Notes: generated by a model from the letters alone, not told the origin. A DNA stretch of 64,000 bases from Bacteroidales bacterium (GCA_016286385.1 JAEESO010000014.1:1-64000); one strand, 5' to 3'. Positions 1 to 64,000 are shown, numbered from the stretch's first letter. Numbers and translations are program-made.

Positions 1-1
1 C

Positions 2-612
<611 letters not shown>

Positions 613-613
<1 letters not shown>

Positions 614-2949
614 TGAAATCAAAAAACGATATCCTGATCAAGGTACTTTCCTTAGGTGTGGGATTGGCTGTGGGCATTGTGCTCATTGCCAAGGTGTTCT
701 TTGAGCTGAGTTACGACAGTTTCTACAAGGACATTGACCGGGTGTACACGATTAATACCTGGTACTCGCACCAAGGAGAGGAGAAAGATTATGGCCAGGT
801 GAGCGGCGCTGTTGCCGTGGGCTTTATGGATGAAGTGCCAGGCGTTGAGGCTGGCACCCGCACCACATATGTGTTCAACGGAAATACCTATCTGGATGAA
901 AATGGCAATAAATTGTCTGGTACCCTTGTCTGTGCCGACACCTGCTTCTTCCAGGTCTTTGACCGGCCGATTCTGGCCGGCGATCCCGTAAAGGTGCTGG
1001 GCAAATGGGGCTCGGTGTTGGTTAACCGGAGCTTCGCCGAAAAGATGGGCGGCGTTCAGGAGTGCATCGGCAAGCAGATATGCAATGCAGATATGGACGG
1101 GTTGAAGCTGACCATTGAAGGTGTTTTCGAGGATTTCCCCAAGAACGGCAGCCTGGACTACGATATCCTGCTGTCAATGGATACCTACGGCAAGAATAGC
1201 ACGGATAACTGGCTGGGCAATGACCGATATAAAGGCTATGTAAAACTGATGCCGGGTGTGGACCCGAACACCCTTACGGATGCCATCCGGAAGATGCAGG
1301 AAGCCCACCAGCCGCTGGAGCGGATTGAGGCACAGGGAACCAGCTTGCGATACTTCCTGAAACCGTTCAGCACCCTTCATACTTCCGACCCGGATGTGAA
1401 GTCCCAGGTGATTCTGCTGTCGATTGTGGCAGCGCTGCTGATTCTTATTTCCCTGCTGAACTACATCCTGATTGTTATCTCATCGATGGTGAAACGCTCC
1501 AAGGAAGTGGGTGTGCGCAAGTGCTATGGCGCGGAAGGAAAGCATATCTACGGAATGCTGGCCAAGGAAGCGCTGCTGCACATTGTGCTCTCACTGGTAC
1601 TGGCGGCCGTCATCATCTTTGCCGGCCGGAGCATCGTGGAGAACCTGCTGGGCGTACCTTTCCAGACGCTACTGGTTCCGCAGAGTATTACGGCCATCGT
1701 AGCTGTAATCTTGCTGGTGCTGGTCATCTCGATCGTCGTTCCGGCCGAACTGTACCAGCGAGTTCCGGTGTATGCGGCGCTGAAGAACTATACGGAGAAT
1801 TCCCGCAACTGGAAGCTGGGACTGTTGGGTGTGCAAGTGCTTATCAACGTGTTCCTGGTTGTGATGATGCTCATCATTGGCCGACAGTATCAGAAGGTAT
1901 CCAACGCCGATACGGGTTACGACTACAAGAATCTGTACTACTTTGATATGTTCGATGGAGACCGTCAGGCGCTGACCAGGGCACATCAGACACTCAAAAG
2001 CCTCCCGGAGGTCACCGGCGTTGCTGCCAGTTATAATCTTCCCTTCGAAGGCTCCAACGGCGACAATGTTTATCTGCCGAATGATGACCGGGAACTATTT
2101 AACATTGCCGACCAGTATGAATGCTCCCCGGATTTCTATGACCTGATGGGAATTCAATTCCTGGAGGGCCGTGCGCCCAGGGATTCTTCGGAGATTGCTG
2201 TGGATGAGAAGTTTGTGACCAAGATGGCCGAGTTTACGGACTGGAGCGACGGAGCTGTGGGCAAGCAGGTGTTTATTACCGGACACGACCATTCGAGCGA
2301 TACGGAAAGGCGTTATTTCACCATCTCCGGTGTGTATAAGAGCTACATTATTGGCAACCTGACCGGCGTGGACCCGCGCCCCAGCGCGCTGTTCTATGGG
2401 GAGGTTGGCAGTATGAGTTCCTGGATGCCGCATACCTTCTTCAAGGTAAGGCCGGAGGCACTGCCGAAGGTGCGCCAAGCGCTGGAGCAGGCCTTGGAGG
2501 GCCGGGAAATCAACATCCTGTCTTATGAGGAGCAGATGCGGGCGGCTTATGCCGACAGCAAGAAGATGCGGAATACAATGGCCATTGGCGCCGTTTTCTC
2601 ATTGCTGATTGCCTTGCTGGGCCTCATCGGCTTCATCCGGGATGAAAGCCTGCGCCGCTCAAAGGAGATGGCCGTCCGGAAGATCAATGGCGCCACTACC
2701 CGAGACATCCTGAGCGTCTTTGCATCGGATATCCTGAAACTGTCCGGAGTAATGGCCGTGATAGCCTGCATCGGTGCCTTCTTCGTGGCTCGCAAGTGGC
2801 TGGAGCAGTTTGCCGAAAAGGTGTCCCTGAATCCGCTCTATTTCATCGGTGGGGCGCTGCTGGTACTGTTTATTGTCCTTGGCGTGGTGGTACTGAACTG
2901 TCTGAAGATTGCCCGGGCGAATCCGGTTGAATCGTTGAAGAATGAATAA
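613..2949 (+). CDS. FtsX-like/MacB-type ABC transporter permease
   Basis: 778 aa, GTG start overlapping the upstream stop; periplasmic domain plus TM segments, RSKEVGVRKCYGA and RSKEMAVRKINGA motifs. Confidence 0.9.
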
Positions 2950-2955
2950 ACACGT

Positions 2956-5340
2956 ATGAAATCTTATCTGAAATTCCTATCCCGCAATAAATTATACACA
3001 GCCATCGAGGCCGTGGGGCTGGCGGTGAGCCTTGCGTTTGTGATCCTGATCGGGAGTTACGTGGTGCAGCAGTATGAAGTGGCGCACGAGTCGCCGGAGT
3101 GGGAGCGCACCTTTGTGCTGGGAAGCGACGAGTTCCTGGGCTTGACCTATTGGGACAAGGAGGAGCTGGAGATGAATATCCCGGAGGTCGAAGCAGCAAG
3201 CCGCGTAGCCTTGCTGTGGCAGCCGCTCATCCGTGAGGGCGATTATCTGCTACAGTGCTCTGGAATGGAGACCGATGCCGACTTCTTCAGGGTATTCCCG
3301 GAATACCATCTTGTAGAAGGCAGTGCGGAAGATTTTGTGGGCAAGGATGATGTCCTCATCAGTGAATCACTGGCCAGGAAACTATCCATAGATGGAGGAA
3401 GCCTTATTGGGCGTACTATTAATGTGGATGAATCGGACCGTACCATTAAAGGAATCTTTGCCGATTTTGACGGGACCTTCTTTATGCCCTACGACATTAT
3501 TACGCACATTTCGGGGACCTGGGCTGCAGCGCAGGAGCGGAACTTTGGCAGCATCGGCAACTACACGACCTGGTTCCGCGCACGCGACGATGCGGATCCA
3601 GCCGAGGTGAGGGGCAAAGTGAAAGCGCTGCTGCACAAGAACTACGACGCTATCTGGAGTGGGGAAAAGGTGGATTCCTGGAAAGCTTACCGAATGGATG
3701 AGGCTTTCTTTGCGACAGGGAACAGCAACGGCCTTACCCGTCAGGGTAACGCCCAGATGCTCAGGCTTCTGACTGTGGTTGTACTTCTCCTGCTTCTGTC
3801 AGCCATTTTCAACTATGTGAACCTGAGCCTGGCTTTGACGGGAAAGCGTTCCAAAGAAATGGCCACCCGGCGACTGCTGGGAGCCGATAAAACGGGCATC
3901 CTATGGAAATACATCGGAGAATCCGTGGCTTTCACCGCCGTCTGCTTTGCCGCGGCACTGCTACTGGCCGACCTTCTGGTCCCGATGATGAACAGCCTCG
4001 TTTCCACCAGCGATCCAGACGAGGTGATGCTGGGCATCGGCGATACCAGCGTGAGGCTATCCTTTATGATAACGCCCGGGTATATCCTGGCATACATCGC
4101 CGGTATCCTGCTTTTGGGCACCCTCTGTGGACTTCTTCCGGCTATCGTAGCCTCGCGTTACGAGCCCATTGACGTGATCAAAGGGACGCTTCGGCGCCGC
4201 AGCAAAATGGTACTGAGCAAGGTGTTCATCGTGGTGCAGAACGTCTTGTCGGTATTCCTGATTGCCTTGGCGCTGGTGATGGAAGTGCAGATGCGGCATA
4301 TGCTCACCCGGCCGATGCACTCCGCAACAGAGAATCTCTATTACATTGAGTACTCTGCCCGCGACTACGATATGATGAAACTCTTCAAGGACAAGGTGGA
4401 GCAGCTGCCCTTTGTGACAAAGGCGGGTGTGGGGCGCGGTATCCCAGGGCTCATCAATATGACGATGGGCATCAAGGTGGACGAGGAGCATCACGTAGAT
4501 ATGCCGGTCATTCTTTGTGACTCCACCTATTTCAAACTGCTGGGACTGGAGGTGGAAGAAGATTTCGGCCATCCGCTCACGCATTCGCTCTGGATGAGCC
4601 GCAGTGCATTCAACGCCGCCGCGGTGTCGGATACCTCCACCGTGTTCCCCCGGAGAATCAATATGAACGGTGCCCAGCCGGAGTTCATCGGTGGCGTAGT
4701 GACGGATTATCCAACCCGGCCGGCCTCGGAGAGCAACCAGAACCCTAATGGTGGAGTCATCGTTACCCGGGCAGAAGAACTCCGCTATTCCAATTGTATG
4801 TTGATTGGCACCACAGGAGAGGACGAGTCATACGACAAAGACATCCGGCAGGCATACAGGGAATATCGGCTGGAGACCTCCGGCGTGGAGGAACCCGCTT
4901 GGCGGTACGGCTTCGTGCGTGACATCAACACGAAAATGCTGGCCCCTGTGCGGAGGACCCTGCGGCTGGTGGAACTCTTTGCGGTTCTGGCAGTGTTAAT
5001 TTCACTCCTGGGGCTCCTGGCGATGAGCACGTATTTTGCCGATGAGAACACCAAACAGATTGCCGTGAGGAAGGTTTTTGGCTCTGATGTAACGCACGAG
5101 ACATGGAGGAACGTCCGTAGCTATATGGTTTTGACCGGCATTGCCTGCGCCATCGGTATCCCGCTGGCCGTCTGGGCCGCCAGGGTTTATCTGGAGCGGT
5201 TTGCGTATCGCGTTGAGAACTACGGATGGGTGTTTGTGGTGGCGGTCATCATTTCACTGGCCATCGCCTTCGGTACCGTGCTATGGCAAACGCTGAAGGC
5301 CGCGAAGACCAACCCGGCGGTTGAACTGAAAAAAGAATAA
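2956..5340 (+). CDS. FtsX-like/MacB-type ABC transporter permease
   Basis: 794 aa; RSKEMATRRLLGA and TKQIAVRKVFGS motifs, same architecture as the preceding gene. Confidence 0.9.
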   Translation: MKSYLKFLSRNKLYTAIEAVGLAVSLAFVILIGSYVVQQYEVAHESPEWERTFVLGSDEFLGLTYWDKEELEMNIPEVEAASRVALLWQPLIREGDYLLQCSGMETDADFFRVFPEYHLVEGSAEDFVGKDDVLISESLARKLSIDGGSLIGRTINVDESDRTIKGIFADFDGTFFMPYDIITHISGTWAAAQERNFGSIGNYTTWFRARDDADPAEVRGKVKALLHKNYDAIWSGEKVDSWKAYRMDEAFFATGNSNGLTRQGNAQMLRLLTVVVLLLLLSAIFNYVNLSLALTGKRSKEMATRRLLGADKTGILWKYIGESVAFTAVCFAAALLLADLLVPMMNSLVSTSDPDEVMLGIGDTSVRLSFMITPGYILAYIAGILLLGTLCGLLPAIVASRYEPIDVIKGTLRRRSKMVLSKVFIVVQNVLSVFLIALALVMEVQMRHMLTRPMHSATENLYYIEYSARDYDMMKLFKDKVEQLPFVTKAGVGRGIPGLINMTMGIKVDEEHHVDMPVILCDSTYFKLLGLEVEEDFGHPLTHSLWMSRSAFNAAAVSDTSTVFPRRINMNGAQPEFIGGVVTDYPTRPASESNQNPNGGVIVTRAEELRYSNCMLIGTTGEDESYDKDIRQAYREYRLETSGVEEPAWRYGFVRDINTKMLAPVRRTLRLVELFAVLAVLISLLGLLAMSTYFADENTKQIAVRKVFGSDVTHETWRNVRSYMVLTGIACAIGIPLAVWAARVYLERFAYRVENYGWVFVVAVIISLAIAFGTVLWQTLKAAKTNPAVELKKE

Positions 5341-5670
5341 TTATTGGATGGAAGCAAATTGGTCCAAATACCTGTTGGCGGCGGCGAGTTCGGGAAGATT
5401 TCTCTCCTGGAAGGCGGCGCAGTACAGTTCCCGGAAACGGCAGAGTTCTTCCCACATGGCACTGCGGGCCGATTTGCTCTCCTGGAGTCTTCCATACCGG
5501 ATGGTAAGGTCCATCAACTCCTGGAAACGGGCAAATGCACTCTGGGCACGGCTTTCTTTCCCGGCCTCGAGCGCCTTTAGGACACGGGAAGTCTCGCTGC
5601 CGATGTTGGCCATCTGCTGCGGAAAACTCAGTTCGGCCCAACGGCCATTTTCCAGCGACCTGTGTTGCAT
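5341..5670 (-). CDS. small conserved hypothetical protein paired with a DUF5674 gene
   Basis: 109 aa (RSLENGRWAELSFPQQMANIGSE...); start codon abuts the stop of the upstream DUF5674 ORF. Confidence 0.65.
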   Translation of the reverse strand: MQHRSLENGRWAELSFPQQMANIGSETSRVLKALEAGKESRAQSAFARFQELMDLTIRYGRLQESKSARSAMWEELCRFRELYCAAFQERNLPELAAANRYLDQFASIQ

Positions 5671-6012
5671 CTATGCAGTAATGAATTTATCGACAATAGC
5701 TTTGATGGCCCCTCGGATTTCAGGATCCTCCACATCCCTGGAAGGATTTCCCTGCCAGGAGCGGATATTGATGAGCGAATCAAATTCGATGAAATCTTCC
5801 CCTTCTTCCTCCACCCAGAGGTTGAAGCCCCAGAGGCACTCCTGTGCAGAGCCGTCTTCTAACAGAAGGCGTTCCAAGTCTGCGTGGAGATCGGCATCAA
5901 CAGCCAAGAGACCTCGTTTTACATCGGCCACACATTTTATCATGTCACCGAAGGTATTTTGTGCCAGCGTACGGAGCGTTTCTCTGGATATGGGTTGCTG
6001 AAGAATCTGCAT
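5671..6012 (-). CDS. DUF5674 family protein
   Basis: 113 aa; DADLHADLERLLLEDGSAQECLWGFNLW...DFIEFDSLINIRSWQGNPSRDVEDPEIR resembles the DUF5674 pattern from memory. Confidence 0.75.
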   Translation of the reverse strand: MQILQQPISRETLRTLAQNTFGDMIKCVADVKRGLLAVDADLHADLERLLLEDGSAQECLWGFNLWVEEEGEDFIEFDSLINIRSWQGNPSRDVEDPEIRGAIKAIVDKFITA

Positions 6013-6052
6013 GATTTCAATTTTGACAAAGATACAAATAATAAATTAAGAC

Positions 6053-6090
6053 AAAAAGCGATATTCTGATCAAGGACCTTTCTCAGGAGC
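6053..6090 (+). pseudogene. possible relic of the 5' end of an FtsX-permease gene
   Basis: 6053-6075 matches 622-644 (start of the permease ORF) at 21/23 positions, with further similarity downstream; no intact ORF follows. Confidence 0.4.
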
Positions 6091-6223
6091 ATCGGGTATG
6101 TCGACATAACCTAGATGAAAAAGTTGCTAAAATTACTTAACTTTATGCGGTTTTTGCGTCTATATCTGTGAAGTATGGATAAAACGCTTATAATAGAACT
6201 CACCGTAAAAACGAGGACAAAAG

Positions 6224-6634
6224 ATGAAAAGCATTCTGAGATTATCAATTTTTATGGCGCTGCTGGTGGCCGGACTGTGCGGGTGTAATAAGGTTGACGT
6301 GAACAAGTTGGAGGGCACCTGGTCAGAGCAGTACGACCCAGCGATCTTTGCAATGGACGGCTCCGTGGAGTACACCTTCGACGGGAACAACGGTTATCAA
6401 CTTCACGTATATGATGCCCTAAGCGGTGAATCGCACGACTACAGCGGCCACTATGCCATCGACTTGATTAACAAGGGCACTATTACCATCAACCCTGCGA
6501 TGTCGGACTACAGCAATGTCACCTACAAGCTTGTGAAACTGACGTCAAAGGAGATGGAATGGCAGAAGGAGGGTACAACGTATTCTGTGGGCTCCTGGGG
6601 CTCTGACTATCGGCACTTTGTGCGGGAGAAGTAG
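6224..6634 (+). CDS. small lipoprotein, lipocalin-like
   Basis: Signal peptide with lipobox LLVAGLCGCN; VNKLEGTWSEQYDP...YTFDGNNGYQL. Confidence 0.7.
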   Translation: MKSILRLSIFMALLVAGLCGCNKVDVNKLEGTWSEQYDPAIFAMDGSVEYTFDGNNGYQLHVYDALSGESHDYSGHYAIDLINKGTITINPAMSDYSNVTYKLVKLTSKEMEWQKEGTTYSVGSWGSDYRHFVREK

Positions 6635-6659
6635 ATCCTTCGGCTTCGCCTCAGGATGA
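6634..6659. repeat. short intergenic palindrome of the type GATCCTTCGGCTTCGCCTCAGGATGACA, possible bidirectional terminator
   Basis: Hairpin ATCCT...AGGAT between the convergent lipoprotein and YhcG genes. Confidence 0.5.
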
Positions 6660-7736
6660 CATCAGGCACTTCTCGATTTCTTCAGGAGACGGTAGGGCGT
6701 TTTTCAAATCGTCAGGAAGTTGCTCACGGGTAACCTCGTATTCGGAGATTCCCATCGGCCTATTGATCGCTGACAAAGCATATCTAGCCAAAACGGTATT
6801 CTTCTCCTTGCAGATCAGCAGGCCGATAGCCGGTTTTTCTACTTCGGTGTTGAGGAGGTCATCCACCATGGCGACATATCCTGCCAATTGTCCCAGATCC
6901 GGGAAATCGAACTCCGTAACCTTGACCTCAATCACGCAATATCGATGCAGCGGGATAATGTAAAAGAGCAAGTCGATGAACTTCTCCTTTCCTCCGCCAA
7001 CAAGGCGATACTCCTTGCCGACATAAGAGAAGCCCTTGCCCAGTTCAACCAGGAACTGGGTGATGTGTTCAATCAGGGCATCTTTCAACTCGGCCTCCTG
7101 GTACCTTTCCTTTCCCGGCAGAAATGTGAAATCGAACGGACTTTTCAGAAGCTCCTGGGCAAGGTCGCTTTCCGGTGCAGGTATGGTGATCGCGAAGTTA
7201 GTCTGGGCTGCGCCCTGGCGCTCGTAGAGGTCTGTTGAGAGGAAGTTCAGAAGTACTGCTCTTCCCCAATTATTATCCAGCGACTTCCTGGCAAAGAAAA
7301 GACCTTTCTTTGCATCACCTTTCACTTTGTCGATGATGCACATGTGGTGAGTCCAAGGTATATTGAAGATCAAGTCCAAAACGTCAGCATCTTGCTGACG
7401 AATTGGTGTCGCAGAATCGTCAATAACCCCTTGACGATTTTCAAGTAACTGACAATAAAGGCGATAGAAGTAGTGAGTATAATTTATGGTTGTTGGAGAC
7501 ATACCACGATTCAGGGCCAAGGCCTTCTTCAGGTCCTTACTCACATTCTCATAGAAATGGCTGCCGTAGCGGTTCTCATACTGCCGCTTCTCAATGTCTT
7601 CACCTACTGACCAGTAGAAGCGAAGCATCTCATCATTGACCTTTATCGCAGCCTTAATCTGGCTGGAGCGATACCGTTGTGCTAGCTCTGCAATCCACTG
7701 GGCGTATTCTTTGTCCAATTTCATCAACTGTTCCAT
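6651..7736 (-). CDS. DUF1016 / YhcG family PDDEXK nuclease
   Basis: LDKEYAQWIAELAQRYRSSQIKAAIKVNDEMLRFYWSVGEDI...; C-terminal PDDEXK region GGGKEKFIDLLFYIIPLHRYCVIEVK; longer ORF start at 7760 is possible. Confidence 0.9.
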   Translation of the reverse strand: MEQLMKLDKEYAQWIAELAQRYRSSQIKAAIKVNDEMLRFYWSVGEDIEKRQYENRYGSHFYENVSKDLKKALALNRGMSPTTINYTHYFYRLYCQLLENRQGVIDDSATPIRQQDADVLDLIFNIPWTHHMCIIDKVKGDAKKGLFFARKSLDNNWGRAVLLNFLSTDLYERQGAAQTNFAITIPAPESDLAQELLKSPFDFTFLPGKERYQEAELKDALIEHITQFLVELGKGFSYVGKEYRLVGGGKEKFIDLLFYIIPLHRYCVIEVKVTEFDFPDLGQLAGYVAMVDDLLNTEVEKPAIGLLICKEKNTVLARYALSAINRPMGISEYEVTREQLPDDLKNALPSPEEIEKCLMSS

Positions 7737-7815
7737 AGCGAACGTAATTAAGATTAACAAACGTAGTGATAGGTTAATAAGTTTAATCGCTGTAAAGATA
7801 AGGAATGTGCATAAC

Positions 7816-7929
7816 GGCGGTGGAGGCTAAGTACCTCATTTGTAATTACTTACAAGGGTTTCTACCAGAAAAAATTCTGGGAGAAACCGTTGTAAACGCC
7901 AGAGTGTCAGCAGCTTAGCTTCCACCGCC
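7816..7929. repeat. nested inverted repeat (large stem-loop element)
   Basis: Outer arms 7816-7831 / 7914-7929 pair 15/16; inner arms 7850-7870 / 7875-7895 pair 19/21 around an AAAA loop. Confidence 0.75.
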
Positions 7930-8013
7930 CACCGAGAACCACTAATGGAAACCTCCAACTCAGAACCAAACCGGGCTGCCCGCCGGAAATTTCGTTAATT
8001 ACCGCAATTTCAC

Positions 8014-8021
8014 TATCTTTG
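8014..8021 (+). promoter_or_regulatory. Bacteroidetes -7 promoter element TATCTTTG
   Basis: TATCTTTG five nt upstream of ATG 8027; TTCG at 7991-7994 with 19-bp spacing as a weak -33. Confidence 0.5.
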
Positions 8022-8026
8022 GGAAT

Positions 8027-10120
8027 ATGAAACGTTCACTGATTCTATTCCTGATGGCAGCAATTGCATTTGACGCCTGCGCGCCCAAGCCTGTGGTAAC
8101 GCGCAAAGACAACACTGTAGATACTTATTTCGGCACTGAGGTTCCGGACCCTTACCGCTGGCTGGAGGATGATTCCTCCGAAGAAACCGCCGCGTGGGTG
8201 AAGGCCCAGAACAAGGTGACGGACTATTACCTCAAGCGCCTCCCGGGCCGTGAGAAACTCCTGAAGCGCCTCAAGGAAGTGGCCAACTATGAGAAGGTTG
8301 GCATTCCCTTCCATGAGAAAAACGGCAAGTGGTACATCTATAAGAACAACGGCCTCCAGAACCAGAGCGTCCTCTATGAGATGGAATCTCCGGAGGATGT
8401 CCCGGTGGTTTTCCTGGACCCCAACACCCTTTCCGAAGACGGCACTGTTGCCCTGAAGGGCTGCTATTTTTCAAATGATGGCCGATATATGGCCTACACC
8501 ATCTCCCGCAGCGGCTCCGACTGGGAGGAAATCTACGTTATGGACGCCCGTACAAAGGAATTCCTTCCGGACCACATAGAGTGGGCCAAATTCACTGAGG
8601 CGGCCTGGTGCGGAGACGGCTTCTACTACAGCGCCTACGACCGCCCCGGCGAGGACCACGCCTACAGCGGCAAGAACGAGGGCCACAAGATTTACTACCA
8701 TAAGATCGGCACCCCTCAGTCGGAGGACGTCCTGTTCTTTGAGAATCCGGCCGAGCCCCTCCGCTTCTACCAGTTCACGGTCAACGAGGCAGAGACCATG
8801 GGCTTCCTTTATGAGGACGGGGCCGATATCGGCAATAATCTCTATGTCAAGGATTTAAGGAAGGCCGATTCCCCGTTTGTCCAGATTACGAAGGATATGA
8901 AGAACGCCTGCTACCCCGTGGAGACTGACGGCGAACTTATCTACCTCTTTACCAACGTGGACGCCCCCATGAACAAGCTGGTTGTCACAACTATCGGCAA
9001 TCCAAAAGTGTGGAAGGACCTTATCCCGGAGTGGGACTGCGTGCTTAACGGCGTGTCCTTCATAACCGACGGCTTCATCATTGCAAATTACTCCAAGGAC
9101 GCCTCCACGCACGCCTACCTCTATGACCGCCATGACGGCCGCCGCGTAGAGGAACTTCACCTTCCGGGAGTTGGCAGCGCTTCCTTCAGCGCAAAGCTTG
9201 GAGAGCCCTGGTGCTACTATTCCTATTCCAGCTTCACTACCCCCGGAACCATCTATTTCTGGAACATAGAAACCGGCGACAGCATTGTGTACAAGCAGCC
9301 TCAGACCGCTTTTGACCTCTCCGGCTTTGAGACGGTACAGGTGTTCTTCCCCTCAAAGGACGGCACCCGCATCCCCATGTTCCTTACCTATAAGAAAGGT
9401 ATCAGACTGGACGGATCAAACCCCGTTTACCTCTACGGCTACGGCGGCTTTGACATCTCCCTTTCCCCGTCATTCAGTGCAATGAGGGTGCCTTATCTTG
9501 AGGCCGGCGGCATCTACGCGCAGGTGAACCTTCGCGGCGGCGGAGAATACGGTGAGGCCTGGCACCTTGCCGGTACCAAGATGAACAAGCAGAACGTGTT
9601 TGACGACTTCATCGGGGCAGCCGAATGGCTCATCGCAAATGGCTACACCAGCTCTGAGAAACTTGCCATCGTGGGCGGCTCCAACGGCGGCCTTCTGGTT
9701 GGCGCCTGTATGACGCAAAGACCTGATCTTTACGCAGTTGCAATTCCCCAGGTGGGCGTTATGGATATGCTCCGCTACCACAAGTTCACTATCGGCTGGA
9801 ACTGGGCCCCGGATTACGGCACTTCAGAGGACTCTGAGGAAATGTTCCGCTATCTCCTTGGATATTCTCCGCTCCACAACCTGAAGCCCGGAACGGCATA
9901 TCCGGCCACACTTGTCACCACCGCCGATCACGACGACAGGGTGGTCCCCGCCCATTCCTTCAAGTTTGCCGCAACCCTCCAGGAGTGCAACTCCGGAGAT
10001 AAGCCGCAGCTCATAAGGATAGACTCCAAGGCCGGTCACGGCGGCGGCAAACCCCTTGCCAAAGTGCTTGAGGAACAGGCCGATATCTACTCCTTCATAA
10101 TGCACAACACCGGCATGTAG
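8027..10120 (+). CDS. prolyl oligopeptidase family S9A serine peptidase
   Basis: 697 aa; GGSNGGLLVGACMTQRPDLYAVAIPQVGVMDMLRYHKFTIG, DHDDRVVPAHSFKF, AGHGGG. Confidence 0.93.
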   Translation: MKRSLILFLMAAIAFDACAPKPVVTRKDNTVDTYFGTEVPDPYRWLEDDSSEETAAWVKAQNKVTDYYLKRLPGREKLLKRLKEVANYEKVGIPFHEKNGKWYIYKNNGLQNQSVLYEMESPEDVPVVFLDPNTLSEDGTVALKGCYFSNDGRYMAYTISRSGSDWEEIYVMDARTKEFLPDHIEWAKFTEAAWCGDGFYYSAYDRPGEDHAYSGKNEGHKIYYHKIGTPQSEDVLFFENPAEPLRFYQFTVNEAETMGFLYEDGADIGNNLYVKDLRKADSPFVQITKDMKNACYPVETDGELIYLFTNVDAPMNKLVVTTIGNPKVWKDLIPEWDCVLNGVSFITDGFIIANYSKDASTHAYLYDRHDGRRVEELHLPGVGSASFSAKLGEPWCYYSYSSFTTPGTIYFWNIETGDSIVYKQPQTAFDLSGFETVQVFFPSKDGTRIPMFLTYKKGIRLDGSNPVYLYGYGGFDISLSPSFSAMRVPYLEAGGIYAQVNLRGGGEYGEAWHLAGTKMNKQNVFDDFIGAAEWLIANGYTSSEKLAIVGGSNGGLLVGACMTQRPDLYAVAIPQVGVMDMLRYHKFTIGWNWAPDYGTSEDSEEMFRYLLGYSPLHNLKPGTAYPATLVTTADHDDRVVPAHSFKFAATLQECNSGDKPQLIRIDSKAGHGGGKPLAKVLEEQADIYSFIMHNTGM

Positions 10121-11299
10121 TTGAAACGGGCATTCTGTATATCGGTTACGGCATTCCTCCTGATTCCGCTTGCCCTGCAGGCGCAGATTCGGGAGGAATA
10201 CCTGCCTTTGGCGCAGATGCTGTCCACGCTCCCGGAAAGGGAACCCACGGAAGGAAATCTTGTGGAACTGCTCCCCAGCAGCCCGGAACAGTTCCTGCTT
10301 TTGCAGGACGACATTATGGCGGCAAAGAAAAGCATCCATATGGAGTTCTTTATCTTTGATGCCGATTTTGCCGGCAACGTCATACGCACCGCCTTGCGCC
10401 TGAAGGCCCTGGACGGGGTTGAGGTGCAGTTTATTGCCGAAGATTTCACAACCAGGGCGGACTTCGTAGACCGTATGAAGAAAAGCGGAGTATCCGTAAA
10501 ACATCATCCGTTCCTGCCCCTGAGGCCCCGCAACCACCAGAAATACGTGCTTGTGGACGGCACCGTGGGCTATACGGGAGGAATGAACGTGGCCAGAGAC
10601 TATTTCTGTGACTGGGATGATATGGTGGTGCGTCTCCGTGGCCCTGTTGTGGAGAAGATGGAGAAGGCCTTCGCCAAGATGTGGGCGCGCCGTCACGGGA
10701 AGCCATCGGCCTATGAAACAAAAGTGGCAGAGCCATACGAGGGGGGTGTAATTGTCCAGTCAGTAGATGAGGATCCAAAAGAGAAAGACCACTTGAGCCT
10801 TAAGGCGTATATATGGGCTCTGGAGCATGCCAGGCACTATTTTTATGCCAAGACGCCTTATTTCAAGCCTCCCAAGGAGTTTGCCGATGCACTTGTGAAT
10901 GCGGCCCTCCGTGGCGTGGACGTAAGAATCGTTATTCCGGAGCACAAGGACTCTCCTGCAGCGGTAGTGGTGCCGTTCGAAAGGGTGTACTTTGATGATC
11001 TTGTAAAGGCCGGGGTGCATATCCTTCTGCGTACTGACCAGTTTGACCACGCCAAGCTTATGGTTGTGGACGATTATCTTTCGGCCGTCGGATCCATAAA
11101 CCTCGATGTCCTTTCAATGGTTTCCAACTATGAAAGCAACCTGTTTTTTTATGACTGCGGCGTTGCCGCCCAGGTAAAGCAGTTTATAGTGGATGACCTG
11201 GAAAACTGTTATGAACTGACCCCGGAGATGATAGCCGATTATCCGGCCTGGCAAAGGAACTTCAAATGGTTCTTCCGCGGGCTGGGCAAGGTTTTCTAA
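10121..11299 (+). CDS. phospholipase D / cardiolipin synthase family protein
   Basis: Two HKD motifs: HQKYVLVDGTVGYTGGMN and HAKLMVVDDYLSAVGSIN; TTG start directly after the upstream stop. Confidence 0.9.
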   Translation: MKRAFCISVTAFLLIPLALQAQIREEYLPLAQMLSTLPEREPTEGNLVELLPSSPEQFLLLQDDIMAAKKSIHMEFFIFDADFAGNVIRTALRLKALDGVEVQFIAEDFTTRADFVDRMKKSGVSVKHHPFLPLRPRNHQKYVLVDGTVGYTGGMNVARDYFCDWDDMVVRLRGPVVEKMEKAFAKMWARRHGKPSAYETKVAEPYEGGVIVQSVDEDPKEKDHLSLKAYIWALEHARHYFYAKTPYFKPPKEFADALVNAALRGVDVRIVIPEHKDSPAAVVVPFERVYFDDLVKAGVHILLRTDQFDHAKLMVVDDYLSAVGSINLDVLSMVSNYESNLFFYDCGVAAQVKQFIVDDLENCYELTPEMIADYPAWQRNFKWFFRGLGKVF

Positions 11300-11323
11300 T
11301 ATTATTTGTATCTTCGCATATTG

Positions 11324-12208
11324 ATGAGGCGTCTCCTTTCATACGTGATTCTGTGTGCCATGCCGCTGCTATACTCCTGCGGCAAGGCTCCCGAGGCGCC
11401 CGTTCAGTTCAAGGCAACATCCCTTTGGCAGAAGACCCAGTGGGACCAGTGTTCTCAGGAACTCCAGATGCATTTGGACCCGTATATCCGTGCCAACGAA
11501 ATGCGCACCCTTGATGCCGCTTACCTCGCAATCCTTACCGCGCCGGAAACAGATGAGGAATCCTATGTGATTCCTTTCTCGTCGGGCGGAACACCCTCGG
11601 AGGCAAGGATTGAAAGAAGCGGGAACAAAGCCACCGTAACGGTGTACAGGGATGGGACGCAGGTGGGCGTTTTCACTCAGGATGAAAGCATTTTTACCGG
11701 AGAGTCCACCGGGATAAGGTTTACCGCCACCCCCCTGAGCGTGAGCAGCACGGAGATGCATGCCGATATAACCCTTTCTTCCCAAGGCATAACCCTTGCC
11801 ACCCTTAAGGCCCACGGGCCCATGGAGCTGGTCCAGGTGAGCGTGACGCTTCCGGAGGGCATAAGCCTGAGTGGAAACGTGGAGCTTCTCCGCCTCTGGG
11901 ATATTCTAAGGGCTATTGCCGATGAAGATTCTAAGGAGAAGGTGACTCCGCTTGTGGAAGATGCGGCATCGGCCATCCACGTAGATGTTTTCTACGAAGG
12001 AGACCTCACAACTCCGCAGGCCAGGGTGAGCATGAGGCCGCTCCATCTTAACAGCCGCTACGACAACTACTGGACCTGGGACCCCATAATCCTCACCAAT
12101 GAAGGGGATGTCCTTGATGATGCCTGGAACGCCCTGGGAGGCCTTGACGACACAACGGCGTCCTTCGTCCAGGCCTGGCAGCATATCCTGCCCCATATCC
12201 TTTCATGA
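11324..12208 (+). CDS. lipoprotein of unknown function
   Basis: MRRLLSYVILCAMPLLYSCGK lipobox; 4-nt overlap (ATGA) with the TonB receptor. Confidence 0.65.
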   Translation: MRRLLSYVILCAMPLLYSCGKAPEAPVQFKATSLWQKTQWDQCSQELQMHLDPYIRANEMRTLDAAYLAILTAPETDEESYVIPFSSGGTPSEARIERSGNKATVTVYRDGTQVGVFTQDESIFTGESTGIRFTATPLSVSSTEMHADITLSSQGITLATLKAHGPMELVQVSVTLPEGISLSGNVELLRLWDILRAIADEDSKEKVTPLVEDAASAIHVDVFYEGDLTTPQARVSMRPLHLNSRYDNYWTWDPIILTNEGDVLDDAWNALGGLDDTTASFVQAWQHILPHILS

Positions 12209-14190
12209 GGCTGCTTTTCCTCATAGGGCTCCTTCTGGCGCAGCAGCCGGACTCCGTTCAGATTCAGGAGAAACTGGACAGCACGGTCCTCATGTCGGAA
12301 CGCCACTCCTCCATGTTGGAGATACGCCCGGCCATGCCCATAAGCGTAAATACGGACCTTCTGAGGCGCATCCCGTCCATTACCGGAACGCCGGATCCCA
12401 TCCGCTTTGTGAAGCTTCTTCCCGGAGTGGAAACGGGGTCTGAACTTGACGCCGGCCTCCACATCCTTGGAACGGAGAACTCACATTCGCTGGTCTCCGT
12501 AGACGGGGTGCCCATATATGGCTCCACGCATATCCTGGGCCTGTTTTCAACCTTCATATCCAGCCATTTTGAGGGGATGAACTTCTACCCTTTCTCTTCA
12601 GGAGCCAACCGCATAGGCGGCGCCGTGGACATGCAGCTTCCGGGACGTGTTCCAGGAAAGTTCCGCGGGCAGCTTTCTGCAAGCCTTTTTGAGGCCGAAG
12701 GTACCCTGGACATACCCACAGGCCGTAACAGCGCCCTGTTTGTATCGGCCCGGCGCTCATACATAAACCTCCTCTACGGAAGTTTCCTCAGACTGGATGT
12801 CTTTTCCTTCAAGTACGGATTCACCGACGGCAACATCACATGGTACTGGGAGCCGGGAAAGAATGACCGCTTCTGGGCCGATTTCATGATGGGCGGAGAC
12901 AAAATAGACTTCCAGAGTTCCAGGGGCGGCTACAGCCTTAAGTTTGACTGGATGAATTACAAGGGGTCTGTGCACCACCGCCACAAATGGGACTGGGGAG
13001 AACTGCGCCAGAGGCTCTATTATTCCCATCTGGACCTGGCCTTCGATTTCAACCATGACATCTACGACATGTATGTGCCTTCCATTTTCGGCACGGCCGG
13101 GTATTCGGCTACGCTCAGCGCCGGAAGATGGGAAGGGGAAGCGCGTGTGGAGTGGCATCATTCCAGGCCTCAGCAGACCCAGGTCCGCAACAAGGATCTC
13201 TCCCAGATGGCGGCCGATGAAAGCCAGTCGGCGCTGGAGGCATCGGCCAAAGTGCAATATACGCTGCCCATCACACCGTCCCTGGAGCTGTCGGCATCGC
13301 TGAAGGGCATCTGGTGGCATTCGGCCGATGGCGCCAACTATCCGGCCCTTATCCCGCAGCTCCGCCTTGTCTGGGACGCCCGCCATGCCGGAAAGTTCGA
13401 ACTCCTTGGAGGGATGGAGCGACAGAACCTTTTCCAGACGGGGGTGTCGTCAATTGGCCTTCCCATTGAATTCTGGTACCTTTCCGGGAAGGATCTGGCG
13501 CCGCAGGGGTCATATCATGCATCGGCCTCATGGGGACGTAATTTCCTGAGCGACAGGTATTCAGTTTCTGTATCGGCCTTCTACAGGTACCTTACGGGAC
13601 AGTTGGATTATTCCGGGACGCTCCTCGATTACCTTGACCCGGATTATTCCACCTCAAAATACCTTCTTCACGGGTTCGGGCGCAATTTTGGGCTCTGCCT
13701 TACGCTGCACAAGCAGGCGGGAGACTTTACCGGGTGGGTGAACTACACGCTTGCGCGCTCCCTCAGAACGTTTGACGGGGTTACGTATCCATCCGGCCAT
13801 GAGCGCATCCATGAGTTCAATGCCGTGGGTAATTATACCCGGGGCCGATGGGATTTCGGCGGAATCTTTGTGCTTGCATCCGGTACGCCTTACACGGCGG
13901 CGGAGTCATTCTATATGACGGGAGGAACCCTTGTGGCGGAAATGTCTCCAAGGAACTACTACAGGCTGAATCCGTATATGAGGCTGGACCTTTCCGTGTC
14001 ATATTACTTCCACAGGCAGCCGGACGGCCGCGGAAACGGGCTCACTGTGGCCCTGTATAATGCCCTGGGCTATAAGAACGTGATGTTCCTGATGCCAAAG
14101 AAAGTTAATGAAAAACATGGTTTTTCTTACGGGCCGATGACCCTTTATATACGCTGGCTGCCGTCAATATCATACTTCCACAAATTCTGA
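12205..14190 (+). CDS. TonB-dependent receptor plug / outer-membrane receptor
   Basis: Plug-like PDPIRFVKLLPGVETGSELDAGLHILGTENSHSLVSVDGVPIYG followed by a beta-barrel; next to a DUF4249 gene. Confidence 0.85.
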   Translation: MRLLFLIGLLLAQQPDSVQIQEKLDSTVLMSERHSSMLEIRPAMPISVNTDLLRRIPSITGTPDPIRFVKLLPGVETGSELDAGLHILGTENSHSLVSVDGVPIYGSTHILGLFSTFISSHFEGMNFYPFSSGANRIGGAVDMQLPGRVPGKFRGQLSASLFEAEGTLDIPTGRNSALFVSARRSYINLLYGSFLRLDVFSFKYGFTDGNITWYWEPGKNDRFWADFMMGGDKIDFQSSRGGYSLKFDWMNYKGSVHHRHKWDWGELRQRLYYSHLDLAFDFNHDIYDMYVPSIFGTAGYSATLSAGRWEGEARVEWHHSRPQQTQVRNKDLSQMAADESQSALEASAKVQYTLPITPSLELSASLKGIWWHSADGANYPALIPQLRLVWDARHAGKFELLGGMERQNLFQTGVSSIGLPIEFWYLSGKDLAPQGSYHASASWGRNFLSDRYSVSVSAFYRYLTGQLDYSGTLLDYLDPDYSTSKYLLHGFGRNFGLCLTLHKQAGDFTGWVNYTLARSLRTFDGVTYPSGHERIHEFNAVGNYTRGRWDFGGIFVLASGTPYTAAESFYMTGGTLVAEMSPRNYYRLNPYMRLDLSVSYYFHRQPDGRGNGLTVALYNALGYKNVMFLMPKKVNEKHGFSYGPMTLYIRWLPSISYFHKF

Positions 14191-14192
14191 CG

Positions 14193-15011
14193 ATGAAAAA
14201 GCTGCTTCCGCTCATATTCCTTGCCGTGGCCTGCACCACAACCTATCCATACCGGGATTCGGACCGCCTGGTGGTGGAGGGCTGGATAGACTCCGACGGT
14301 GCGCCTGTGGTGATGGTGACTTCGCCGGTGGCTGCAACGGAGCAGGAACTTTTTCCGGAAGACCTTGCCCAGCATCTGTACTATAAGGCATATGTTACGG
14401 TCAAGGATGAGAATACCGGGGAGGAGGTGGAATTATCGGCCAGGAAGGATACAAGGTATCTTCCGCCGCTTATCTATACTACGGACGTGATGAAAGGCGT
14501 GGCGGGGCACAGTTATTCCCTCAAGGTGATGTACGGAAATCATGTGGCAAAGGCTATTACACGTATTCCTGAGCCGGTTCCGCTTGACAGGGTGGAGGTG
14601 ACTAAATCCGTACAGCACGACACCATGTATGTGGTCACGGCGTATTTCAACGATCCGGATGGGTATCACCGCTTCTTTACAAAGGTTGAGGGGCAAGGGG
14701 AAATGTATTATCCGTCCCTTCTCAGCGGCCAGGCGGCCTCCAACAGGGCTGGGGCGGTGTCCGTCATGCGCGGCTGGGCCCTCTCAAACGTGAAATGGAA
14801 ACCTCTTTACAGGCTGGGAGAGACCGTGCACATAAAGTTCTGCACGGTGGAAGAGATAATATGGTCTTACTGGGACTGTTTTGATGCCGTTTCAACCATA
14901 AGCACAATAGGCCTTTTCCCCGTTACGTCCAACCCTCCAACCAACATGCAGGGGGCCTACGGATACTGGGCTGGGTACGGTGCAACCTATGCCACGGTAA
15001 CAATTAAATAA
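14193..15011 (+). CDS. DUF4249 family lipoprotein
   Basis: Lipobox LAVACTTTYPYRDSDRLVVEGWIDSDGAPVVMVTSP; downstream partner of the TonB receptor. Confidence 0.75.
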   Translation: MKKLLPLIFLAVACTTTYPYRDSDRLVVEGWIDSDGAPVVMVTSPVAATEQELFPEDLAQHLYYKAYVTVKDENTGEEVELSARKDTRYLPPLIYTTDVMKGVAGHSYSLKVMYGNHVAKAITRIPEPVPLDRVEVTKSVQHDTMYVVTAYFNDPDGYHRFFTKVEGQGEMYYPSLLSGQAASNRAGAVSVMRGWALSNVKWKPLYRLGETVHIKFCTVEEIIWSYWDCFDAVSTISTIGLFPVTSNPPTNMQGAYGYWAGYGATYATVTIK

Positions 15012-15049
15012 AAATTGCTATCTTTGTATGATTAAATTGATAGTTTGAA

Positions 15050-15715
15050 ATGAAAAAACTACTTGTTATTGCAGCCGCCCTGCTCATTGGAATGCAGGCA
15101 AATGCACAGCTTATTTTCAATGGTGGATATCTCCACGGAACAGAAGGTCTTAAAAGAGGAGAACAAACAGCCCAAAACGTTCTTGACGGTTTTTATGCCG
15201 GCGCAAAGTATCGTTTTGCTTTGGACGGCATCACTGAAGGCCTCAGCATCGCTCCCGGTGCAAACCTTTCTGCAATGTTCTGCAGGGAAGCCGGATTTGC
15301 CGGCAATCTTCAGGCCGCAAATGTTGCCGACGAACTTCTGAAAGACGCCAGGCGTACGGAACTCGCACTCAATATTCCCCTTCACGTGCAGTATCTTTAT
15401 GAAATCACTCCGGATTTCAAGCTAGAAGCCTGGGCTGGCCCCACTTTCCAGCTTGGTATCTGGAATCGTTCCATCGACGGAGACAGCAACCCCACGCTCA
15501 TCTATGACAATTACAAGGAGATTGTGGAAGGACCCCTTAAGTTTGCTCCCCGTAACAGGATCAATCTTTTCCTTGGCCTGGGTGTAGGCTTTGAAGTGGC
15601 AGAACTTGTCCATATCAATGTGGGCTATGACTTCGGCCTCCTCAATCTTACCACAGATGCCAACGGAGATATTAGACGCGGTCTCCTCAGGATAGGACTT
15701 GGATATAATTTTTAA
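15050..15715 (+). CDS. outer-membrane beta-barrel (porin family) protein
   Basis: Signal peptide MKKLLVIAAALLIGMQANAQL and C-terminal GLGYNF. Confidence 0.75.
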   Translation: MKKLLVIAAALLIGMQANAQLIFNGGYLHGTEGLKRGEQTAQNVLDGFYAGAKYRFALDGITEGLSIAPGANLSAMFCREAGFAGNLQAANVADELLKDARRTELALNIPLHVQYLYEITPDFKLEAWAGPTFQLGIWNRSIDGDSNPTLIYDNYKEIVEGPLKFAPRNRINLFLGLGVGFEVAELVHINVGYDFGLLNLTTDANGDIRRGLLRIGLGYNF

Positions 15716-15732
15716 CCTAATATAGTTTTATA

Positions 15733-16434
15733 ATGAAAAAGATTTTTGCAATCGTTCTCAGCGCAGCAGCTCTGCTTATGGGAACCCAGGCCTATGCCCA
15801 GCTTTCAGTTGGCGCAGGTTGGCTCAATTCAACAGAGACTGTAAAGAGTGGAAATAACGATCCCTCCAAGACAAACCTTAACGGTTTTTACGTAGGTGGT
15901 CAGTACAACCTTCCCATTGTTGCCGGTCTTGGCGTAGCTCCCGGTCTGTATGTCTCTGGTATTTTCGCAAAATTGACCGACAGCGCAGCCGCTTATGGCC
16001 TTACTGGCAACCAGACAGCAACAAGCAGGGAGTTCGATATCAATGTTCCCGTAAACGTGAACTATGCATTTGAAATCGGCCGTGATTTCAAGGTGTTCCT
16101 CTATGCAGGCCCTGTCTTCCAGCTGGGTATCGTCAGCAAGGCTTCTTATGAGGCCTCTGCCGGAATCGCCGGTATTGGTGGTGTATCAACCGGAAAGTAT
16201 ACTACCGACAACTACAGCGGAAAGACCTTTGATTCAAGTAACAAGGAAGTTGGCCAGCACGACGGCGGCTACCAGAATCCCTTCAACATTTATGTTGGCG
16301 GTGGCGCTGGTATCCAGTCCGGAGCTTTCCAGGTTATCATCGGTTATGATCACAGCCTCCTCAACTTCTCCAAGAACAGCAACGAAACAGCTTCCCGTTC
16401 CCAGATCAAGATTGGCGTAGGCTACGCATTCTAG
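15733..16434 (+). CDS. outer-membrane beta-barrel (porin family) protein, paralogue of the preceding gene
   Basis: MKKIFAIVLSAAALLMGTQAYAQLSVGAGWLNSTETVKSG...IKIGVGYAF. Confidence 0.75.
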   Translation: MKKIFAIVLSAAALLMGTQAYAQLSVGAGWLNSTETVKSGNNDPSKTNLNGFYVGGQYNLPIVAGLGVAPGLYVSGIFAKLTDSAAAYGLTGNQTATSREFDINVPVNVNYAFEIGRDFKVFLYAGPVFQLGIVSKASYEASAGIAGIGGVSTGKYTTDNYSGKTFDSSNKEVGQHDGGYQNPFNIYVGGGAGIQSGAFQVIIGYDHSLLNFSKNSNETASRSQIKIGVGYAF

Positions 16435-16476
16435 TTAAGTGGGCAACCACTTACACAGAAAAAGCCCTTTTTGCGC

Positions 16477-16541
16477 GTTTCGTTGCCCTTTTGGTCAACC
16501 ATCGGCACAATAAGGGCCTTTTTTGTGTGTTTCGTTGCCCT
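16477..16541. repeat. direct repeat GTTTCGTTGCCCT, two copies
   Basis: 16477-16489 and 16529-16541 identical, each preceded by an imperfect AAGSSCYTTTTTTGYGYG run. Confidence 0.7.
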
Positions 16542-16552
16542 GAGTAAATCAT

Positions 16553-16583
16553 TTTGCTCCGGAGAAGAAAAGGAGTAACTTTG
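16553..16583 (+). promoter_or_regulatory. Bacteroidetes promoter TTTG-N19-TAACTTTG upstream of queH
   Basis: TTTG 16553-16556, exact 19-bp spacer, TAACTTTG 16576-16583; GTG start four nt downstream. Confidence 0.7.
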
Positions 16584-16587
16584 TACC

Positions 16588-17190
16588 GTGAAACAAAAAT
16601 TTCAGATAGAAGTTCCGGGGGGCGGCGGGAAGATCCTTCTTCACGCCTGCTGTGCTCCGTGCTCCGGTGCCATTGTGGAATACCTGGTTAAGCACGGCGT
16701 GAGGCCCGTGATCTTCTTCTCAAACTCCAATATCACTCCCTTTGACGAGTACAGTCACAGGCTTAACGAATGCATCCGCTACGCCAGGGAGTTCGGTCTT
16801 GAAGTGGTTGAGGATAACTATGACCACGATTCCTGGCTCACCTGCGCCGCCGGGCTGGAGACAGAGCCGGAACGTGGCGCCCGCTGCCTGGAGTGCTTCA
16901 AACACAGGCTACTGAGAGCCGCTCAGTATGCTGCGGCAAACGGTTTTGATGTGCTCACAACCACCCTGGCATCTTCCCGATGGAAGAGCCTGGAGCAGGT
17001 GAACGAGGCCGGCACCTGGGCCAGTGCACAGGTATCAGGCGTGACGTGGTGGGGTCAGAATTGGAGAAAAGGCGGCCTCCAGGACCGCCGTAATGAAATT
17101 ATCAGGGAGCAGAACTTCTACAACCAGCTGTTCTGTGGCTGCGAGTTCTCTCAGAGAACAGGTTCTGCAGAGCCGTCAGAGGCTTTATAG
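16588..17190 (+). CDS. queH: epoxyqueuosine reductase QueH (DUF208)
   Basis: ILLHACCAPCSGAIVEYL, EDNYDHDSWL, RCLECFKHRL, FCGCEFS cysteine motifs. Confidence 0.9.
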   Translation: MKQKFQIEVPGGGGKILLHACCAPCSGAIVEYLVKHGVRPVIFFSNSNITPFDEYSHRLNECIRYAREFGLEVVEDNYDHDSWLTCAAGLETEPERGARCLECFKHRLLRAAQYAAANGFDVLTTTLASSRWKSLEQVNEAGTWASAQVSGVTWWGQNWRKGGLQDRRNEIIREQNFYNQLFCGCEFSQRTGSAEPSEAL

Positions 17191-17654
17191 TCAAACTTGG
17201 AGCCGTGCCAGGTCCAGGAGAGAAGGGCGCTGCCGCTGCGGATGGAAAGGACCTGACGGAATACGCGGATCTCAGTTGCGTCCGGACAGCCAACCTTGCC
17301 GGCAAGTTTCCATTCACCACCCTCCAGAGTATACACATTGACATAAACTCCGCCATCCCTGCGCCTTGCAATCACAAGGTCCGGGGCTCGGTTTCCGGTG
17401 AAATCATGAATGCCGATAACTGTGTCTCCTTCCCCGGATTCCAGGTCTGTGCCATTGATAGAAACGGCGCCGGAAGCCAGAGAGGCCTTGAAACTGGCCT
17501 TGTCAATAGAGAAGTCAAGCGTTCCGCTTTCACCAAAGAAATAACTCTCAAGGCCCACGATGAAGGTCTTGGACTCATTGTCTGAATAAGTACGCATTTG
17601 GGCAGAGGCCGTAAGCCCGGCCAGAAGGCATATTATGGTTAATAGTCTTTTCAT
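17151..17654 (-). CDS. secreted hypothetical protein
   Basis: Signal peptide MKRLLTIICLLAGLTASAQ; 3' end overlaps convergent queH by 40 nt. Confidence 0.6.
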   Translation of the reverse strand: MKRLLTIICLLAGLTASAQMRTYSDNESKTFIVGLESYFFGESGTLDFSIDKASFKASLASGAVSINGTDLESGEGDTVIGIHDFTGNRAPDLVIARRRDGGVYVNVYTLEGGEWKLAGKVGCPDATEIRVFRQVLSIRSGSALLSWTWHGSKFDYKASDGSAEPVL

Positions 17655-17763
17655 TAACTGCAAATATACACATTTTTCATAATATGCATAACCCATATGA
17701 TAAAAGCCACAAAAACCCGGCATCTCGGTAGCGATTTTGCTGGATTTTTTCTAATTTTGTAGG

Positions 17764-18693
17764 ATGAAACCTCAGGTGTCCATAACGTCCATCAGTCCGG
17801 CCATGAAGATGGCAGACCTGCTGGACGTCAATTTTTCTATTCTTGGGGTATTTTCCCGCTTTGGGATGAGTTACGGCTTTGGTGAGGCCACGGTAAAGGA
17901 GGTCTGTGACGGCATGGGCATAGACCCTGAGACCTTCCTCATCATTTGCAAGGTGTACGCCTTTGATGGTTATCGGCCTTCCAGGGAGCAGATGGAAGGA
18001 GCCTGCCTTGAGGATATTGTCCGTTATCTGCGTCTTTCCCACACCTATTATCTTGAGACAATGGTGCCGGCCCTTGCCGCTGCCATTGAGGAAATGATAG
18101 CACCCTGCGACGATATGCATAAGAAGGTGATCCGTAAGTTCTTCGGGGATTACAAGGAGGAGCTGGAGCGTCACTTTGACTATGAGGAAAAGACGGTTTT
18201 CCCGTATGTAGAGGCCATGATAGACAGCCGTGAAAGGGAGCCCTACACCATTGGGGAATATGAGAAGAACCACTCCAACGTGGAGGAGAAGCTGGACGAC
18301 CTTAAAAAACTGGTCACCATGTATCAGCCTTCCCAAAGCAGTTCCCGGGACTGTTTCAGGGTGCTTTTCTACCTCTACAGCCTGGAGAGTGACCTGGAGC
18401 GCCACACCTTCATAGAAGACGGCATCCTGGTGCCCGTTGTGAGCCGGATGGAGGATGAGTCGGATGCCCCCAGGGGAGAAGGCGGGGAGCTCAGTGCCCG
18501 TGAAAAGGAAATCCTTGTGGCCGTTGCCAAGGGAATGCTCAACAAGGAGATTGCCGATCTTTACAACATCTCCATCTACACTGTCATTTCCCACCGCAAG
18601 AACATCACCCGCAAAACCGGCATCAAAACCGTTGCCGGCCTCACGGTGTATGCCCTCCTTAACAACCTGATAGACATGAACTCAATAGAATAA
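17764..18693 (+). CDS. DUF542/hemerythrin-HHE domain protein fused to a C-terminal LuxR-type HTH
   Basis: ScdA/YtfE-like N-terminus, LRLSHTYYLET / HFDYEEKTVFPY / EYEKNHSNVEEKL / LERHTFIEDGILVP histidines, then LSAREKEILVAVAKGMLNKEIADLYNISIYTVISHRKNITRKTGIK. Confidence 0.88.
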   Translation: MKPQVSITSISPAMKMADLLDVNFSILGVFSRFGMSYGFGEATVKEVCDGMGIDPETFLIICKVYAFDGYRPSREQMEGACLEDIVRYLRLSHTYYLETMVPALAAAIEEMIAPCDDMHKKVIRKFFGDYKEELERHFDYEEKTVFPYVEAMIDSREREPYTIGEYEKNHSNVEEKLDDLKKLVTMYQPSQSSSRDCFRVLFYLYSLESDLERHTFIEDGILVPVVSRMEDESDAPRGEGGELSAREKEILVAVAKGMLNKEIADLYNISIYTVISHRKNITRKTGIKTVAGLTVYALLNNLIDMNSIE

Positions 18694-18696
18694 GTT

Positions 18697-19272
18697 ATGG
18701 ACTACACTAAATTCATCAAATTCTATCCGGATTTCCCCATCAAGGGAGTGAACTTTGTTGACATCATCCCTTTCCTTCAGGACAAACAGCTCTTCAGGAG
18801 CCTTGTGGATGACCTTGCCGCAATGTGCGCCGCGCCAAACGTGGCCGCCCCCGAGGCCCGCGGTTTCCTCTTTGCCGCCCCCATGCTCTACAGCGCTGCA
18901 AACGTTCACAACGTGATTCCTCTCCGTAAGAAAGGTAAGCTTCCCTTCAGCGAGGGAGACCTTGTCCAGGTGGAAATAATGAAGGAATACGGCCCGGACC
19001 ATGTGTATTTCCGTAACAGTGACCTTGCTGCCAGCAAACCCACCGGTGACACCGTGGAAATAACCTTCTTTGACGATATCCTTGCAACGGGCGGCACCGC
19101 AAAGGGCCTCGCAGAAGGCCTTAACGCCCAGAAAGTTACAATCGGCGGCAAGGAATACAAGGTAAAGGTAAAGGACTTTGTTTTCCTGGTAGAGATTGAT
19201 GACCTCCCCGGCCGCGCCAAGCTGGAAGGAATCGCCCCCGTCAAATCACTTATTCACGTAACTGAAGGATGA
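18697..19272 (+). CDS. apt: adenine phosphoribosyltransferase
   Basis: [47 protein letters not shown] motif. Confidence 0.88.
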
Positions 19273-20342
19273 GCCTGAAAGAGCGCATAATGCAGGAAGG
19301 CATTACCTTCGACGATGTCCTCCTTGTCCCCGCATACTCCGAGGTCCTTCCCCGCGAGGTGTCCCTTAAGGGCCGATTCTCCCGTAATATCGGCCTTGAA
19401 AGCCCATTTGCATCGGCCGCCATGGACACCGTTACGGAGGCCCGGATGGCAATTGCAATGGCACGGAAGGGCGGAATAGGCGTAATCCATAAGAATATGC
19501 CCGCCGCCAGACAGGCGGAGGAAGTTGCCAAGGTGAAGGCGGAAGGCCTGAAGGTTGCCGCAGGAGTTGGCATAACGGCCGATTCCCTTGAGCGCGTCGA
19601 GGCCCTTGTTAAGGCCGGCGTGGATGCCGTTGTCCTGGACTCGGCCCACGGCCACTCAAAAGGCGTCCTGGATGCCCTGAAGGCCATAAAGGCTGCTTTC
19701 CCCGCCCTTGACGTGGTGGTTGGAAACATTGCCACGGCAGCCGCAGCCAGGGATCTCATTGCCGCGGGTGCGGACGGCCTCAAGGTTGGAATCGGCCCTG
19801 GAAGCATCTGCACCACCCGCATTGTTGCCGGCGTGGGCATGCCCCAGCTTACCGCCATTGCCGATGTTGCCGAAGTTGCCGGGGACATCCCCGTCATCGC
19901 CGACGGCGGCCTCCGCTATTCCGGAGACGTGGTTAAGGCCCTTGCCGCAGGCGCATCCTGCGTGATGTGCGGCAGTATGTTCGCCGGCACTGACGAAGCC
20001 CCCGGAGACATTGTGGAGGTGGACGGCGTGAAGATGAAAGGATATCGCGGAATGGGCTCCATAGATGCCATGGAAGCGGGAAGCGCAGACCGCTACTTCC
20101 AGAAAGGGGCCAAGAAACTGGTCCCGGAAGGCGTTGTGGCCCGTGTTCCTTACAAGGGTTCCGTTGAGGACGTAATCTTCCAGTTGGAGGGCGGCCTCCG
20201 CTCAGGAATGGGCTACTGCGGCGCCAGGGACCTTGAGGCCCTTCACAAAGCCCAGTTTGTGAAGATAAGCCCCGCCACCGTGAAGGAAAACCATCCGCAC
20301 GACGTCTCTATTGCCAAGAAAGCACCAAATTACAATGGATAA
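19269..20342 (+). CDS. guaB: IMP dehydrogenase lacking the CBS (Bateman) domains
   Basis: [55 protein letters not shown]; 357 aa with direct join [18 protein letters not shown]. Confidence 0.95.
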
Positions 20343-21912
20343 AATTATCATTCTGGATTTTGGCTCCCAGGTAACGCAGCTGATAGGCCGCCGCCTGAGG
20401 GAGCTGAACGTCTATTGTGAAATATACCCATACAATAAAGTTCCCGCACTGGACGGGGACGTAAAAGGCGTTATCCTTTCCGGAAGCCCCTGCTCCGTGA
20501 GAGACGCCAATGCCCCGCAGGTGGACCTTTCCCTTTTCCGTGGCCGTATTCCGCTTCTTGGAATATGCTATGGGGCCCAGTACCTGGCCTGGAAGTGCGG
20601 CGGAAAGGTGGATGCCTCTGACACCCGCGAATACGGCCGGGCCATCCTGAAATTTGTTGCCGAGTCTCCCCTTTTTGAAGGCGTGAGTAAGGAGACGGAG
20701 GTGTGGATGTCTCATGGAGACAGTATATCGGCCCTCCCTGAAGGCTCCTCTGTAATAGCCTCTACGGAGGATGTCTGCAACGCCGCTTATCAGTTTGAAG
20801 GGGAGCCCACTTTCGCCGTCCAGTTCCATCCTGAGGTTTACCACACCGTGGAAGGCGCCCGCATTCTATCCAACTTTGCGCTTGGGATATGCGGCTGCAA
20901 GGGAGACTGGACCCCGGATTCCTTCATTTCCACAACGGTGGAAGCCCTGAGAGGGAAAATCGGCCGTGACAACGTTATCCTCGGCCTCAGCGGCGGAGTG
21001 GATTCAACCGTTGCCGCCGTCCTTCTGAACAAGGCTATAGGCAGCCGGCTCACCTGCATTTTTGTGAACAACGGCCTTCTGAGAAAGAACGAATTCACAA
21101 GCGTCCTTGCCTCCTATAAGGAGATGGGACTCAATGTGATTGGGGCCGATGCATCCGAAAGTTTCCTCAGCGCCCTAAGAGGCCTTACGGACCCGGAGGC
21201 TAAGCGCAAGGCCATAGGCCGTCTCTTTGTGGAAACCTTTGAGAAATACGCCGCCGGGGTTGGAAATGCCCGCTGGCTGGCCCAGGGCACCATTTATCCG
21301 GACATTATAGAGAGCGCCGGCATCCCCGGAATCGCTTCCAAAATCAAGAGCCACCACAACGTTGGCGGCTTGCCGGAGAAGATGAACCTGAAGGTGGTGG
21401 AGCCTCTCAGTATGCTGTTTAAGGACGAGGTCCGCCGGGTTGGCCGTGCCCTTGGCGTACCCCCGGAGCTCATAAACAGGCATCCTTTCCCCGGCCCGTC
21501 CCTTGCCATCCGCATAATAGGGGAGGTTACGGAGGAAAAACTCTCCGTCCTCAGAGAGGCCGATGATATTTTCATAAGCGGCCTACGCGGCTATGACTGC
21601 ACTGGAATGGGGTATCCATCGGCCGCAAATCCAGCAGAAATGGCTACCAACCTCTATGACGCAATCTGGCAGGCCGGAGTCATCCTTCTTCCGGTAAAGA
21701 GTGTGGGCGTAATGGGCGACGAACGTACCTACGAGAATCCCGTGGCCCTTAGGGCCGTGATCTCCACAGACGCAATGACAGCGGACTGGTTCCCTCTTCC
21801 ATACGACTTCCTCCGTGATGTTTCCAACCAGATTATCCGGAAGGTGCGCGGGGTAAACAGGGTGGTCTATGACATCTCTTCCAAGCCGCCGGCAACCATT
21901 GAATGGGAGTAA
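20335..21912 (+). CDS. guaA: GMP synthase (glutamine-hydrolysing)
   Basis: GATase [17 protein letters not shown]-loop [16 protein letters not shown]-terminal [19 protein letters not shown]; start overlaps the guaB stop. Confidence 0.96.
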
Positions 21913-21937
21913 CAAGATAAGATTTGCAATTTCCAGT

Positions 21938-23536
21938 ATGGACACAAAATACATTTTTGTAACTGGCGGTGTGGCATCTTCCCTTGGAAAGGGGATTATT
22001 GCCGCATCCCTTGCCAAACTCCTGCAGGCAAGGGGATTACGCGTTACTATCCAGAAATTTGACCCGTATCTCAATATAGATCCCGGCACCCTCAATCCCT
22101 ATGAGCACGGGGAGTGTTATGTGACGGAGGACGGGGCCGAGACAGACCTTGACCTTGGCCACTACGAGCGTTTCCTTGGCATTCACACGTCCCAGGCCAA
22201 CAACGTTACTACGGGAAGGATATACAACACGGTAATAACGCGTGAACGCGAAGGCGCCTATCTTGGAAAAACAGTCCAGATTGTGCCCCATATAACGGAT
22301 GAGATCAAGCGCAGGATGCTTCTGCTTGGCCAAACCGGCAACTATGACATTGTGATCACAGAGGTTGGTGGCACCGTTGGCGATATGGAAAGCCAGCCTT
22401 TTGTGGAGGCCATGCGCCAGCTCCAGTGGGAACTGCCGGAAGAGGATTTCCTGAGCATTCATCTTACCCTGATTCCTTACCTCAAGGCCGCACGGGAACT
22501 TAAGACCAAGCCCACACAGCATTCTGTGCAGGAACTCCAGTCCCAGGGTGTGCATCCGGACATAATCGTGTGCCGGACTGAAAAGGAACTTACGCCGGAA
22601 CTGCGCCGCAAGATAGCTCTTTTCTGCAACGTCAAGCCCGGCCACGTAATTGAGTCAATGGACGCCTGGAGCATATACCAGGTCCCTTTCAACATGGAGG
22701 CCGAGCATCTTGACGCCCTTGTTGTGAATAAACTTGAAATCCCGGGCCTTCCTGAGCCTGACCTTTCAGGCCTTAAGGCCTTCCTGGAAAGGCTGAAGAA
22801 TCCCCAGAGGGAAGTGGACATTGCCCTTGTGGGGAAATACGTGGAGCTTCAGGATGCGTACAAGAGCATCCAGGAAAGCTTTATACACGCAGGAGCGGCC
22901 AATCACTGCAAGGTAAACGTTCACTGCATCCATTCCGAGCACCTTGACCCTTCCAATGTGGATGAGGTCCTGGGCCTTATGAAAGGCATCCTGGTTGCCC
23001 CCGGATTCGGTTCTCGCGGCCTGGAAGGGAAGATATGTGCGGCGAAATACGCCAGGGAGCACGGGGTTCCCTTCTTTGGGATTTGCCTTGGCATGCAGAT
23101 GGCGGTTGTTGAGTTTGCCCGCAATGTGCTTGGCTGGGCCGATGCCGCCTCTACGGAAGACAACCCCGGTACGTCATATCCGGTAATAGATATGATGGAG
23201 GAGCAGAAAAAACTAACTATGAAAGGCGGAACTATGCGCCTTGGGGCATATCCCTGCCACATAAAGGAAGGGACGCTTGCGCATAGGATATATGGGGCCG
23301 ATGATATTTCCGAGCGTCACCGCCACCGTTATGAATTCAACAATAAATACCGTCAGGCCTTTGAAGATGCCGGAATGGTGGTGAGCGGGGTGAATCCGGA
23401 TCATAACCTGGTGGAAATAGTTGAAATCCCGTCACATCCGTTCTTTGTGGCCGTTCAGTTCCATCCGGAGCTCAAAAGTACGCCGGAAGTCCCCCAGCCC
23501 ATTTTTGTGGAGTTTGTGCACGCGGCTTTGCAATAG
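21938..23536 (+). CDS. pyrG: CTP synthase
   Basis: KYIFVTGGVASSLGKGIIAASLAKLL, DPYLNIDPGTLNPYEHGE, GATase FFGICLGMQ. Confidence 0.97.
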   Translation: MDTKYIFVTGGVASSLGKGIIAASLAKLLQARGLRVTIQKFDPYLNIDPGTLNPYEHGECYVTEDGAETDLDLGHYERFLGIHTSQANNVTTGRIYNTVITREREGAYLGKTVQIVPHITDEIKRRMLLLGQTGNYDIVITEVGGTVGDMESQPFVEAMRQLQWELPEEDFLSIHLTLIPYLKAARELKTKPTQHSVQELQSQGVHPDIIVCRTEKELTPELRRKIALFCNVKPGHVIESMDAWSIYQVPFNMEAEHLDALVVNKLEIPGLPEPDLSGLKAFLERLKNPQREVDIALVGKYVELQDAYKSIQESFIHAGAANHCKVNVHCIHSEHLDPSNVDEVLGLMKGILVAPGFGSRGLEGKICAAKYAREHGVPFFGICLGMQMAVVEFARNVLGWADAASTEDNPGTSYPVIDMMEEQKKLTMKGGTMRLGAYPCHIKEGTLAHRIYGADDISERHRHRYEFNNKYRQAFEDAGMVVSGVNPDHNLVEIVEIPSHPFFVAVQFHPELKSTPEVPQPIFVEFVHAALQ

Positions 23537-23550
23537 TGTGGTATTCTGAT

Positions 23551-23558
23551 TATCTTTG
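23551..23558 (+). promoter_or_regulatory. -7 element TATCTTTG with TTTG at 23527-23530
   Basis: 20-bp spacing; ATG of the AraC regulator begins 5 nt downstream. Confidence 0.5.
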
Positions 23559-23563
23559 TGTAA

Positions 23564-24610
23564 ATGTACTCTCTGGCCACCACAATGCCGTTCATGGTGT
23601 GTCTTGTATGGACCGCCATCCTTCTTTTCCAGATAAGGAAGGCAGACCGCGCGCACATTGCGCTGGCGGTCTTCGGCATTGTGACTGCGGCCCTGTATTT
23701 CTGCCACTATCTCCATTTTAACGGCCTCCAGAGCCGTTTTTCAGAGAGTCTATACTACCTTTGCAATCTCTCCGTATACCCTCTCTATGCCCTCTATGTG
23801 AAGTGCCTTACCGGAAAGAGCGTACCCCGGGCTTGGTCATATCTCTGGTGGTTTATACCGGCAGTGGCGGTATTTATCTGTTCCCTTGCCGGGTGGCTGC
23901 AGGGTATAGGCGGTGCCCAGATGGCCGCCCAAGCCCTGTTCCCGGTTGTCACCATATACTCCAGCATCATAGCGGCGCGTGACCTTTTCCGGTTCCGTCT
24001 CAGCGTAAATAACTTCTACTCAAACCCGGAGGAAAAGCGCCTGGACCCTCTTTTCATACTTCTCCTCCTTCTTGTTGTCACGGCTATGATGTCCTTCACA
24101 GTGAATCTCCTTGGCCGTGACCACTTCATGGGCTCCTGGGAACTTATTATTCCCTCGGTGGCGTTCTCGGCCCTCCTTTTCTCTATATTCTTTTTTGGGA
24201 ACAAGACGGAATTTCCGGCCGATGAAGTAAGGGTTGAGGAGTTTGCAGAGGGCTTTTCAGACTCTGACGACCGGTCACGGGCAGCCCTTATGGAAAAGAT
24301 CCGGACACAAATGCAGGCGCAGCAGCTTTTCCGTTCCAAGGGGCTTACGGTTGCCGATCTGGCAGAGGCGGTGGGCTCCAACAGAACCTATGTATCGGCC
24401 TGTATAAACCAGCTTGCAAAGCAGTCCTTCTCTGACTACGTGAACAGCTGGCGCATACGTTATGCCCGCCTTCTCATGGAGGAAAAGCCCCCGCTTTCCA
24501 TTACGGAAGTGGCCGACAGATCCGGTTTCTCTGACCGCGTGTCCTTCTACCGGAGTTTCAAGAAAATCACCGGGATGAGCCCGTCTGAGTGGATGGAACA
24601 CAAGGGATAA
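23564..24610 (+). CDS. membrane-anchored AraC-family transcriptional regulator
   Basis: N-terminal TM segments; C-terminal LTVADLAEAVGSNRTYVSACINQ...ITEVADRSGFSDRVSFYRSFKKITGMSPSEW. Confidence 0.88.
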   Translation: MYSLATTMPFMVCLVWTAILLFQIRKADRAHIALAVFGIVTAALYFCHYLHFNGLQSRFSESLYYLCNLSVYPLYALYVKCLTGKSVPRAWSYLWWFIPAVAVFICSLAGWLQGIGGAQMAAQALFPVVTIYSSIIAARDLFRFRLSVNNFYSNPEEKRLDPLFILLLLLVVTAMMSFTVNLLGRDHFMGSWELIIPSVAFSALLFSIFFFGNKTEFPADEVRVEEFAEGFSDSDDRSRAALMEKIRTQMQAQQLFRSKGLTVADLAEAVGSNRTYVSACINQLAKQSFSDYVNSWRIRYARLLMEEKPPLSITEVADRSGFSDRVSFYRSFKKITGMSPSEWMEHKG

Positions 24611-24725
24611 GGCTCCTTTTTACGATTTGCAACATAGTTTTTACGAACGGTAACGCGTGTATGTTGCACACGCGGGTGTGGTTGTCTATCTTTGTGTTGC
24701 TTGTAAGACAAACCACATTCAACAT

Positions 24726-25478
24726 ATGAAAAAACTGTTCGTTCTCTTTTGCTTCACCGCTTTGGCGTGGGCCTGCGGTAATGACAAACCGGCAGAGCTT
24801 TACGTCCCCAAAAACACGGTGGAGTTTGCGGGCAACGCTTTCACATCCTTCTCCCTTGGCGCAGATGTAAAACTCTACACGTCCCAGAATCCTGACGCAT
24901 CCAAGGAATGGACAGTCCAGGCCGTAATCCCTGTCCGCAAGGAAGTGAAAGGGACAATTGACGGCCTCAGCATAAACCTTGTTCCGCTTGATGAGCGCGG
25001 AATCCGTATCCGTGACGGTTTTGTACTTGAGGGAGAGGATCTTGCAAACCTAGTCCCCGTGTACAATTCGGCCGATAATATTGAGCGCACAATAGTGTTC
25101 TCGGTGGCGCAGGATGGCGTCAAGAAGTATTTCACAAAGAAGGAAGCGGAAAAGCTCCTTGCCAATACCAAGGGCGTGAGGATGGACTTCAACGTGTCTT
25201 CCGGTAATGGCACCGCCGCTGTGGCTGAACAGCCCAAGCAGGAAAACCCCAACACACTTGACGCCCTTTGCAAGAAGTACGGCGTGTATGGCCTCCTGGG
25301 CCAGTATGAGGCCGCTCTCCGCAACGACAACAGCCGCCGCGCAAAACAGATCGAAGACCAGCTCTGGTCCATTGAAAAGCGGGTGAAGAACGACGGAAGC
25401 GTTCCGTCCTGGCTCCGTGACCGCTTTGTGGAGTACATTGAGGACCGCGAAGACCAAATTGAAGACCGCTACGATTGA
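24726..25478 (+). CDS. lipoprotein of unknown family (paralogue 1)
   Basis: MKKLFVLFCFTALAWACGND lipobox; shares ELYVPKNTVEFAG-FTSFSLGADVKLY-VRKE with the next gene. Confidence 0.7.
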   Translation: MKKLFVLFCFTALAWACGNDKPAELYVPKNTVEFAGNAFTSFSLGADVKLYTSQNPDASKEWTVQAVIPVRKEVKGTIDGLSINLVPLDERGIRIRDGFVLEGEDLANLVPVYNSADNIERTIVFSVAQDGVKKYFTKKEAEKLLANTKGVRMDFNVSSGNGTAAVAEQPKQENPNTLDALCKKYGVYGLLGQYEAALRNDNSRRAKQIEDQLWSIEKRVKNDGSVPSWLRDRFVEYIEDREDQIEDRYD

Positions 25479-25486
25479 TCCAAGGT

Positions 25487-26224
25487 ATGAAAAAGCTTAT
25501 CCTTGTGGCCTTATCGGCCCTGGCGCTTTACTCCTGCGCAAAAAAACCTGTTGAGATCTTCGTCCCCAAAGGCCAGATGGAATTTGCCGGCAGCGGATTC
25601 GATTCCTTCTCTCCCGGGGCCGATGTCCGTGTGTATATGTCCCCGGACCAGGATAATCCCAAGCTATGGAACATCCAGGCCGTGGTCCCTGTACGCAAGG
25701 AAACGGAGGCTGTAATATCGGCCCTGGATATGGAACTAACGCTTCTTGATGAGAACGGTCTCCGCGTCCGTGATTCCTTCTCCCTGCAGGCAGAGGAGAT
25801 GGAGAATCTGGTGCCGGTTTTCAATAGCGCACCCTCTGTTGAAAAGGCCGTTGTCTTCTCCGTGCCGGAGGTGGACGGAGGTAAAAAGCGTTTCCCCTAC
25901 AAACAGGCCAAGTCCATGATAGAGGCTACAAAGGGAGCACGCCTAAGCATTAACTCGGAGACTTTTGTGGAGGAAGAAACAAAGCCGGAGGATATTCCCT
26001 ATACCCTTCCCTGGCTTTGCAAGCGCACCGGAGTGAACGGCCTTCTCAATCAGTACAGGAGCGCCGTGAATAAAAAGGACCTCCGCAAGGCCGGACAGAT
26101 TGAAGCTAAGATCTACCAGATCGAGAAAGATGTAAAGAAAAATGATAATTATCCAGAAAACCTCCGCAAGCGCTTTTTAAGCTACGTGGAGAACAAGATT
26201 GAGGATATAGACGACAAATATTAG
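25487..26224 (+). CDS. lipoprotein of unknown family (paralogue 2)
   Basis: MKKLILVALSALALYSCAKK lipobox; EIFVPKGQMEFAG-FDSFSPGADVRVYMS-VRKE. Confidence 0.7.
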   Translation: MKKLILVALSALALYSCAKKPVEIFVPKGQMEFAGSGFDSFSPGADVRVYMSPDQDNPKLWNIQAVVPVRKETEAVISALDMELTLLDENGLRVRDSFSLQAEEMENLVPVFNSAPSVEKAVVFSVPEVDGGKKRFPYKQAKSMIEATKGARLSINSETFVEEETKPEDIPYTLPWLCKRTGVNGLLNQYRSAVNKKDLRKAGQIEAKIYQIEKDVKKNDNYPENLRKRFLSYVENKIEDIDDKY

Positions 26225-26260
26225 AAACCAATATAAACAAATCAACTTAAAACAACCATT

Positions 26261-26977
26261 ATGAAAAAAATCATCTTTGCAGCTGCAGCTGCTCTTATGA
26301 TGCTCATCGGCACCAAGGCAAACGCCCAGCTTTATTTTGGCGGTTCCGTAGCTTTCTCCACCACCACATGGAATGACGGTCAGAATCAGGCCAACTCCAT
26401 CACCAGCGGTACTTCCTTCAAGTTCATGCCTGAGGTTGGTTTCCGTATCAACGACCGTATGGCAGTTGGTGGCACCGTGGGTTACATGCACGGTCTTGCC
26501 GCTCTCGGTTCACTCAACCCTAACGACTACAAGGGCATGCTCCTTGCCGCAGCCGGTATGCGTGGCGACCAGCTTTCCGCTACCAATGCAAATGGTCAGA
26601 ACCTCGGCGGACAGAGGGTAGACGGTATCCGCTTTGCTCCTTATTTCCGTTTCTCCATCGTCAACTCCCGTCGTTTTGATCTGTTTGTAGACGGTGTTAT
26701 CGGCTATAGCTCCATCACCACCCAGAATCTTAATGCTCAGAACGCATGGGTAGAAGGTCCCAAGTATGGTCTCCTTGAGATTGGTGCACGTCCTGGCTTC
26801 CTTGTGAAGTTTGACGGCCACTTCTCAATCATGGCCCATATCGGCAGCCTGGGTTATCAGAACATCTCCAACACCCGTATCAACCCCGACAATTCAAGGA
26901 CCACTTCCAATATCGGCCGTTTTGGTCTTGACGTAGACTCCGCCAACATCATGCTTGGCTTCATCTTCAGCCTGTAA
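26261..26977 (+). CDS. outer-membrane beta-barrel protein
   Basis: Signal peptide ...LMMLIGTKANAQLYFGGSVAFSTTTW; terminal MLGFIFSL. Confidence 0.75.
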   Translation: MKKIIFAAAAALMMLIGTKANAQLYFGGSVAFSTTTWNDGQNQANSITSGTSFKFMPEVGFRINDRMAVGGTVGYMHGLAALGSLNPNDYKGMLLAAAGMRGDQLSATNANGQNLGGQRVDGIRFAPYFRFSIVNSRRFDLFVDGVIGYSSITTQNLNAQNAWVEGPKYGLLEIGARPGFLVKFDGHFSIMAHIGSLGYQNISNTRINPDNSRTTSNIGRFGLDVDSANIMLGFIFSL

Positions 26978-27007
26978 TCTAATTAACAGATTCTTAGTTA
27001 ATTACGC

Positions 27008-27043
27008 AAAGTCGGGTGCACCTTGAGGTGCACCCGACTTTTG
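27008..27043. terminator. bidirectional intrinsic terminator
   Basis: Perfect 15-bp stem AAAGTCGGGTGCACC-TTGA-GGTGCACCCGACTTT followed by T, between convergent genes. Confidence 0.92.
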
Positions 27044-27070
27044 TTAAACGCCTCAGTGTCAGCGCTTTGC

Positions 27071-27817
27071 TTAGCAGTACATTCCGCCGTTTACGGCAAT
27101 GACCTGACCGGTGACATAGGAGGAGAGATCGGAGGCCAGATACAGGGCGGTGTTGGCTATCTCTTCCACGGTTGCGCCGCGTTTGAGGGGGATAAGCTTG
27201 ATGAATTCATCCTTTACTGCCTGGGGCAGGACCTCCGTCATCTCCGTGATGACATAGCCGGGAGCAATGGCGTTTGCGCGTACGCCGCGGGGCCCCATCT
27301 CCTTTGCAACGGACTTTGCCATGGCAATGAGGCCGGCTTTTGAGGCCGAATAATTCACCTGGCCGGGATTGCCGGTCTGGCCGGCGATGGATGCCATATT
27401 GATGATGCTTCCGCCCTTCTGGCGTGCCATGATGGGCACAACGGCATGAAGGAAATTGAAGGCGCTCTTCATATTCACATCTATGACGGCGTCCCACTGG
27501 GCCTCACTCATACGCATCACAAGGCCGTCTTTGGTGATTCCAGCGTTGTTTACAAGGATATCCACGCGGCCGAATTCCTTCTCTATCTCTGCCACAACCT
27601 CCTGCGTGGCCTCGAAATCGGCCGCATTTGAGGCGTAGGCCTTGACCTTTACGCCAAGTGATTCAAGTTCTTTTACGGTTTCCTCCGCGGCCTCGTTGAT
27701 GACAAGGTCCGTGAATGCTATACTAGCCCCTTCAGAGGCGAATTTGAGGGCAATGGCCTTGCCAATGCCGCGTGCGGCGCCCGTTACCAGGGCAACTTTT
27801 CCGTTTAACAGTCCCAT
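27071..27817 (-). CDS. fabG: 3-oxoacyl-[acyl-carrier-protein] reductase (SDR)
   Basis: VTGAARGIGKAIA, NNAG, YSASKAGLIAMAKSVAKE, APGYVITEMTE. Confidence 0.93.
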   Translation of the reverse strand: MGLLNGKVALVTGAARGIGKAIALKFASEGASIAFTDLVINEAAEETVKELESLGVKVKAYASNAADFEATQEVVAEIEKEFGRVDILVNNAGITKDGLVMRMSEAQWDAVIDVNMKSAFNFLHAVVPIMARQKGGSIINMASIAGQTGNPGQVNYSASKAGLIAMAKSVAKEMGPRGVRANAIAPGYVITEMTEVLPQAVKDEFIKLIPLKRGATVEEIANTALYLASDLSSYVTGQVIAVNGGMYC

Positions 27818-27826
27818 AGTACTCTT

Positions 27827-27852
27827 GTCATTCCCGGCACAGACCGGGAATC
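27827..27852. repeat. dispersed intergenic palindrome GTCATTCCCGGC-N-CCGGGAATC, copy 1
   Basis: ATTCCCGG/CCGGGAAT arms; matching element in reverse orientation at 47874-47898. Confidence 0.7.
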
Positions 27853-27856
27853 TCTA

Positions 27857-29281
27857 TTATTTATGTTTTTTACCTTTTTCTATGGCCGATACAACCGTGA
27901 TGGCCAGTGAACCCAGTACGCCTGCGGCAAGCGATCCAAGGAGCACGGCAATCTTGCCGGCGTCCCTCAGATGCTGGGTAAGTTCCGGGGTGATATTGGC
28001 CCCGCCAAAAGACAGGGTGTCCACAAAGATGGACATTGTAAATCCTATACCGCCAAGGCAGGCTACGGCAAAAAGCATGGGCCAGGATGCCTTGGAAGGC
28101 ATTGCGCCAACCTTGAATTTGATTGCAAGCCATGAGGCAAGGGTTATGCCGATAGGTTTTCCAAGCAGCAGTCCCAGGAATATTCCAAGGCCCACTCCGC
28201 CAAGGGCGGGGTTCCACTGGAACACGTTGAAGTAGGAGATGTCCGTTATTTCAACACCGGCATTTGCAAGGGCGAAGACCGGCATAATGAAGAAATTCAC
28301 GACCGGATTAAGCCTGTGCTCAAGCCTGTAGGACGGGGGTATGGTTCTCTTGGTGAGGCCGCTGAGGTGCCTGAGGTAGTACCTCTGGGGGCCGTTGGGG
28401 AAGGATTCGGATGTGTGTACTTCCTCGCTTTCCACAAGGCCTTCGTAGAGGATCTTTGCCCTGCGGTGGAATTTTGCCTTGTTGTAGCGTGCGTCCATGG
28501 GGATGAGGAGGGCAATCACAACACCGGTCATGGTGGCGTGGATGCCGCTGTAGTAGAACAGGAACCACACTATGATTGCGGGCACAATGTAGTAGGCGAT
28601 GCGCTTTTCTCCAAGTTTCTTCTCAAGGAACACGAAGAGGATGACAACCAGGGCAATGAACAGCAAAGGAAGATTGATATGCCCTCCGTAGAAGAAGGCC
28701 ACCACAAGTATGGCTATGAGGTCATCGGCAATGGCAAGTGCCGTGAGGAACACCTTCAGTGATACCGGGACCTTGTCTCCAAGGATGGACAGAATGCCGA
28801 TAGCAAAGGCGATATCTGTTGCCGTAGGGATGCCCCAGCCGGAAGCGGCGGCTGTGCCGTGGTTCACAATGGCGTAAATGGTTGCAGGTACAATTACTCC
28901 GCCAAAAGCCGCAATCACGGGGAGGATGGCTTTCTTGAAGGAGGAAAGTTCCCCGCACACAACCTCGCGCTTGATTTCAAGGCCCACGGTGAAGAAGAAG
29001 ATCACCATGAGGATGTCGTTGATGAACTTCTCCATGGTCATTCCGTGCGGGAAGTACCAGTCCAGAAGGCCGTCCGGGGACGCCACATGGATGGTAAGCT
29101 CCGTGTGCAGGAATCCGTGGTACAGGTGTTTTGTGAAAGGGAGATTTGCCAGGAGCATTGCAATCACCACGCATCCAAGCAGGATAACGCCGTTTGCCCA
29201 GGGCTGTTTTCTGAAGCTTTCCTGTGAAATCTTGAAGTTACGGACTTCTTTGTTCCACCAGTGAATAGGAATTAGTGCCAT
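27857..29281 (-). CDS. nhaA: Na+/H+ antiporter NhaA
   Basis: IKREVVCGELSSFKKAILPVIAAFGGVIVPA, GWGIPTATDIAFAIGILSILG, ALAIADDLIAILVVAFFY. Confidence 0.95.
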   Translation of the reverse strand: MALIPIHWWNKEVRNFKISQESFRKQPWANGVILLGCVVIAMLLANLPFTKHLYHGFLHTELTIHVASPDGLLDWYFPHGMTMEKFINDILMVIFFFTVGLEIKREVVCGELSSFKKAILPVIAAFGGVIVPATIYAIVNHGTAAASGWGIPTATDIAFAIGILSILGDKVPVSLKVFLTALAIADDLIAILVVAFFYGGHINLPLLFIALVVILFVFLEKKLGEKRIAYYIVPAIIVWFLFYYSGIHATMTGVVIALLIPMDARYNKAKFHRRAKILYEGLVESEEVHTSESFPNGPQRYYLRHLSGLTKRTIPPSYRLEHRLNPVVNFFIMPVFALANAGVEITDISYFNVFQWNPALGGVGLGIFLGLLLGKPIGITLASWLAIKFKVGAMPSKASWPMLFAVACLGGIGFTMSIFVDTLSFGGANITPELTQHLRDAGKIAVLLGSLAAGVLGSLAITVVSAIEKGKKHK

Positions 29282-30516
29282 TATCCAAACAGATATTTAT
29301 GCTGATTTTCTGTCAGAGTGTCAATCTCGATGCCCCAGTCGGAGAGTTTCCGGCGTGCTACGTCCTGGTCCACTTCCCTGGGGACAAGGTTAAGCTTGCT
29401 GGTGAGGCGGCCCTTGTTATCGGCCAGATATTTTGCGCTCAGAGCCTGGATTGCAAATGACATATCCATGATCTCTGCGGGGTGTCCGTCTCCGGCGGCA
29501 AGGTTCACCAATCGGCCTTCTGCAATGATGTAGATGCGTTTTCCGTTCTCAAGGGTATAGGCCTCTATGTTGGCCCTTGCGGGGGCGTGGCTTACGGACA
29601 TGGCGCGGAGCTTTGCCACGGCAACCTCCACGTCAAAGTGCCCGGCGTTGCAGCAGATGGCACCGTCCTTCATTCGCAGGAATTCTTCCGGGCCGATAAC
29701 ATCCTCGCAGCCCGTAACAGTGATAAAGATGTCGCCAAGGGGAGCAGCCTCCCTCATGGGCATTACCTTGAAGCCGTCCATCACGGCCTCCATGGCCTTG
29801 ATGGGGTCAATTTCCGTGACGATGACGCTGGCGCCCTGGCCTTTGGCGCGCATGGCAACGCCCTTGCCGCACCAGCCGTAACCGGCCACAACCACGTTCT
29901 TTCCGGCCACAATCAGGTTGGTGGTGCGGTTGATGCCGTCCCATACGCTCTGGCCGGTGCCGTAGCGGTTGTCAAAGAGGTGCTTGCAGTCTGCGTCGTT
30001 GACCAGCATCATGGGGAACCGGAGTTTTCCGGCAGCGTCCATTGCCTTCAGGCGCAGGATGCCGGTGGTTGTTTCCTCGCAGCCGCCAATGACCCCGGGG
30101 ATCAGTTCCGGAAACTCGTTGTGAATGGTGGTCACAAGGTCTCCGCCGTCGTCAATTATGATATTGGGGCCGGCCGATAAGACCTTGCGGATATCTTCAA
30201 AGTACTCCGTCTCATTGCAGCCGTGGATGGCGAAGACATTGAGGCCTTCGTGAACCAGCGCTGCCGCTACGTCGTCCTGGGTGCTCAGGGGGTTGGAGCC
30301 GGTGATATACATATCGGCCCCACCTGCCGCCAGAACCTCGCAAAGATGCGCAGTCTTGGCCTCCAGGTGCACGCTGAGGGCTACTTTAAGGCCCTTGAAG
30401 GGCAGTGTCTTACGGAAATCCTTCTCAATTCCGTCCAGAAGGGGCATGTGGGAGCGTACCCAGCTGAGCTTGAGTTCTCCGCTTTCCCACAGGTTTATGT
30501 CTCTGATGTGGCTCAT
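29281..30516 (-). CDS. ahcY: adenosylhomocysteinase (short-type)
   Basis: TGSNPLSTQDDVAAAL, VAGYGWCGKGVAMRAKGQGASVIVTEIDP, C-terminal LTENQHKYLFG; 411 aa. Confidence 0.92.
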   Translation of the reverse strand: MSHIRDINLWESGELKLSWVRSHMPLLDGIEKDFRKTLPFKGLKVALSVHLEAKTAHLCEVLAAGGADMYITGSNPLSTQDDVAAALVHEGLNVFAIHGCNETEYFEDIRKVLSAGPNIIIDDGGDLVTTIHNEFPELIPGVIGGCEETTTGILRLKAMDAAGKLRFPMMLVNDADCKHLFDNRYGTGQSVWDGINRTTNLIVAGKNVVVAGYGWCGKGVAMRAKGQGASVIVTEIDPIKAMEAVMDGFKVMPMREAAPLGDIFITVTGCEDVIGPEEFLRMKDGAICCNAGHFDVEVAVAKLRAMSVSHAPARANIEAYTLENGKRIYIIAEGRLVNLAAGDGHPAEIMDMSFAIQALSAKYLADNKGRLTSKLNLVPREVDQDVARRKLSDWGIEIDTLTENQHKYLFG

Positions 30517-30557
30517 AAGACTGCAAAGTTACTAAAAAACTTGCTAACTTTGCGAAG

Positions 30558-31277
30558 ATGGAACTGTTTTACACATATCAAATCAGTGACGGAATCTGTT
30601 TTTTGGATCAGGAAGAGAGCGTTCACTGTGTAAAGGTTCTTCGGCACAGGGCCGGAGACCAGATAGATGTCATTGACGGCATAGGCACTCTTTATCACTG
30701 CCGCCTGCTTGATGCTGGCCCCAAAGGAGCGCAGGCCGCCATACTTTCCGAAGTTCGGGGATGGGGCTCTCATCCTTACAATCTTACCATAGGCTGCTGT
30801 CCCACAAAGAACAATGAACGCTTTGAGTGGTTCGTGGAAAAGGCCACGGAGATAGGTGTGGACCGTATTGTCCCGCTCATAGGGGAGCGTTCTGAGCGAA
30901 AAGTCTACAAGACAGACCGTGCAAGGCGCATCGCTTTATCGGCCACAAAACAGTCTCTCAAAGCCGTTGTCCCGGAAATAGCAGAGCCCGTGAGCGTTAC
31001 TTCTTTCGTCGGTCAGGACGCGGCCTCCCTCCGCCTTATCGCATACTGCTTTGAAGATGGCTCTCATCCGCGTAGGAGCATCAAAGAAGCGTTGCAGGGC
31101 TTTGACGGGAAAGACGTTACGGTTCTTATCGGCCCGGAAGGAGATTTTTCTCAGGAAGAAGCCTCATTGGCTCTTGAGGCCGGATACATTCCCGTCCATC
31201 TTGGCCCATCACGGTTAAGGACGGAAACCGCCGCAGTCATTTCTGCCGCGGCGGTCTACCTTCATTTTATGGATTAA
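30558..31277 (+). CDS. rsmE: 16S rRNA (uracil1498-N3)-methyltransferase
   Basis: EKATEIGVDRIVPLIGERSERKV, LIGPEGDFSQEEASLA, LGPSRLRTETAAV. Confidence 0.9.
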   Translation: MELFYTYQISDGICFLDQEESVHCVKVLRHRAGDQIDVIDGIGTLYHCRLLDAGPKGAQAAILSEVRGWGSHPYNLTIGCCPTKNNERFEWFVEKATEIGVDRIVPLIGERSERKVYKTDRARRIALSATKQSLKAVVPEIAEPVSVTSFVGQDAASLRLIAYCFEDGSHPRRSIKEALQGFDGKDVTVLIGPEGDFSQEEASLALEAGYIPVHLGPSRLRTETAAVISAAAVYLHFMD

Positions 31278-31771
31278 ATATCCGGGTGGAGTTTCTTGGA
31301 GACTTTCAGGGAGTAGCGGAGAGATTTGATGTTACCCTTTGTGAGAGTAGCCTCTCCAATGCTGAGGTGCTTTCCAAGGCAGCCCCTGTGGAGGGTGCAG
31401 AGAACCTTGGTGCCGTCAATAGAGGTGAATTCCTTCTGCTCACCGTCTTCCTCCGTGAACATCTCAAGGAGTTCTTCAAGGTTTTCCAGGGCATCCTCAT
31501 AGGTTTCCCCAAACAGCAGCACCGTGCCGTTTGAAGAGCTGAAGGTGGTGGTGGAATTCAGGATCTCCGCCTCAAAAGCGTATTCCACACGGCTCACGCT
31601 GAGGTAGTAAGCGGGGTTGCCTTCATTGTCCTTTACCTTGTAGATGTAAAGGTTGTTGTCGTTCTGCTCCACGCTGGCAACCTCCAGGCTGCTCCCCGGC
31701 TTGACATCACGCTGGGCATAAGAAATAACGGTCATACACGCAAGTACAACCGCTAAAATGAGTTTTTTCAT
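31274..31771 (-). CDS. secreted hypothetical protein
   Basis: Signal peptide MKKLILAVVLACMTVISYAQ. Confidence 0.6.
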   Translation of the reverse strand: MKKLILAVVLACMTVISYAQRDVKPGSSLEVASVEQNDNNLYIYKVKDNEGNPAYYLSVSRVEYAFEAEILNSTTTFSSSNGTVLLFGETYEDALENLEELLEMFTEEDGEQKEFTSIDGTKVLCTLHRGCLGKHLSIGEATLTKGNIKSLRYSLKVSKKLHPDI

Positions 31772-31780
31772 AGAGTTATC

Positions 31781-31969
31781 TTACTTGAACCACTCTACGA
31801 TATGGTCCTTTGCGTAGAGATAGTAAACCAGAAGACCTACCCAGCTGGTGATAAGCACAAGCACGCAGCAGATGATCTTTCCAACAAGGGAGATGGGCTT
31901 CTTGAGGATGTCAAGAACCGCAAGGATGGCCAGTACCAGACCGGCGATGTAAAGGATTGTTCCAAGCAT
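31781..31969 (-). CDS. small membrane protein, PLDc_N-like
   Basis: 62 aa, two hydrophobic segments; WVGLLVYYLYAKDHIVEWFK. Confidence 0.55.
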   Translation of the reverse strand: MLGTILYIAGLVLAILAVLDILKKPISLVGKIICCVLVLITSWVGLLVYYLYAKDHIVEWFK

Positions 31970-32013
31970 AACTATTAGATTTTAAAATGTTTTCCTATGC
32001 AAATATAGCAAAA

Positions 32014-34020
32014 TTAGTGCAAATCCAGTTCACTGAGGACATATTCCTGGCGTGCATAGTGCTTCAGGATCCAGAGGACATAGCGGATGTCTACGCAAAC
32101 GCACATATTGTAGCCGGGAACGGACTCAAAGTTGGAGGCCAGGGACTCCTTGTTGCCGTCAAAGGCAAGGCCGATCAGCTCCCCGCGCGCATTGAGAACA
32201 GGAGAACCGGAGTTTCCGCCCGTTATGTCGTTGTCCGTGAGGAAGTTCACGGGGAAATCCAGGGGAGGAAGGGCGTCACGGAAAGCATCCGGATAGTGGA
32301 AGTCATAGGCCGATTCTGAGTATTTCTCCCTTAACCCCGCCGCTGTGCTTTGCCAGTGGGTATACACACCGTCCCGGGGGCGCATGGAGCACACCCTGCC
32401 ATAGGTAAGCCTCATTGTGGAATTGGCATCAGGGTACTGCGGCACTCCAAGGCTCTGGAGGTAGCGGTAACGTGCATGGACGTAGTCCCTATGCAGCTGC
32501 ATGGGATCCCCCGCATGCTGCTCCCTCCCGTTGAAAATGTTCATGTTGATGTCTTTCACATAGCGGAAAAGAGGGTCATCGGCTATATTGCCGTCAAAAG
32601 CCTCCACGATTACTGAATCCGGCACGCTGCCAAAATCCTTCAGGAAAGAGCCCTCCCATATCCATGCCGCCATGGCCTTGTAATCCTGCCCAAAACGCTC
32701 AAGCAAGTCCTTGTGGAAAGGAGGAAGGAGTTCCGGGTCAATGCCCCCGAAGAGTTCCTTCACGGATGCCTCCAGGAGTTCACGCTCCACCCTGGGGTCT
32801 GTCTCGGCAAGCCCCCGGGCAAGAAAACGTTTCTGCTGGGAAAGGTCCTTGGAGGCGCTCCCAATGCGCATGAGCGTACGGGAAATGATGAGCCCGCGGA
32901 TGATGGCCTCGCGGAAATACAGCTTCTGCTTCTCTATGGAAGATGTGGCCGATACCTCCTCCTGAAGCCGTCTCAGAAGATCCTGGTCAGGCATTCCGGC
33001 CTCAAAGGCGCGGCGCTTTTCAATGACGCCAAAACGCCTCACGCAGTCAAGTTCCCCTTCCTGGAGCTCTGCAACATTTGAAAGGGAGAAGAAGTTGTCG
33101 GAGTACTTGAATCGCACCGCAGGGTCCTTGTCCATCCACTTACGGATAATCTCCATCTGGGCGGCTCTGATTCGGTTAACTTCCGGCCTTTCCACAGAAA
33201 TCATCTGTTCCAGTTCCGCGGCCGATATATACCTCTGCGTGCGGCCCGGATATCCCATGATCATGGCGTAGGAGCCTTCCTTGTAGCCTTTTGTGCTTAT
33301 CTTGAGGTGACGGCGGGGGTGCAGGGGCTCACCGCCGTCGTAGATGCGGTACAGCGCGAAATCGGCCTTATGCTGAGGCCATTCCCAGTTGTCTTCATCC
33401 CCTCCGAATGCCGCAACCTGCACGGGCGGGGCGCCCACAAGGCGGATGTCCGTGTACTTGGAGTAGAGGCACATGTAGTACTTCTCCCCGGCCCACATGC
33501 CCTGCAGACCTGCCTCCAGGCCGGTTTCGTCCTTGTACTTCTTTTCAAGGATGGAACTCAGCCTGCGGCTTCCGGCGGGCTTCCCGGCGGCTTCAAGTTC
33601 CGCTTTAAGCGCCGCCACCTCATCAGTTACGTCAAGTACGCGGCGAAGGAAGAAGAACTCCAGACCTGGAACGGGGATTTCATCGGCCCTGGAGAGTGCA
33701 AAGAAGCCTTTTTCCAGCAGGTTGTTCTCCGGAGTGGAGAGCCTTGATACGTCTGAGTAGGCGCAGTGGTGGTTGGTGATAAGGAGGCCGTCGTCGGAAA
33801 TCATACTGCCGGAGCAGTAGAAGCCAAGTGACACGATGGCGTCGGAGAGGCCGCCTGCTTCCTCGTTGTAGATTTCGCGGGCGCCAAGCTTGCAGCCGCG
33901 GGCCTTCATGTTCTTCTCCAGGGCCCTGTCCAGGCACTGGACCAGCCACATACCCTCATCGGCCCGCGCACCCGGAAGGATGCACAGGCCGAGGGCAATG
34001 GCTATGAGCCACTTACGCAT
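32014..34020 (-). CDS. S46 family serine peptidase (dipeptidyl peptidase 7/11-like)
   Basis: DEGMWLVQCLDRA, ITNHHCAYSDVSRLST, TDNDITGGNSGSPVLNARGELIGLAFDGN. Confidence 0.93.
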   Translation of the reverse strand: MRKWLIAIALGLCILPGARADEGMWLVQCLDRALEKNMKARGCKLGAREIYNEEAGGLSDAIVSLGFYCSGSMISDDGLLITNHHCAYSDVSRLSTPENNLLEKGFFALSRADEIPVPGLEFFFLRRVLDVTDEVAALKAELEAAGKPAGSRRLSSILEKKYKDETGLEAGLQGMWAGEKYYMCLYSKYTDIRLVGAPPVQVAAFGGDEDNWEWPQHKADFALYRIYDGGEPLHPRRHLKISTKGYKEGSYAMIMGYPGRTQRYISAAELEQMISVERPEVNRIRAAQMEIIRKWMDKDPAVRFKYSDNFFSLSNVAELQEGELDCVRRFGVIEKRRAFEAGMPDQDLLRRLQEEVSATSSIEKQKLYFREAIIRGLIISRTLMRIGSASKDLSQQKRFLARGLAETDPRVERELLEASVKELFGGIDPELLPPFHKDLLERFGQDYKAMAAWIWEGSFLKDFGSVPDSVIVEAFDGNIADDPLFRYVKDINMNIFNGREQHAGDPMQLHRDYVHARYRYLQSLGVPQYPDANSTMRLTYGRVCSMRPRDGVYTHWQSTAAGLREKYSESAYDFHYPDAFRDALPPLDFPVNFLTDNDITGGNSGSPVLNARGELIGLAFDGNKESLASNFESVPGYNMCVCVDIRYVLWILKHYARQEYVLSELDLH

Positions 34021-34026
34021 GGCTTT

Positions 34027-35649
34027 TTAGTTGTTGCGCACGCAGCGGAGAGGGCCGGCGATGCGGTAGCTCACCTTGGTTCCGTTGCAGGTGTATTCTG
34101 CCTCAGTGGCCTTGTTGGTCATAGGCATAAATCCCATGAACTGGAGGTTCTTGATGCCGGAGGTTTCGTCGCCGCTGGTGTTGTAGGTTACACCGCCATA
34201 GGTGGAGCCGATGAACATGCCGGAAGAAATCTTTGAAGGATAACCTGATGCCCAGCCCATAAGGGTTCCGGAAGTCTTTGTGTTGTCCTGGATGGAAACG
34301 GCGCCGAATGCGTCCATGTTGAAGCCGTCGGCATTCAGGAGCGCGATAGAACCGTTTGCTCCGTCATAGTAAGGGGCGGTAGTGTCATTTGTGAGCGGGC
34401 TCACAGCCTTTCCTACAAGGCCGATTATATCGGCACCGGTGGGAACGTGCCAGCCTTTAGGGCAGAGACCCTGTGCACCTTCAAGTGCCTGGGCCTGAGC
34501 TACGGAGGTGATTGCGCCGACGCTCAGTCCAAGGGCTACTTCGGCCTGATACAGGTAGCCGCGTGCCGCGATAACCTCAACGTCCTTGGAGAATACCGCC
34601 TGGGTGTTTTCAGCGTTGACAACCACGGGGTAGTAGATGCCGGCGTCAACCTTGGTGACGGTCTTGCCGTCAAGGGAGCCGTCTACGGTGATTCCTTCCG
34701 GAACGTAGCGGAGGTTCTGGGTCATCCACCACTTGCCGTCCTTCATCTTGGCGACGGTGTACTTTGCCTCATGATAGGTGATATAGCCGTCGGAGAGTTT
34801 CTCGATGAGGGTGTTGTCGGCGCCAAGGGTGCCGCCGTCCTCCCAGTCCTCGATGTCTCCGGAGAAGGTGACCTTGAGGTCTGAAGGGTTTACGATCATG
34901 TTGATGGTGTACTGCTTGCCGGCAGCAAGGGCGGTTTCCTCAAGGATCTGGGAAAGCTCGTTGTCCCCGGTTGTAACTACGGTAGCAACAAGAGCTACGG
35001 TCTGGGGAGGAAGGATGAGGCAGTAGGTGGATGCATCCTTCTTGAAGGCGGTTACTGTGCCTTCTGCGGCGGATGCGTCGGCAGTTGCATTGAAATCGGC
35101 ATCCAGATTTGCGGCAAGGCGTGCTCCGCCAAGCTTTACGGCGCCAAGGTCTCCTTCAACATTCTTTGTGACGTTGAGGATGATCTTGGTGAGCTTGTGC
35201 TTGAAGGGGATCACAACGGGTGAGGCTGAAGGAAGGACGCCAGTCTTTGCACCTGCCACAAAGTCTGAGGCCGATGTTCCGGCGCTTTGGTCGGCCTGGA
35301 CGCTGAAGGAAGCGGGAACCGTGGCGGCGTAAGGATAGTATGCGCTTACGGTTGCACCATCAGTGCCCTCTGCATACCACTTGAGGCTGCCGGAGAACTC
35401 CGTCCCGTTGTAGGTGAGTTTCTCATTGGTGGCATATGCGCCGGCCGTGCGGGCAATGGATACGCCGATTGCATCACCGCTCTCAAATGCGGTGTCCGTG
35501 ACCTTTGTCATCACGGGAAGGATACGTACGTCATAGGCCTGGCCGTCAGGGGTTACAGCCTGCTGGTCAGGGTTGGTCCATGTGGGAACCTGGTTCTTTT
35601 CGCAGGCTGCAAGTGCAACTGCGAAAGCAAGGAAAACAAGTACTTTTTT
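34027..35649 (-). CDS. fimbrillin-like / FISUMP-domain lipoprotein
   Basis: MKKVLVFLAFAVALAACEK lipobox; GDAIGVSI...KLTYNG...; C-terminal KDGKWWMTQNLRYVPEG...CPKGWHVPTGADI...RCVRN pattern. Confidence 0.75.
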   Translation of the reverse strand, partial: KKVLVFLAFAVALAACEKNQVPTWTNPDQQAVTPDGQAYDVRILPVMTKVTDTAFESGDAIGVSIARTAGAYATNEKLTYNGTEFSGSLKWYAEGTDGATVSAYYPYAATVPASFSVQADQSAGTSASDFVAGAKTGVLPSASPVVIPFKHKLTKIILNVTKNVEGDLGAVKLGGARLAANLDADFNATADASAAEGTVTAFKKDASTYCLILPPQTVALVATVVTTGDNELSQILEETALAAGKQYTINMIVNPSDLKVTFSGDIEDWEDGGTLGADNTLIEKLSDGYITYHEAKYTVAKMKDGKWWMTQNLRYVPEGITVDGSLDGKTVTKVDAGIYYPVVVNAENTQAVFSKDVEVIAARGYLYQAEVALGLSVGAITSVAQAQALEGAQGLCPKGWHVPTGADIIGLVGKAVSPLTNDTTAPYYDGANGSIALLNADGFNMDAFGAVSIQDNTKTSGTLMGWASGYPSKISSGMFIGSTYGGVTYNTSGDETSGIKNLQFMGFMPMTNKATEAEYTCNGTKVSYRIAGPLRCVRNN

Positions 35650-35666
35650 CATAAGCATCATATAGA

Positions 35667-37190
35667 TTAAAAATTATAACCTAGTTTAAGGCCTGAGGTC
35701 TGGCGGTCGTTGCCGGAAATCAGGACCACTTTGAAGGCGTGGATCCAGAAGGTGTTGGCCTCAAGGTAAATGCCGCTTGGGAAGCTGTACCTTACGGCCG
35801 CTATAAGGATGAACCTTGTTGCATCGGCCGCTTCCTGCTCCCTGTCCCACCAGTCCTGGAGGCGGGTGGGCGGCTCTTTGACACCAAGGGAGGCATCGGC
35901 TACATCCACAACATGGCTGTGCTCTCCAATCTTCTGGACATACTTCACGTTACCCCTTATGAGGAACCGGCCTACGGCCACCGCACCGCCTGCGTTCAGG
36001 CTCATATGCAGGGAGCGATCGTCGTCATAATAAGGGTACATGAGGGTGCTGAGGTCCCGGGTGTGATCGAAGGAAATGCCACCCATGGCCCTCCAGCCGT
36101 TTTTGTGACCAAGGGCATACTGCACGCCGGCGGTCATATCCTTATGCCTGTAGATGATGTTGCTTCCGTGTGTGCGTGGAGTTGTGACGCCGCCCTCAGT
36201 AACTTTCTCCGTGACGGTTTCATAGTTCTCCATGGAATGCCATTCATAACTTGCCGTTATGTTATGGACCATGCCGTCTCCGGGGAGGGTGAGGATGAGT
36301 TTTGTCTCAAGGTTATTGCCGGGGAAGCGGAACCAGTTGTAGCCTTTTTCCCCAACCTCGCCGATAGAATGTGTGTACTGGAGGTCTCCGTAGAGGAGTT
36401 TGCCGTAGCTTGCCTGAAGGGCCGCGCCGTAGGTGTACTGCTTCACGGGGAGGCGGTTTACGCCGGGTTCATTGAGATGGATGCCGCTGCCGTCCCAAAC
36501 CTGCATGGTGCCATAGCGCATGCCCTTGTCAAGGAAGGCCTGGTAGGATTCTGCCTTAGCCTGGCCTACCTGCTCTGCGGTGATGAACTCTGAATCCTTG
36601 CGGAAAATGCCGGTAAGGCCCAGCTCAAAGCCGTCTCCGCCGTAGTGGACGGAAGGGGCCATCTCAAATTCCTGCCTGTAGGTGGTGTGGCGGAGGTCCT
36701 TGCGCTTTGCGTAGTTCACGCCCTGGAATGAGGCCGTAGCGCCGGGAGTCCAGCGGCTGCCGTTTTTCCAGGCAAAGCCGCCGCCAATGGTATAGGTCTG
36801 CTTCACCTTGTCTCCGGGGGTGAATTCCAGCACGTCTATGGGATAGAATCCGGGGTCTGAGAACATGGAACCCATCATTCCGGTTCCGTAGGAGAGGTCA
36901 AAGCCAAAGACGCCTGTAAGATAGAGGTCTTCAAAGGCCGATGTTGCCGCGGCCTCCGCCTTGGTACTCCAGACGGTCTTTCCCATGGAAGGGGAGCGGA
37001 AGTTTCCGGAGGTGAACGTGCCGCCCACGGAGGCTTCGGCCTCATGGCCAAGACCTGCGTTTACGGCCTCTCCGGCTATGTTGATGCCATCTTCCCAGTG
37101 ACCCTGGGCAGAGGCGGCCTGAGCGCATAGACACACGCCCAGGATGACCAGCAGAACTCTACTGGTGAAGTGACTGTGTCTCGCGTTCAT
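35667..37190 (-). CDS. DUF6850 family outer-membrane beta-barrel protein
   Basis: MNARHSHFTSRVLLVILGVCLCAQAASAQG signal peptide, barrel to LKLGYNF; overlaps the end of the DUF4876 gene. Confidence 0.7.
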   Translation of the reverse strand: MNARHSHFTSRVLLVILGVCLCAQAASAQGHWEDGINIAGEAVNAGLGHEAEASVGGTFTSGNFRSPSMGKTVWSTKAEAAATSAFEDLYLTGVFGFDLSYGTGMMGSMFSDPGFYPIDVLEFTPGDKVKQTYTIGGGFAWKNGSRWTPGATASFQGVNYAKRKDLRHTTYRQEFEMAPSVHYGGDGFELGLTGIFRKDSEFITAEQVGQAKAESYQAFLDKGMRYGTMQVWDGSGIHLNEPGVNRLPVKQYTYGAALQASYGKLLYGDLQYTHSIGEVGEKGYNWFRFPGNNLETKLILTLPGDGMVHNITASYEWHSMENYETVTEKVTEGGVTTPRTHGSNIIYRHKDMTAGVQYALGHKNGWRAMGGISFDHTRDLSTLMYPYYDDDRSLHMSLNAGGAVAVGRFLIRGNVKYVQKIGEHSHVVDVADASLGVKEPPTRLQDWWDREQEAADATRFILIAAVRYSFPSGIYLEANTFWIHAFKVVLISGNDRQTSGLKLGYNF

Positions 37191-38361
37191 AAAAGTCTTC
37201 TGTAGAATTGTTAGTGTCCTGAAGTACCTCGAAGCCCTGCTCCGCGGAGAGGGATTCATCGGCCTTTCTCATGAGCGTTCTGCCCTTGTAGGTTTCACTC
37301 AGCGATACCGCGCCGGCGTCTATGGTGGCGGGGAGGCGCTTCTGGTTGCCGGAGGAGCCGCCGTTGAATACTTCCACTCCGTCCACTACCCAGTCCTGGG
37401 GGATTGCAACCACTTTTTCGCTGCTGCCGGGCACCTGCGGCTGGTTCTGGGCCTGCTGCACGTAATCCCTGATGTTCGTGCCCGAAGGAGCCCTGAACAG
37501 GATGAAGGTGGGGGAGTTGACTGAAAGGGTGTAGGCGTTTGCCTGACCGGTCTTTATTATGATGTCAAGATACCTTGCGGCCTGTACAAGGGGCCCTGGA
37601 GCCGGATGGAAGGTGGCGTTGGGGAAGAGGACGGAGTCATAGAGCGCAAATACGTCTGGCCTGTTCAGATTAACAGAAAGCGGATATTCCGCAGTGTGGT
37701 CTATGGCACCGTTAAGGGCTATCACGGCATCTTCTCCCGGCTCAAGCGGGAAATCCGTGCCGCGTCCCGGAATGGCCAGGACGGCCTGGATTACAGGGAG
37801 GAATTCCGGGAGTTCCCCATCATTAAGCCACGGGTTTGCGGCATTGCTGTTATAGGGGGAAAGGGTTCCCATGCAAAGGCCGTCAAGATATTCCGTGTCC
37901 AGGCTGTTATTGTGGAGGATGATGTATTTGTCGCTCTGGTAGGTGCCCTCCTTGGGAGCCTTGGAGCAGCCTCCGCAGTAGATTTCCTTCACAACTATGG
38001 CGCCGGCCTTGGATGCCTTGAGCTCCATGTCAAGGCTTACATTCTCATTGGAAATGAGGAGCTTGTCCTTTGTGGCGTTGAACACGAAATCGTCGTTTCT
38101 GTCCCTTACGGTGATGCGGTAGATTCCGTTTGGAACCTCCGTGACAACGCTGCCATCGGCCCCAGTACTGACCGTGTATGAAGTGATGCCGGACACTTCC
38201 ACAACGGATACGGTGGCGCCGCCTTTTGCGGCGATGCCGTCAGGATACACGGCCTTTACCGTGAGGATGTTGAGGCTGCCCGGGGAATACGGTTCTCCGT
38301 TGTCCATACAGCCGGCCACAAGGACCAGGGCGGCAAATAAACCTAGAATTTTATTCTGCAT
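37159..38361 (-). CDS. DUF4876 family lipoprotein
   Basis: LFAALVLVAGCMDNG lipobox; IVVKEIYCGGCSKAPKEGTYQSDKYIILHNNS. Confidence 0.8.
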   Translation of the reverse strand: MQNKILGLFAALVLVAGCMDNGEPYSPGSLNILTVKAVYPDGIAAKGGATVSVVEVSGITSYTVSTGADGSVVTEVPNGIYRITVRDRNDDFVFNATKDKLLISNENVSLDMELKASKAGAIVVKEIYCGGCSKAPKEGTYQSDKYIILHNNSLDTEYLDGLCMGTLSPYNSNAANPWLNDGELPEFLPVIQAVLAIPGRGTDFPLEPGEDAVIALNGAIDHTAEYPLSVNLNRPDVFALYDSVLFPNATFHPAPGPLVQAARYLDIIIKTGQANAYTLSVNSPTFILFRAPSGTNIRDYVQQAQNQPQVPGSSEKVVAIPQDWVVDGVEVFNGGSSGNQKRLPATIDAGAVSLSETYKGRTLMRKADESLSAEQGFEVLQDTNNSTEDFYERETQSLHQ

Positions 38362-41126
38362 CGGAGTCCGTAATAGAAGTTAGGGGTGAAGATTGCGCTC
38401 ACGCCTGTTGCGCGGCTTGTGACCATGGGACGGGCGTTTGTGAAGTTATTGGCAAAGAAGGACAGGGAAACGTGGCTTCCTATCTCCTTTGTCACGCTGA
38501 GGTTTGCGCACATGTAGGGACTGTATCCGTCCTGTGCGAAGGTGTAGATGTTGCCGGAGCGTATGATAAGTCTCTGGAGGGCAGGATCCTGGGCCGATTG
38601 ACTAGTCCAGGGGTGCACCACGCCGTCAAGGTCAATATAGGCGTCCGGGTATATTGCAGTGTAGGAATTGCCGTCATAGATGTTGCCGCCGGTCCTGTTC
38701 CCTTTGTCGTCCACGGTGAAGGCTTTGTCGGAGGTGTAGCGGGAATTTCTCAGAAGCGCCGCCTCAAGGCGTACGGTGATTACCATACGTGCCCTGGGGA
38801 TGTGGGTGATGGCGGTGAGGTTGGCGTCTACGTTGTCCGTAATGCGGCCGTTGTACACGTTTGTGCCGCCGCGGTACACAGCGGCATATTCGTAAGACCT
38901 TCCGGGCAGCGTACTGTGGGACCATCCATCCCTGTAAAGGTTGGAGGAGACGTCTGAAGTGTACTGCGTGTGGTTCCATGCGGCGTCCAGGCGGAATGTG
39001 GTCTTGATGGGCCTGATCTCCGGGAAGTCAACGGTGAGTTCCATGCCGTAGCGGTGGATATCGGCCCCGTTCTCCTGACGGCGGGATGCGGCAAAGGAGC
39101 GGTCCGTGAGCTTAAGCTCCGACGGCACGTAGTATCCTTCCGGATCCATGAAATACACCATACCCGTCTGGTGGTCCACCTGGACCTGAGGATTATCCGG
39201 CATTGCGTATCCCGCGGGCACCTGATATATATTATAGGAGAAGGGGGTGTATACGGTGCCCATCTCATAGGGGGCTTTTGTGATGTTGCTGAATCCCACA
39301 AGGCCTATCTTGAAGCCTTTCCAGTCCACGTCAAGGCCGATTTCCGCGTTCTGGTTCCGCTGCCACCTTAGTTCAGGGTTGTACTCCATCCTGTAAGGTT
39401 GCGTATAATAGATATAGGAGGCGGAACTCCCGTGGGAGTAGTCTATGGTGCGGATATCCCTGTATTCCGGCTTGGGGTAGAGGATGTAGAAGGAGGGGAG
39501 TTTTCCGGCAACGCCCCAGCCGCCGCGGAGGGAAACGCTTTTTGAAAGCTCCCACTTGGCGTTGAAACGCGGGGAGAGTATATTAAGGCCGTTATACATG
39601 GACCCGGCCACAAACACGTTCTCATACCTGAGGCCCGCCATGAGGTTAAGTTTTGTGTGGCCGATAGGGATGGTTACATTGTCCTCCAGGAAGCCTGAGA
39701 CCGTGTGCATGTAAGGGTAATCGGAGTAAGGCCTGGAGCGGTATCCATTGGCCGCGAGGCGGGGATCCTCATACCACTCTCCGCGGCCCACGTTACCATC
39801 GGCCTTCCACTGCACGCCGGCCTTGAGGACGTTCTTGACGGCGCCCCAGTGATGCAGCCAGTGATACTTGAGGGAGGCGGAATAATCCAGCTCCTTGGAG
39901 TCCACAACCTGGTCGGAGTAGTAGGTGGTGGGGAGGGCATCGGCCATCCAATAACCAATCTGGGTGGCGTGTACCGCCGGAAGGACGGCCGCGTGGGAGT
40001 TGTAAGCGTGGTCCAGCGAGCGGGTGTCGTGGAAATAGACGCTGCCTTCCAGCGTAAGGTTTGTGACCCAGCTTTTGTTGAGGAGCCAGGTGAGTTTGAA
40101 ATGCGGCGTGAGGAGGTTGTCGTTCACCTTTGAATAGGCCTCCGAGAATGCGTCAGGGTCGCTCTTGGAGTTCATGCCGCCTATGTTTCCGTTCATGCCG
40201 GCCTCCAGGCGCAGCACCTTTGCGAAGGTACGGGTATAATCCATGGTGAAGCCCCTGCGCGTGTATGATGTATAAGGTGAGGTGAGTTTTGAGGTGGCGT
40301 TGGCCCATTCAAGGCCCACGTTCATCACGCCCTTTCCAATTTCAAAGCCCTTTGAGGCCGATACCTCATAGGTGCGCGGATTCACCGCAAACACTATGTT
40401 CCAGGGCGTGCGGCCCTTCTTGGTGGTGACCCTCACCATGCCGCTACCAAGGTCTCCGTATTCGGCACTTGGTACGCCAGTTATTACTTCCACGCTCTCA
40501 ATATTCTCAACTGAGATACTCCTGGTGCCGATACCTGCCATCGCAGAGAAGTTGGCGTTGTCTCCCATGCGTACGCCGTTCACCTCCACGGCCGTGGAGA
40601 ATGCGGCGTTGCCGGCATCGGAACCAGCCGCACGCAGTGACAGGGCGTTATTCTGGGTAAGGTCCGGGTTTATGGTCTTGCCGCCGGGAAGCAGGGCTGC
40701 TATGCCGTCCATACCGCTCATCTGGAGGTGGTCCAGGGCTGTGCGGCCAATCTTCTGGGTGGTGTTGAGGTTGTCCTTGGAGGTTTCTGCCGTAACTACT
40801 ACTTCCTTCAGGGCAAGGGTGTTTTCGGAAATCCTTATCACAAGACCCGTCAGATCCCCCTTCACCTTTATCTCACGGCTGTAAGTCACATATCCAAGGC
40901 ATGATGCCTCCAGGATGTAAGTGCCCTTCTGTGCTCCGTCCAGCGAGAACTTTCCGTCCTCATCAGTCACGGCCCACAGGTAGTTGTTGTCCAGCCTCAC
41001 TATTGCCCCCGGCACCGGCAGGTCCGTTCCCGCCTCCAGCACCTTGCCGGAAATTTCCAGTCCCTGAGCGGCGCCGGTAACGGCTGCCAAGAGCATCAGA
41101 GTAAATATGATACCTATCTTTTTCAC
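38343..41126 (-). CDS. TonB-dependent receptor with carboxypeptidase-like regulatory domain
   Basis: ISGKVLEAGTDLPVPGAIVRLDN..., plug EVITGVPSAEYGDLGSGMVRVTTKKG, terminal FYYGLRCRIKF; probable GTG start at 41126. Confidence 0.9.
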   Translation of the reverse strand: MKKIGIIFTLMLLAAVTGAAQGLEISGKVLEAGTDLPVPGAIVRLDNNYLWAVTDEDGKFSLDGAQKGTYILEASCLGYVTYSREIKVKGDLTGLVIRISENTLALKEVVVTAETSKDNLNTTQKIGRTALDHLQMSGMDGIAALLPGGKTINPDLTQNNALSLRAAGSDAGNAAFSTAVEVNGVRMGDNANFSAMAGIGTRSISVENIESVEVITGVPSAEYGDLGSGMVRVTTKKGRTPWNIVFAVNPRTYEVSASKGFEIGKGVMNVGLEWANATSKLTSPYTSYTRRGFTMDYTRTFAKVLRLEAGMNGNIGGMNSKSDPDAFSEAYSKVNDNLLTPHFKLTWLLNKSWVTNLTLEGSVYFHDTRSLDHAYNSHAAVLPAVHATQIGYWMADALPTTYYSDQVVDSKELDYSASLKYHWLHHWGAVKNVLKAGVQWKADGNVGRGEWYEDPRLAANGYRSRPYSDYPYMHTVSGFLEDNVTIPIGHTKLNLMAGLRYENVFVAGSMYNGLNILSPRFNAKWELSKSVSLRGGWGVAGKLPSFYILYPKPEYRDIRTIDYSHGSSASYIYYTQPYRMEYNPELRWQRNQNAEIGLDVDWKGFKIGLVGFSNITKAPYEMGTVYTPFSYNIYQVPAGYAMPDNPQVQVDHQTGMVYFMDPEGYYVPSELKLTDRSFAASRRQENGADIHRYGMELTVDFPEIRPIKTTFRLDAAWNHTQYTSDVSSNLYRDGWSHSTLPGRSYEYAAVYRGGTNVYNGRITDNVDANLTAITHIPRARMVITVRLEAALLRNSRYTSDKAFTVDDKGNRTGGNIYDGNSYTAIYPDAYIDLDGVVHPWTSQSAQDPALQRLIIRSGNIYTFAQDGYSPYMCANLSVTKEIGSHVSLSFFANNFTNARPMVTSRATGVSAIFTPNFYYGLRCRIKF

Positions 41127-41207
41127 GTCCTGCAAAATTACAAGTTTTTGCCAAAAGACACAATAACCATTTATGGGGATACCCTGTTGAAAATGATGTT
41201 TATAACT

Positions 41208-41239
41208 TTTGGAAAATAAAAAAATTATCCGTATCTTTG
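41208..41239 (+). promoter_or_regulatory. putative promoter TTTG-N20-TATCTTTG of the rplC operon
   Basis: TTTG 41208-41211, TATCTTTG 41232-41239, about 70-nt leader to rplC. Confidence 0.65.
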
Positions 41240-41312
41240 CGGTCCGCAATTGTGCCCAAGAGGCCTACAATTAGCGTTAAAGTATTAATAAACAATTAAT
41301 TAACAAACACCA

Positions 41313-41939
41313 ATGCCTGGTATTATTGGAAAGAAAGTCGGAATGATTTCCGTCTTCGGTGCCGACGGTAAGAATATACCGTGCACCGTCATCGAGGCTG
41401 GTCCGTGTGTTGTCACGCAAATCCGCACCGTGGAAACCGACGGTTACGCCGCAGTGCAGCTTGCCTATGACGAAAAGAAAGAGAAACGGACAAGCGCGGC
41501 CCTGAAGGGTCATTTTGAGAAGGCTGGCACCACTCCCAAGAAGAAGCTTGTGGAATTCCCCGCAGACTTCGCCGGAGAGGTCAAGCTTGGAGACACCATC
41601 ACCGTCTCTGACATCTTCACTGAGGATGTTAAGTTCATCGACGTTGTTGGTACTTCTAAAGGTAAGGGTTTCCAGGGCGTAGTCAAGCGCCACGGATTCG
41701 CCGGTGTCGGTGGCGTGACCCACGGTCAGCACAACCGTCTCCGTCACCCTGGTTCCATGGGTGCTTCCTCATGGCCTTCACGCGTATTCCCCGGAATGCG
41801 TATGGCAGGTCACATGGGTAACGAGCGCGTTAAGGTTTTCAACCTTGAGGTTCTGAAAGTTATCCCTGAGAGCAACCTCGTAGTAGTAAAGGGTTCCGTT
41901 CCCGGAGCCAAAGGTTCTTACTTAATTCTGGAGGACTAA
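41313..41939 (+). CDS. rplC: 50S ribosomal protein L3
   Basis: [74 protein letters not shown]. Confidence 0.97.
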
Positions 41940-41942
41940 ACT

Positions 41943-42569
41943 ATGGAACTTTCTGTTTATAAGATTGACGGCACACTTTCAGGAAAGAAAGTTGTCCTTG
42001 ACGAGAAGGTGTTCGGCGTAGAGCCCAACGACCACGTCATCTATCTGGATGTTCTCCAGTACCTCGCAGCTCAGCGTCAGGGCACTGCCAAGACCAAGGA
42101 CCGCAGTGAGGTTGCATATTCCACCAAGAAGCTCGGACGCCAGAAGGGCGGCGGCGGTGCACGTCACGGCTCCCTCAAGGCTGGTATCTTCGTAGGTGGT
42201 GGCAACGTTTTCGGCCCCAAGCCCCGCGATTACCGCTTCAAGCTCAATAAGAAAGTAAAGCAGCTCGCTCGCGTAAGCGCCCTTTCCTACAAGGCCGCTG
42301 AAGGCAAGATCACCCTTGTGGAGCCCTTCGCAATGGACGCCCCCAAGACCAAGGAGCTTAAGAACATCCTCTCCGCCATCAAGGCCGGTGAGCGCAAGGT
42401 TCTTGTTGTACTTCCTGAGAACTCCAACAATATTTTCCTGTCATCCCGCAATCTGCCCAATGTGCAGGTTATAACCGTTGACGAGATCAATACCTACGCC
42501 ATTATGAATGCCCATTCCCTGGTGCTTGTGGACGGCGTGCAGGACATCCTCGCAGCAAGAGTAAAGTAA
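41943..42569 (+). CDS. rplD: 50S ribosomal protein L4
   Basis: RQGTAKTKDRSEVAYSTKKLGRQKGGGGARHGSLKAGIFVGGGNVFGPKPRDY. Confidence 0.97.
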   Translation: MELSVYKIDGTLSGKKVVLDEKVFGVEPNDHVIYLDVLQYLAAQRQGTAKTKDRSEVAYSTKKLGRQKGGGGARHGSLKAGIFVGGGNVFGPKPRDYRFKLNKKVKQLARVSALSYKAAEGKITLVEPFAMDAPKTKELKNILSAIKAGERKVLVVLPENSNNIFLSSRNLPNVQVITVDEINTYAIMNAHSLVLVDGVQDILAARVK

Positions 42570-42582
42570 AGGAGAAAAGACA

Positions 42583-42873
42583 ATGGGTATTTTAATTAAG
42601 CCAATCGTAACCGAGAAAATGACGGCTGAGGGCGAAAAGCTCAACCGTTACGGTTTCATCGTTGACCGCAAGGCCAACAAGCTTCAGATCAAGGCTGCAG
42701 TTGAGCAGATGTACGGCGTTTCCGTAGCAGAGGTGAACACCCTCAACTACCACGGAAAGCGCAAGCAGCGCTACACCAAGGCCGGTCTTCTGAAAGGTCG
42801 TACCAATCACTTCAAGAAGGCATATGTCACTCTTGCAGGTGAAGATAAGATTGATTTCTACGCAAATATCTAA
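42583..42873 (+). CDS. rplW: 50S ribosomal protein L23
   Basis: ILIKPIVTEKMTAEGEKLNRYGFIVDRKANKLQIKAAVEQMYGVSV. Confidence 0.96.
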   Translation: MGILIKPIVTEKMTAEGEKLNRYGFIVDRKANKLQIKAAVEQMYGVSVAEVNTLNYHGKRKQRYTKAGLLKGRTNHFKKAYVTLAGEDKIDFYANI

Positions 42874-42888
42874 GAAGGAGAATAAACT

Positions 42889-43713
42889 ATGGCAATCAAG
42901 AAGTACAAGCCGGTAACTCCCGGCCAGCGCAACAAGGCTATCAGCTCCTTCGACGAAATCACCGCGAAGAAGCCCTACAAGAAGCTCCTTGCTCCCCTTA
43001 AGAGCACCGGTGGCCGCAACAACACCGGTCAGATGACCGTTCGTTACCGCGGCGGCGGACACAAGAGAATGTACCGCCTGGTGGACTTTGTCCGCAACCG
43101 TGATGAATTCAAGGCAACCGTGCTCACCATCGAGTACGATCCCAACCGCAGCGCACGTATCGCCCTCATCCAGTATGAGGATGGTATGAAGAGCTACATC
43201 ATCGCCCCCAACGGCCTCAAGGTAGGTCAGGTTCTGGAGAGCGGTGCAAACGCCAGCCCGGATATGGGTAACTGCCTCCCTCTCGCCAACATCCCCGTTG
43301 GTACCCTGGTACACGCAATTGAGCTCCGTCCCGGACAGGGCGCCGCAATGGCCCGTTCCGCCGGCACCTATGCTCAGCTTGCAGCCCGCGAAGGCAACTA
43401 CGCCATCCTTCGTCTCCCTTCCGGTGAGACCCGCATGGTTCCCGTAGCATGCCGCGCTACAGTTGGTACCGTTTCCAACCCGGATCATAATCTGGAATCC
43501 GACGGTAAGGCCGGACGTACCCGTCACCAGGGTCGTCGTCCTCACAACCGTGGTGTTGTGATGAACCCTCATGATCACCCCATGGGTGGTGGTGAAGGCC
43601 GCGCCTCCGGTGGACATCCGCGTTCCCGTAAGGGTCTGCCTGCAAAGGGCTACAAGACCCGCAACCCGAAGGCCGTGTCCAACAAGTTCATCATTGAAAG
43701 ACGTAAGAAATAA
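42889..43713 (+). CDS. rplB: 50S ribosomal protein L2
   Basis: [52 protein letters not shown]. Confidence 0.98.
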
Positions 43714-43732
43714 CGGAATAAACTAACAGATT

Positions 43733-44005
43733 ATGAGTCGTTCACTTAAAAAAGGACCGTACATTCAGGAAGCACTCGAGAACAGGATTCTCGCTATGAA
43801 TGACGGCAGCAAGAAGAAAGAGGTTGTCAAGACTTGGTCCCGCGCCAGCATGATTTCCCCTGACTTTGTGGGCCACACCATCGCAGTTCACAACGGCAAT
43901 AAGTTTATTCCCGTTTATGTTACTGAGAACATGGTCGGTCACAAGCTCGGAGAATTTGCTCCCACCCGCATTTTCCGCGGCCACGCAGGCAACAATAAGA
44001 AATAA
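43733..44005 (+). CDS. rpsS: 30S ribosomal protein S19
   Basis: [41 protein letters not shown]. Confidence 0.97.
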
Positions 44006-44024
44006 TGTTTAAAGGATTGACATT

Positions 44025-44438
44025 ATGGGAAAGAGAAAAAGACTGATGGCCGAGCGCCTGAAAGAGACCAAGAAGCAAACCGCTATAGCAAAACTTAACG
44101 ACGTTCCTACCTCCCCCCGGAAGATGCGCCTTGTCGCAGACACCGTTCGTGGTGTGGAAGTGAACCGTGCCCTGGACCTTCTCCACTATTCAAAGCGTGA
44201 TGCATCCATCCGCCTGGAGAAACTCCTGAAGAGCGCCATTGCAAACTGGGAAGCAAAGAACCCGGAGCAGACCAAGGAGCTCGAATCCGGAAACGTGATT
44301 GTCAAAACCATCATGGTTGACGAAGGACGCACCCTTAAGCGCATCCGTCCCTGCCCTCAGGGCCGTGCCGGACGCATCCGCAAGCGTTCAAACCACGTCA
44401 CCATCGTTCTTGACGTCAAAAAAGCAGTGGAGGAATAA
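44025..44438 (+). CDS. rplV: 50S ribosomal protein L22
   Basis: [30 protein letters not shown]. Confidence 0.96.
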
Positions 44439-44441
44439 ACT

Positions 44442-45215
44442 ATGGGACAGAAAACTAATCCTATCAGCAACCGTATCGGCATCACCCGTGGTTGGGATTC
44501 CAACTGGGTAGGTGGCAATTACGCAGAAAAGATCGCTGAAGACTACGAGATCCGTAAGTATCTGGGCAGCCGTCTGGCAAAAGCCAGCCTCTCCCGCATC
44601 ATCATCGAGCGCACCCTTAAGCTCGTTACCGTCACCATCCACGCCGCTCGTCCCGGTGTCATCATCGGCAAGGGCGGTCAGGAAGTTGACAAACTTAAGG
44701 AAGAGCTCAAGAAGGTCACCGGAAAGGATGTCCAGATCAACATCTTCGAGGTAAAGCGCCCCGAGGTTGACGCCACAATCGTGGCCGATTCAATCGCCCG
44801 CCAGATCGAGGGCCGTGTGTCTTACCGTCGCGCCATCAAGATGGCTATCGCCACCGCAATGCGCGTAGGTGCAGAAGGCATCAAGGTTCAGATCAGCGGC
44901 CGTGTAGGCGGCGCCGAAATCGCCCGCAGTGAGATGTTCAAGGAAGGCAGGACCCCGCTCCACACCTTCCGTGCCGATATCGACTACGCACTTGCAGTAG
45001 CTCACACCCAGATGGGTACCATGGGTATCAAGGTGTGGATCTGCAACGGCGAGAAATACGGCAAGCAGGACCTCTCCCCCAACGCTGGCTTCGCAGCCAA
45101 TTCCGCAGCCCCCGGCGCAGGTCGTCGTGAAGGCGGTCGCGGTGAGCGCGGAGAGCGTGGCGCCCGTGGCGGCCGTGGTGGTCGTCGTGAGGGCGGACGC
45201 GGAGAACGTCGATAA
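44442..45215 (+). CDS. rpsC: 30S ribosomal protein S3 with Arg/Gly-rich C-terminal tail
   Basis: [43 protein letters not shown]; ends [31 protein letters not shown]. Confidence 0.97.
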
Positions 45216-45232
45216 GACATTTGCTCTTTATG

Positions 45233-45262
45233 AAACGGCTGGTGGAAAACCAGCCGTTTTTT
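45233..45262 (+). terminator. intrinsic terminator after rpsC
   Basis: AAACGGCTGGT-GGAAA-ACCAGCCGTTT followed by TTT. Confidence 0.9.
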
Positions 45263-45293
45263 ATTATCTTTGTGCGTTATAAATGAAGCATAT

Positions 45294-46088
45294 ATGAAAA
45301 AATTACTTGTTATTGCCGGAATCCTGGCAGTTTGTGCAGTAGGCTGCAAAGGTAAATCCGTAGAGGAAAAACTGGCCGAATTAAATAATTGGAATAACTC
45401 CCTTATGGAGCAGTACCGCGCCCGTCTTGTGGAACTTGGAGAAGACCAGGAAGCCATTGAGGAATATACGGACTCCATCATTGACGTGGTTGAGGACTAC
45501 AACCTCAAGGCCCTCAAGGCAAACCTTGACAACGAGGTTGGCGTAGCCGCTCTCCAGAATCTGTACGGCATAATGGACGATGATGACCTTGCAGAGTACC
45601 TGGATAAAATCACCGCTCCGCTCCACGGAAAGGATTCGGCCTTTGTATATGGACTTAAGGCAGCCATTGATGCTAAGAGCGGCACCTCGGAAGGCAAGAT
45701 GTTCACCGACTTCGAGGTGGACGGCGTGAAGTTCTCTGACTTTATCGGCAAAGGAAAATACGTCCTTGTGGACTTCTGGGCCTCCTGGTGCGGTCCCTGC
45801 CGCAGGGAAATGCCCAATCTCCGCGCCGTTTACGATGAGTTCCATGGAGACAAGTTCGATATGCTTTCCGTGGCCGTCTGGGATAAGCCGGAAGACACCA
45901 AGAAGGCCGCAGAGGAAGAGAACATTGTCTGGAACCAGATTGTGAACGCCCAGCAGATCCCCACGGACATCTATGGCATAGAGGGTATTCCCCACATCAT
46001 CCTCTTCGGCCCTGACGGCACCATCCTCAAGCGTGGCCTCCGCGGCAATGACATCCGTGAGGCTGTGAAAGAAGCCCTTGACCGTTAG
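45294..46088 (+). CDS. TlpA-like thiol:disulfide lipoprotein
   Basis: Lipobox LAVCAVGCKG; DFWASWCGPCRREMPNLRAVYDEF (WCGPC). Confidence 0.88.
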   Translation: MKKLLVIAGILAVCAVGCKGKSVEEKLAELNNWNNSLMEQYRARLVELGEDQEAIEEYTDSIIDVVEDYNLKALKANLDNEVGVAALQNLYGIMDDDDLAEYLDKITAPLHGKDSAFVYGLKAAIDAKSGTSEGKMFTDFEVDGVKFSDFIGKGKYVLVDFWASWCGPCRREMPNLRAVYDEFHGDKFDMLSVAVWDKPEDTKKAAEEENIVWNQIVNAQQIPTDIYGIEGIPHIILFGPDGTILKRGLRGNDIREAVKEALDR

Positions 46089-47874
46089 AGAAAAAATAGC
46101 CTTATTTCCCCATTCCCCCGGCGTGTACAGGTACTACGACGCCGAGGGAAAGGTTATCTATGTAGGTAAGGCAAAGGACCTCCACAAGAGGGTGGCGCAG
46201 TATTTTGTGCCGCCGGAAAGGCTCAATACCAAAACCCGCATCCTGGTATCAAAGATTGCCGATGCCCAGTTTTCCGTAGTGGATTCGGAGGCCGATGCCC
46301 TCCTTCTGGAAAACAACCTCATCAAGCAGTACAAGCCTAAGTACAACATCCTCCTCAAGGACTCCAAAACATATCCCTGGATATGCGTGACGGGGGAAGA
46401 CTTCCCGCGCGTGTTCATCACAAGGCGCATTGAAAAGGGGAAAGGCAACCGCTACTTCGGGCCCTACAGCAGCGTAATGCACGCCCGCGGGCTCATAGAG
46501 TTCTTTGACGAGATGTGGGCCCTCCGCACATGCAACCTCAAAATTACCTCCGAGGCTATCCTCCGCGGAAAATATCGGCCCTGCCTTAAATTCCACATAG
46601 GGAAATGCAAGGCCCCGTGCGTCGGGAAAATCTCAAAGGATGAGTACGACTCCGGCATAGAGGAGATAGTGCGCATCTTAAGCGGCCGCGGACAGGAGGT
46701 GATTCGGCATTACAAGGCCCTTATGGCCGATGCCGCGGAGCGCCTTGCCTTTGAGGAAGCGCAGGAGTACAAAGACAAACTCCATAACCTTGAGAAGCAC
46801 TATGCCAAGAGCATCATAACCCAGGCGGCCGATGTAGATGCCGATGTATTCTCCATGGTCTTTGACTCCGGGGAGGCTTTTGGAAACTTCCTCCGCGTGC
46901 GTAGCGGAGCCATTGTCCAGTCCCTAAACCTTGGCTTCAAGAGCCAGATAGAGGAGTCCCAGGAGGCTGTTCTGTCTACGTTTATCGGAGAAATTGAAGA
47001 CAAATTCGGCGCCCTCTCGAAGGAGGTCATAGTGCCGTTCATGCCGGATGTGGAGATCCCAGGGGTGGAATTCAGGATCCCCCAGAGGGGAGACAAACTA
47101 TCTCTTTTGGAATTATCGGCCAAAAACGCCAAGGAGTTCCATTTCAATTCTCTCAAGCAGAAGGAGCACACGGACCCTGATGCCTGGCGCATGAGCGTTA
47201 TGGAGGAACTTAGGAAAGCCCTTGGGATGAGCGTCCTTCCCCGCCATATGGAGTGTTTTGACAACTCCAACATCCAGGGAACCAATCCTGTGGCATCGTG
47301 CGTTGTGTTCCGTGACGCGGAGCCTTCCAAGAAGGATTACCGCCGCTTCAAGATAAAGACCGTTGTTGGCGCCAACGACTACGCCTCCATGAAGGAGGTA
47401 GTTAACCGCCGATACTCGAGGATGCTGGAAGAGGCCCCGGACGACCTTCCGCAGCTTATTGTGATAGACGGCGGAAAAGGCCAGCTGGAGTTTGCCCACC
47501 AGGCCCTGGCGGAGCTTGGAATCCTTGACAGGGTAACCGTAATCGGCCTTGCAAAGAGGCTGGAGGAGGTTATAAGGGTGGGAGATCCGTATCCTCTTTT
47601 CATAGACCGCAATTCCCAGGCCTTGAAGGTCCTGCAGCGCATCCGTGACGAAGCCCACCGCTTTGGCATCACCTTCCACCGGAACCTACGCTCAAAAGCG
47701 GCCATCCAGAGTGCCCTGAGGGAGATCAAGGGCGTTGGGGAGAAGACGGAGCAGCGCCTGCTTCTTCACTATGGCAGCGTTGCCCGCATAGCCGCTGCAC
47801 CTTTGGAAGAATTATCGGCCCTTGTTGGCGCGGAATTAGCAGTGAAAATTCATAATTACTTAAATGACGTATAG
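46078..47874 (+). CDS. uvrC: excinuclease ABC subunit C
   Basis: SPGVYRYYDAEGKVIYVGKAKDLHKRVAQYF, CIDNSNIQGT-like CFDNSNIQGT, IDGGKGQLEFA; probable TTG start. Confidence 0.95.
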   Translation: MTVREKIALFPHSPGVYRYYDAEGKVIYVGKAKDLHKRVAQYFVPPERLNTKTRILVSKIADAQFSVVDSEADALLLENNLIKQYKPKYNILLKDSKTYPWICVTGEDFPRVFITRRIEKGKGNRYFGPYSSVMHARGLIEFFDEMWALRTCNLKITSEAILRGKYRPCLKFHIGKCKAPCVGKISKDEYDSGIEEIVRILSGRGQEVIRHYKALMADAAERLAFEEAQEYKDKLHNLEKHYAKSIITQAADVDADVFSMVFDSGEAFGNFLRVRSGAIVQSLNLGFKSQIEESQEAVLSTFIGEIEDKFGALSKEVIVPFMPDVEIPGVEFRIPQRGDKLSLLELSAKNAKEFHFNSLKQKEHTDPDAWRMSVMEELRKALGMSVLPRHMECFDNSNIQGTNPVASCVVFRDAEPSKKDYRRFKIKTVVGANDYASMKEVVNRRYSRMLEEAPDDLPQLIVIDGGKGQLEFAHQALAELGILDRVTVIGLAKRLEEVIRVGDPYPLFIDRNSQALKVLQRIRDEAHRFGITFHRNLRSKAAIQSALREIKGVGEKTEQRLLLHYGSVARIAAAPLEELSALVGAELAVKIHNYLNDV

Positions 47875-47898
47875 ATTCCCGGTCAAGCCGGGAATGAC
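47874..47898. repeat. dispersed intergenic palindrome GATTCCCGG-N-CCGGGAATGAC, copy 2
   Basis: Reverse complement of the element at 27827-27852 apart from the loop. Confidence 0.7.
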
Positions 47899-47904
47899 GG
47901 TAAG

Positions 47905-48633
47905 ATGACAGACAAGCAGTTCAATAAGTGGTTCAGCACCATCCTGATGGCCCTGATGGTGGTGGTGATAGTTATCACAACCGTGTTCAAGCTCCAGCAG
48001 CCGGACGCGCGCGTGGTTATGCTCATCATAGCGGCGCTCGGCTCCGTGATGGGCGTGGCGTCTACGGTTTTATCGGCCAATGGAATCATCTGGACCTTCA
48101 TTTTTGGAATCCTGGACGTTACTTTCTGCTGCATAGTTGCGGCCGATAACGAGATATGGGGAAACTTCGCCCTGCATCTTTTCTACTTCCTTCCCATGCA
48201 GTTCGTGGGCATATGGCAGTGGAGAAAGCGCGGTGCCGTGGGCGCGAAGACTGAGGTCAAGGCAAGAAGATTCACGCCAAAGCAGTGGGGGATAACCGTG
48301 GCTTCGGTCCTTGCAGGCCTTGCTGCAGTGTACTTCATCCTTCTCCAGATCCACCTTCACACGGACCCGGAGAACATCAACCGCTCCCAGATATTCTTTG
48401 ATGCGGCCGTCACCACATTCAACATAGCCGGCCAGATCCTCATGTCCCTGGCCTTCTACGAGCAGTGGTACCTCTGGATCCTTGTGAACATCTCCTCCAT
48501 CTTCCTCTGGGGCGGAACCATGATGTCATCGGCCGCATCCAGCTATACAGTGGTGATGTTCATCAAATACTGCTTCTACCTTGTGAACTCCCTCAACGGC
48601 CTAAGGATATGGTACAAACTCAGTAAACAGTAG
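47905..48633 (+). CDS. pnuC: nicotinamide riboside transporter PnuC family
   Basis: NGIIWTFIFGILDVTFCCIVAADNEIWGNFALHLFYFLPMQFVGIWQWRKR, WYLWILVNISSIFLW. Confidence 0.85.
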   Translation: MTDKQFNKWFSTILMALMVVVIVITTVFKLQQPDARVVMLIIAALGSVMGVASTVLSANGIIWTFIFGILDVTFCCIVAADNEIWGNFALHLFYFLPMQFVGIWQWRKRGAVGAKTEVKARRFTPKQWGITVASVLAGLAAVYFILLQIHLHTDPENINRSQIFFDAAVTTFNIAGQILMSLAFYEQWYLWILVNISSIFLWGGTMMSSAASSYTVVMFIKYCFYLVNSLNGLRIWYKLSKQ

Positions 48634-48638
48634 GCCTT

Positions 48639-48669
48639 TTTGCATTTAAAAGAATTTTTACTAAATTTG
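48639..48669 (+). promoter_or_regulatory. Bacteroidetes promoter TTTG-N19-TAAATTTG upstream of acpP
   Basis: TTTG 48639-48642, exact 19-bp spacer, TAAATTTG 48662-48669. Confidence 0.75.
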
Positions 48670-48730
48670 CACGTTATTACGCAATTGAGAATAAGAGTAA
48701 AACGTAAAAATAAACTTAAAACCTAGTATT

Positions 48731-48973
48731 ATGACAAAGGAAGAAATCGTAAAGCAGGTTACCGATATTATCGTTGACAAGCTTGGCGTTGAAGAAAGCG
48801 CAGTCACTGAGAGCGCAAGCTTCACCAATGACCTTGGTGCAGATTCTCTGGACACCGTAGAGCTCCTTATGGAATTCGAGCGCGTTTTCGGTATCAAGAT
48901 TCCCGATGAGGAAACAAGCGGCATCGCCACCGTTGGTGACGCCATCGCAAAGGTAGCGGAGAAGCTTGGCTAA
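48731..48973 (+). CDS. acpP: acyl carrier protein
   Basis: [27 protein letters not shown] phosphopantetheine site. Confidence 0.95.
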
Positions 48974-48989
48974 TCCAAAACCCTTAGAT

Positions 48990-49023
48990 AAAAAAGACTG
49001 ACCTTGAAGGCCAGTCTTTTTTT
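48990..49023. terminator. intrinsic terminator between convergent acpP and DUF4270 genes
   Basis: AAAAAAGACTG...CAGTCTTTTTT stem with U-tract. Confidence 0.9.
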
Positions 49024-49029
49024 GTGTCT

Positions 49030-50691
49030 TTACTTTCCGGGAAAGGCGTATGTGACGCGGAAGATTGGTTTCCGCTCTGCCAGAGGGCCGTTCAGGACAG
49101 CCCTGTAGTAGCGGTCCTTGTCCAGTTCCTGGGTGTAGGTGTAGGTCTGTTGCTGGGAAGCGGACATCATCTGGGCCAGCATCATATAGTTATAGTAGTT
49201 GTTGTAACCACCGTAGCCGCCATATCCGCCGTAACCACCGTATCCGTATCCGCCATATCCGCCATATCCACCGCCGTACAGGCTGTTGTAGTAGCTGGCA
49301 TACAGGAGGTTCTGGTAATAGCTGTTGTCATAGAGCGAACCGCCTGCATCGGCCTCCTTCTTGGTGTGGATGGTAAGGAGCCAGATATCGGCATTGGTTT
49401 CCGTGTCAAGGTCCGTACGCTTCAGCAGTTCCTGGAGGTGATATGTGATGTCCGGGCTATAGAGGAGGTTGGAGCGGTCTATGTCTCCCTGGTCCTCTGT
49501 GCTCACGGATGCGTCTGTAAGGCCTGCGAAGGTCACAAGCTCGTATTCCGAGTTTCTTTCAATGACACGGCGGATGGTGGGGCTGAGGATGGACGGGAAG
49601 TATTTCATGTCCATGTAGTCTGCAGGCTTCTCATAGGGAAGCTCGATTGTGGCTTTCACTATGATCACTTTCTCCGGGTCTCCGCCGTTTTTCTCAATGG
49701 CTTCAATGGTTTTATCCCTCAGCTCCTTTGCACTTATCACGGGCTTGAGGCCGGTGCCGCCTTCCACAAGGAGGGTTGCTCCGGGCGCGCACTCCGTAGT
49801 TGAGTGGGACGTACGGTTGAAGCAGTACTGGTAGAATTTCTGATTATTCTTGATGGCCGATGCTTCATCCACAAACTCCGGCTCTCCGGGGATGAACATG
49901 AAGGTGGAGTCCTTGCGCACTCCTTTCCATTCTGAATTCACCTTCAGAAGGGCTATATTGTTGTTGCGGTAATAGTATTTGTTGGAAACAGACAGGCAGG
50001 AGAAACCGAACATGTTGATCCGGCCGCCGTTGCCTTCCGGAACATCCGTCTCAATGTAGATGCCGGGAAGGCTTCCAAGATACTCCTTGAACATGTCAAA
50101 TGTCTTGCTCCTGTCCTTGAGCACCGGGCCAAGTTCCGCAATCTTGTCCACGTACTTCTGGGCGAACTCCGCGGAGAGGTTAACGTCCAGCGCTCCTACT
50201 CCGTCATAGACGGGAATGCCGCTGGTGATGGTCTTGGTGCCGTGGGGGATGTCACGGGAAGCCACGGTGTTGTTCCTGTTCAGGGAATCCAGGAGCTCAT
50301 ACACGTAGATGTTCTGGATGATTCCCTTCTGGTTGTCATTGGCGCATGAGATGGAATCCTGGGAGAAATACAGATTGAAGGACACGGCCTTGGGGTTAAT
50401 GCCAAGGTCTATGGTATCAAGGGCCGGGATAAGCGGGAAAGCCGCGCTTCTTGTGGTGAGGCCGAATACCTCGTCCCTGATGGCGCCGATGGTAAGATAG
50501 GAGTCTGAATAACCGGAAAGGTCCTCAGAGAGTTTCATCTTGATCTGCTCAAGCGGAAACTCCTCCGTGTATGTATTGTAAATAAGGTTTTTGTCCACAA
50601 GGCCTTTCCCAAGGCTGTTGTCCACCTTGACGCAGGAGGCGCCAAGGAGCCCCGCCGTAAGCAGGGAGAGAAGGACTATGCTTTGCTTCAT
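49030..50691 (-). CDS. DUF4270 family lipoprotein with Gly-Tyr repeat near the C-terminus
   Basis: LLTAGLLGASCVKVDNSLGKGLVDKN; LYGGGYGGYGGYGYGGYGGYGGYGGYNNYYNY. Confidence 0.8.
   Translation of the reverse strand: MKQSIVLLSLLTAGLLGASCVKVDNSLGKGLVDKNLIYNTYTEEFPLEQIKMKLSEDLSGYSDSYLTIGAIRDEVFGLTTRSAAFPLIPALDTIDLGINPKAVSFNLYFSQDSISCANDNQKGIIQNIYVYELLDSLNRNNTVASRDIPHGTKTITSGIPVYDGVGALDVNLSAEFAQKYVDKIAELGPVLKDRSKTFDMFKEYLGSLPGIYIETDVPEGNGGRINMFGFSCLSVSNKYYYRNNNIALLKVNSEWKGVRKDSTFMFIPGEPEFVDEASAIKNNQKFYQYCFNRTSHSTTECAPGATLLVEGGTGLKPVISAKELRDKTIEAIEKNGGDPEKVIIVKATIELPYEKPADYMDMKYFPSILSPTIRRVIERNSEYELVTFAGLTDASVSTEDQGDIDRSNLLYSPDITYHLQELLKRTDLDTETNADIWLLTIHTKKEADAGGSLYDNSYYQNLLYASYYNSLYGGGYGGYGGYGYGGYGGYGGYGGYNNYYNYMMLAQMMSASQQQTYTYTQELDKDRYYRAVLNGPLAERKPIFRVTYAFPGK
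49206..49278 (-). repeat. degenerate 9-bp tandem repeat encoding (GGY)n
   Basis: Repeating CCGCCATAT/CCGCCGTAA/CCACCGTAT units on the + strand. Confidence 0.8.
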
Positions 50692-51512
50692 TTCAGGATT
50701 TCGTCGTAAAATGCGTTGTACTTGTCTGCGTACAGGTCTGATGAATACATTTCCTTGTCAAAGTCAAGCACCGGAACGCCAAGGCCCTTCACGTGGGCTG
50801 CAAGTTCCGGGTCTATTTCCTCGCTGCCAAGGATGATTCCGTCGGAGTACTGCGCGGCAAGTTTTGCAAGTTCTGTGCCTGTAGGGGCCGATGAGAGGCC
50901 GATATCCTTGGGCTTGATGCCGCCAAAGAGGATGGCGCTGTCAAGGCCGGGGGCGAAGGACTCCTTGGGGGTGTCCTCAAACAGGGACAGGACTACTTTT
51001 GCATTGGTGAAAATAGGGTCTTCCTTATAGGCTTTCTTGAGGTAGAGTGGAAGCACGTGGGAAATCCAGCCGGAGCAGTGGATGATGTCCGGTGCCCAGC
51101 GGAGTTTTTTTACGGTTTCAAGCACGCCGCGGGCGAAGAAGATGGCCCTTTCACCATTGTCCGGGAAGAATTTGCCGTGATCGTCCCTGTAGATGTGTTT
51201 GCGGCGGAAATAATCCTCATTGTCTATGAAGTACACCTGTATCCTTGCGGCCGATATTGACGCCACCTTGATTACAAGGGGACGGTCCACGTCCGATATG
51301 ATGATATTCATTCCGGACAGGCGGATTACCTCATGGAGCTGGTTCTTGCGCTCATTGATACAGCCGTAGCGCGGCATGAACGCACGGATCTCATTCTTTC
51401 TCTCCTGGATGGACTGCGGGAGTTCACGGCAGAGGTTGGCGATGTGACCTTCCGGCAGATAGGGGAACATCTCGGAGTTTACAAACAGTATCTTCTTTGC
51501 AGAATCACCCAT
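50688..51512 (-). CDS. glycogen/starch synthase (short, GT5 catalytic-domain-like)
   Basis: KKILFVNSEMFPYLPEGHIANLCRELP, APDIIHCSGWISHVLPLYLKK; 4-nt overlap with the DUF4270 gene. Confidence 0.78.
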   Translation of the reverse strand: MGDSAKKILFVNSEMFPYLPEGHIANLCRELPQSIQERKNEIRAFMPRYGCINERKNQLHEVIRLSGMNIIISDVDRPLVIKVASISAARIQVYFIDNEDYFRRKHIYRDDHGKFFPDNGERAIFFARGVLETVKKLRWAPDIIHCSGWISHVLPLYLKKAYKEDPIFTNAKVVLSLFEDTPKESFAPGLDSAILFGGIKPKDIGLSSAPTGTELAKLAAQYSDGIILGSEEIDPELAAHVKGLGVPVLDFDKEMYSSDLYADKYNAFYDEILK

Positions 51513-51598
51513 TTTACAATGTTTTAGCTTACAAAGTTACTAATTTTTTTTGACTTTTTCCGCGGTTTGGCGTAACTTTGGGGCGAAAATGGCCTGTT

Positions 51599-52483
51599 AT
51601 GTCCAAGTATAAGAGCAATGTAACAATGCGCAGGCGCCTTGTGAGCGCCTGGATCTCTACCGTCATCAGCCTGTCCCTTGTGCTGCTGCTGGTGGGCGTG
51701 GGCACCTTGCTCCTTGTAAACGCAAAGGCGGTTACGGACTATTTCAAGGAGAATATGCAGGTGTCCGTACTCCTGAAGGAACAGGTCACTGAGGAAGACG
51801 GCCTTGCATATGAGTCCAAGATATCGGCCCTTCCGGGCGTACGCGCAACGCGCTTTGTATCAAGGGAAGAGGGTGTTGAGGAGATGTCAAACCTCCTTGG
51901 GCGGGACTTTCTGGACGTATTTGAAACCGCGCCGGTGCCCGTTTCCATTGACGTAAGCCTTGAGGCCGCGTATGTTCAGGCCGATTCCCTCAAGATGATG
52001 AGGGAGATCCTCTCCGAATCCCCCCTTGTTGAGGAAGTGAACTACCAGACATCCCTTGTGGATGCCCTCAACGCCAATCTGGCCAAGATCTCAATAGCGC
52101 TTCTGGTGCTGGTGGGGCTCCTTCTTTTCATCTCGTTCGTCCTTATTGCAAACGTAGTGCGTCTGGAACTTTTCTCCCGCCGCTTCTCAATATACACAAT
52201 GCACCTTGTTGGCGCCACCAAGGGCTACATCCGTGCCCCGTTTGTGGGCCGTGCGGCCCTTCAGGGCCTCTTTGCGGCACTTCTTGCAATAATCCTTCTC
52301 ATAGGGATGCTCTTTGTCCTGAAGGATGAATTCGCCCAGATGTTCTCAATCTTCACCCTTGATACCCTCCTTATTACAATGGGCGTCATGGTTGCCGCCG
52401 GCGTTCTCATCTGCGCCATAAGCACCTTCTTTGTGGTGGGCCGCCTGGTGGGCTACAACAGGGATCAACTCTACGCATATTAG
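51599..52483 (+). CDS. ftsX: cell division protein FtsX (permease)
   Basis: RRRLVSAWISTVISLSLVLLLVGVGTLLLVNAKAVTDYFKENMQVSVLLKE; four TM topology. Confidence 0.9.
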   Translation: MSKYKSNVTMRRRLVSAWISTVISLSLVLLLVGVGTLLLVNAKAVTDYFKENMQVSVLLKEQVTEEDGLAYESKISALPGVRATRFVSREEGVEEMSNLLGRDFLDVFETAPVPVSIDVSLEAAYVQADSLKMMREILSESPLVEEVNYQTSLVDALNANLAKISIALLVLVGLLLFISFVLIANVVRLELFSRRFSIYTMHLVGATKGYIRAPFVGRAALQGLFAALLAIILLIGMLFVLKDEFAQMFSIFTLDTLLITMGVMVAAGVLICAISTFFVVGRLVGYNRDQLYAY

Positions 52484-52488
52484 TCTCT

Positions 52489-52722
52489 ATGGATAACAAA
52501 GATAAGATGGCTACATCGGCCAAAGGACTGAAACTGATGATTGCGGGCCTCATTGTGATGGCTTCCGGCTTCCTCCTCCTTTCCGGAGGCGGTTCAGATG
52601 ACCCTCAGGTGTTCAACTACGCAATGTTCGACTTCCGCCGCCTTGTTGCCGCACCGCTTGTGATTGTGGCGGGTATTGTGCTGGAAGTAATAGCTATAAT
52701 GGGAAAATTTGACAGGAAATAA
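52489..52722 (+). CDS. DUF3098 family membrane protein
   Basis: 77 aa between ftsX and uppP; GLKLMIAGLIVMASGFLLLSGGGSDDPQVFNYAMFDFRRLVAAPLVIVAG. Confidence 0.85.
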   Translation: MDNKDKMATSAKGLKLMIAGLIVMASGFLLLSGGGSDDPQVFNYAMFDFRRLVAAPLVIVAGIVLEVIAIMGKFDRK

Positions 52723-52723
52723 T

Positions 52724-53542
52724 ATGGAGTGGTGGCAAGCGATAATTTTAGGTATTGTTCAGGGTCTAACTGAATTCCTTCCGGTGTCCTCAAGCGGGCA
52801 CCTTATGATATTCAAGGAAATCCTTGGGGCCGACGGCGAAGGCTTCCTGGATTTCACCGTGGCGGTGCACTTTGCAACGGTCCTTGCAACCATAGTTGTG
52901 TTCTGGGGCGTTATAGTGAACCTCTTCAAGGGCTTTTTCAAGTTCAAGTACAACGATGAGACGGACTATGTGTGCAAGATCCTTGTCTCCCTCATCCCCG
53001 TTGCCCTTGTGGGTTTCCTTTTCAAGGACCAGGTGGAAGCCCTCTTTGGAAGTTCTCTCCGTAACGTGGGTATCGGCCTTTGCATTACTGCGGCGCTTCT
53101 GTGGATTTCCGACAGCGCCGGAAAGCGCTTCAAGGTGCCCGTAGCAAAGGATACCCGTAACGGCATTTCCTACTGGCAGGCCTTTGTTGTGGGCATAGCC
53201 CAGGCCTTTGCCGTGGCGCCGGGAATCTCCCGCAGCGGCAGCACAATCGCTACGGGGCTTCTCTGCGGCGTAAAGCGTGAGGCTATGGCACAGTTCTCCT
53301 TCCTGATGGTTCTTATCCCCATCATCGGTGAGCAGTCCCTGGAGCTTCTAAAGGTTGCCGCAGGCTCAGAGACCTTTGGCGCAGGCGTAGGTTCCCTGCC
53401 GCTTATCCTTGGGTTTATATCGGCCTTTGTAAGCGGCCTTTTTGCATGTAAGGTTATGATTGCCATGGTGAAGAAGGCCAAACTCCTGTGGTTTGCCCTC
53501 TACTGCCTTGTTGTGGCTGCGCTTATCTTTATCCTTGCCTAA
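52724..53542 (+). CDS. uppP: undecaprenyl-diphosphate phosphatase
   Basis: IILGIVQGLTEFLPVSSSGHLMIFKE, GISRSGSTIATGLLCGVKREAMAQFSFLMVLIPIIG. Confidence 0.95.
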   Translation: MEWWQAIILGIVQGLTEFLPVSSSGHLMIFKEILGADGEGFLDFTVAVHFATVLATIVVFWGVIVNLFKGFFKFKYNDETDYVCKILVSLIPVALVGFLFKDQVEALFGSSLRNVGIGLCITAALLWISDSAGKRFKVPVAKDTRNGISYWQAFVVGIAQAFAVAPGISRSGSTIATGLLCGVKREAMAQFSFLMVLIPIIGEQSLELLKVAAGSETFGAGVGSLPLILGFISAFVSGLFACKVMIAMVKKAKLLWFALYCLVVAALIFILA

Positions 53543-54270
53543 TGAGAAACCTCACGTATTTTGTGTCCGACGTCCATCTGGGCCTCCGCCTTCCGGAAGC
53601 ACCGGAGCGGGAGAGGCGTTTTGTGGAGTTCCTGAGGGGTATTCCCGTGGATAAGACGGAGGCGCTCTACATGCTTGGCGACATCTGGGATTTCTGGTAT
53701 GAGTACAAGGATGTGGTGCCAAAGGGCTATGCCCAGGTGTTTGCGGCTCTGCTTGACCTTATGGATGCCGGTGTGAAGGTGTATTTCATTGAGGGAAATC
53801 ACGACCAATGGAGTTATGGCTATTTCTCAGAGCTTGGGATGACCTGCCCCAAGACTCAGCCTTATTATACGGAGATTGGCGGAAAGCGCTTCTGCCTTGG
53901 CCACGGAGACATGCTGGGAAACGTTCCCCCCAAGTACAGGCGCATCCAGTGGATGTTCCATAACAAGCTCTTCAGGGCGCTTTTCTCCTCGCTGCATCCC
54001 CGTATCGGCATAGGTTGGGGAAAAACCTGGAGCCGCCAGTCCCGCACTCACAAGCCCGTTCCTAAGTACGTCTTCAAAGGGGAGAGCGAGCCTCTTTTCC
54101 AGTGGTGCAGTGCCTGCCCGGAAAAAGTGGATTACTTTATCTTCGGCCACTATCACACCTGCTGGGACGTCCCGGTAGGGGATGCCCGCCTGATGGTTAT
54201 GGCCGATTGGAAGGAGCCCAACTGGATAGTCTTCGATTCCGCCACAGGAGAACTCTGCGCCCGGCCGTAA
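53542..54270 (+). CDS. UDP-2,3-diacylglucosamine diphosphatase (LpxH-like)
   Basis: FVSDVHLGL, LGDIWDFWYEY, EGNHDQWSYGY, GHGDMLG, GHYHTCWD calcineurin-like motifs; 1-nt overlap with uppP. Confidence 0.9.
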   Translation: MRNLTYFVSDVHLGLRLPEAPERERRFVEFLRGIPVDKTEALYMLGDIWDFWYEYKDVVPKGYAQVFAALLDLMDAGVKVYFIEGNHDQWSYGYFSELGMTCPKTQPYYTEIGGKRFCLGHGDMLGNVPPKYRRIQWMFHNKLFRALFSSLHPRIGIGWGKTWSRQSRTHKPVPKYVFKGESEPLFQWCSACPEKVDYFIFGHYHTCWDVPVGDARLMVMADWKEPNWIVFDSATGELCARP

Positions 54271-54309
54271 ATAACTTTGGCAGACTATTTGCAAAATGCT
54301 TGCTTTGCT

Positions 54310-55065
54310 ATGAAAAAAATGGCAAGGAATATTGCGCTTATCGGCCTTCTTCTCTCGCTGTCTCTTACGGCGGGAGCGCAGGGGCATATCCAGAAGGCCA
54401 TGCAGCGGGCCCAGGCCCAGCGTGAGGCGATGAGCCGTGCGCAGGCCATCCGTGAGCAAAGTGACGCCCCCCAGCAGGGCGAATATCTCCGTATGGTGGT
54501 TGAGAACGGGGACACTACTTATTATGATAAACTCCGCCCCATCTGGATAGTGAGCCGCCGCAAAGGAACGTCGGAAAAGCAGTGGCGTGACTACTATAAA
54601 CTTGTGTACAGGTTCGCGCGTGTGTACCCGTACGCAGAGGCCGCCGGCCCCATTGTTGCCAGCGCCGACAGCGTGATCAAGGCAAACCATATGAACTCCG
54701 TCCAGAAGGACCGCTACATAAAGGATATCCAGAAACAGCTGTTCAAGAGCTATGAGGGCATCTTCCGCCAGATGACCATCTATGACGGCGCCCTCATGAT
54801 GAAACTCATAGACCGTGAAACAGGGATGTCTTCCTATGATATCATAAAGGAGTACAAGAACGGCGTTGCTGCAGGCTTCTGGCAGGGAATTGCCAAACTC
54901 TTCGAGAACGACCTAAAGAGCACCTATGACCCCACAGGGGCCGATTCCGACACAGAACTCCTTGTCCAGGCCTGGAAAGCCGGCGAATTCCCGGCCCTGT
55001 ATTGGTCCGTCTTCTGGGAGGATCCTCCCGTGGCCGATATAGGCGAAATAAAACTCAGCAAATAG
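54310..55065 (+). CDS. DUF4294 family protein
   Basis: YLRMVVENGDTTYYDKLRPIWIVSRRKGTSEKQWRDYYKLVYRFARVYPYAEAA...IKLIDRETGMSSYDIIKEYKNG-like. Confidence 0.85.
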   Translation: MKKMARNIALIGLLLSLSLTAGAQGHIQKAMQRAQAQREAMSRAQAIREQSDAPQQGEYLRMVVENGDTTYYDKLRPIWIVSRRKGTSEKQWRDYYKLVYRFARVYPYAEAAGPIVASADSVIKANHMNSVQKDRYIKDIQKQLFKSYEGIFRQMTIYDGALMMKLIDRETGMSSYDIIKEYKNGVAAGFWQGIAKLFENDLKSTYDPTGADSDTELLVQAWKAGEFPALYWSVFWEDPPVADIGEIKLSK

Positions 55066-55178
55066 CATTGTCGAAAATCGGCGGGAAATTTTTTCAACAA
55101 AGTGCGTAACTATCTGATTTAACGCAACTTTACCTTTAAAATCCTCGGTAGAAAAATCTGAAAAAATCATCAAAAAGA

Positions 55179-55209
55179 TTTGGTGATTCAGATTTTTTTT
55201 GTAACTTTG
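55179..55209 (+). promoter_or_regulatory. Bacteroidetes promoter TTTG-N19-TAACTTTG of the rplP operon
   Basis: TTTG 55179-55182, exact 19-bp spacer, TAACTTTG 55202-55209. Confidence 0.8.
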
Positions 55210-55297
55210 CAATCCCGAAATTGGAGCAAAAAGCACCCAACCAGCTGAGTTTCAATGAGTTAGGGATTAAAAAGGAAATTTTAAAACATTACAGAAA

Positions 55298-55720
55298 ATG
55301 TTACAGCCTAAAAGAACAAAATTCAGAAGGGAACAGAAAAACCGCATGAAGGGCAATTCCGGTCGTGGAAACCAGCTCGCATTCGGCTCTTTCGGCCTTA
55401 AGAACCTTGAGAATTGCTGGCTCACTGCTCAGCAGATTGAGGCAGCCCGTCAGGCCATTTCCCGTAGGATGAACCGTGAAGGTCAGATCTGGATCCGTGT
55501 CTTCCCTGTGAAGCCGTTCACTGCAAAGCCGCTCGATACCCGTATGGGTAAGGGTAAGGGTGACCCCCAGGGCTTCGTTGCTCCTATCACCCCCGGTCGT
55601 ATCCTCTTCGAGGCAGAGGGCGTATCCCTCGCCGTTGCAAAAGAGGCAATGCGTCTTGCAGCCAACAAACTTCCCGTTGCTACCAAATTCGTGGTCCGCA
55701 GGGATTATGTAGAAGAATAA
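55298..55720 (+). CDS. rplP: 50S ribosomal protein L16
   Basis: [43 protein letters not shown]. Confidence 0.97.
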
Positions 55721-55738
55721 TTAACGGAGATTAGGAAA

Positions 55739-55933
55739 ATGAAAGTATCTGAAGTACGTGAAATGTCAGTCGCAGATCTTCGCGACCGCATTGAGGTGGA
55801 AAAGAGCAATCTTGACACCATGAAACTCAATCACGCGATCTCTCCGCTGGAGGACACCTCCAAGATTCGCAAGACCCGTCAGGATATCGCTCGCATGATC
55901 ACCATCCTGGCAGAAAAAGAAAAGCAGAACTAA
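55739..55933 (+). CDS. rpmC: 50S ribosomal protein L29
   Basis: MKVSEVREMSVADLRDRIEVEKSNLDTMKLNHAISPLEDTSKIRKTRQDIARM. Confidence 0.95.
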   Translation: MKVSEVREMSVADLRDRIEVEKSNLDTMKLNHAISPLEDTSKIRKTRQDIARMITILAEKEKQN

Positions 55934-55949
55934 TTAATAAGGCAGACTT

Positions 55950-56204
55950 ATGGAAAGAAATCTTCGTAAGGAAAGGGTCGGCATCGTGGTGTCCAACAAG
56001 ATGGACAAGACCATCGTGGTTGCAGTAGAAACCCATGAGAAGCACCCCATTTACGGCAAGTTCGTAAAGAAGACCACCAAGTTTGTTGCAGAGGACGCTA
56101 ACAACGAATGCTCCGAGGGCGATACAGTCCGCATCATGGAGACCCGTCCCCTGAGCAAGACCAAGAAGTGGAGATTAGTTGAAATCGTAGAAAAAGTCAA
56201 GTAA
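55950..56204 (+). CDS. rpsQ: 30S ribosomal protein S17
   Basis: [40 protein letters not shown]. Confidence 0.97.
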
Positions 56205-56206
56205 TT

Positions 56207-56572
56207 ATGATACAGCAGGAATCACGTTTAACGGTTGCCGACAACAGCGGTGCTAAGGAAGTCCTCTGCATCCGCGTCCTCGGCGGTACCCGCCACCGTT
56301 ACGCAACTATCGGCGAAACCATCGTCGTGACCGTGAAGAGCGCCATCCCCGGTGGTGACATCAAGAAAGGCACTGTCACCAAGGCCGTGGTCGTTCGCAC
56401 CAAGAAGGAAATCCGTCGCGCGGACGGTTCTTACATCCGCTTCGACGAGAACGCATGCGTCCTCCTCAACGGCGCAGGCGAACTCCGTGGAACCCGTATT
56501 TTCGGCCCTGTGGCCCGCGAGCTCCGCGAGAACTACATGAAGATTGTTTCACTGGCACCGGAGGTCCTTTAA
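56207..56572 (+). CDS. rplN: 50S ribosomal protein L14
   Basis: [36 protein letters not shown]. Confidence 0.97.
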
Positions 56573-56585
56573 TTTGATTAAGAGT

Positions 56586-56900
56586 ATGAAAAAGTTCAAC
56601 ATCAAGAAAGGCGATACCGTGTATGTAAATGCCGGTAACGATAAGGGCAAGACCGGAAAGGTCCTGGAAGTAATCCGTGAGAAAGACCGCGTCATCGTAG
56701 AGGGCGTGAACATGGTGTCAAAGCACACCAAACCCAACCCCAAGAACCCTCAGGGCGGTATTGTTAAACAGGAAGCAGGCATTCACATTTCCAACGTGAA
56801 CCTTATGGACGCAAGTGGCAAGCCCACCCGCGTAGCCCACAAGGAAGTTGATGGAAAGAAAGTCCGCATTGCTAAAACCACAGGAGCGGAGATTAAGTAA
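56586..56900 (+). CDS. rplX: 50S ribosomal protein L24
   Basis: [54 protein letters not shown]. Confidence 0.96.
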
Positions 56901-56902
56901 TT

Positions 56903-57502
56903 ATGGCAAAGAAAGCAGCAAAACCCGCAGAAGTGCAGGCACTTCCTAAGGGATATACCCCGGACCTCAAGAAGGTCTACAAAGAGGAGATCGTTCCCGC
57001 TCTTGTAAAGCAGTTCTCCTATACCACCGTTATGCAGGTCCCCAAGCTCGTGAAGATCACCCTCAATGAAGGTGTCGGCGACGCTACCCAGGACAAGAAA
57101 ATGGTTGAGGAAGCCGCTGAAGAGCTCTCCATCATCGCCGGTCAGAAGGCCGTTATCACCAACTCCCGCAAGGATATCTCCAACTTCAAGCTCCGTAAGG
57201 GCATGCCCATCGGCGCAAAGGTTACCCTGCGTGACGTCAGGATGTATGAGTTCCTGGAGCGCCTCATCCGTGTAGCTCTCCCCCGTATCCGTGACTTCAA
57301 CGGTATCTCCGAGAAAATGGACGGTCAGGGCAACTACACCCTTGGTATCAAGGAGCAGATCATCTTCCCTGAGATCGAGATCGACAAGAACCCCCGCATC
57401 CACGGTGTGGAGATTACATTTGTGACCACCGCAAAGACCGACGAAGAGGCTCACGCCCTTCTCAAGGCTTTCGGTCTTCCTTTCAAGAAACACAATAACT
57501 AA
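56903..57502 (+). CDS. rplE: 50S ribosomal protein L5
   Basis: [52 protein letters not shown]. Confidence 0.97.
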
Positions 57503-57511
57503 GATAACAGC

Positions 57512-57781
57512 ATGGCAAAGGAATCAATGAAAGCTCGCGAAGTAAAACGCGCGAAATTAGTTGCAAAGTACGCCGCTAAGAGGGCTGCCCTGAAAGAGGC
57601 CGGTGATTACGCCGCCCTTGACAAGCTCCCCAAGAATGCAAGCCCCGTACGTCTCCACAACCGCTGCTCTCTCACCGGTCGTCCCAAGGGTTACATGCGT
57701 GACTTCGGCCTCAGCCGTATCCAGTTCCGCGAAATGGCCTCCCAGGGTCTCATCCCCGGCGTAAAGAAGGCAAGTTGGTAG
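57512..57781 (+). CDS. rpsN: 30S ribosomal protein S14
   Basis: [48 protein letters not shown]. Confidence 0.97.
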
Positions 57782-57856
57782 TATTACCTATTATTATTTT
57801 TATAAACAATCGGATATCGGGCGCGAAACCGCGCCGGTCCACAAAAAGACAAAAAA

Positions 57857-58252
57857 ATGACTGATCCTATTGCAGATTTTCTGACCAGAATCCGTAACGC
57901 TTACATGGCTGGCAAGAAGGTGGTTGAAATCCCCGCTTCCAACATTAAGCTCGCTATCACCAAGATTCTGTTCGAGAAAGGTTACATCCTCAGCTATAAG
58001 CTTGTTGAGGGTGAGCCCGTGAACACTATCAAAATCGCTCTGAAGTATCACCCTCAGACCAAGGCTGCCGCCATCAAGAGCATTGTGCGCGTTAGCACCC
58101 CCGGTCTTAGGAAGTATGCCGATGTCCAGAACATGCCGCGCGTTCTCAACGGCCTGGGTATCGCTATCCTCTCCACTTCAAAGGGCGTCATCACCGACAA
58201 AGAGGCCAAGGAGCTGAACGTAGGCGGTGAGGTTATTTGCTATGTATACTAA
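57857..58252 (+). CDS. rpsH: 30S ribosomal protein S8
   Basis: MTDPIADFLTRIRNAYMAGKKVVEIPAS. Confidence 0.97.
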   Translation: MTDPIADFLTRIRNAYMAGKKVVEIPASNIKLAITKILFEKGYILSYKLVEGEPVNTIKIALKYHPQTKAAAIKSIVRVSTPGLRKYADVQNMPRVLNGLGIAILSTSKGVITDKEAKELNVGGEVICYVY

Positions 58253-58270
58253 TAAGCGAATCCAAACATT

Positions 58271-58831
58271 ATGTCAAGAATCGGAAAATTACCTGTAGTC
58301 CTTCCCGCCGGCACCAAGGCTGAACTCCTTGACGGCAACGTAGTGAAGGTGAAAGGCCCTCTTGGTGAGATGTCCCAGAAAGTGGATGCAGACATCAAGG
58401 TCACCATCGAGGGAAATGAAATCAAGTTCGAGCGTCCCAGCGACCTCCCCCGCTTCCGCTCCATGCACGGTCTGTACCGCGCTCTCGTTCACAACATGGT
58501 TGTGGGCGTCAGCGAAGGCTTCACCATCAAGCAGGAGTTTGTGGGTGTAGGTTACCGCGTGGTAGCTCAGGGCCAGCTCCTGACCATGTCTCTGGGTTAT
58601 TCCCACGACATCCAGATCATGCTTCCTGCAGAGGTTACTGCAGAGACTCCTCAGGTTCGTAAGGGTGAGAACCCCGTTCTTATCCTCAAGAGCCGCGACA
58701 AGCAGCTGGTTGGCCAGGTAGCCGCCAAGATCCGTTCATTCCGCCGTCCTGAGCCTTATAAGGGCAAGGGTATCAAGTTCGCCGGTGAGCAGCTCCGCCG
58801 CAAGGCCGGTAAGACCGCTTCGGCCAAATAA
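58271..58831 (+). CDS. rplF: 50S ribosomal protein L6
   Basis: MSRIGKLPVVLPAGTKAELLDGNVVKVKGPLGEMS; RRPEPYKGKGIKFAGEQLRRKAGK. Confidence 0.97.
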   Translation: MSRIGKLPVVLPAGTKAELLDGNVVKVKGPLGEMSQKVDADIKVTIEGNEIKFERPSDLPRFRSMHGLYRALVHNMVVGVSEGFTIKQEFVGVGYRVVAQGQLLTMSLGYSHDIQIMLPAEVTAETPQVRKGENPVLILKSRDKQLVGQVAAKIRSFRRPEPYKGKGIKFAGEQLRRKAGKTASAK

Positions 58832-58850
58832 TCATTAGGAGGAAAGAATT

Positions 58851-59213
58851 ATGGCACTGAATAGAATTGAAAGAAGAAGAAGGATTCACTACAGAATCCG
58901 TAAGCACGTAAACGGCACCGCAGAGCGTCCCCGCATGGTTGTGTTCCGCTCCAACAAGCAGATCTACGTCCAGGTGGTGAACGATCTCGAGGGCAAGACC
59001 CTTGTGGCAGCCGCCTCCAATGATAAGGTACTCGCCGCCCAGACAAAGGGCAAGAGCGGTATTGAAGCTGCAGCAATCGTAGGTAAGGCTATCGCAGAGC
59101 GCGCTCTCGCAGCCGGTATCACCGCCGTTTGCTTCGACCGCGGAGGTTACCTCTTCCACGGCAGGGTAAAATCACTCGCAGACGCTGCCCGCGAAGGCGG
59201 CCTCGCATTCTAA
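58851..59213 (+). CDS. rplR: 50S ribosomal protein L18
   Basis: [64 protein letters not shown]. Confidence 0.97.
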
Positions 59214-59228
59214 TAACAAGAGACAACT

Positions 59229-59747
59229 ATGGCAAATTCAAACGTAAAAAGAGTTAAGACCTCTGACCTTGAGCTCAAGGACAGACTGGTAGCCATCAAC
59301 CGCGTTACCAAGGTCACCAAGGGTGGTCGTCACTTCCGTTTTGCCGCTATCGTCGTCGTCGGCGATGAAAACGGTGTCGTAGGTTACGGTCTCGGTAAGG
59401 CAAACGAGGTTACCGCCGCTATCGCAAAGGGCGTTGAGGATGCAAAGAAGAACCTTGTGAAGGTTCCCGTCATCAACACCACTATCCCCCACGAGCAGGT
59501 TTCACGCTTCGGCGGCGCCGAAGTATTCATGAAGCCCGCAGCTCCCGGTACCGGTGTAAAGGCAGGTGGTGCCATGCGCGCCGTCTTTGAGAGCGCCGGC
59601 ATCCAGAACGTGCTTGCAAAGAGCAAGGGTTCATCCAACCCTCACAACCTGGTTAAGGCTACCATCGCAGCTCTCACCGAGATGCGTGATGCTTACACCG
59701 TGGCTGGTCTTCGCGGCATTCCCATGTCTAAAGTTTTTAACGGTTAA
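59229..59747 (+). CDS. rpsE: 30S ribosomal protein S5
   Basis: [42 protein letters not shown]. Confidence 0.97.
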
Positions 59748-59760
59748 TCTGAGAGAGACT

Positions 59761-59943
59761 ATGGCAAAGCTTAAGATTACTCAGGTCCGCTCCAAGAATG
59801 GAGAGACCAAGCGTCAGATCGCAAACCTCAAGACTCTCGGTATCCGCAAGATGCACCAGACCGTCATCGTAGAGGATACTCCTATCACCAGGGGTATGCT
59901 TGAGAAGGTCCAGCATCTGGTTTCTTATGAAGTAATTGACTAA
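59761..59943 (+). CDS. rpmD: 50S ribosomal protein L30
   Basis: MAKLKITQVRSKNGETKRQIANLKTLGIRKMHQTVIVEDTP. Confidence 0.95.
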   Translation: MAKLKITQVRSKNGETKRQIANLKTLGIRKMHQTVIVEDTPITRGMLEKVQHLVSYEVID

Positions 59944-59957
59944 GAGGAGGATTAGAG

Positions 59958-60407
59958 ATGAAACTTGAAAATCTGAAGCCCGCAAAGGGCGCAACCCATA
60001 ACAGCAAGCGCGTAGGCCGCGGTCAGGGTTCCGGTAAGGGTGGCACTGCTACCCGTGGTACCAAGGGTGCCCAGGCACGTGCCGGATATGAGCACAAGGT
60101 TGGTTTCGAAGGTGGTCAGATGCCTATCCAGAGGCGTCTTCCCAAGTTCGGCTTCAAGAACCCCACCCGTGTTGCTTTCAAGGGCGTTAACGTTGCTACC
60201 ATCCAGGCCCTCAGCGAAAAACTCGGCCTTAAGGAATTCGACGTTGAGACCTTCATCGCAGCAGGCATCGCCTCCAAGGGTGAGCTCGTAAAGGTGCTTG
60301 GTAATGGTGAAATCACCGCAAAGGTAGAGGTTAAGGCAAACGCCTTCTCAAAGAGCGCAATCGCAAAGATTGAGGCTGCCGGCGGTAAAGCAACCGTAAT
60401 CGAATAA
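59958..60407 (+). CDS. rplO: 50S ribosomal protein L15
   Basis: LENLKPAKGATHNSKRVGRGQGSGKGGTATRGTKGAQARAG. Confidence 0.97.
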   Translation: MKLENLKPAKGATHNSKRVGRGQGSGKGGTATRGTKGAQARAGYEHKVGFEGGQMPIQRRLPKFGFKNPTRVAFKGVNVATIQALSEKLGLKEFDVETFIAAGIASKGELVKVLGNGEITAKVEVKANAFSKSAIAKIEAAGGKATVIE

Positions 60408-60419
60408 TTCTCAGTCACA

Positions 60420-61739
60420 ATGAAGAAGTTTATTGAGACAATTCGAAACATCTACAACATCGAAGAACTGCGCAAGCGGATAGGTTACACTATCCTGCTT
60501 GTGCTGGTTTACCGTCTGGGTAGCTTCATCCTCCTCCCGGGCCTCGATCCTGAGGTTCTGAAGGGCGGTATCGCTGGTACCCAGGAAGGCCTCGTCGGGC
60601 TTCTTAACATGTTCTCCGGCGGTGCTTTCGGTAATGCCAGTATCTTCGCTCTGGGTGTGATGCCGTACATCTCGGCATCCATCGTGGTTCAGCTCCTCGG
60701 TATGTTCGTCCCTTCCTTCCGCAAGATGCAGATGGAGGGTGAGAGCGGCCGCCGAAAGATGAACCAGATCACCCGCTACCTCACCGTAGCAATCCTCGCC
60801 ATCCAGGGCCCCGCCTATGTTGCAGGTATGATTCCCGCAGCAGCACGCACAGTTACCTGGACGCCCTTCGTGTTCAACCTGGTTTCCACCATCATCCTGA
60901 TGGCCGGTTCCATGTTCGTGATGTGGCTTGGTGAGCGTATTACAGACCGCGGTATCGGTAACGGTATCTCCCTCATCATCATGATCGGTATCGTAGCCCG
61001 CCTTCCTTACGCCCTCTTCGCAGAAGGTGCACAGAAGTTCACCGGTAACGGTGTGGGCGGTCCCCTGATGTTCGTTGTGGAAATGGTAGTTTGGGTGCTT
61101 GTCATCCTTGCAGCCATCGCACTCGTCCAGGCAGTCCGCAGGGTTCCGGTACAGTATGCAAAGCGCGTGATCGGCAACAAGCAGTACGGCGGTGTGCGTC
61201 AGTACATCCCCCTCAAGATCAATGCTGCTGGTGTTATGCCTATCATCTTTGCCCAGGCCCTGATGATGTTCCCTATGCTGCTGGGCCGCTATGATGCCAC
61301 TCGTGGTATCGCCGCTGCCTTCTCCAGCTACACTTCCGTCTGGTACAATATCGTATTCGGCCTTCTGGTAATCATCTTCACCTACTTCTACACCGCCGTC
61401 ACCGTGAACCCCACAATGATGGCAGAGGATATGAAGAAGAACGGTGGATTCATCCCCGGCGTAAAGCCCGGCAAGAAGACCGCCGAATACCTTGACAGCA
61501 TTATGACCAAGGTGACCCTCCCGGGCTCCATCTTCCTGGCCATCATCGCCTGTCTGCCGGCCCTGGCAAATGTAATGGGTGTGAACAACCAGTTCGCTTC
61601 CTTCTTCGGCGGCACCTCGCTGCTGATCATGGTGGGCGTAATCCTGGACACCCTCCAGCAGATTGAAAGCTATCTGCTCATGCGCCACTACGACGGACTT
61701 ATGAAAACCGGCCGCCTTACCGGCAGGTCCGGAATGTAA
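60420..61739 (+). CDS. secY: preprotein translocase subunit SecY
   Basis: LRKRIGYTILLVLVYRLGSFILLPGLDP, GVMPYISASIVVQLL, QIESYLLMRHYDGLMKTGRLTGR. Confidence 0.97.
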   Translation: MKKFIETIRNIYNIEELRKRIGYTILLVLVYRLGSFILLPGLDPEVLKGGIAGTQEGLVGLLNMFSGGAFGNASIFALGVMPYISASIVVQLLGMFVPSFRKMQMEGESGRRKMNQITRYLTVAILAIQGPAYVAGMIPAAARTVTWTPFVFNLVSTIILMAGSMFVMWLGERITDRGIGNGISLIIMIGIVARLPYALFAEGAQKFTGNGVGGPLMFVVEMVVWVLVILAAIALVQAVRRVPVQYAKRVIGNKQYGGVRQYIPLKINAAGVMPIIFAQALMMFPMLLGRYDATRGIAAAFSSYTSVWYNIVFGLLVIIFTYFYTAVTVNPTMMAEDMKKNGGFIPGVKPGKKTAEYLDSIMTKVTLPGSIFLAIIACLPALANVMGVNNQFASFFGGTSLLIMVGVILDTLQQIESYLLMRHYDGLMKTGRLTGRSGM

Positions 61740-61742
61740 TTA

Positions 61743-62546
61743 ATGAATGTACTATCGATTTTCGATATGGTAAGGCCTAAAACCAGTGAAGAAATCGAGC
61801 TTCTGAGGATCAACGGAGACCTTGTGTCCCGTACCTTGGCGGAGGTCGGAAAACTAGTCGCCCCAGGTGTGACAACCGAGAGGTTGAATGAGGTGGCCGA
61901 GACCTTTATCCGCGATCACGGAGCAGAACCTTCCTTCAAGGGTTTCGAAGGCTTCCCGGCAGCGCTCTGCATGTCAGTGAATGATGTCGTAGTCCACGGT
62001 TTCCCGTCCGATTACGTCCTCAAAGAGGGAGACATCCTTTCAGTAGACTGCGGAACCCTGTACAAAGGGTACAACGGAGATTCGGCCTACACCTTCCCGG
62101 TCGGGGAGGTGGACGCCGAGACCCGGAAACTCCTGGATGTCACCAAGGCATCCCTGTACAAGGGTATTGAAGCGGCTGTGGCAGGAGGTCGCACGGGCGA
62201 TATCGGATACGCGGTGCAGTCGTACGCAGAATCATTCGGTTTTTCCGTTGTCCGCGAACTTGAAGGACACGGCCTTGGCAGGGAGATGCACGAGGAACCC
62301 GGTGTTCCCAATTACGGGAGAAGGGGTCACGGCGCCCGCCTCATTGACGGAATGGTTATTTGTATTGAGCCTATGATCTGTGCAGGCGGCAGAGGTGTGT
62401 ATCTTGCAAAAAATGGTTGGGCAGTACACACCGCCGATCACAGGAACGCGGCGCACTACGAGCTTACGGTTGTTATCCGGAAAGGCCGGGCTGAGCAGCT
62501 GTCGACATTCGATTACATTGAGAAAGATGGTTTGATTAAATTTTAA
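61743..62546 (+). CDS. map: type I methionyl aminopeptidase
   Basis: [47 protein letters not shown]; alternative start at 61767. Confidence 0.95.
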
Positions 62547-62563
62547 GGAAAAACGTTCCGCCT

Positions 62564-62782
62564 ATGTCCAAACAAGTAGCTATCGAGCAGGATGGTACTG
62601 TGATTGAGACCCTTCCCAACGCAATGTTTCGCGTGGAATTGGAGAATGGTCACGTCCTCCTCTGCAACATTTCAGGTAAGATGAGGATGAACTTTATCCA
62701 TATCCTTCTCGGTGACCGGGTAAAGGTAGAGATCTCACCTTACGATTTAACCAAAGGAAGAATTTCTTTCAGATACAAATAA
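62564..62782 (+). CDS. infA: translation initiation factor IF-1
   Basis: [56 protein letters not shown]. Confidence 0.97.
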
Positions 62783-62795
62783 AAACTAGATAACG

Positions 62796-62912
62796 ATGAA
62801 AGTCAAGACCTCCATCAAGAAACGCAGTGAAGACTGCAAGATTGTCCGGCGTAAAGGCCGCCTGTACGTTATCTGCAAGAAGAACCCCAAGTTCAAGATG
62901 CGCCAGGGTTAA
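62796..62912 (+). CDS. rpmJ: 50S ribosomal protein L36
   Basis: 38 aa [38 protein letters not shown]; translated by hand, too short for the ORF track. Confidence 0.95.
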
Positions 62913-62944
62913 TTAAGTGTAACTAATAAAAGTACAGATAGAAT

Positions 62945-63322
62945 ATGGCAAGAATAGCCGGTGTTGATTTACCCAACAACAAACACGGAGTTATAGGTCT
63001 CACCTATATCTACGGAATCGGCCGCAGCAGCGCCCAGAAGATTCTGAGCACTTGTGGCATCGACCCTACTATCAAAGTCGGAGACTGGAACGACGATCAG
63101 ATCGCCGCTATCCGTGCCCTCATCAACGAAGAGTTCAAGATCGAGGGTGAGCTCCGTTCCTCAGTCCAGATGGACATCAAGCGCCTTATGGATATCGGTT
63201 GCTATCGTGGTATCCGCCACCGCGCAGGTCTCCCTGTGCGCGGCCAGAGCACCAAGAACAACGCCCGTACCCGTAAAGGTAAGAAGAAGACCGTTGCCAA
63301 CAAGAAGAAAGCAACCAAGTAA
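62945..63322 (+). CDS. rpsM: 30S ribosomal protein S13
   Basis: [61 protein letters not shown]. Confidence 0.97.
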
Positions 63323-63333
63323 TCTGACTAGCT

Positions 63334-63723
63334 ATGGCAAAGAAAACAACAACTACCAAGAAAAGAGTTGTGAAGGTAGAGGCTTATGGCCAGGCTCATA
63401 TCTCCTCCACTTTCAACAACGTGATCGTGTCCCTGACCAATGCTCAGGGCCAGGTGATCAGCTGGTCTTCTGCCGGCAAGTGCGGTTTCCGTGGTTCCAA
63501 GAAGAACACTCCGTACGCCGCCCAGATGGCAGCAGAAGATGCCGCCAAGACCGCTTTCGATGCCGGTCTTCGCAAGGTTAAGTGCTATGTAAAGGGCCCG
63601 GGTGCAGGACGTGAGTCCGCCATCCGCACCATCAATAACGCAGGTATCGTGGTAACTGAGATTATCGACGTAACCCCTATGCCGCACAATGGTTGCCGTC
63701 CCAAGGGTCGCCGTAAAGTTTAA
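63334..63723 (+). CDS. rpsK: 30S ribosomal protein S11
   Basis: [59 protein letters not shown]. Confidence 0.97.
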
Positions 63724-63744
63724 TTATTTAATTGAAAAAGAATT

Positions 63745-64000
63745 ATGGCAAGATATACTGGTCCTACCACTCGTATCGCCCGTAAATTCGGCGAACCCAT
63801 CTATGGCCCGGACAAGGCCTTTGAGAAGAGAAACACTCCTCCCGGACAGCACGGTCTGGCTGCAAAGCGCAAGAAGCAGAAAGAATACGGCACCCAGCTC
63901 AAGGAGAAGCAGAAAGTAAAGTACATGTACGGTGTTCTGGAGCGTCAGTTCCGTAACACTTACGCCCGTGCTGCCCGCATGAAGGGCCAGACCGGTGAGA
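63745..64000 (+). CDS. rpsD: 30S ribosomal protein S4 (3' partial, runs off window)
   Basis: [37 protein letters not shown]. Confidence 0.95.

Follow-up and report, generated by a model that had tools for sequence, protein, structure and literature searches.

The window, meaning the whole stretch of 64,000 nucleotides analysed here (Bacteroidales bacterium, GCA_016286385.1, JAEESO010000014.1:1-64000), was searched on both strands for exact matches to GGCCGAT, with minus-strand sites being those read as ATCGGCC on the plus strand. Plus-strand sites were located at 965-971, 4310-4316, 5467-5473, 6821-6827, 8480-8486, 8821-8827, 8863-8869, 10078-10084, 12876-12882, 13212-13218, 13323-13329, 13843-13849, 14132-14138, 19371-19377, 19577-19583, 21144-21150, 21558-21564, 23137-23143, 23296-23302, 24217-24223, 25070-25076, 25618-25624, 27884-27890, 29691-29697, 30172-30178, 32169-32175, 32308-32314, 32947-32953, 33220-33226, 34419-34425, 35269-35275, 36936-36942, 38592-38598, 39335-39341, 39659-39665, 40356-40362, 44783-44789, 46290-46296, 46725-46731, 46827-46833, 48141-48147, 49855-49861, 50886-50892, 50897-50903, 51249-51255, 51979-51985, 54201-54207, 54939-54945 and 55032-55038. 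Minus-strand sites were located at 5923-5929, 6754-6760, 10705-10711, 11968-11974, 12744-12750, 13242-13248, 13521-13527, 13572-13578, 14435-14441, 16075-16081, 17972-17978, 19389-19395, 19412-19418, 19791-19797, 20727-20733, 20959-20965, 21618-21624, 24394-24400, 25513-25519, 25717-25723, 26912-26918, 27617-27623, 29419-29425, 29511-29517, 30313-30319, 30938-30944, 31128-31134, 33361-33367, 33682-33688, 33958-33964, 35823-35829, 37258-37264, 38155-38161, 39060-39066, 39798-39804, 39939-39945, 46574-46580, 47115-47121, 47542-47548, 47814-47820, 48072-48078, 48528-48534, 49348-49354, 51823-51829, 52515-52521, 53072-53078, 53419-53425, 54340-54346 and 63017-63023. The exact count was 49 GGCCGAT and 49 ATCGGCC; an earlier note on this DNA had given about 48 and 49, and every example coordinate it listed was correct. 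An 8 kb stretch at 55039-63016, within which SecY is encoded, contained no site. It was read as a ribosomal-protein operon of highly expressed genes, secY included, from which the word is absent. One-base neighbours GGCCGAC and GGCCGAG had 5 and 12 copies in the window, and the only neighbours standing out were TGCCGAT (37) and GGCCGAA (24).

Across the 2.64 Mb genome, GGCCGAT was counted 1,984 and 1,916 times in the two orientations (3,900 copies, ~1.5 per kb, or ~1,500 per Mb of chromosome), against 298 copies of the reversed word. Detailed analyses were made on ~830 kb of this genome. Synonymous-codon shuffles of 634 kb predicted 125 copies where 879 were observed (7.0x), and shuffles of 830 kb predicted 154 where 1,073 were observed; under the codon-shuffled null the word ranked first among all 7-mers (z = 74), with none other near. 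All six reading frames were enriched (2x to 34x), as was intergenic DNA, with 69 copies observed for 7.5-9.9 expected (about 7-9x) and 3 of the reversed word. Observed/expected ratios were ~4-11 in most 8-20 kb segments examined, AT-rich segments included. The earlier note held that equal enrichment of all GGCCGAN words would reduce the signal to codon or dipeptide bias; the enrichments over the codon-shuffled null were 1.6x for GGCCGAA, 0.6x for GGCCGAC, 0.7x for GGCCGAG and 7.0x for GGCCGAT. The genome-wide signal beyond codon bias that it proposed is nearly certainly real.

Most sites were genic. Dipeptides able to carry GGCCGAT were not enriched, so the word is written in silent positions, and TCG codons inside it made up 24% of all TCG codons, versus 1.3% in relatives; GGCCGAT is written by synonymous changes. 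TGCCGAT was enriched 2.6x, and most internally changed one-letter neighbours were rarer than in unamplified relatives, by up to 7-fold. Weak flank preferences spanned ~20 bases (A or T favoured at -3 and T at -5, -6 and -9; C missing at +7 and G missing at +9). The palindrome ATCGGCCGAT was rejected as the real site (24 copies, no more than the flanks predict). Avoidance of GATC was likewise discarded as an explanation for the lack of C at +7: GATC showed no special avoidance relative to other palindromes, and GGCCGATC was itself enriched 2.5x.

GGCCGAT sites are maintained against mutation and resist substitution at silent positions. In the comparison with a near relative (G368), 126 of 153 sites were held in common (82%, versus 46% for words of the same composition, p ~1e-19), and fourfold-degenerate bases within the word were identical in 117 of 119 cases (98%, versus 84% elsewhere, p = 4e-7). 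The same comparison with G431 gave 87 of 90 identical (versus 76%, p = 1e-7). A small sample had given the impression that changes at sites not shared almost always involve several letters; this weakened at n = 27, where 11 sites changed at least 2 letters (versus 24% in control words, p = 0.04).

Amplification of GGCCGAT was found in ~55 of 400 sampled species, all within one large genus, with a density of up to 1.9 per kb (in G369), while 0 of 297 other Bacteroidota reached half of the density found here. The amplified genomes tested formed one clade in AddB, ComEC and acetate-kinase trees and in their concatenation (support 100/99). A guaA protein tree, which scattered low-count genomes among high ones, had suggested patchy, repeated loss; this was dropped, and the guaA tree was taken as an exception because the other trees group the amplified genomes. 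The amplification has a single origin, in one clade of rumen bacteria that are uncultured. Related genomes, named as a check in the earlier note, did share the word, but within this clade only and not as a trait of Bacteroidales at large. No alternate words ('dialects') were seen in unamplified relatives (20 kb each), and no gene distinguishing the clade was found apart from a relocation of addA, a single event. In the open-access literature searched, no paper with GGCCGAT was found, nor a reported equivalent for Bacteroidota.

Candidate readers were sought among uptake genes, AddAB nucleases and methylases. Of the competence and type IV pilus genes named in the earlier note, ComEC was present, as a short protein (361 aa, Competence domain only) that was equally present in unamplified relatives; no amplified genome gave a match above the cut-off for the type IV pilus/type II secretion core gene T2SSF, in a search that detected the family in 13 of 14 control genomes. 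AddA/AddB-type nucleases were present in all 42 genomes searched. In the 13 unamplified genomes addA begins directly after addB (13/13), whereas it was not found beside addB in any of the 17 amplified genomes having an AddB locus; the AddAB operon was therefore broken on the amplification branch, which is one evolutionary event and counts as one data point. Methylases of three families were covered, C5 (PF00145), N4/N6 (PF01555) and MmeI-type (PF20473), and the presence of none of them tracks GGCCGAT; nor does that of ComEC or T2SSF. The genome studied here is without C5 and N4/N6 methylases, and its type ISP/IIG enzyme sits in a defence island.

Codon or dipeptide bias, or an assembly or contamination artefact, would agree with sites that are mostly genic and carried by silent positions; it is refuted by the counts (codon-shuffled null, six frames, intergenic DNA, no dipeptide excess) and by the same high word in ~55 separate genomes, and is hardly credible. 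Direct selection, site by site, for binding of an abundant protein that acts in the nucleoid, in replication or in segregation would account for conservation at individual sites and for flank preferences of the width of a protein footprint, and sites <400 bp apart were more often in opposite than in the same orientation (312 versus 228, p = 3e-4). Both gene ends are depleted of the word, however, leaving no relation to them, and spacing was no more even than random. The strand or regional bias of KOPS, parS and matS was also missing, and such binding leaves the apparent weakness of the word in acquired DNA and its equal enrichment elsewhere unexplained, making this reading very improbable. A repair ratchet of the HIP1 type, in which a methylase marks the word, strand-directed mismatch repair turns near-matches into GGCCGAT and abundance is a by-product of repair, is improbable too. 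Cyanobacterial HIPs, HIP1 and its alternates alike, are palindromes tied to methylases, whereas GGCCGAT is non-palindromic, ATCGGCCGAT is not enriched and none of the three methylase families tracks the word, the defence-island location of the type ISP/IIG enzyme being a further point against. With its asymmetry and an A before the last base, GGCCGAT does look like a site of a single-strand methylating enzyme. The two systems are alike in density and mostly intragenic position, and in near-matches that deviate mostly at the word ends, with internal neighbours depleted (PMC4390886 for HIP1), but the density of G369 exceeds the ~1 per kb at which the repair model roughly saturates (PMC4390886).

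The size range of Chi includes asymmetric 7-letter words, and Chi sites are usually orientation-biased. In a Chi-like process, AddAB of the clade would stop degrading at GGCCGAT and load RecA, so that word-bearing DNA, whether newly entered or broken, would survive and recombine and the word would accumulate; this would be a post-entry form of drive by exchange. The presence of AddA/AddB-type nucleases in every genome searched, the operon break on the amplification branch (17/17 versus 13/13) and the Chi-sized word speak for it. GGCCGAT is, however, several times denser and more over-represented (1.5 per kb, O/E 7) than E. coli Chi (0.2 per kb, ~2.3; PMC3784561). It also showed no orientation bias, with 436 sense and 443 antisense copies in coding DNA, a comparison made relative to genes. 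Unamplified relatives carry AddAB yet no other dominant word (20 kb each), and the operon break counts as a single event. Counted apart from the general exchange reading, the Chi-like process is unlikely.

Because the word is dense, maintained and clade-wide, it is a strong candidate for a mark of self DNA as in naturally transforming bacteria, and we see about an even chance that GGCCGAT is a self-DNA recognition word that molecular drive maintains by way of DNA exchange. Among DNA fragments from kin, those bearing the word would be preferentially taken in or, alternatively, preferentially spared and recombined after entry, and alleles with the word would thereby replace alleles without it; exchange as the drive is inferred, and the candidate reader would be a sequence-reading protein in uptake or in the AddAB end-processing step. 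The DUS of Neisseriaceae and the USS of Pasteurellaceae are likewise dense, short, asymmetric and lineage-specific words, over-represented on both strands in balanced orientation, more conserved than their surroundings and with a gradient of near-matches. They are also thin in acquired DNA, as GGCCGAT may be: here the observed/expected ratio fell from ~7 elsewhere to 2.2 in one restriction/AbiE defence island and 1.5 in one contig (L232), few such segments having been examined. The likeness to uptake sequences and HIP1 drawn in the earlier note is borne out in density, balance and conservation and, tentatively, in scarcity in acquired DNA; the functions it offered (uptake, protein binding, methylation) are putative. 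Neisseria DUS are far more conserved than their surroundings and absent from recently acquired genes, and some gains are too divergent for point mutation (PMC2397512); the features seen here match these, with the 11 of 27 multi-letter differences as the counterpart of the divergent gains.

Differences from DUS and USS are that no pilus/type II secretion machine was detected in the clade by the T2SSF search, that raw density showed no intergenic excess, and that the host belongs to Bacteroidota, with transformation of the clade putative. The T2SSF result, a short ComEC equally common in unamplified relatives, addA relocation as the sole distinguishing feature found and spacing no more even than random count against exchange; the spacing gives no pointer to one word per fragment. 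Counted for it were the presence of ComEC and the transformation of a member of Bacteroidota, Riemerella anatipestifer, which uses ComEC, DprA, ComF, RecA and four proteins unlike known machinery (PMC8459023). More tentatively, uncultured Bacteroidales may have a system for recognising self DNA that works independently of a pilus, and GGCCGAT would then be the first uptake- or exchange-type word in Bacteroidota, with an outer-membrane or periplasmic DNA receptor, or AddAB with its broken operon, as putative reader.

The word could be used for binning or tracing DNA of the clade. To our knowledge, self-recognition words of proven function are limited to two Gram-negative families. If the exchange reading is true, GGCCGAT would be a third, independent one, in an abundant, pilus-less, uncultured gut lineage with a single traceable origin. 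Comparison of the clade with unamplified sister species would then allow the origin, the drive and the role of such words in sex or defence to be tested, and a considerable share of the rumen microbiome would be shaped by DNA exchange.

The exact count in the window was 49 copies of GGCCGAT per strand, in agreement with the dense, strand-balanced copies described in the earlier note, and across the source genome (2.64 Mb, 78 contigs, 97% complete) the word occurred 1,984 + 1,916 times vs. 298 for its reversed letters. About one third of this genome was analyzed in detail, with simple gene calls of our own. For the codon null, synonymous codons were shuffled within each gene, preserving protein and codon usage. 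Over 830 kb, GGCCGAT ranked first of all 7-mers (1,073 observed vs. 154 expected, z = 74), no other 7-mer was close, and those ranked below mostly overlapped it. Enrichment over this null was 7x in coding DNA and was present in 6/6 frame-and-strand registers (2x to 34x), and intergenic DNA held 69 copies vs. 7.5–9.9 expected (reversed word, 3); codon bias was thereby ruled out as the source. Dipeptides able to encode GGCCGAT were not enriched, which places the word in silent positions, and the proposal of a genome-wide signal beyond codon or dipeptide bias was upheld. A quarter of all TCG codons lay inside the word, vs. 1.3% in relatives without an excess of it (‘unamplified’).

The core was seven letters: the neighbors TGCCGAT (2.6x) and GGCCGAA (1.6x) were mildly enriched, and those with an internal change mostly depleted. 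Extending the consensus, as previously suggested, gave a weak footprint of ~20 bases, in which, relative to the codon null, the avoided bases were C (+7) and G (+9) and the favored ones A/T (-3) and, more weakly, T (-5, -6 and -9). The two orientations were balanced relative to genes (436 sense, 443 antisense) and close to balanced on contigs (598 and 548), and spacing was near random, slightly over-dispersed. Genome-wide, neighboring copies <400 bp apart were in opposite orientation 312 times vs. 228 in the same orientation.

Copies were maintained between relatives, the comparison the earlier note had proposed. In an 82 kb alignment (92% identity) to the near relative G368, 126/153 sites were common to both genomes vs. 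46% for same-composition words (p ~1e-19). Fourfold-degenerate bases within the word were identical at 117/119 positions in G368 vs. 84% elsewhere, and at 87/90 in the related genome G431 vs. 76%; this persisted codon by codon for the main codons (GCC 46/46 vs. 86%, TCG 24/24 vs. 83%). Where sites differed from G368, at least two letters had changed in 11/27 vs. 24% (p = 0.04, small sample). In Neisseria, those DUS gains that differ too much to come from point mutation have been interpreted as arrival via recombination (PMC2397512).

The nearest named records to the window were uncultured rumen Bacteroidales; we infer the genus name from ~75% SecY identity to Candidatus Cryptobacteroides. All genomes of this uncultured group are drafts, mostly metagenome-assembled. 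Among 400 species of the genus, ~55 (counted from a table) exceeded 680 GGCCGAT per Mb, with a maximum of 1,900, and most others had ~100–400, about the codon expectation; outside the genus, none of 150 family and 297 phylum genomes exceeded ~650. Observed/expected in 20 kb was 3.0–7.2 in amplified genomes vs. 0.75–2.5 elsewhere. In a concatenated ComEC, acetate kinase and AddB tree, 11/11 amplified genomes formed one clade (100/99, all bootstraps), as did 17 in the AddB tree, with G311, G362 and G376 as the closest unamplified sisters; since they form one clade, amplification would most simply have originated once. The guaA tree (window 20311–21912) differed from the AddB, ComEC and ack trees in the species that it placed close to the window's clade, a conflict that gene exchange may explain.

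Enrichment was ~4–11x in most source-genome segments examined, including GC-poor ones, and both gene ends were depleted. No copy occurred in window 55,039–63,016, which contains secY and is read as a ribosomal-protein operon. Copy density was 0.96 per kb in genes whose codon use was most ribosomal-like vs. 1.3–1.9 in others, a difference predicted if selection on codons outweighs the proposed drive. Enrichment fell to 2.2x in a defence island (contig C32:1–20000) encoding a type IIG/ISP restriction enzyme, HNH nuclease and AbiEii, where the word was almost missing. The first 8 kb of the window, around a YhcG/DUF1016 nuclease gene (6651–7760, minus strand; PADLOC candidate PDC-S02), had low enrichment (2.3x), and none of the G368 and G431 sequence compared aligned there. 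On contig C28, all 9 copies were on one strand and genic enrichment was 1.5x; this contig is possibly acquired DNA or a contaminant. A fimbrillin-like (Mfa) protein (window 34027–35661, minus strand) lies beside other surface-protein genes. Over 630–830 kb of the source genome, TCGA, CTAG and CTCGA(G)-type words were strongly avoided (TCGA 730 observed vs. 2,478 expected; CCTCGAG 11 vs. 176), which may be a trace of restriction systems.

Candidate readers were sought as six gene families across 42 genomes. Of the competence genes suggested earlier, comEC was present in amplified and unamplified genomes alike (in the source genome L227:12372–13457; 361 aa, Competence domain alone), with similarly short open frames in most relatives, and type IV pilus/T2S (T2SSF) was absent from all amplified genomes save one sub-threshold match. 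The pilus is part of how DUS and USS are defined, so GGCCGAT is not classed with either. Its absence is no bar to DNA uptake in Bacteroidota, because transformation of Riemerella anatipestifer proceeds with ComEC, DprA, ComF and RecA plus four proteins without homologues in the known machinery (PMC8459023).

Among the forms considered, a Chi-like site, to which we give a minor share of the probability, has the closest link to a gene. AddA- and AddB-type proteins were found across the set; addA directly followed addB in 13/13 unamplified and 0/17 amplified genomes with an AddB locus (2 of the 17 with <800 bases of room). In the source genome and G368 the two lie ~20 kb apart, with comEC between (in the source genome L227:3769–6741, L227:12372–13457 and L329:1–2295, contig C66). 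This separation, on the same branch as the amplification, is a striking coincidence but a single event. An origin by HIP1-like methylation and repair is somewhat less probable still; the presence of C5, MmeI-type and N4/N6 methylases did not track the word. A plain binding site is slightly less probable again.

GGCCGAT resembles the words of Neisseria and Haemophilus in being dense, balanced, conserved, silent and lineage-bound, and on the few segments examined it may also be weak in acquired DNA; biased incorporation of word-bearing DNA gives such a pattern in those genera. On these features we favor, with about an even chance of being right, a self-DNA word driven by DNA exchange, in which DNA bearing GGCCGAT would be preferentially incorporated.
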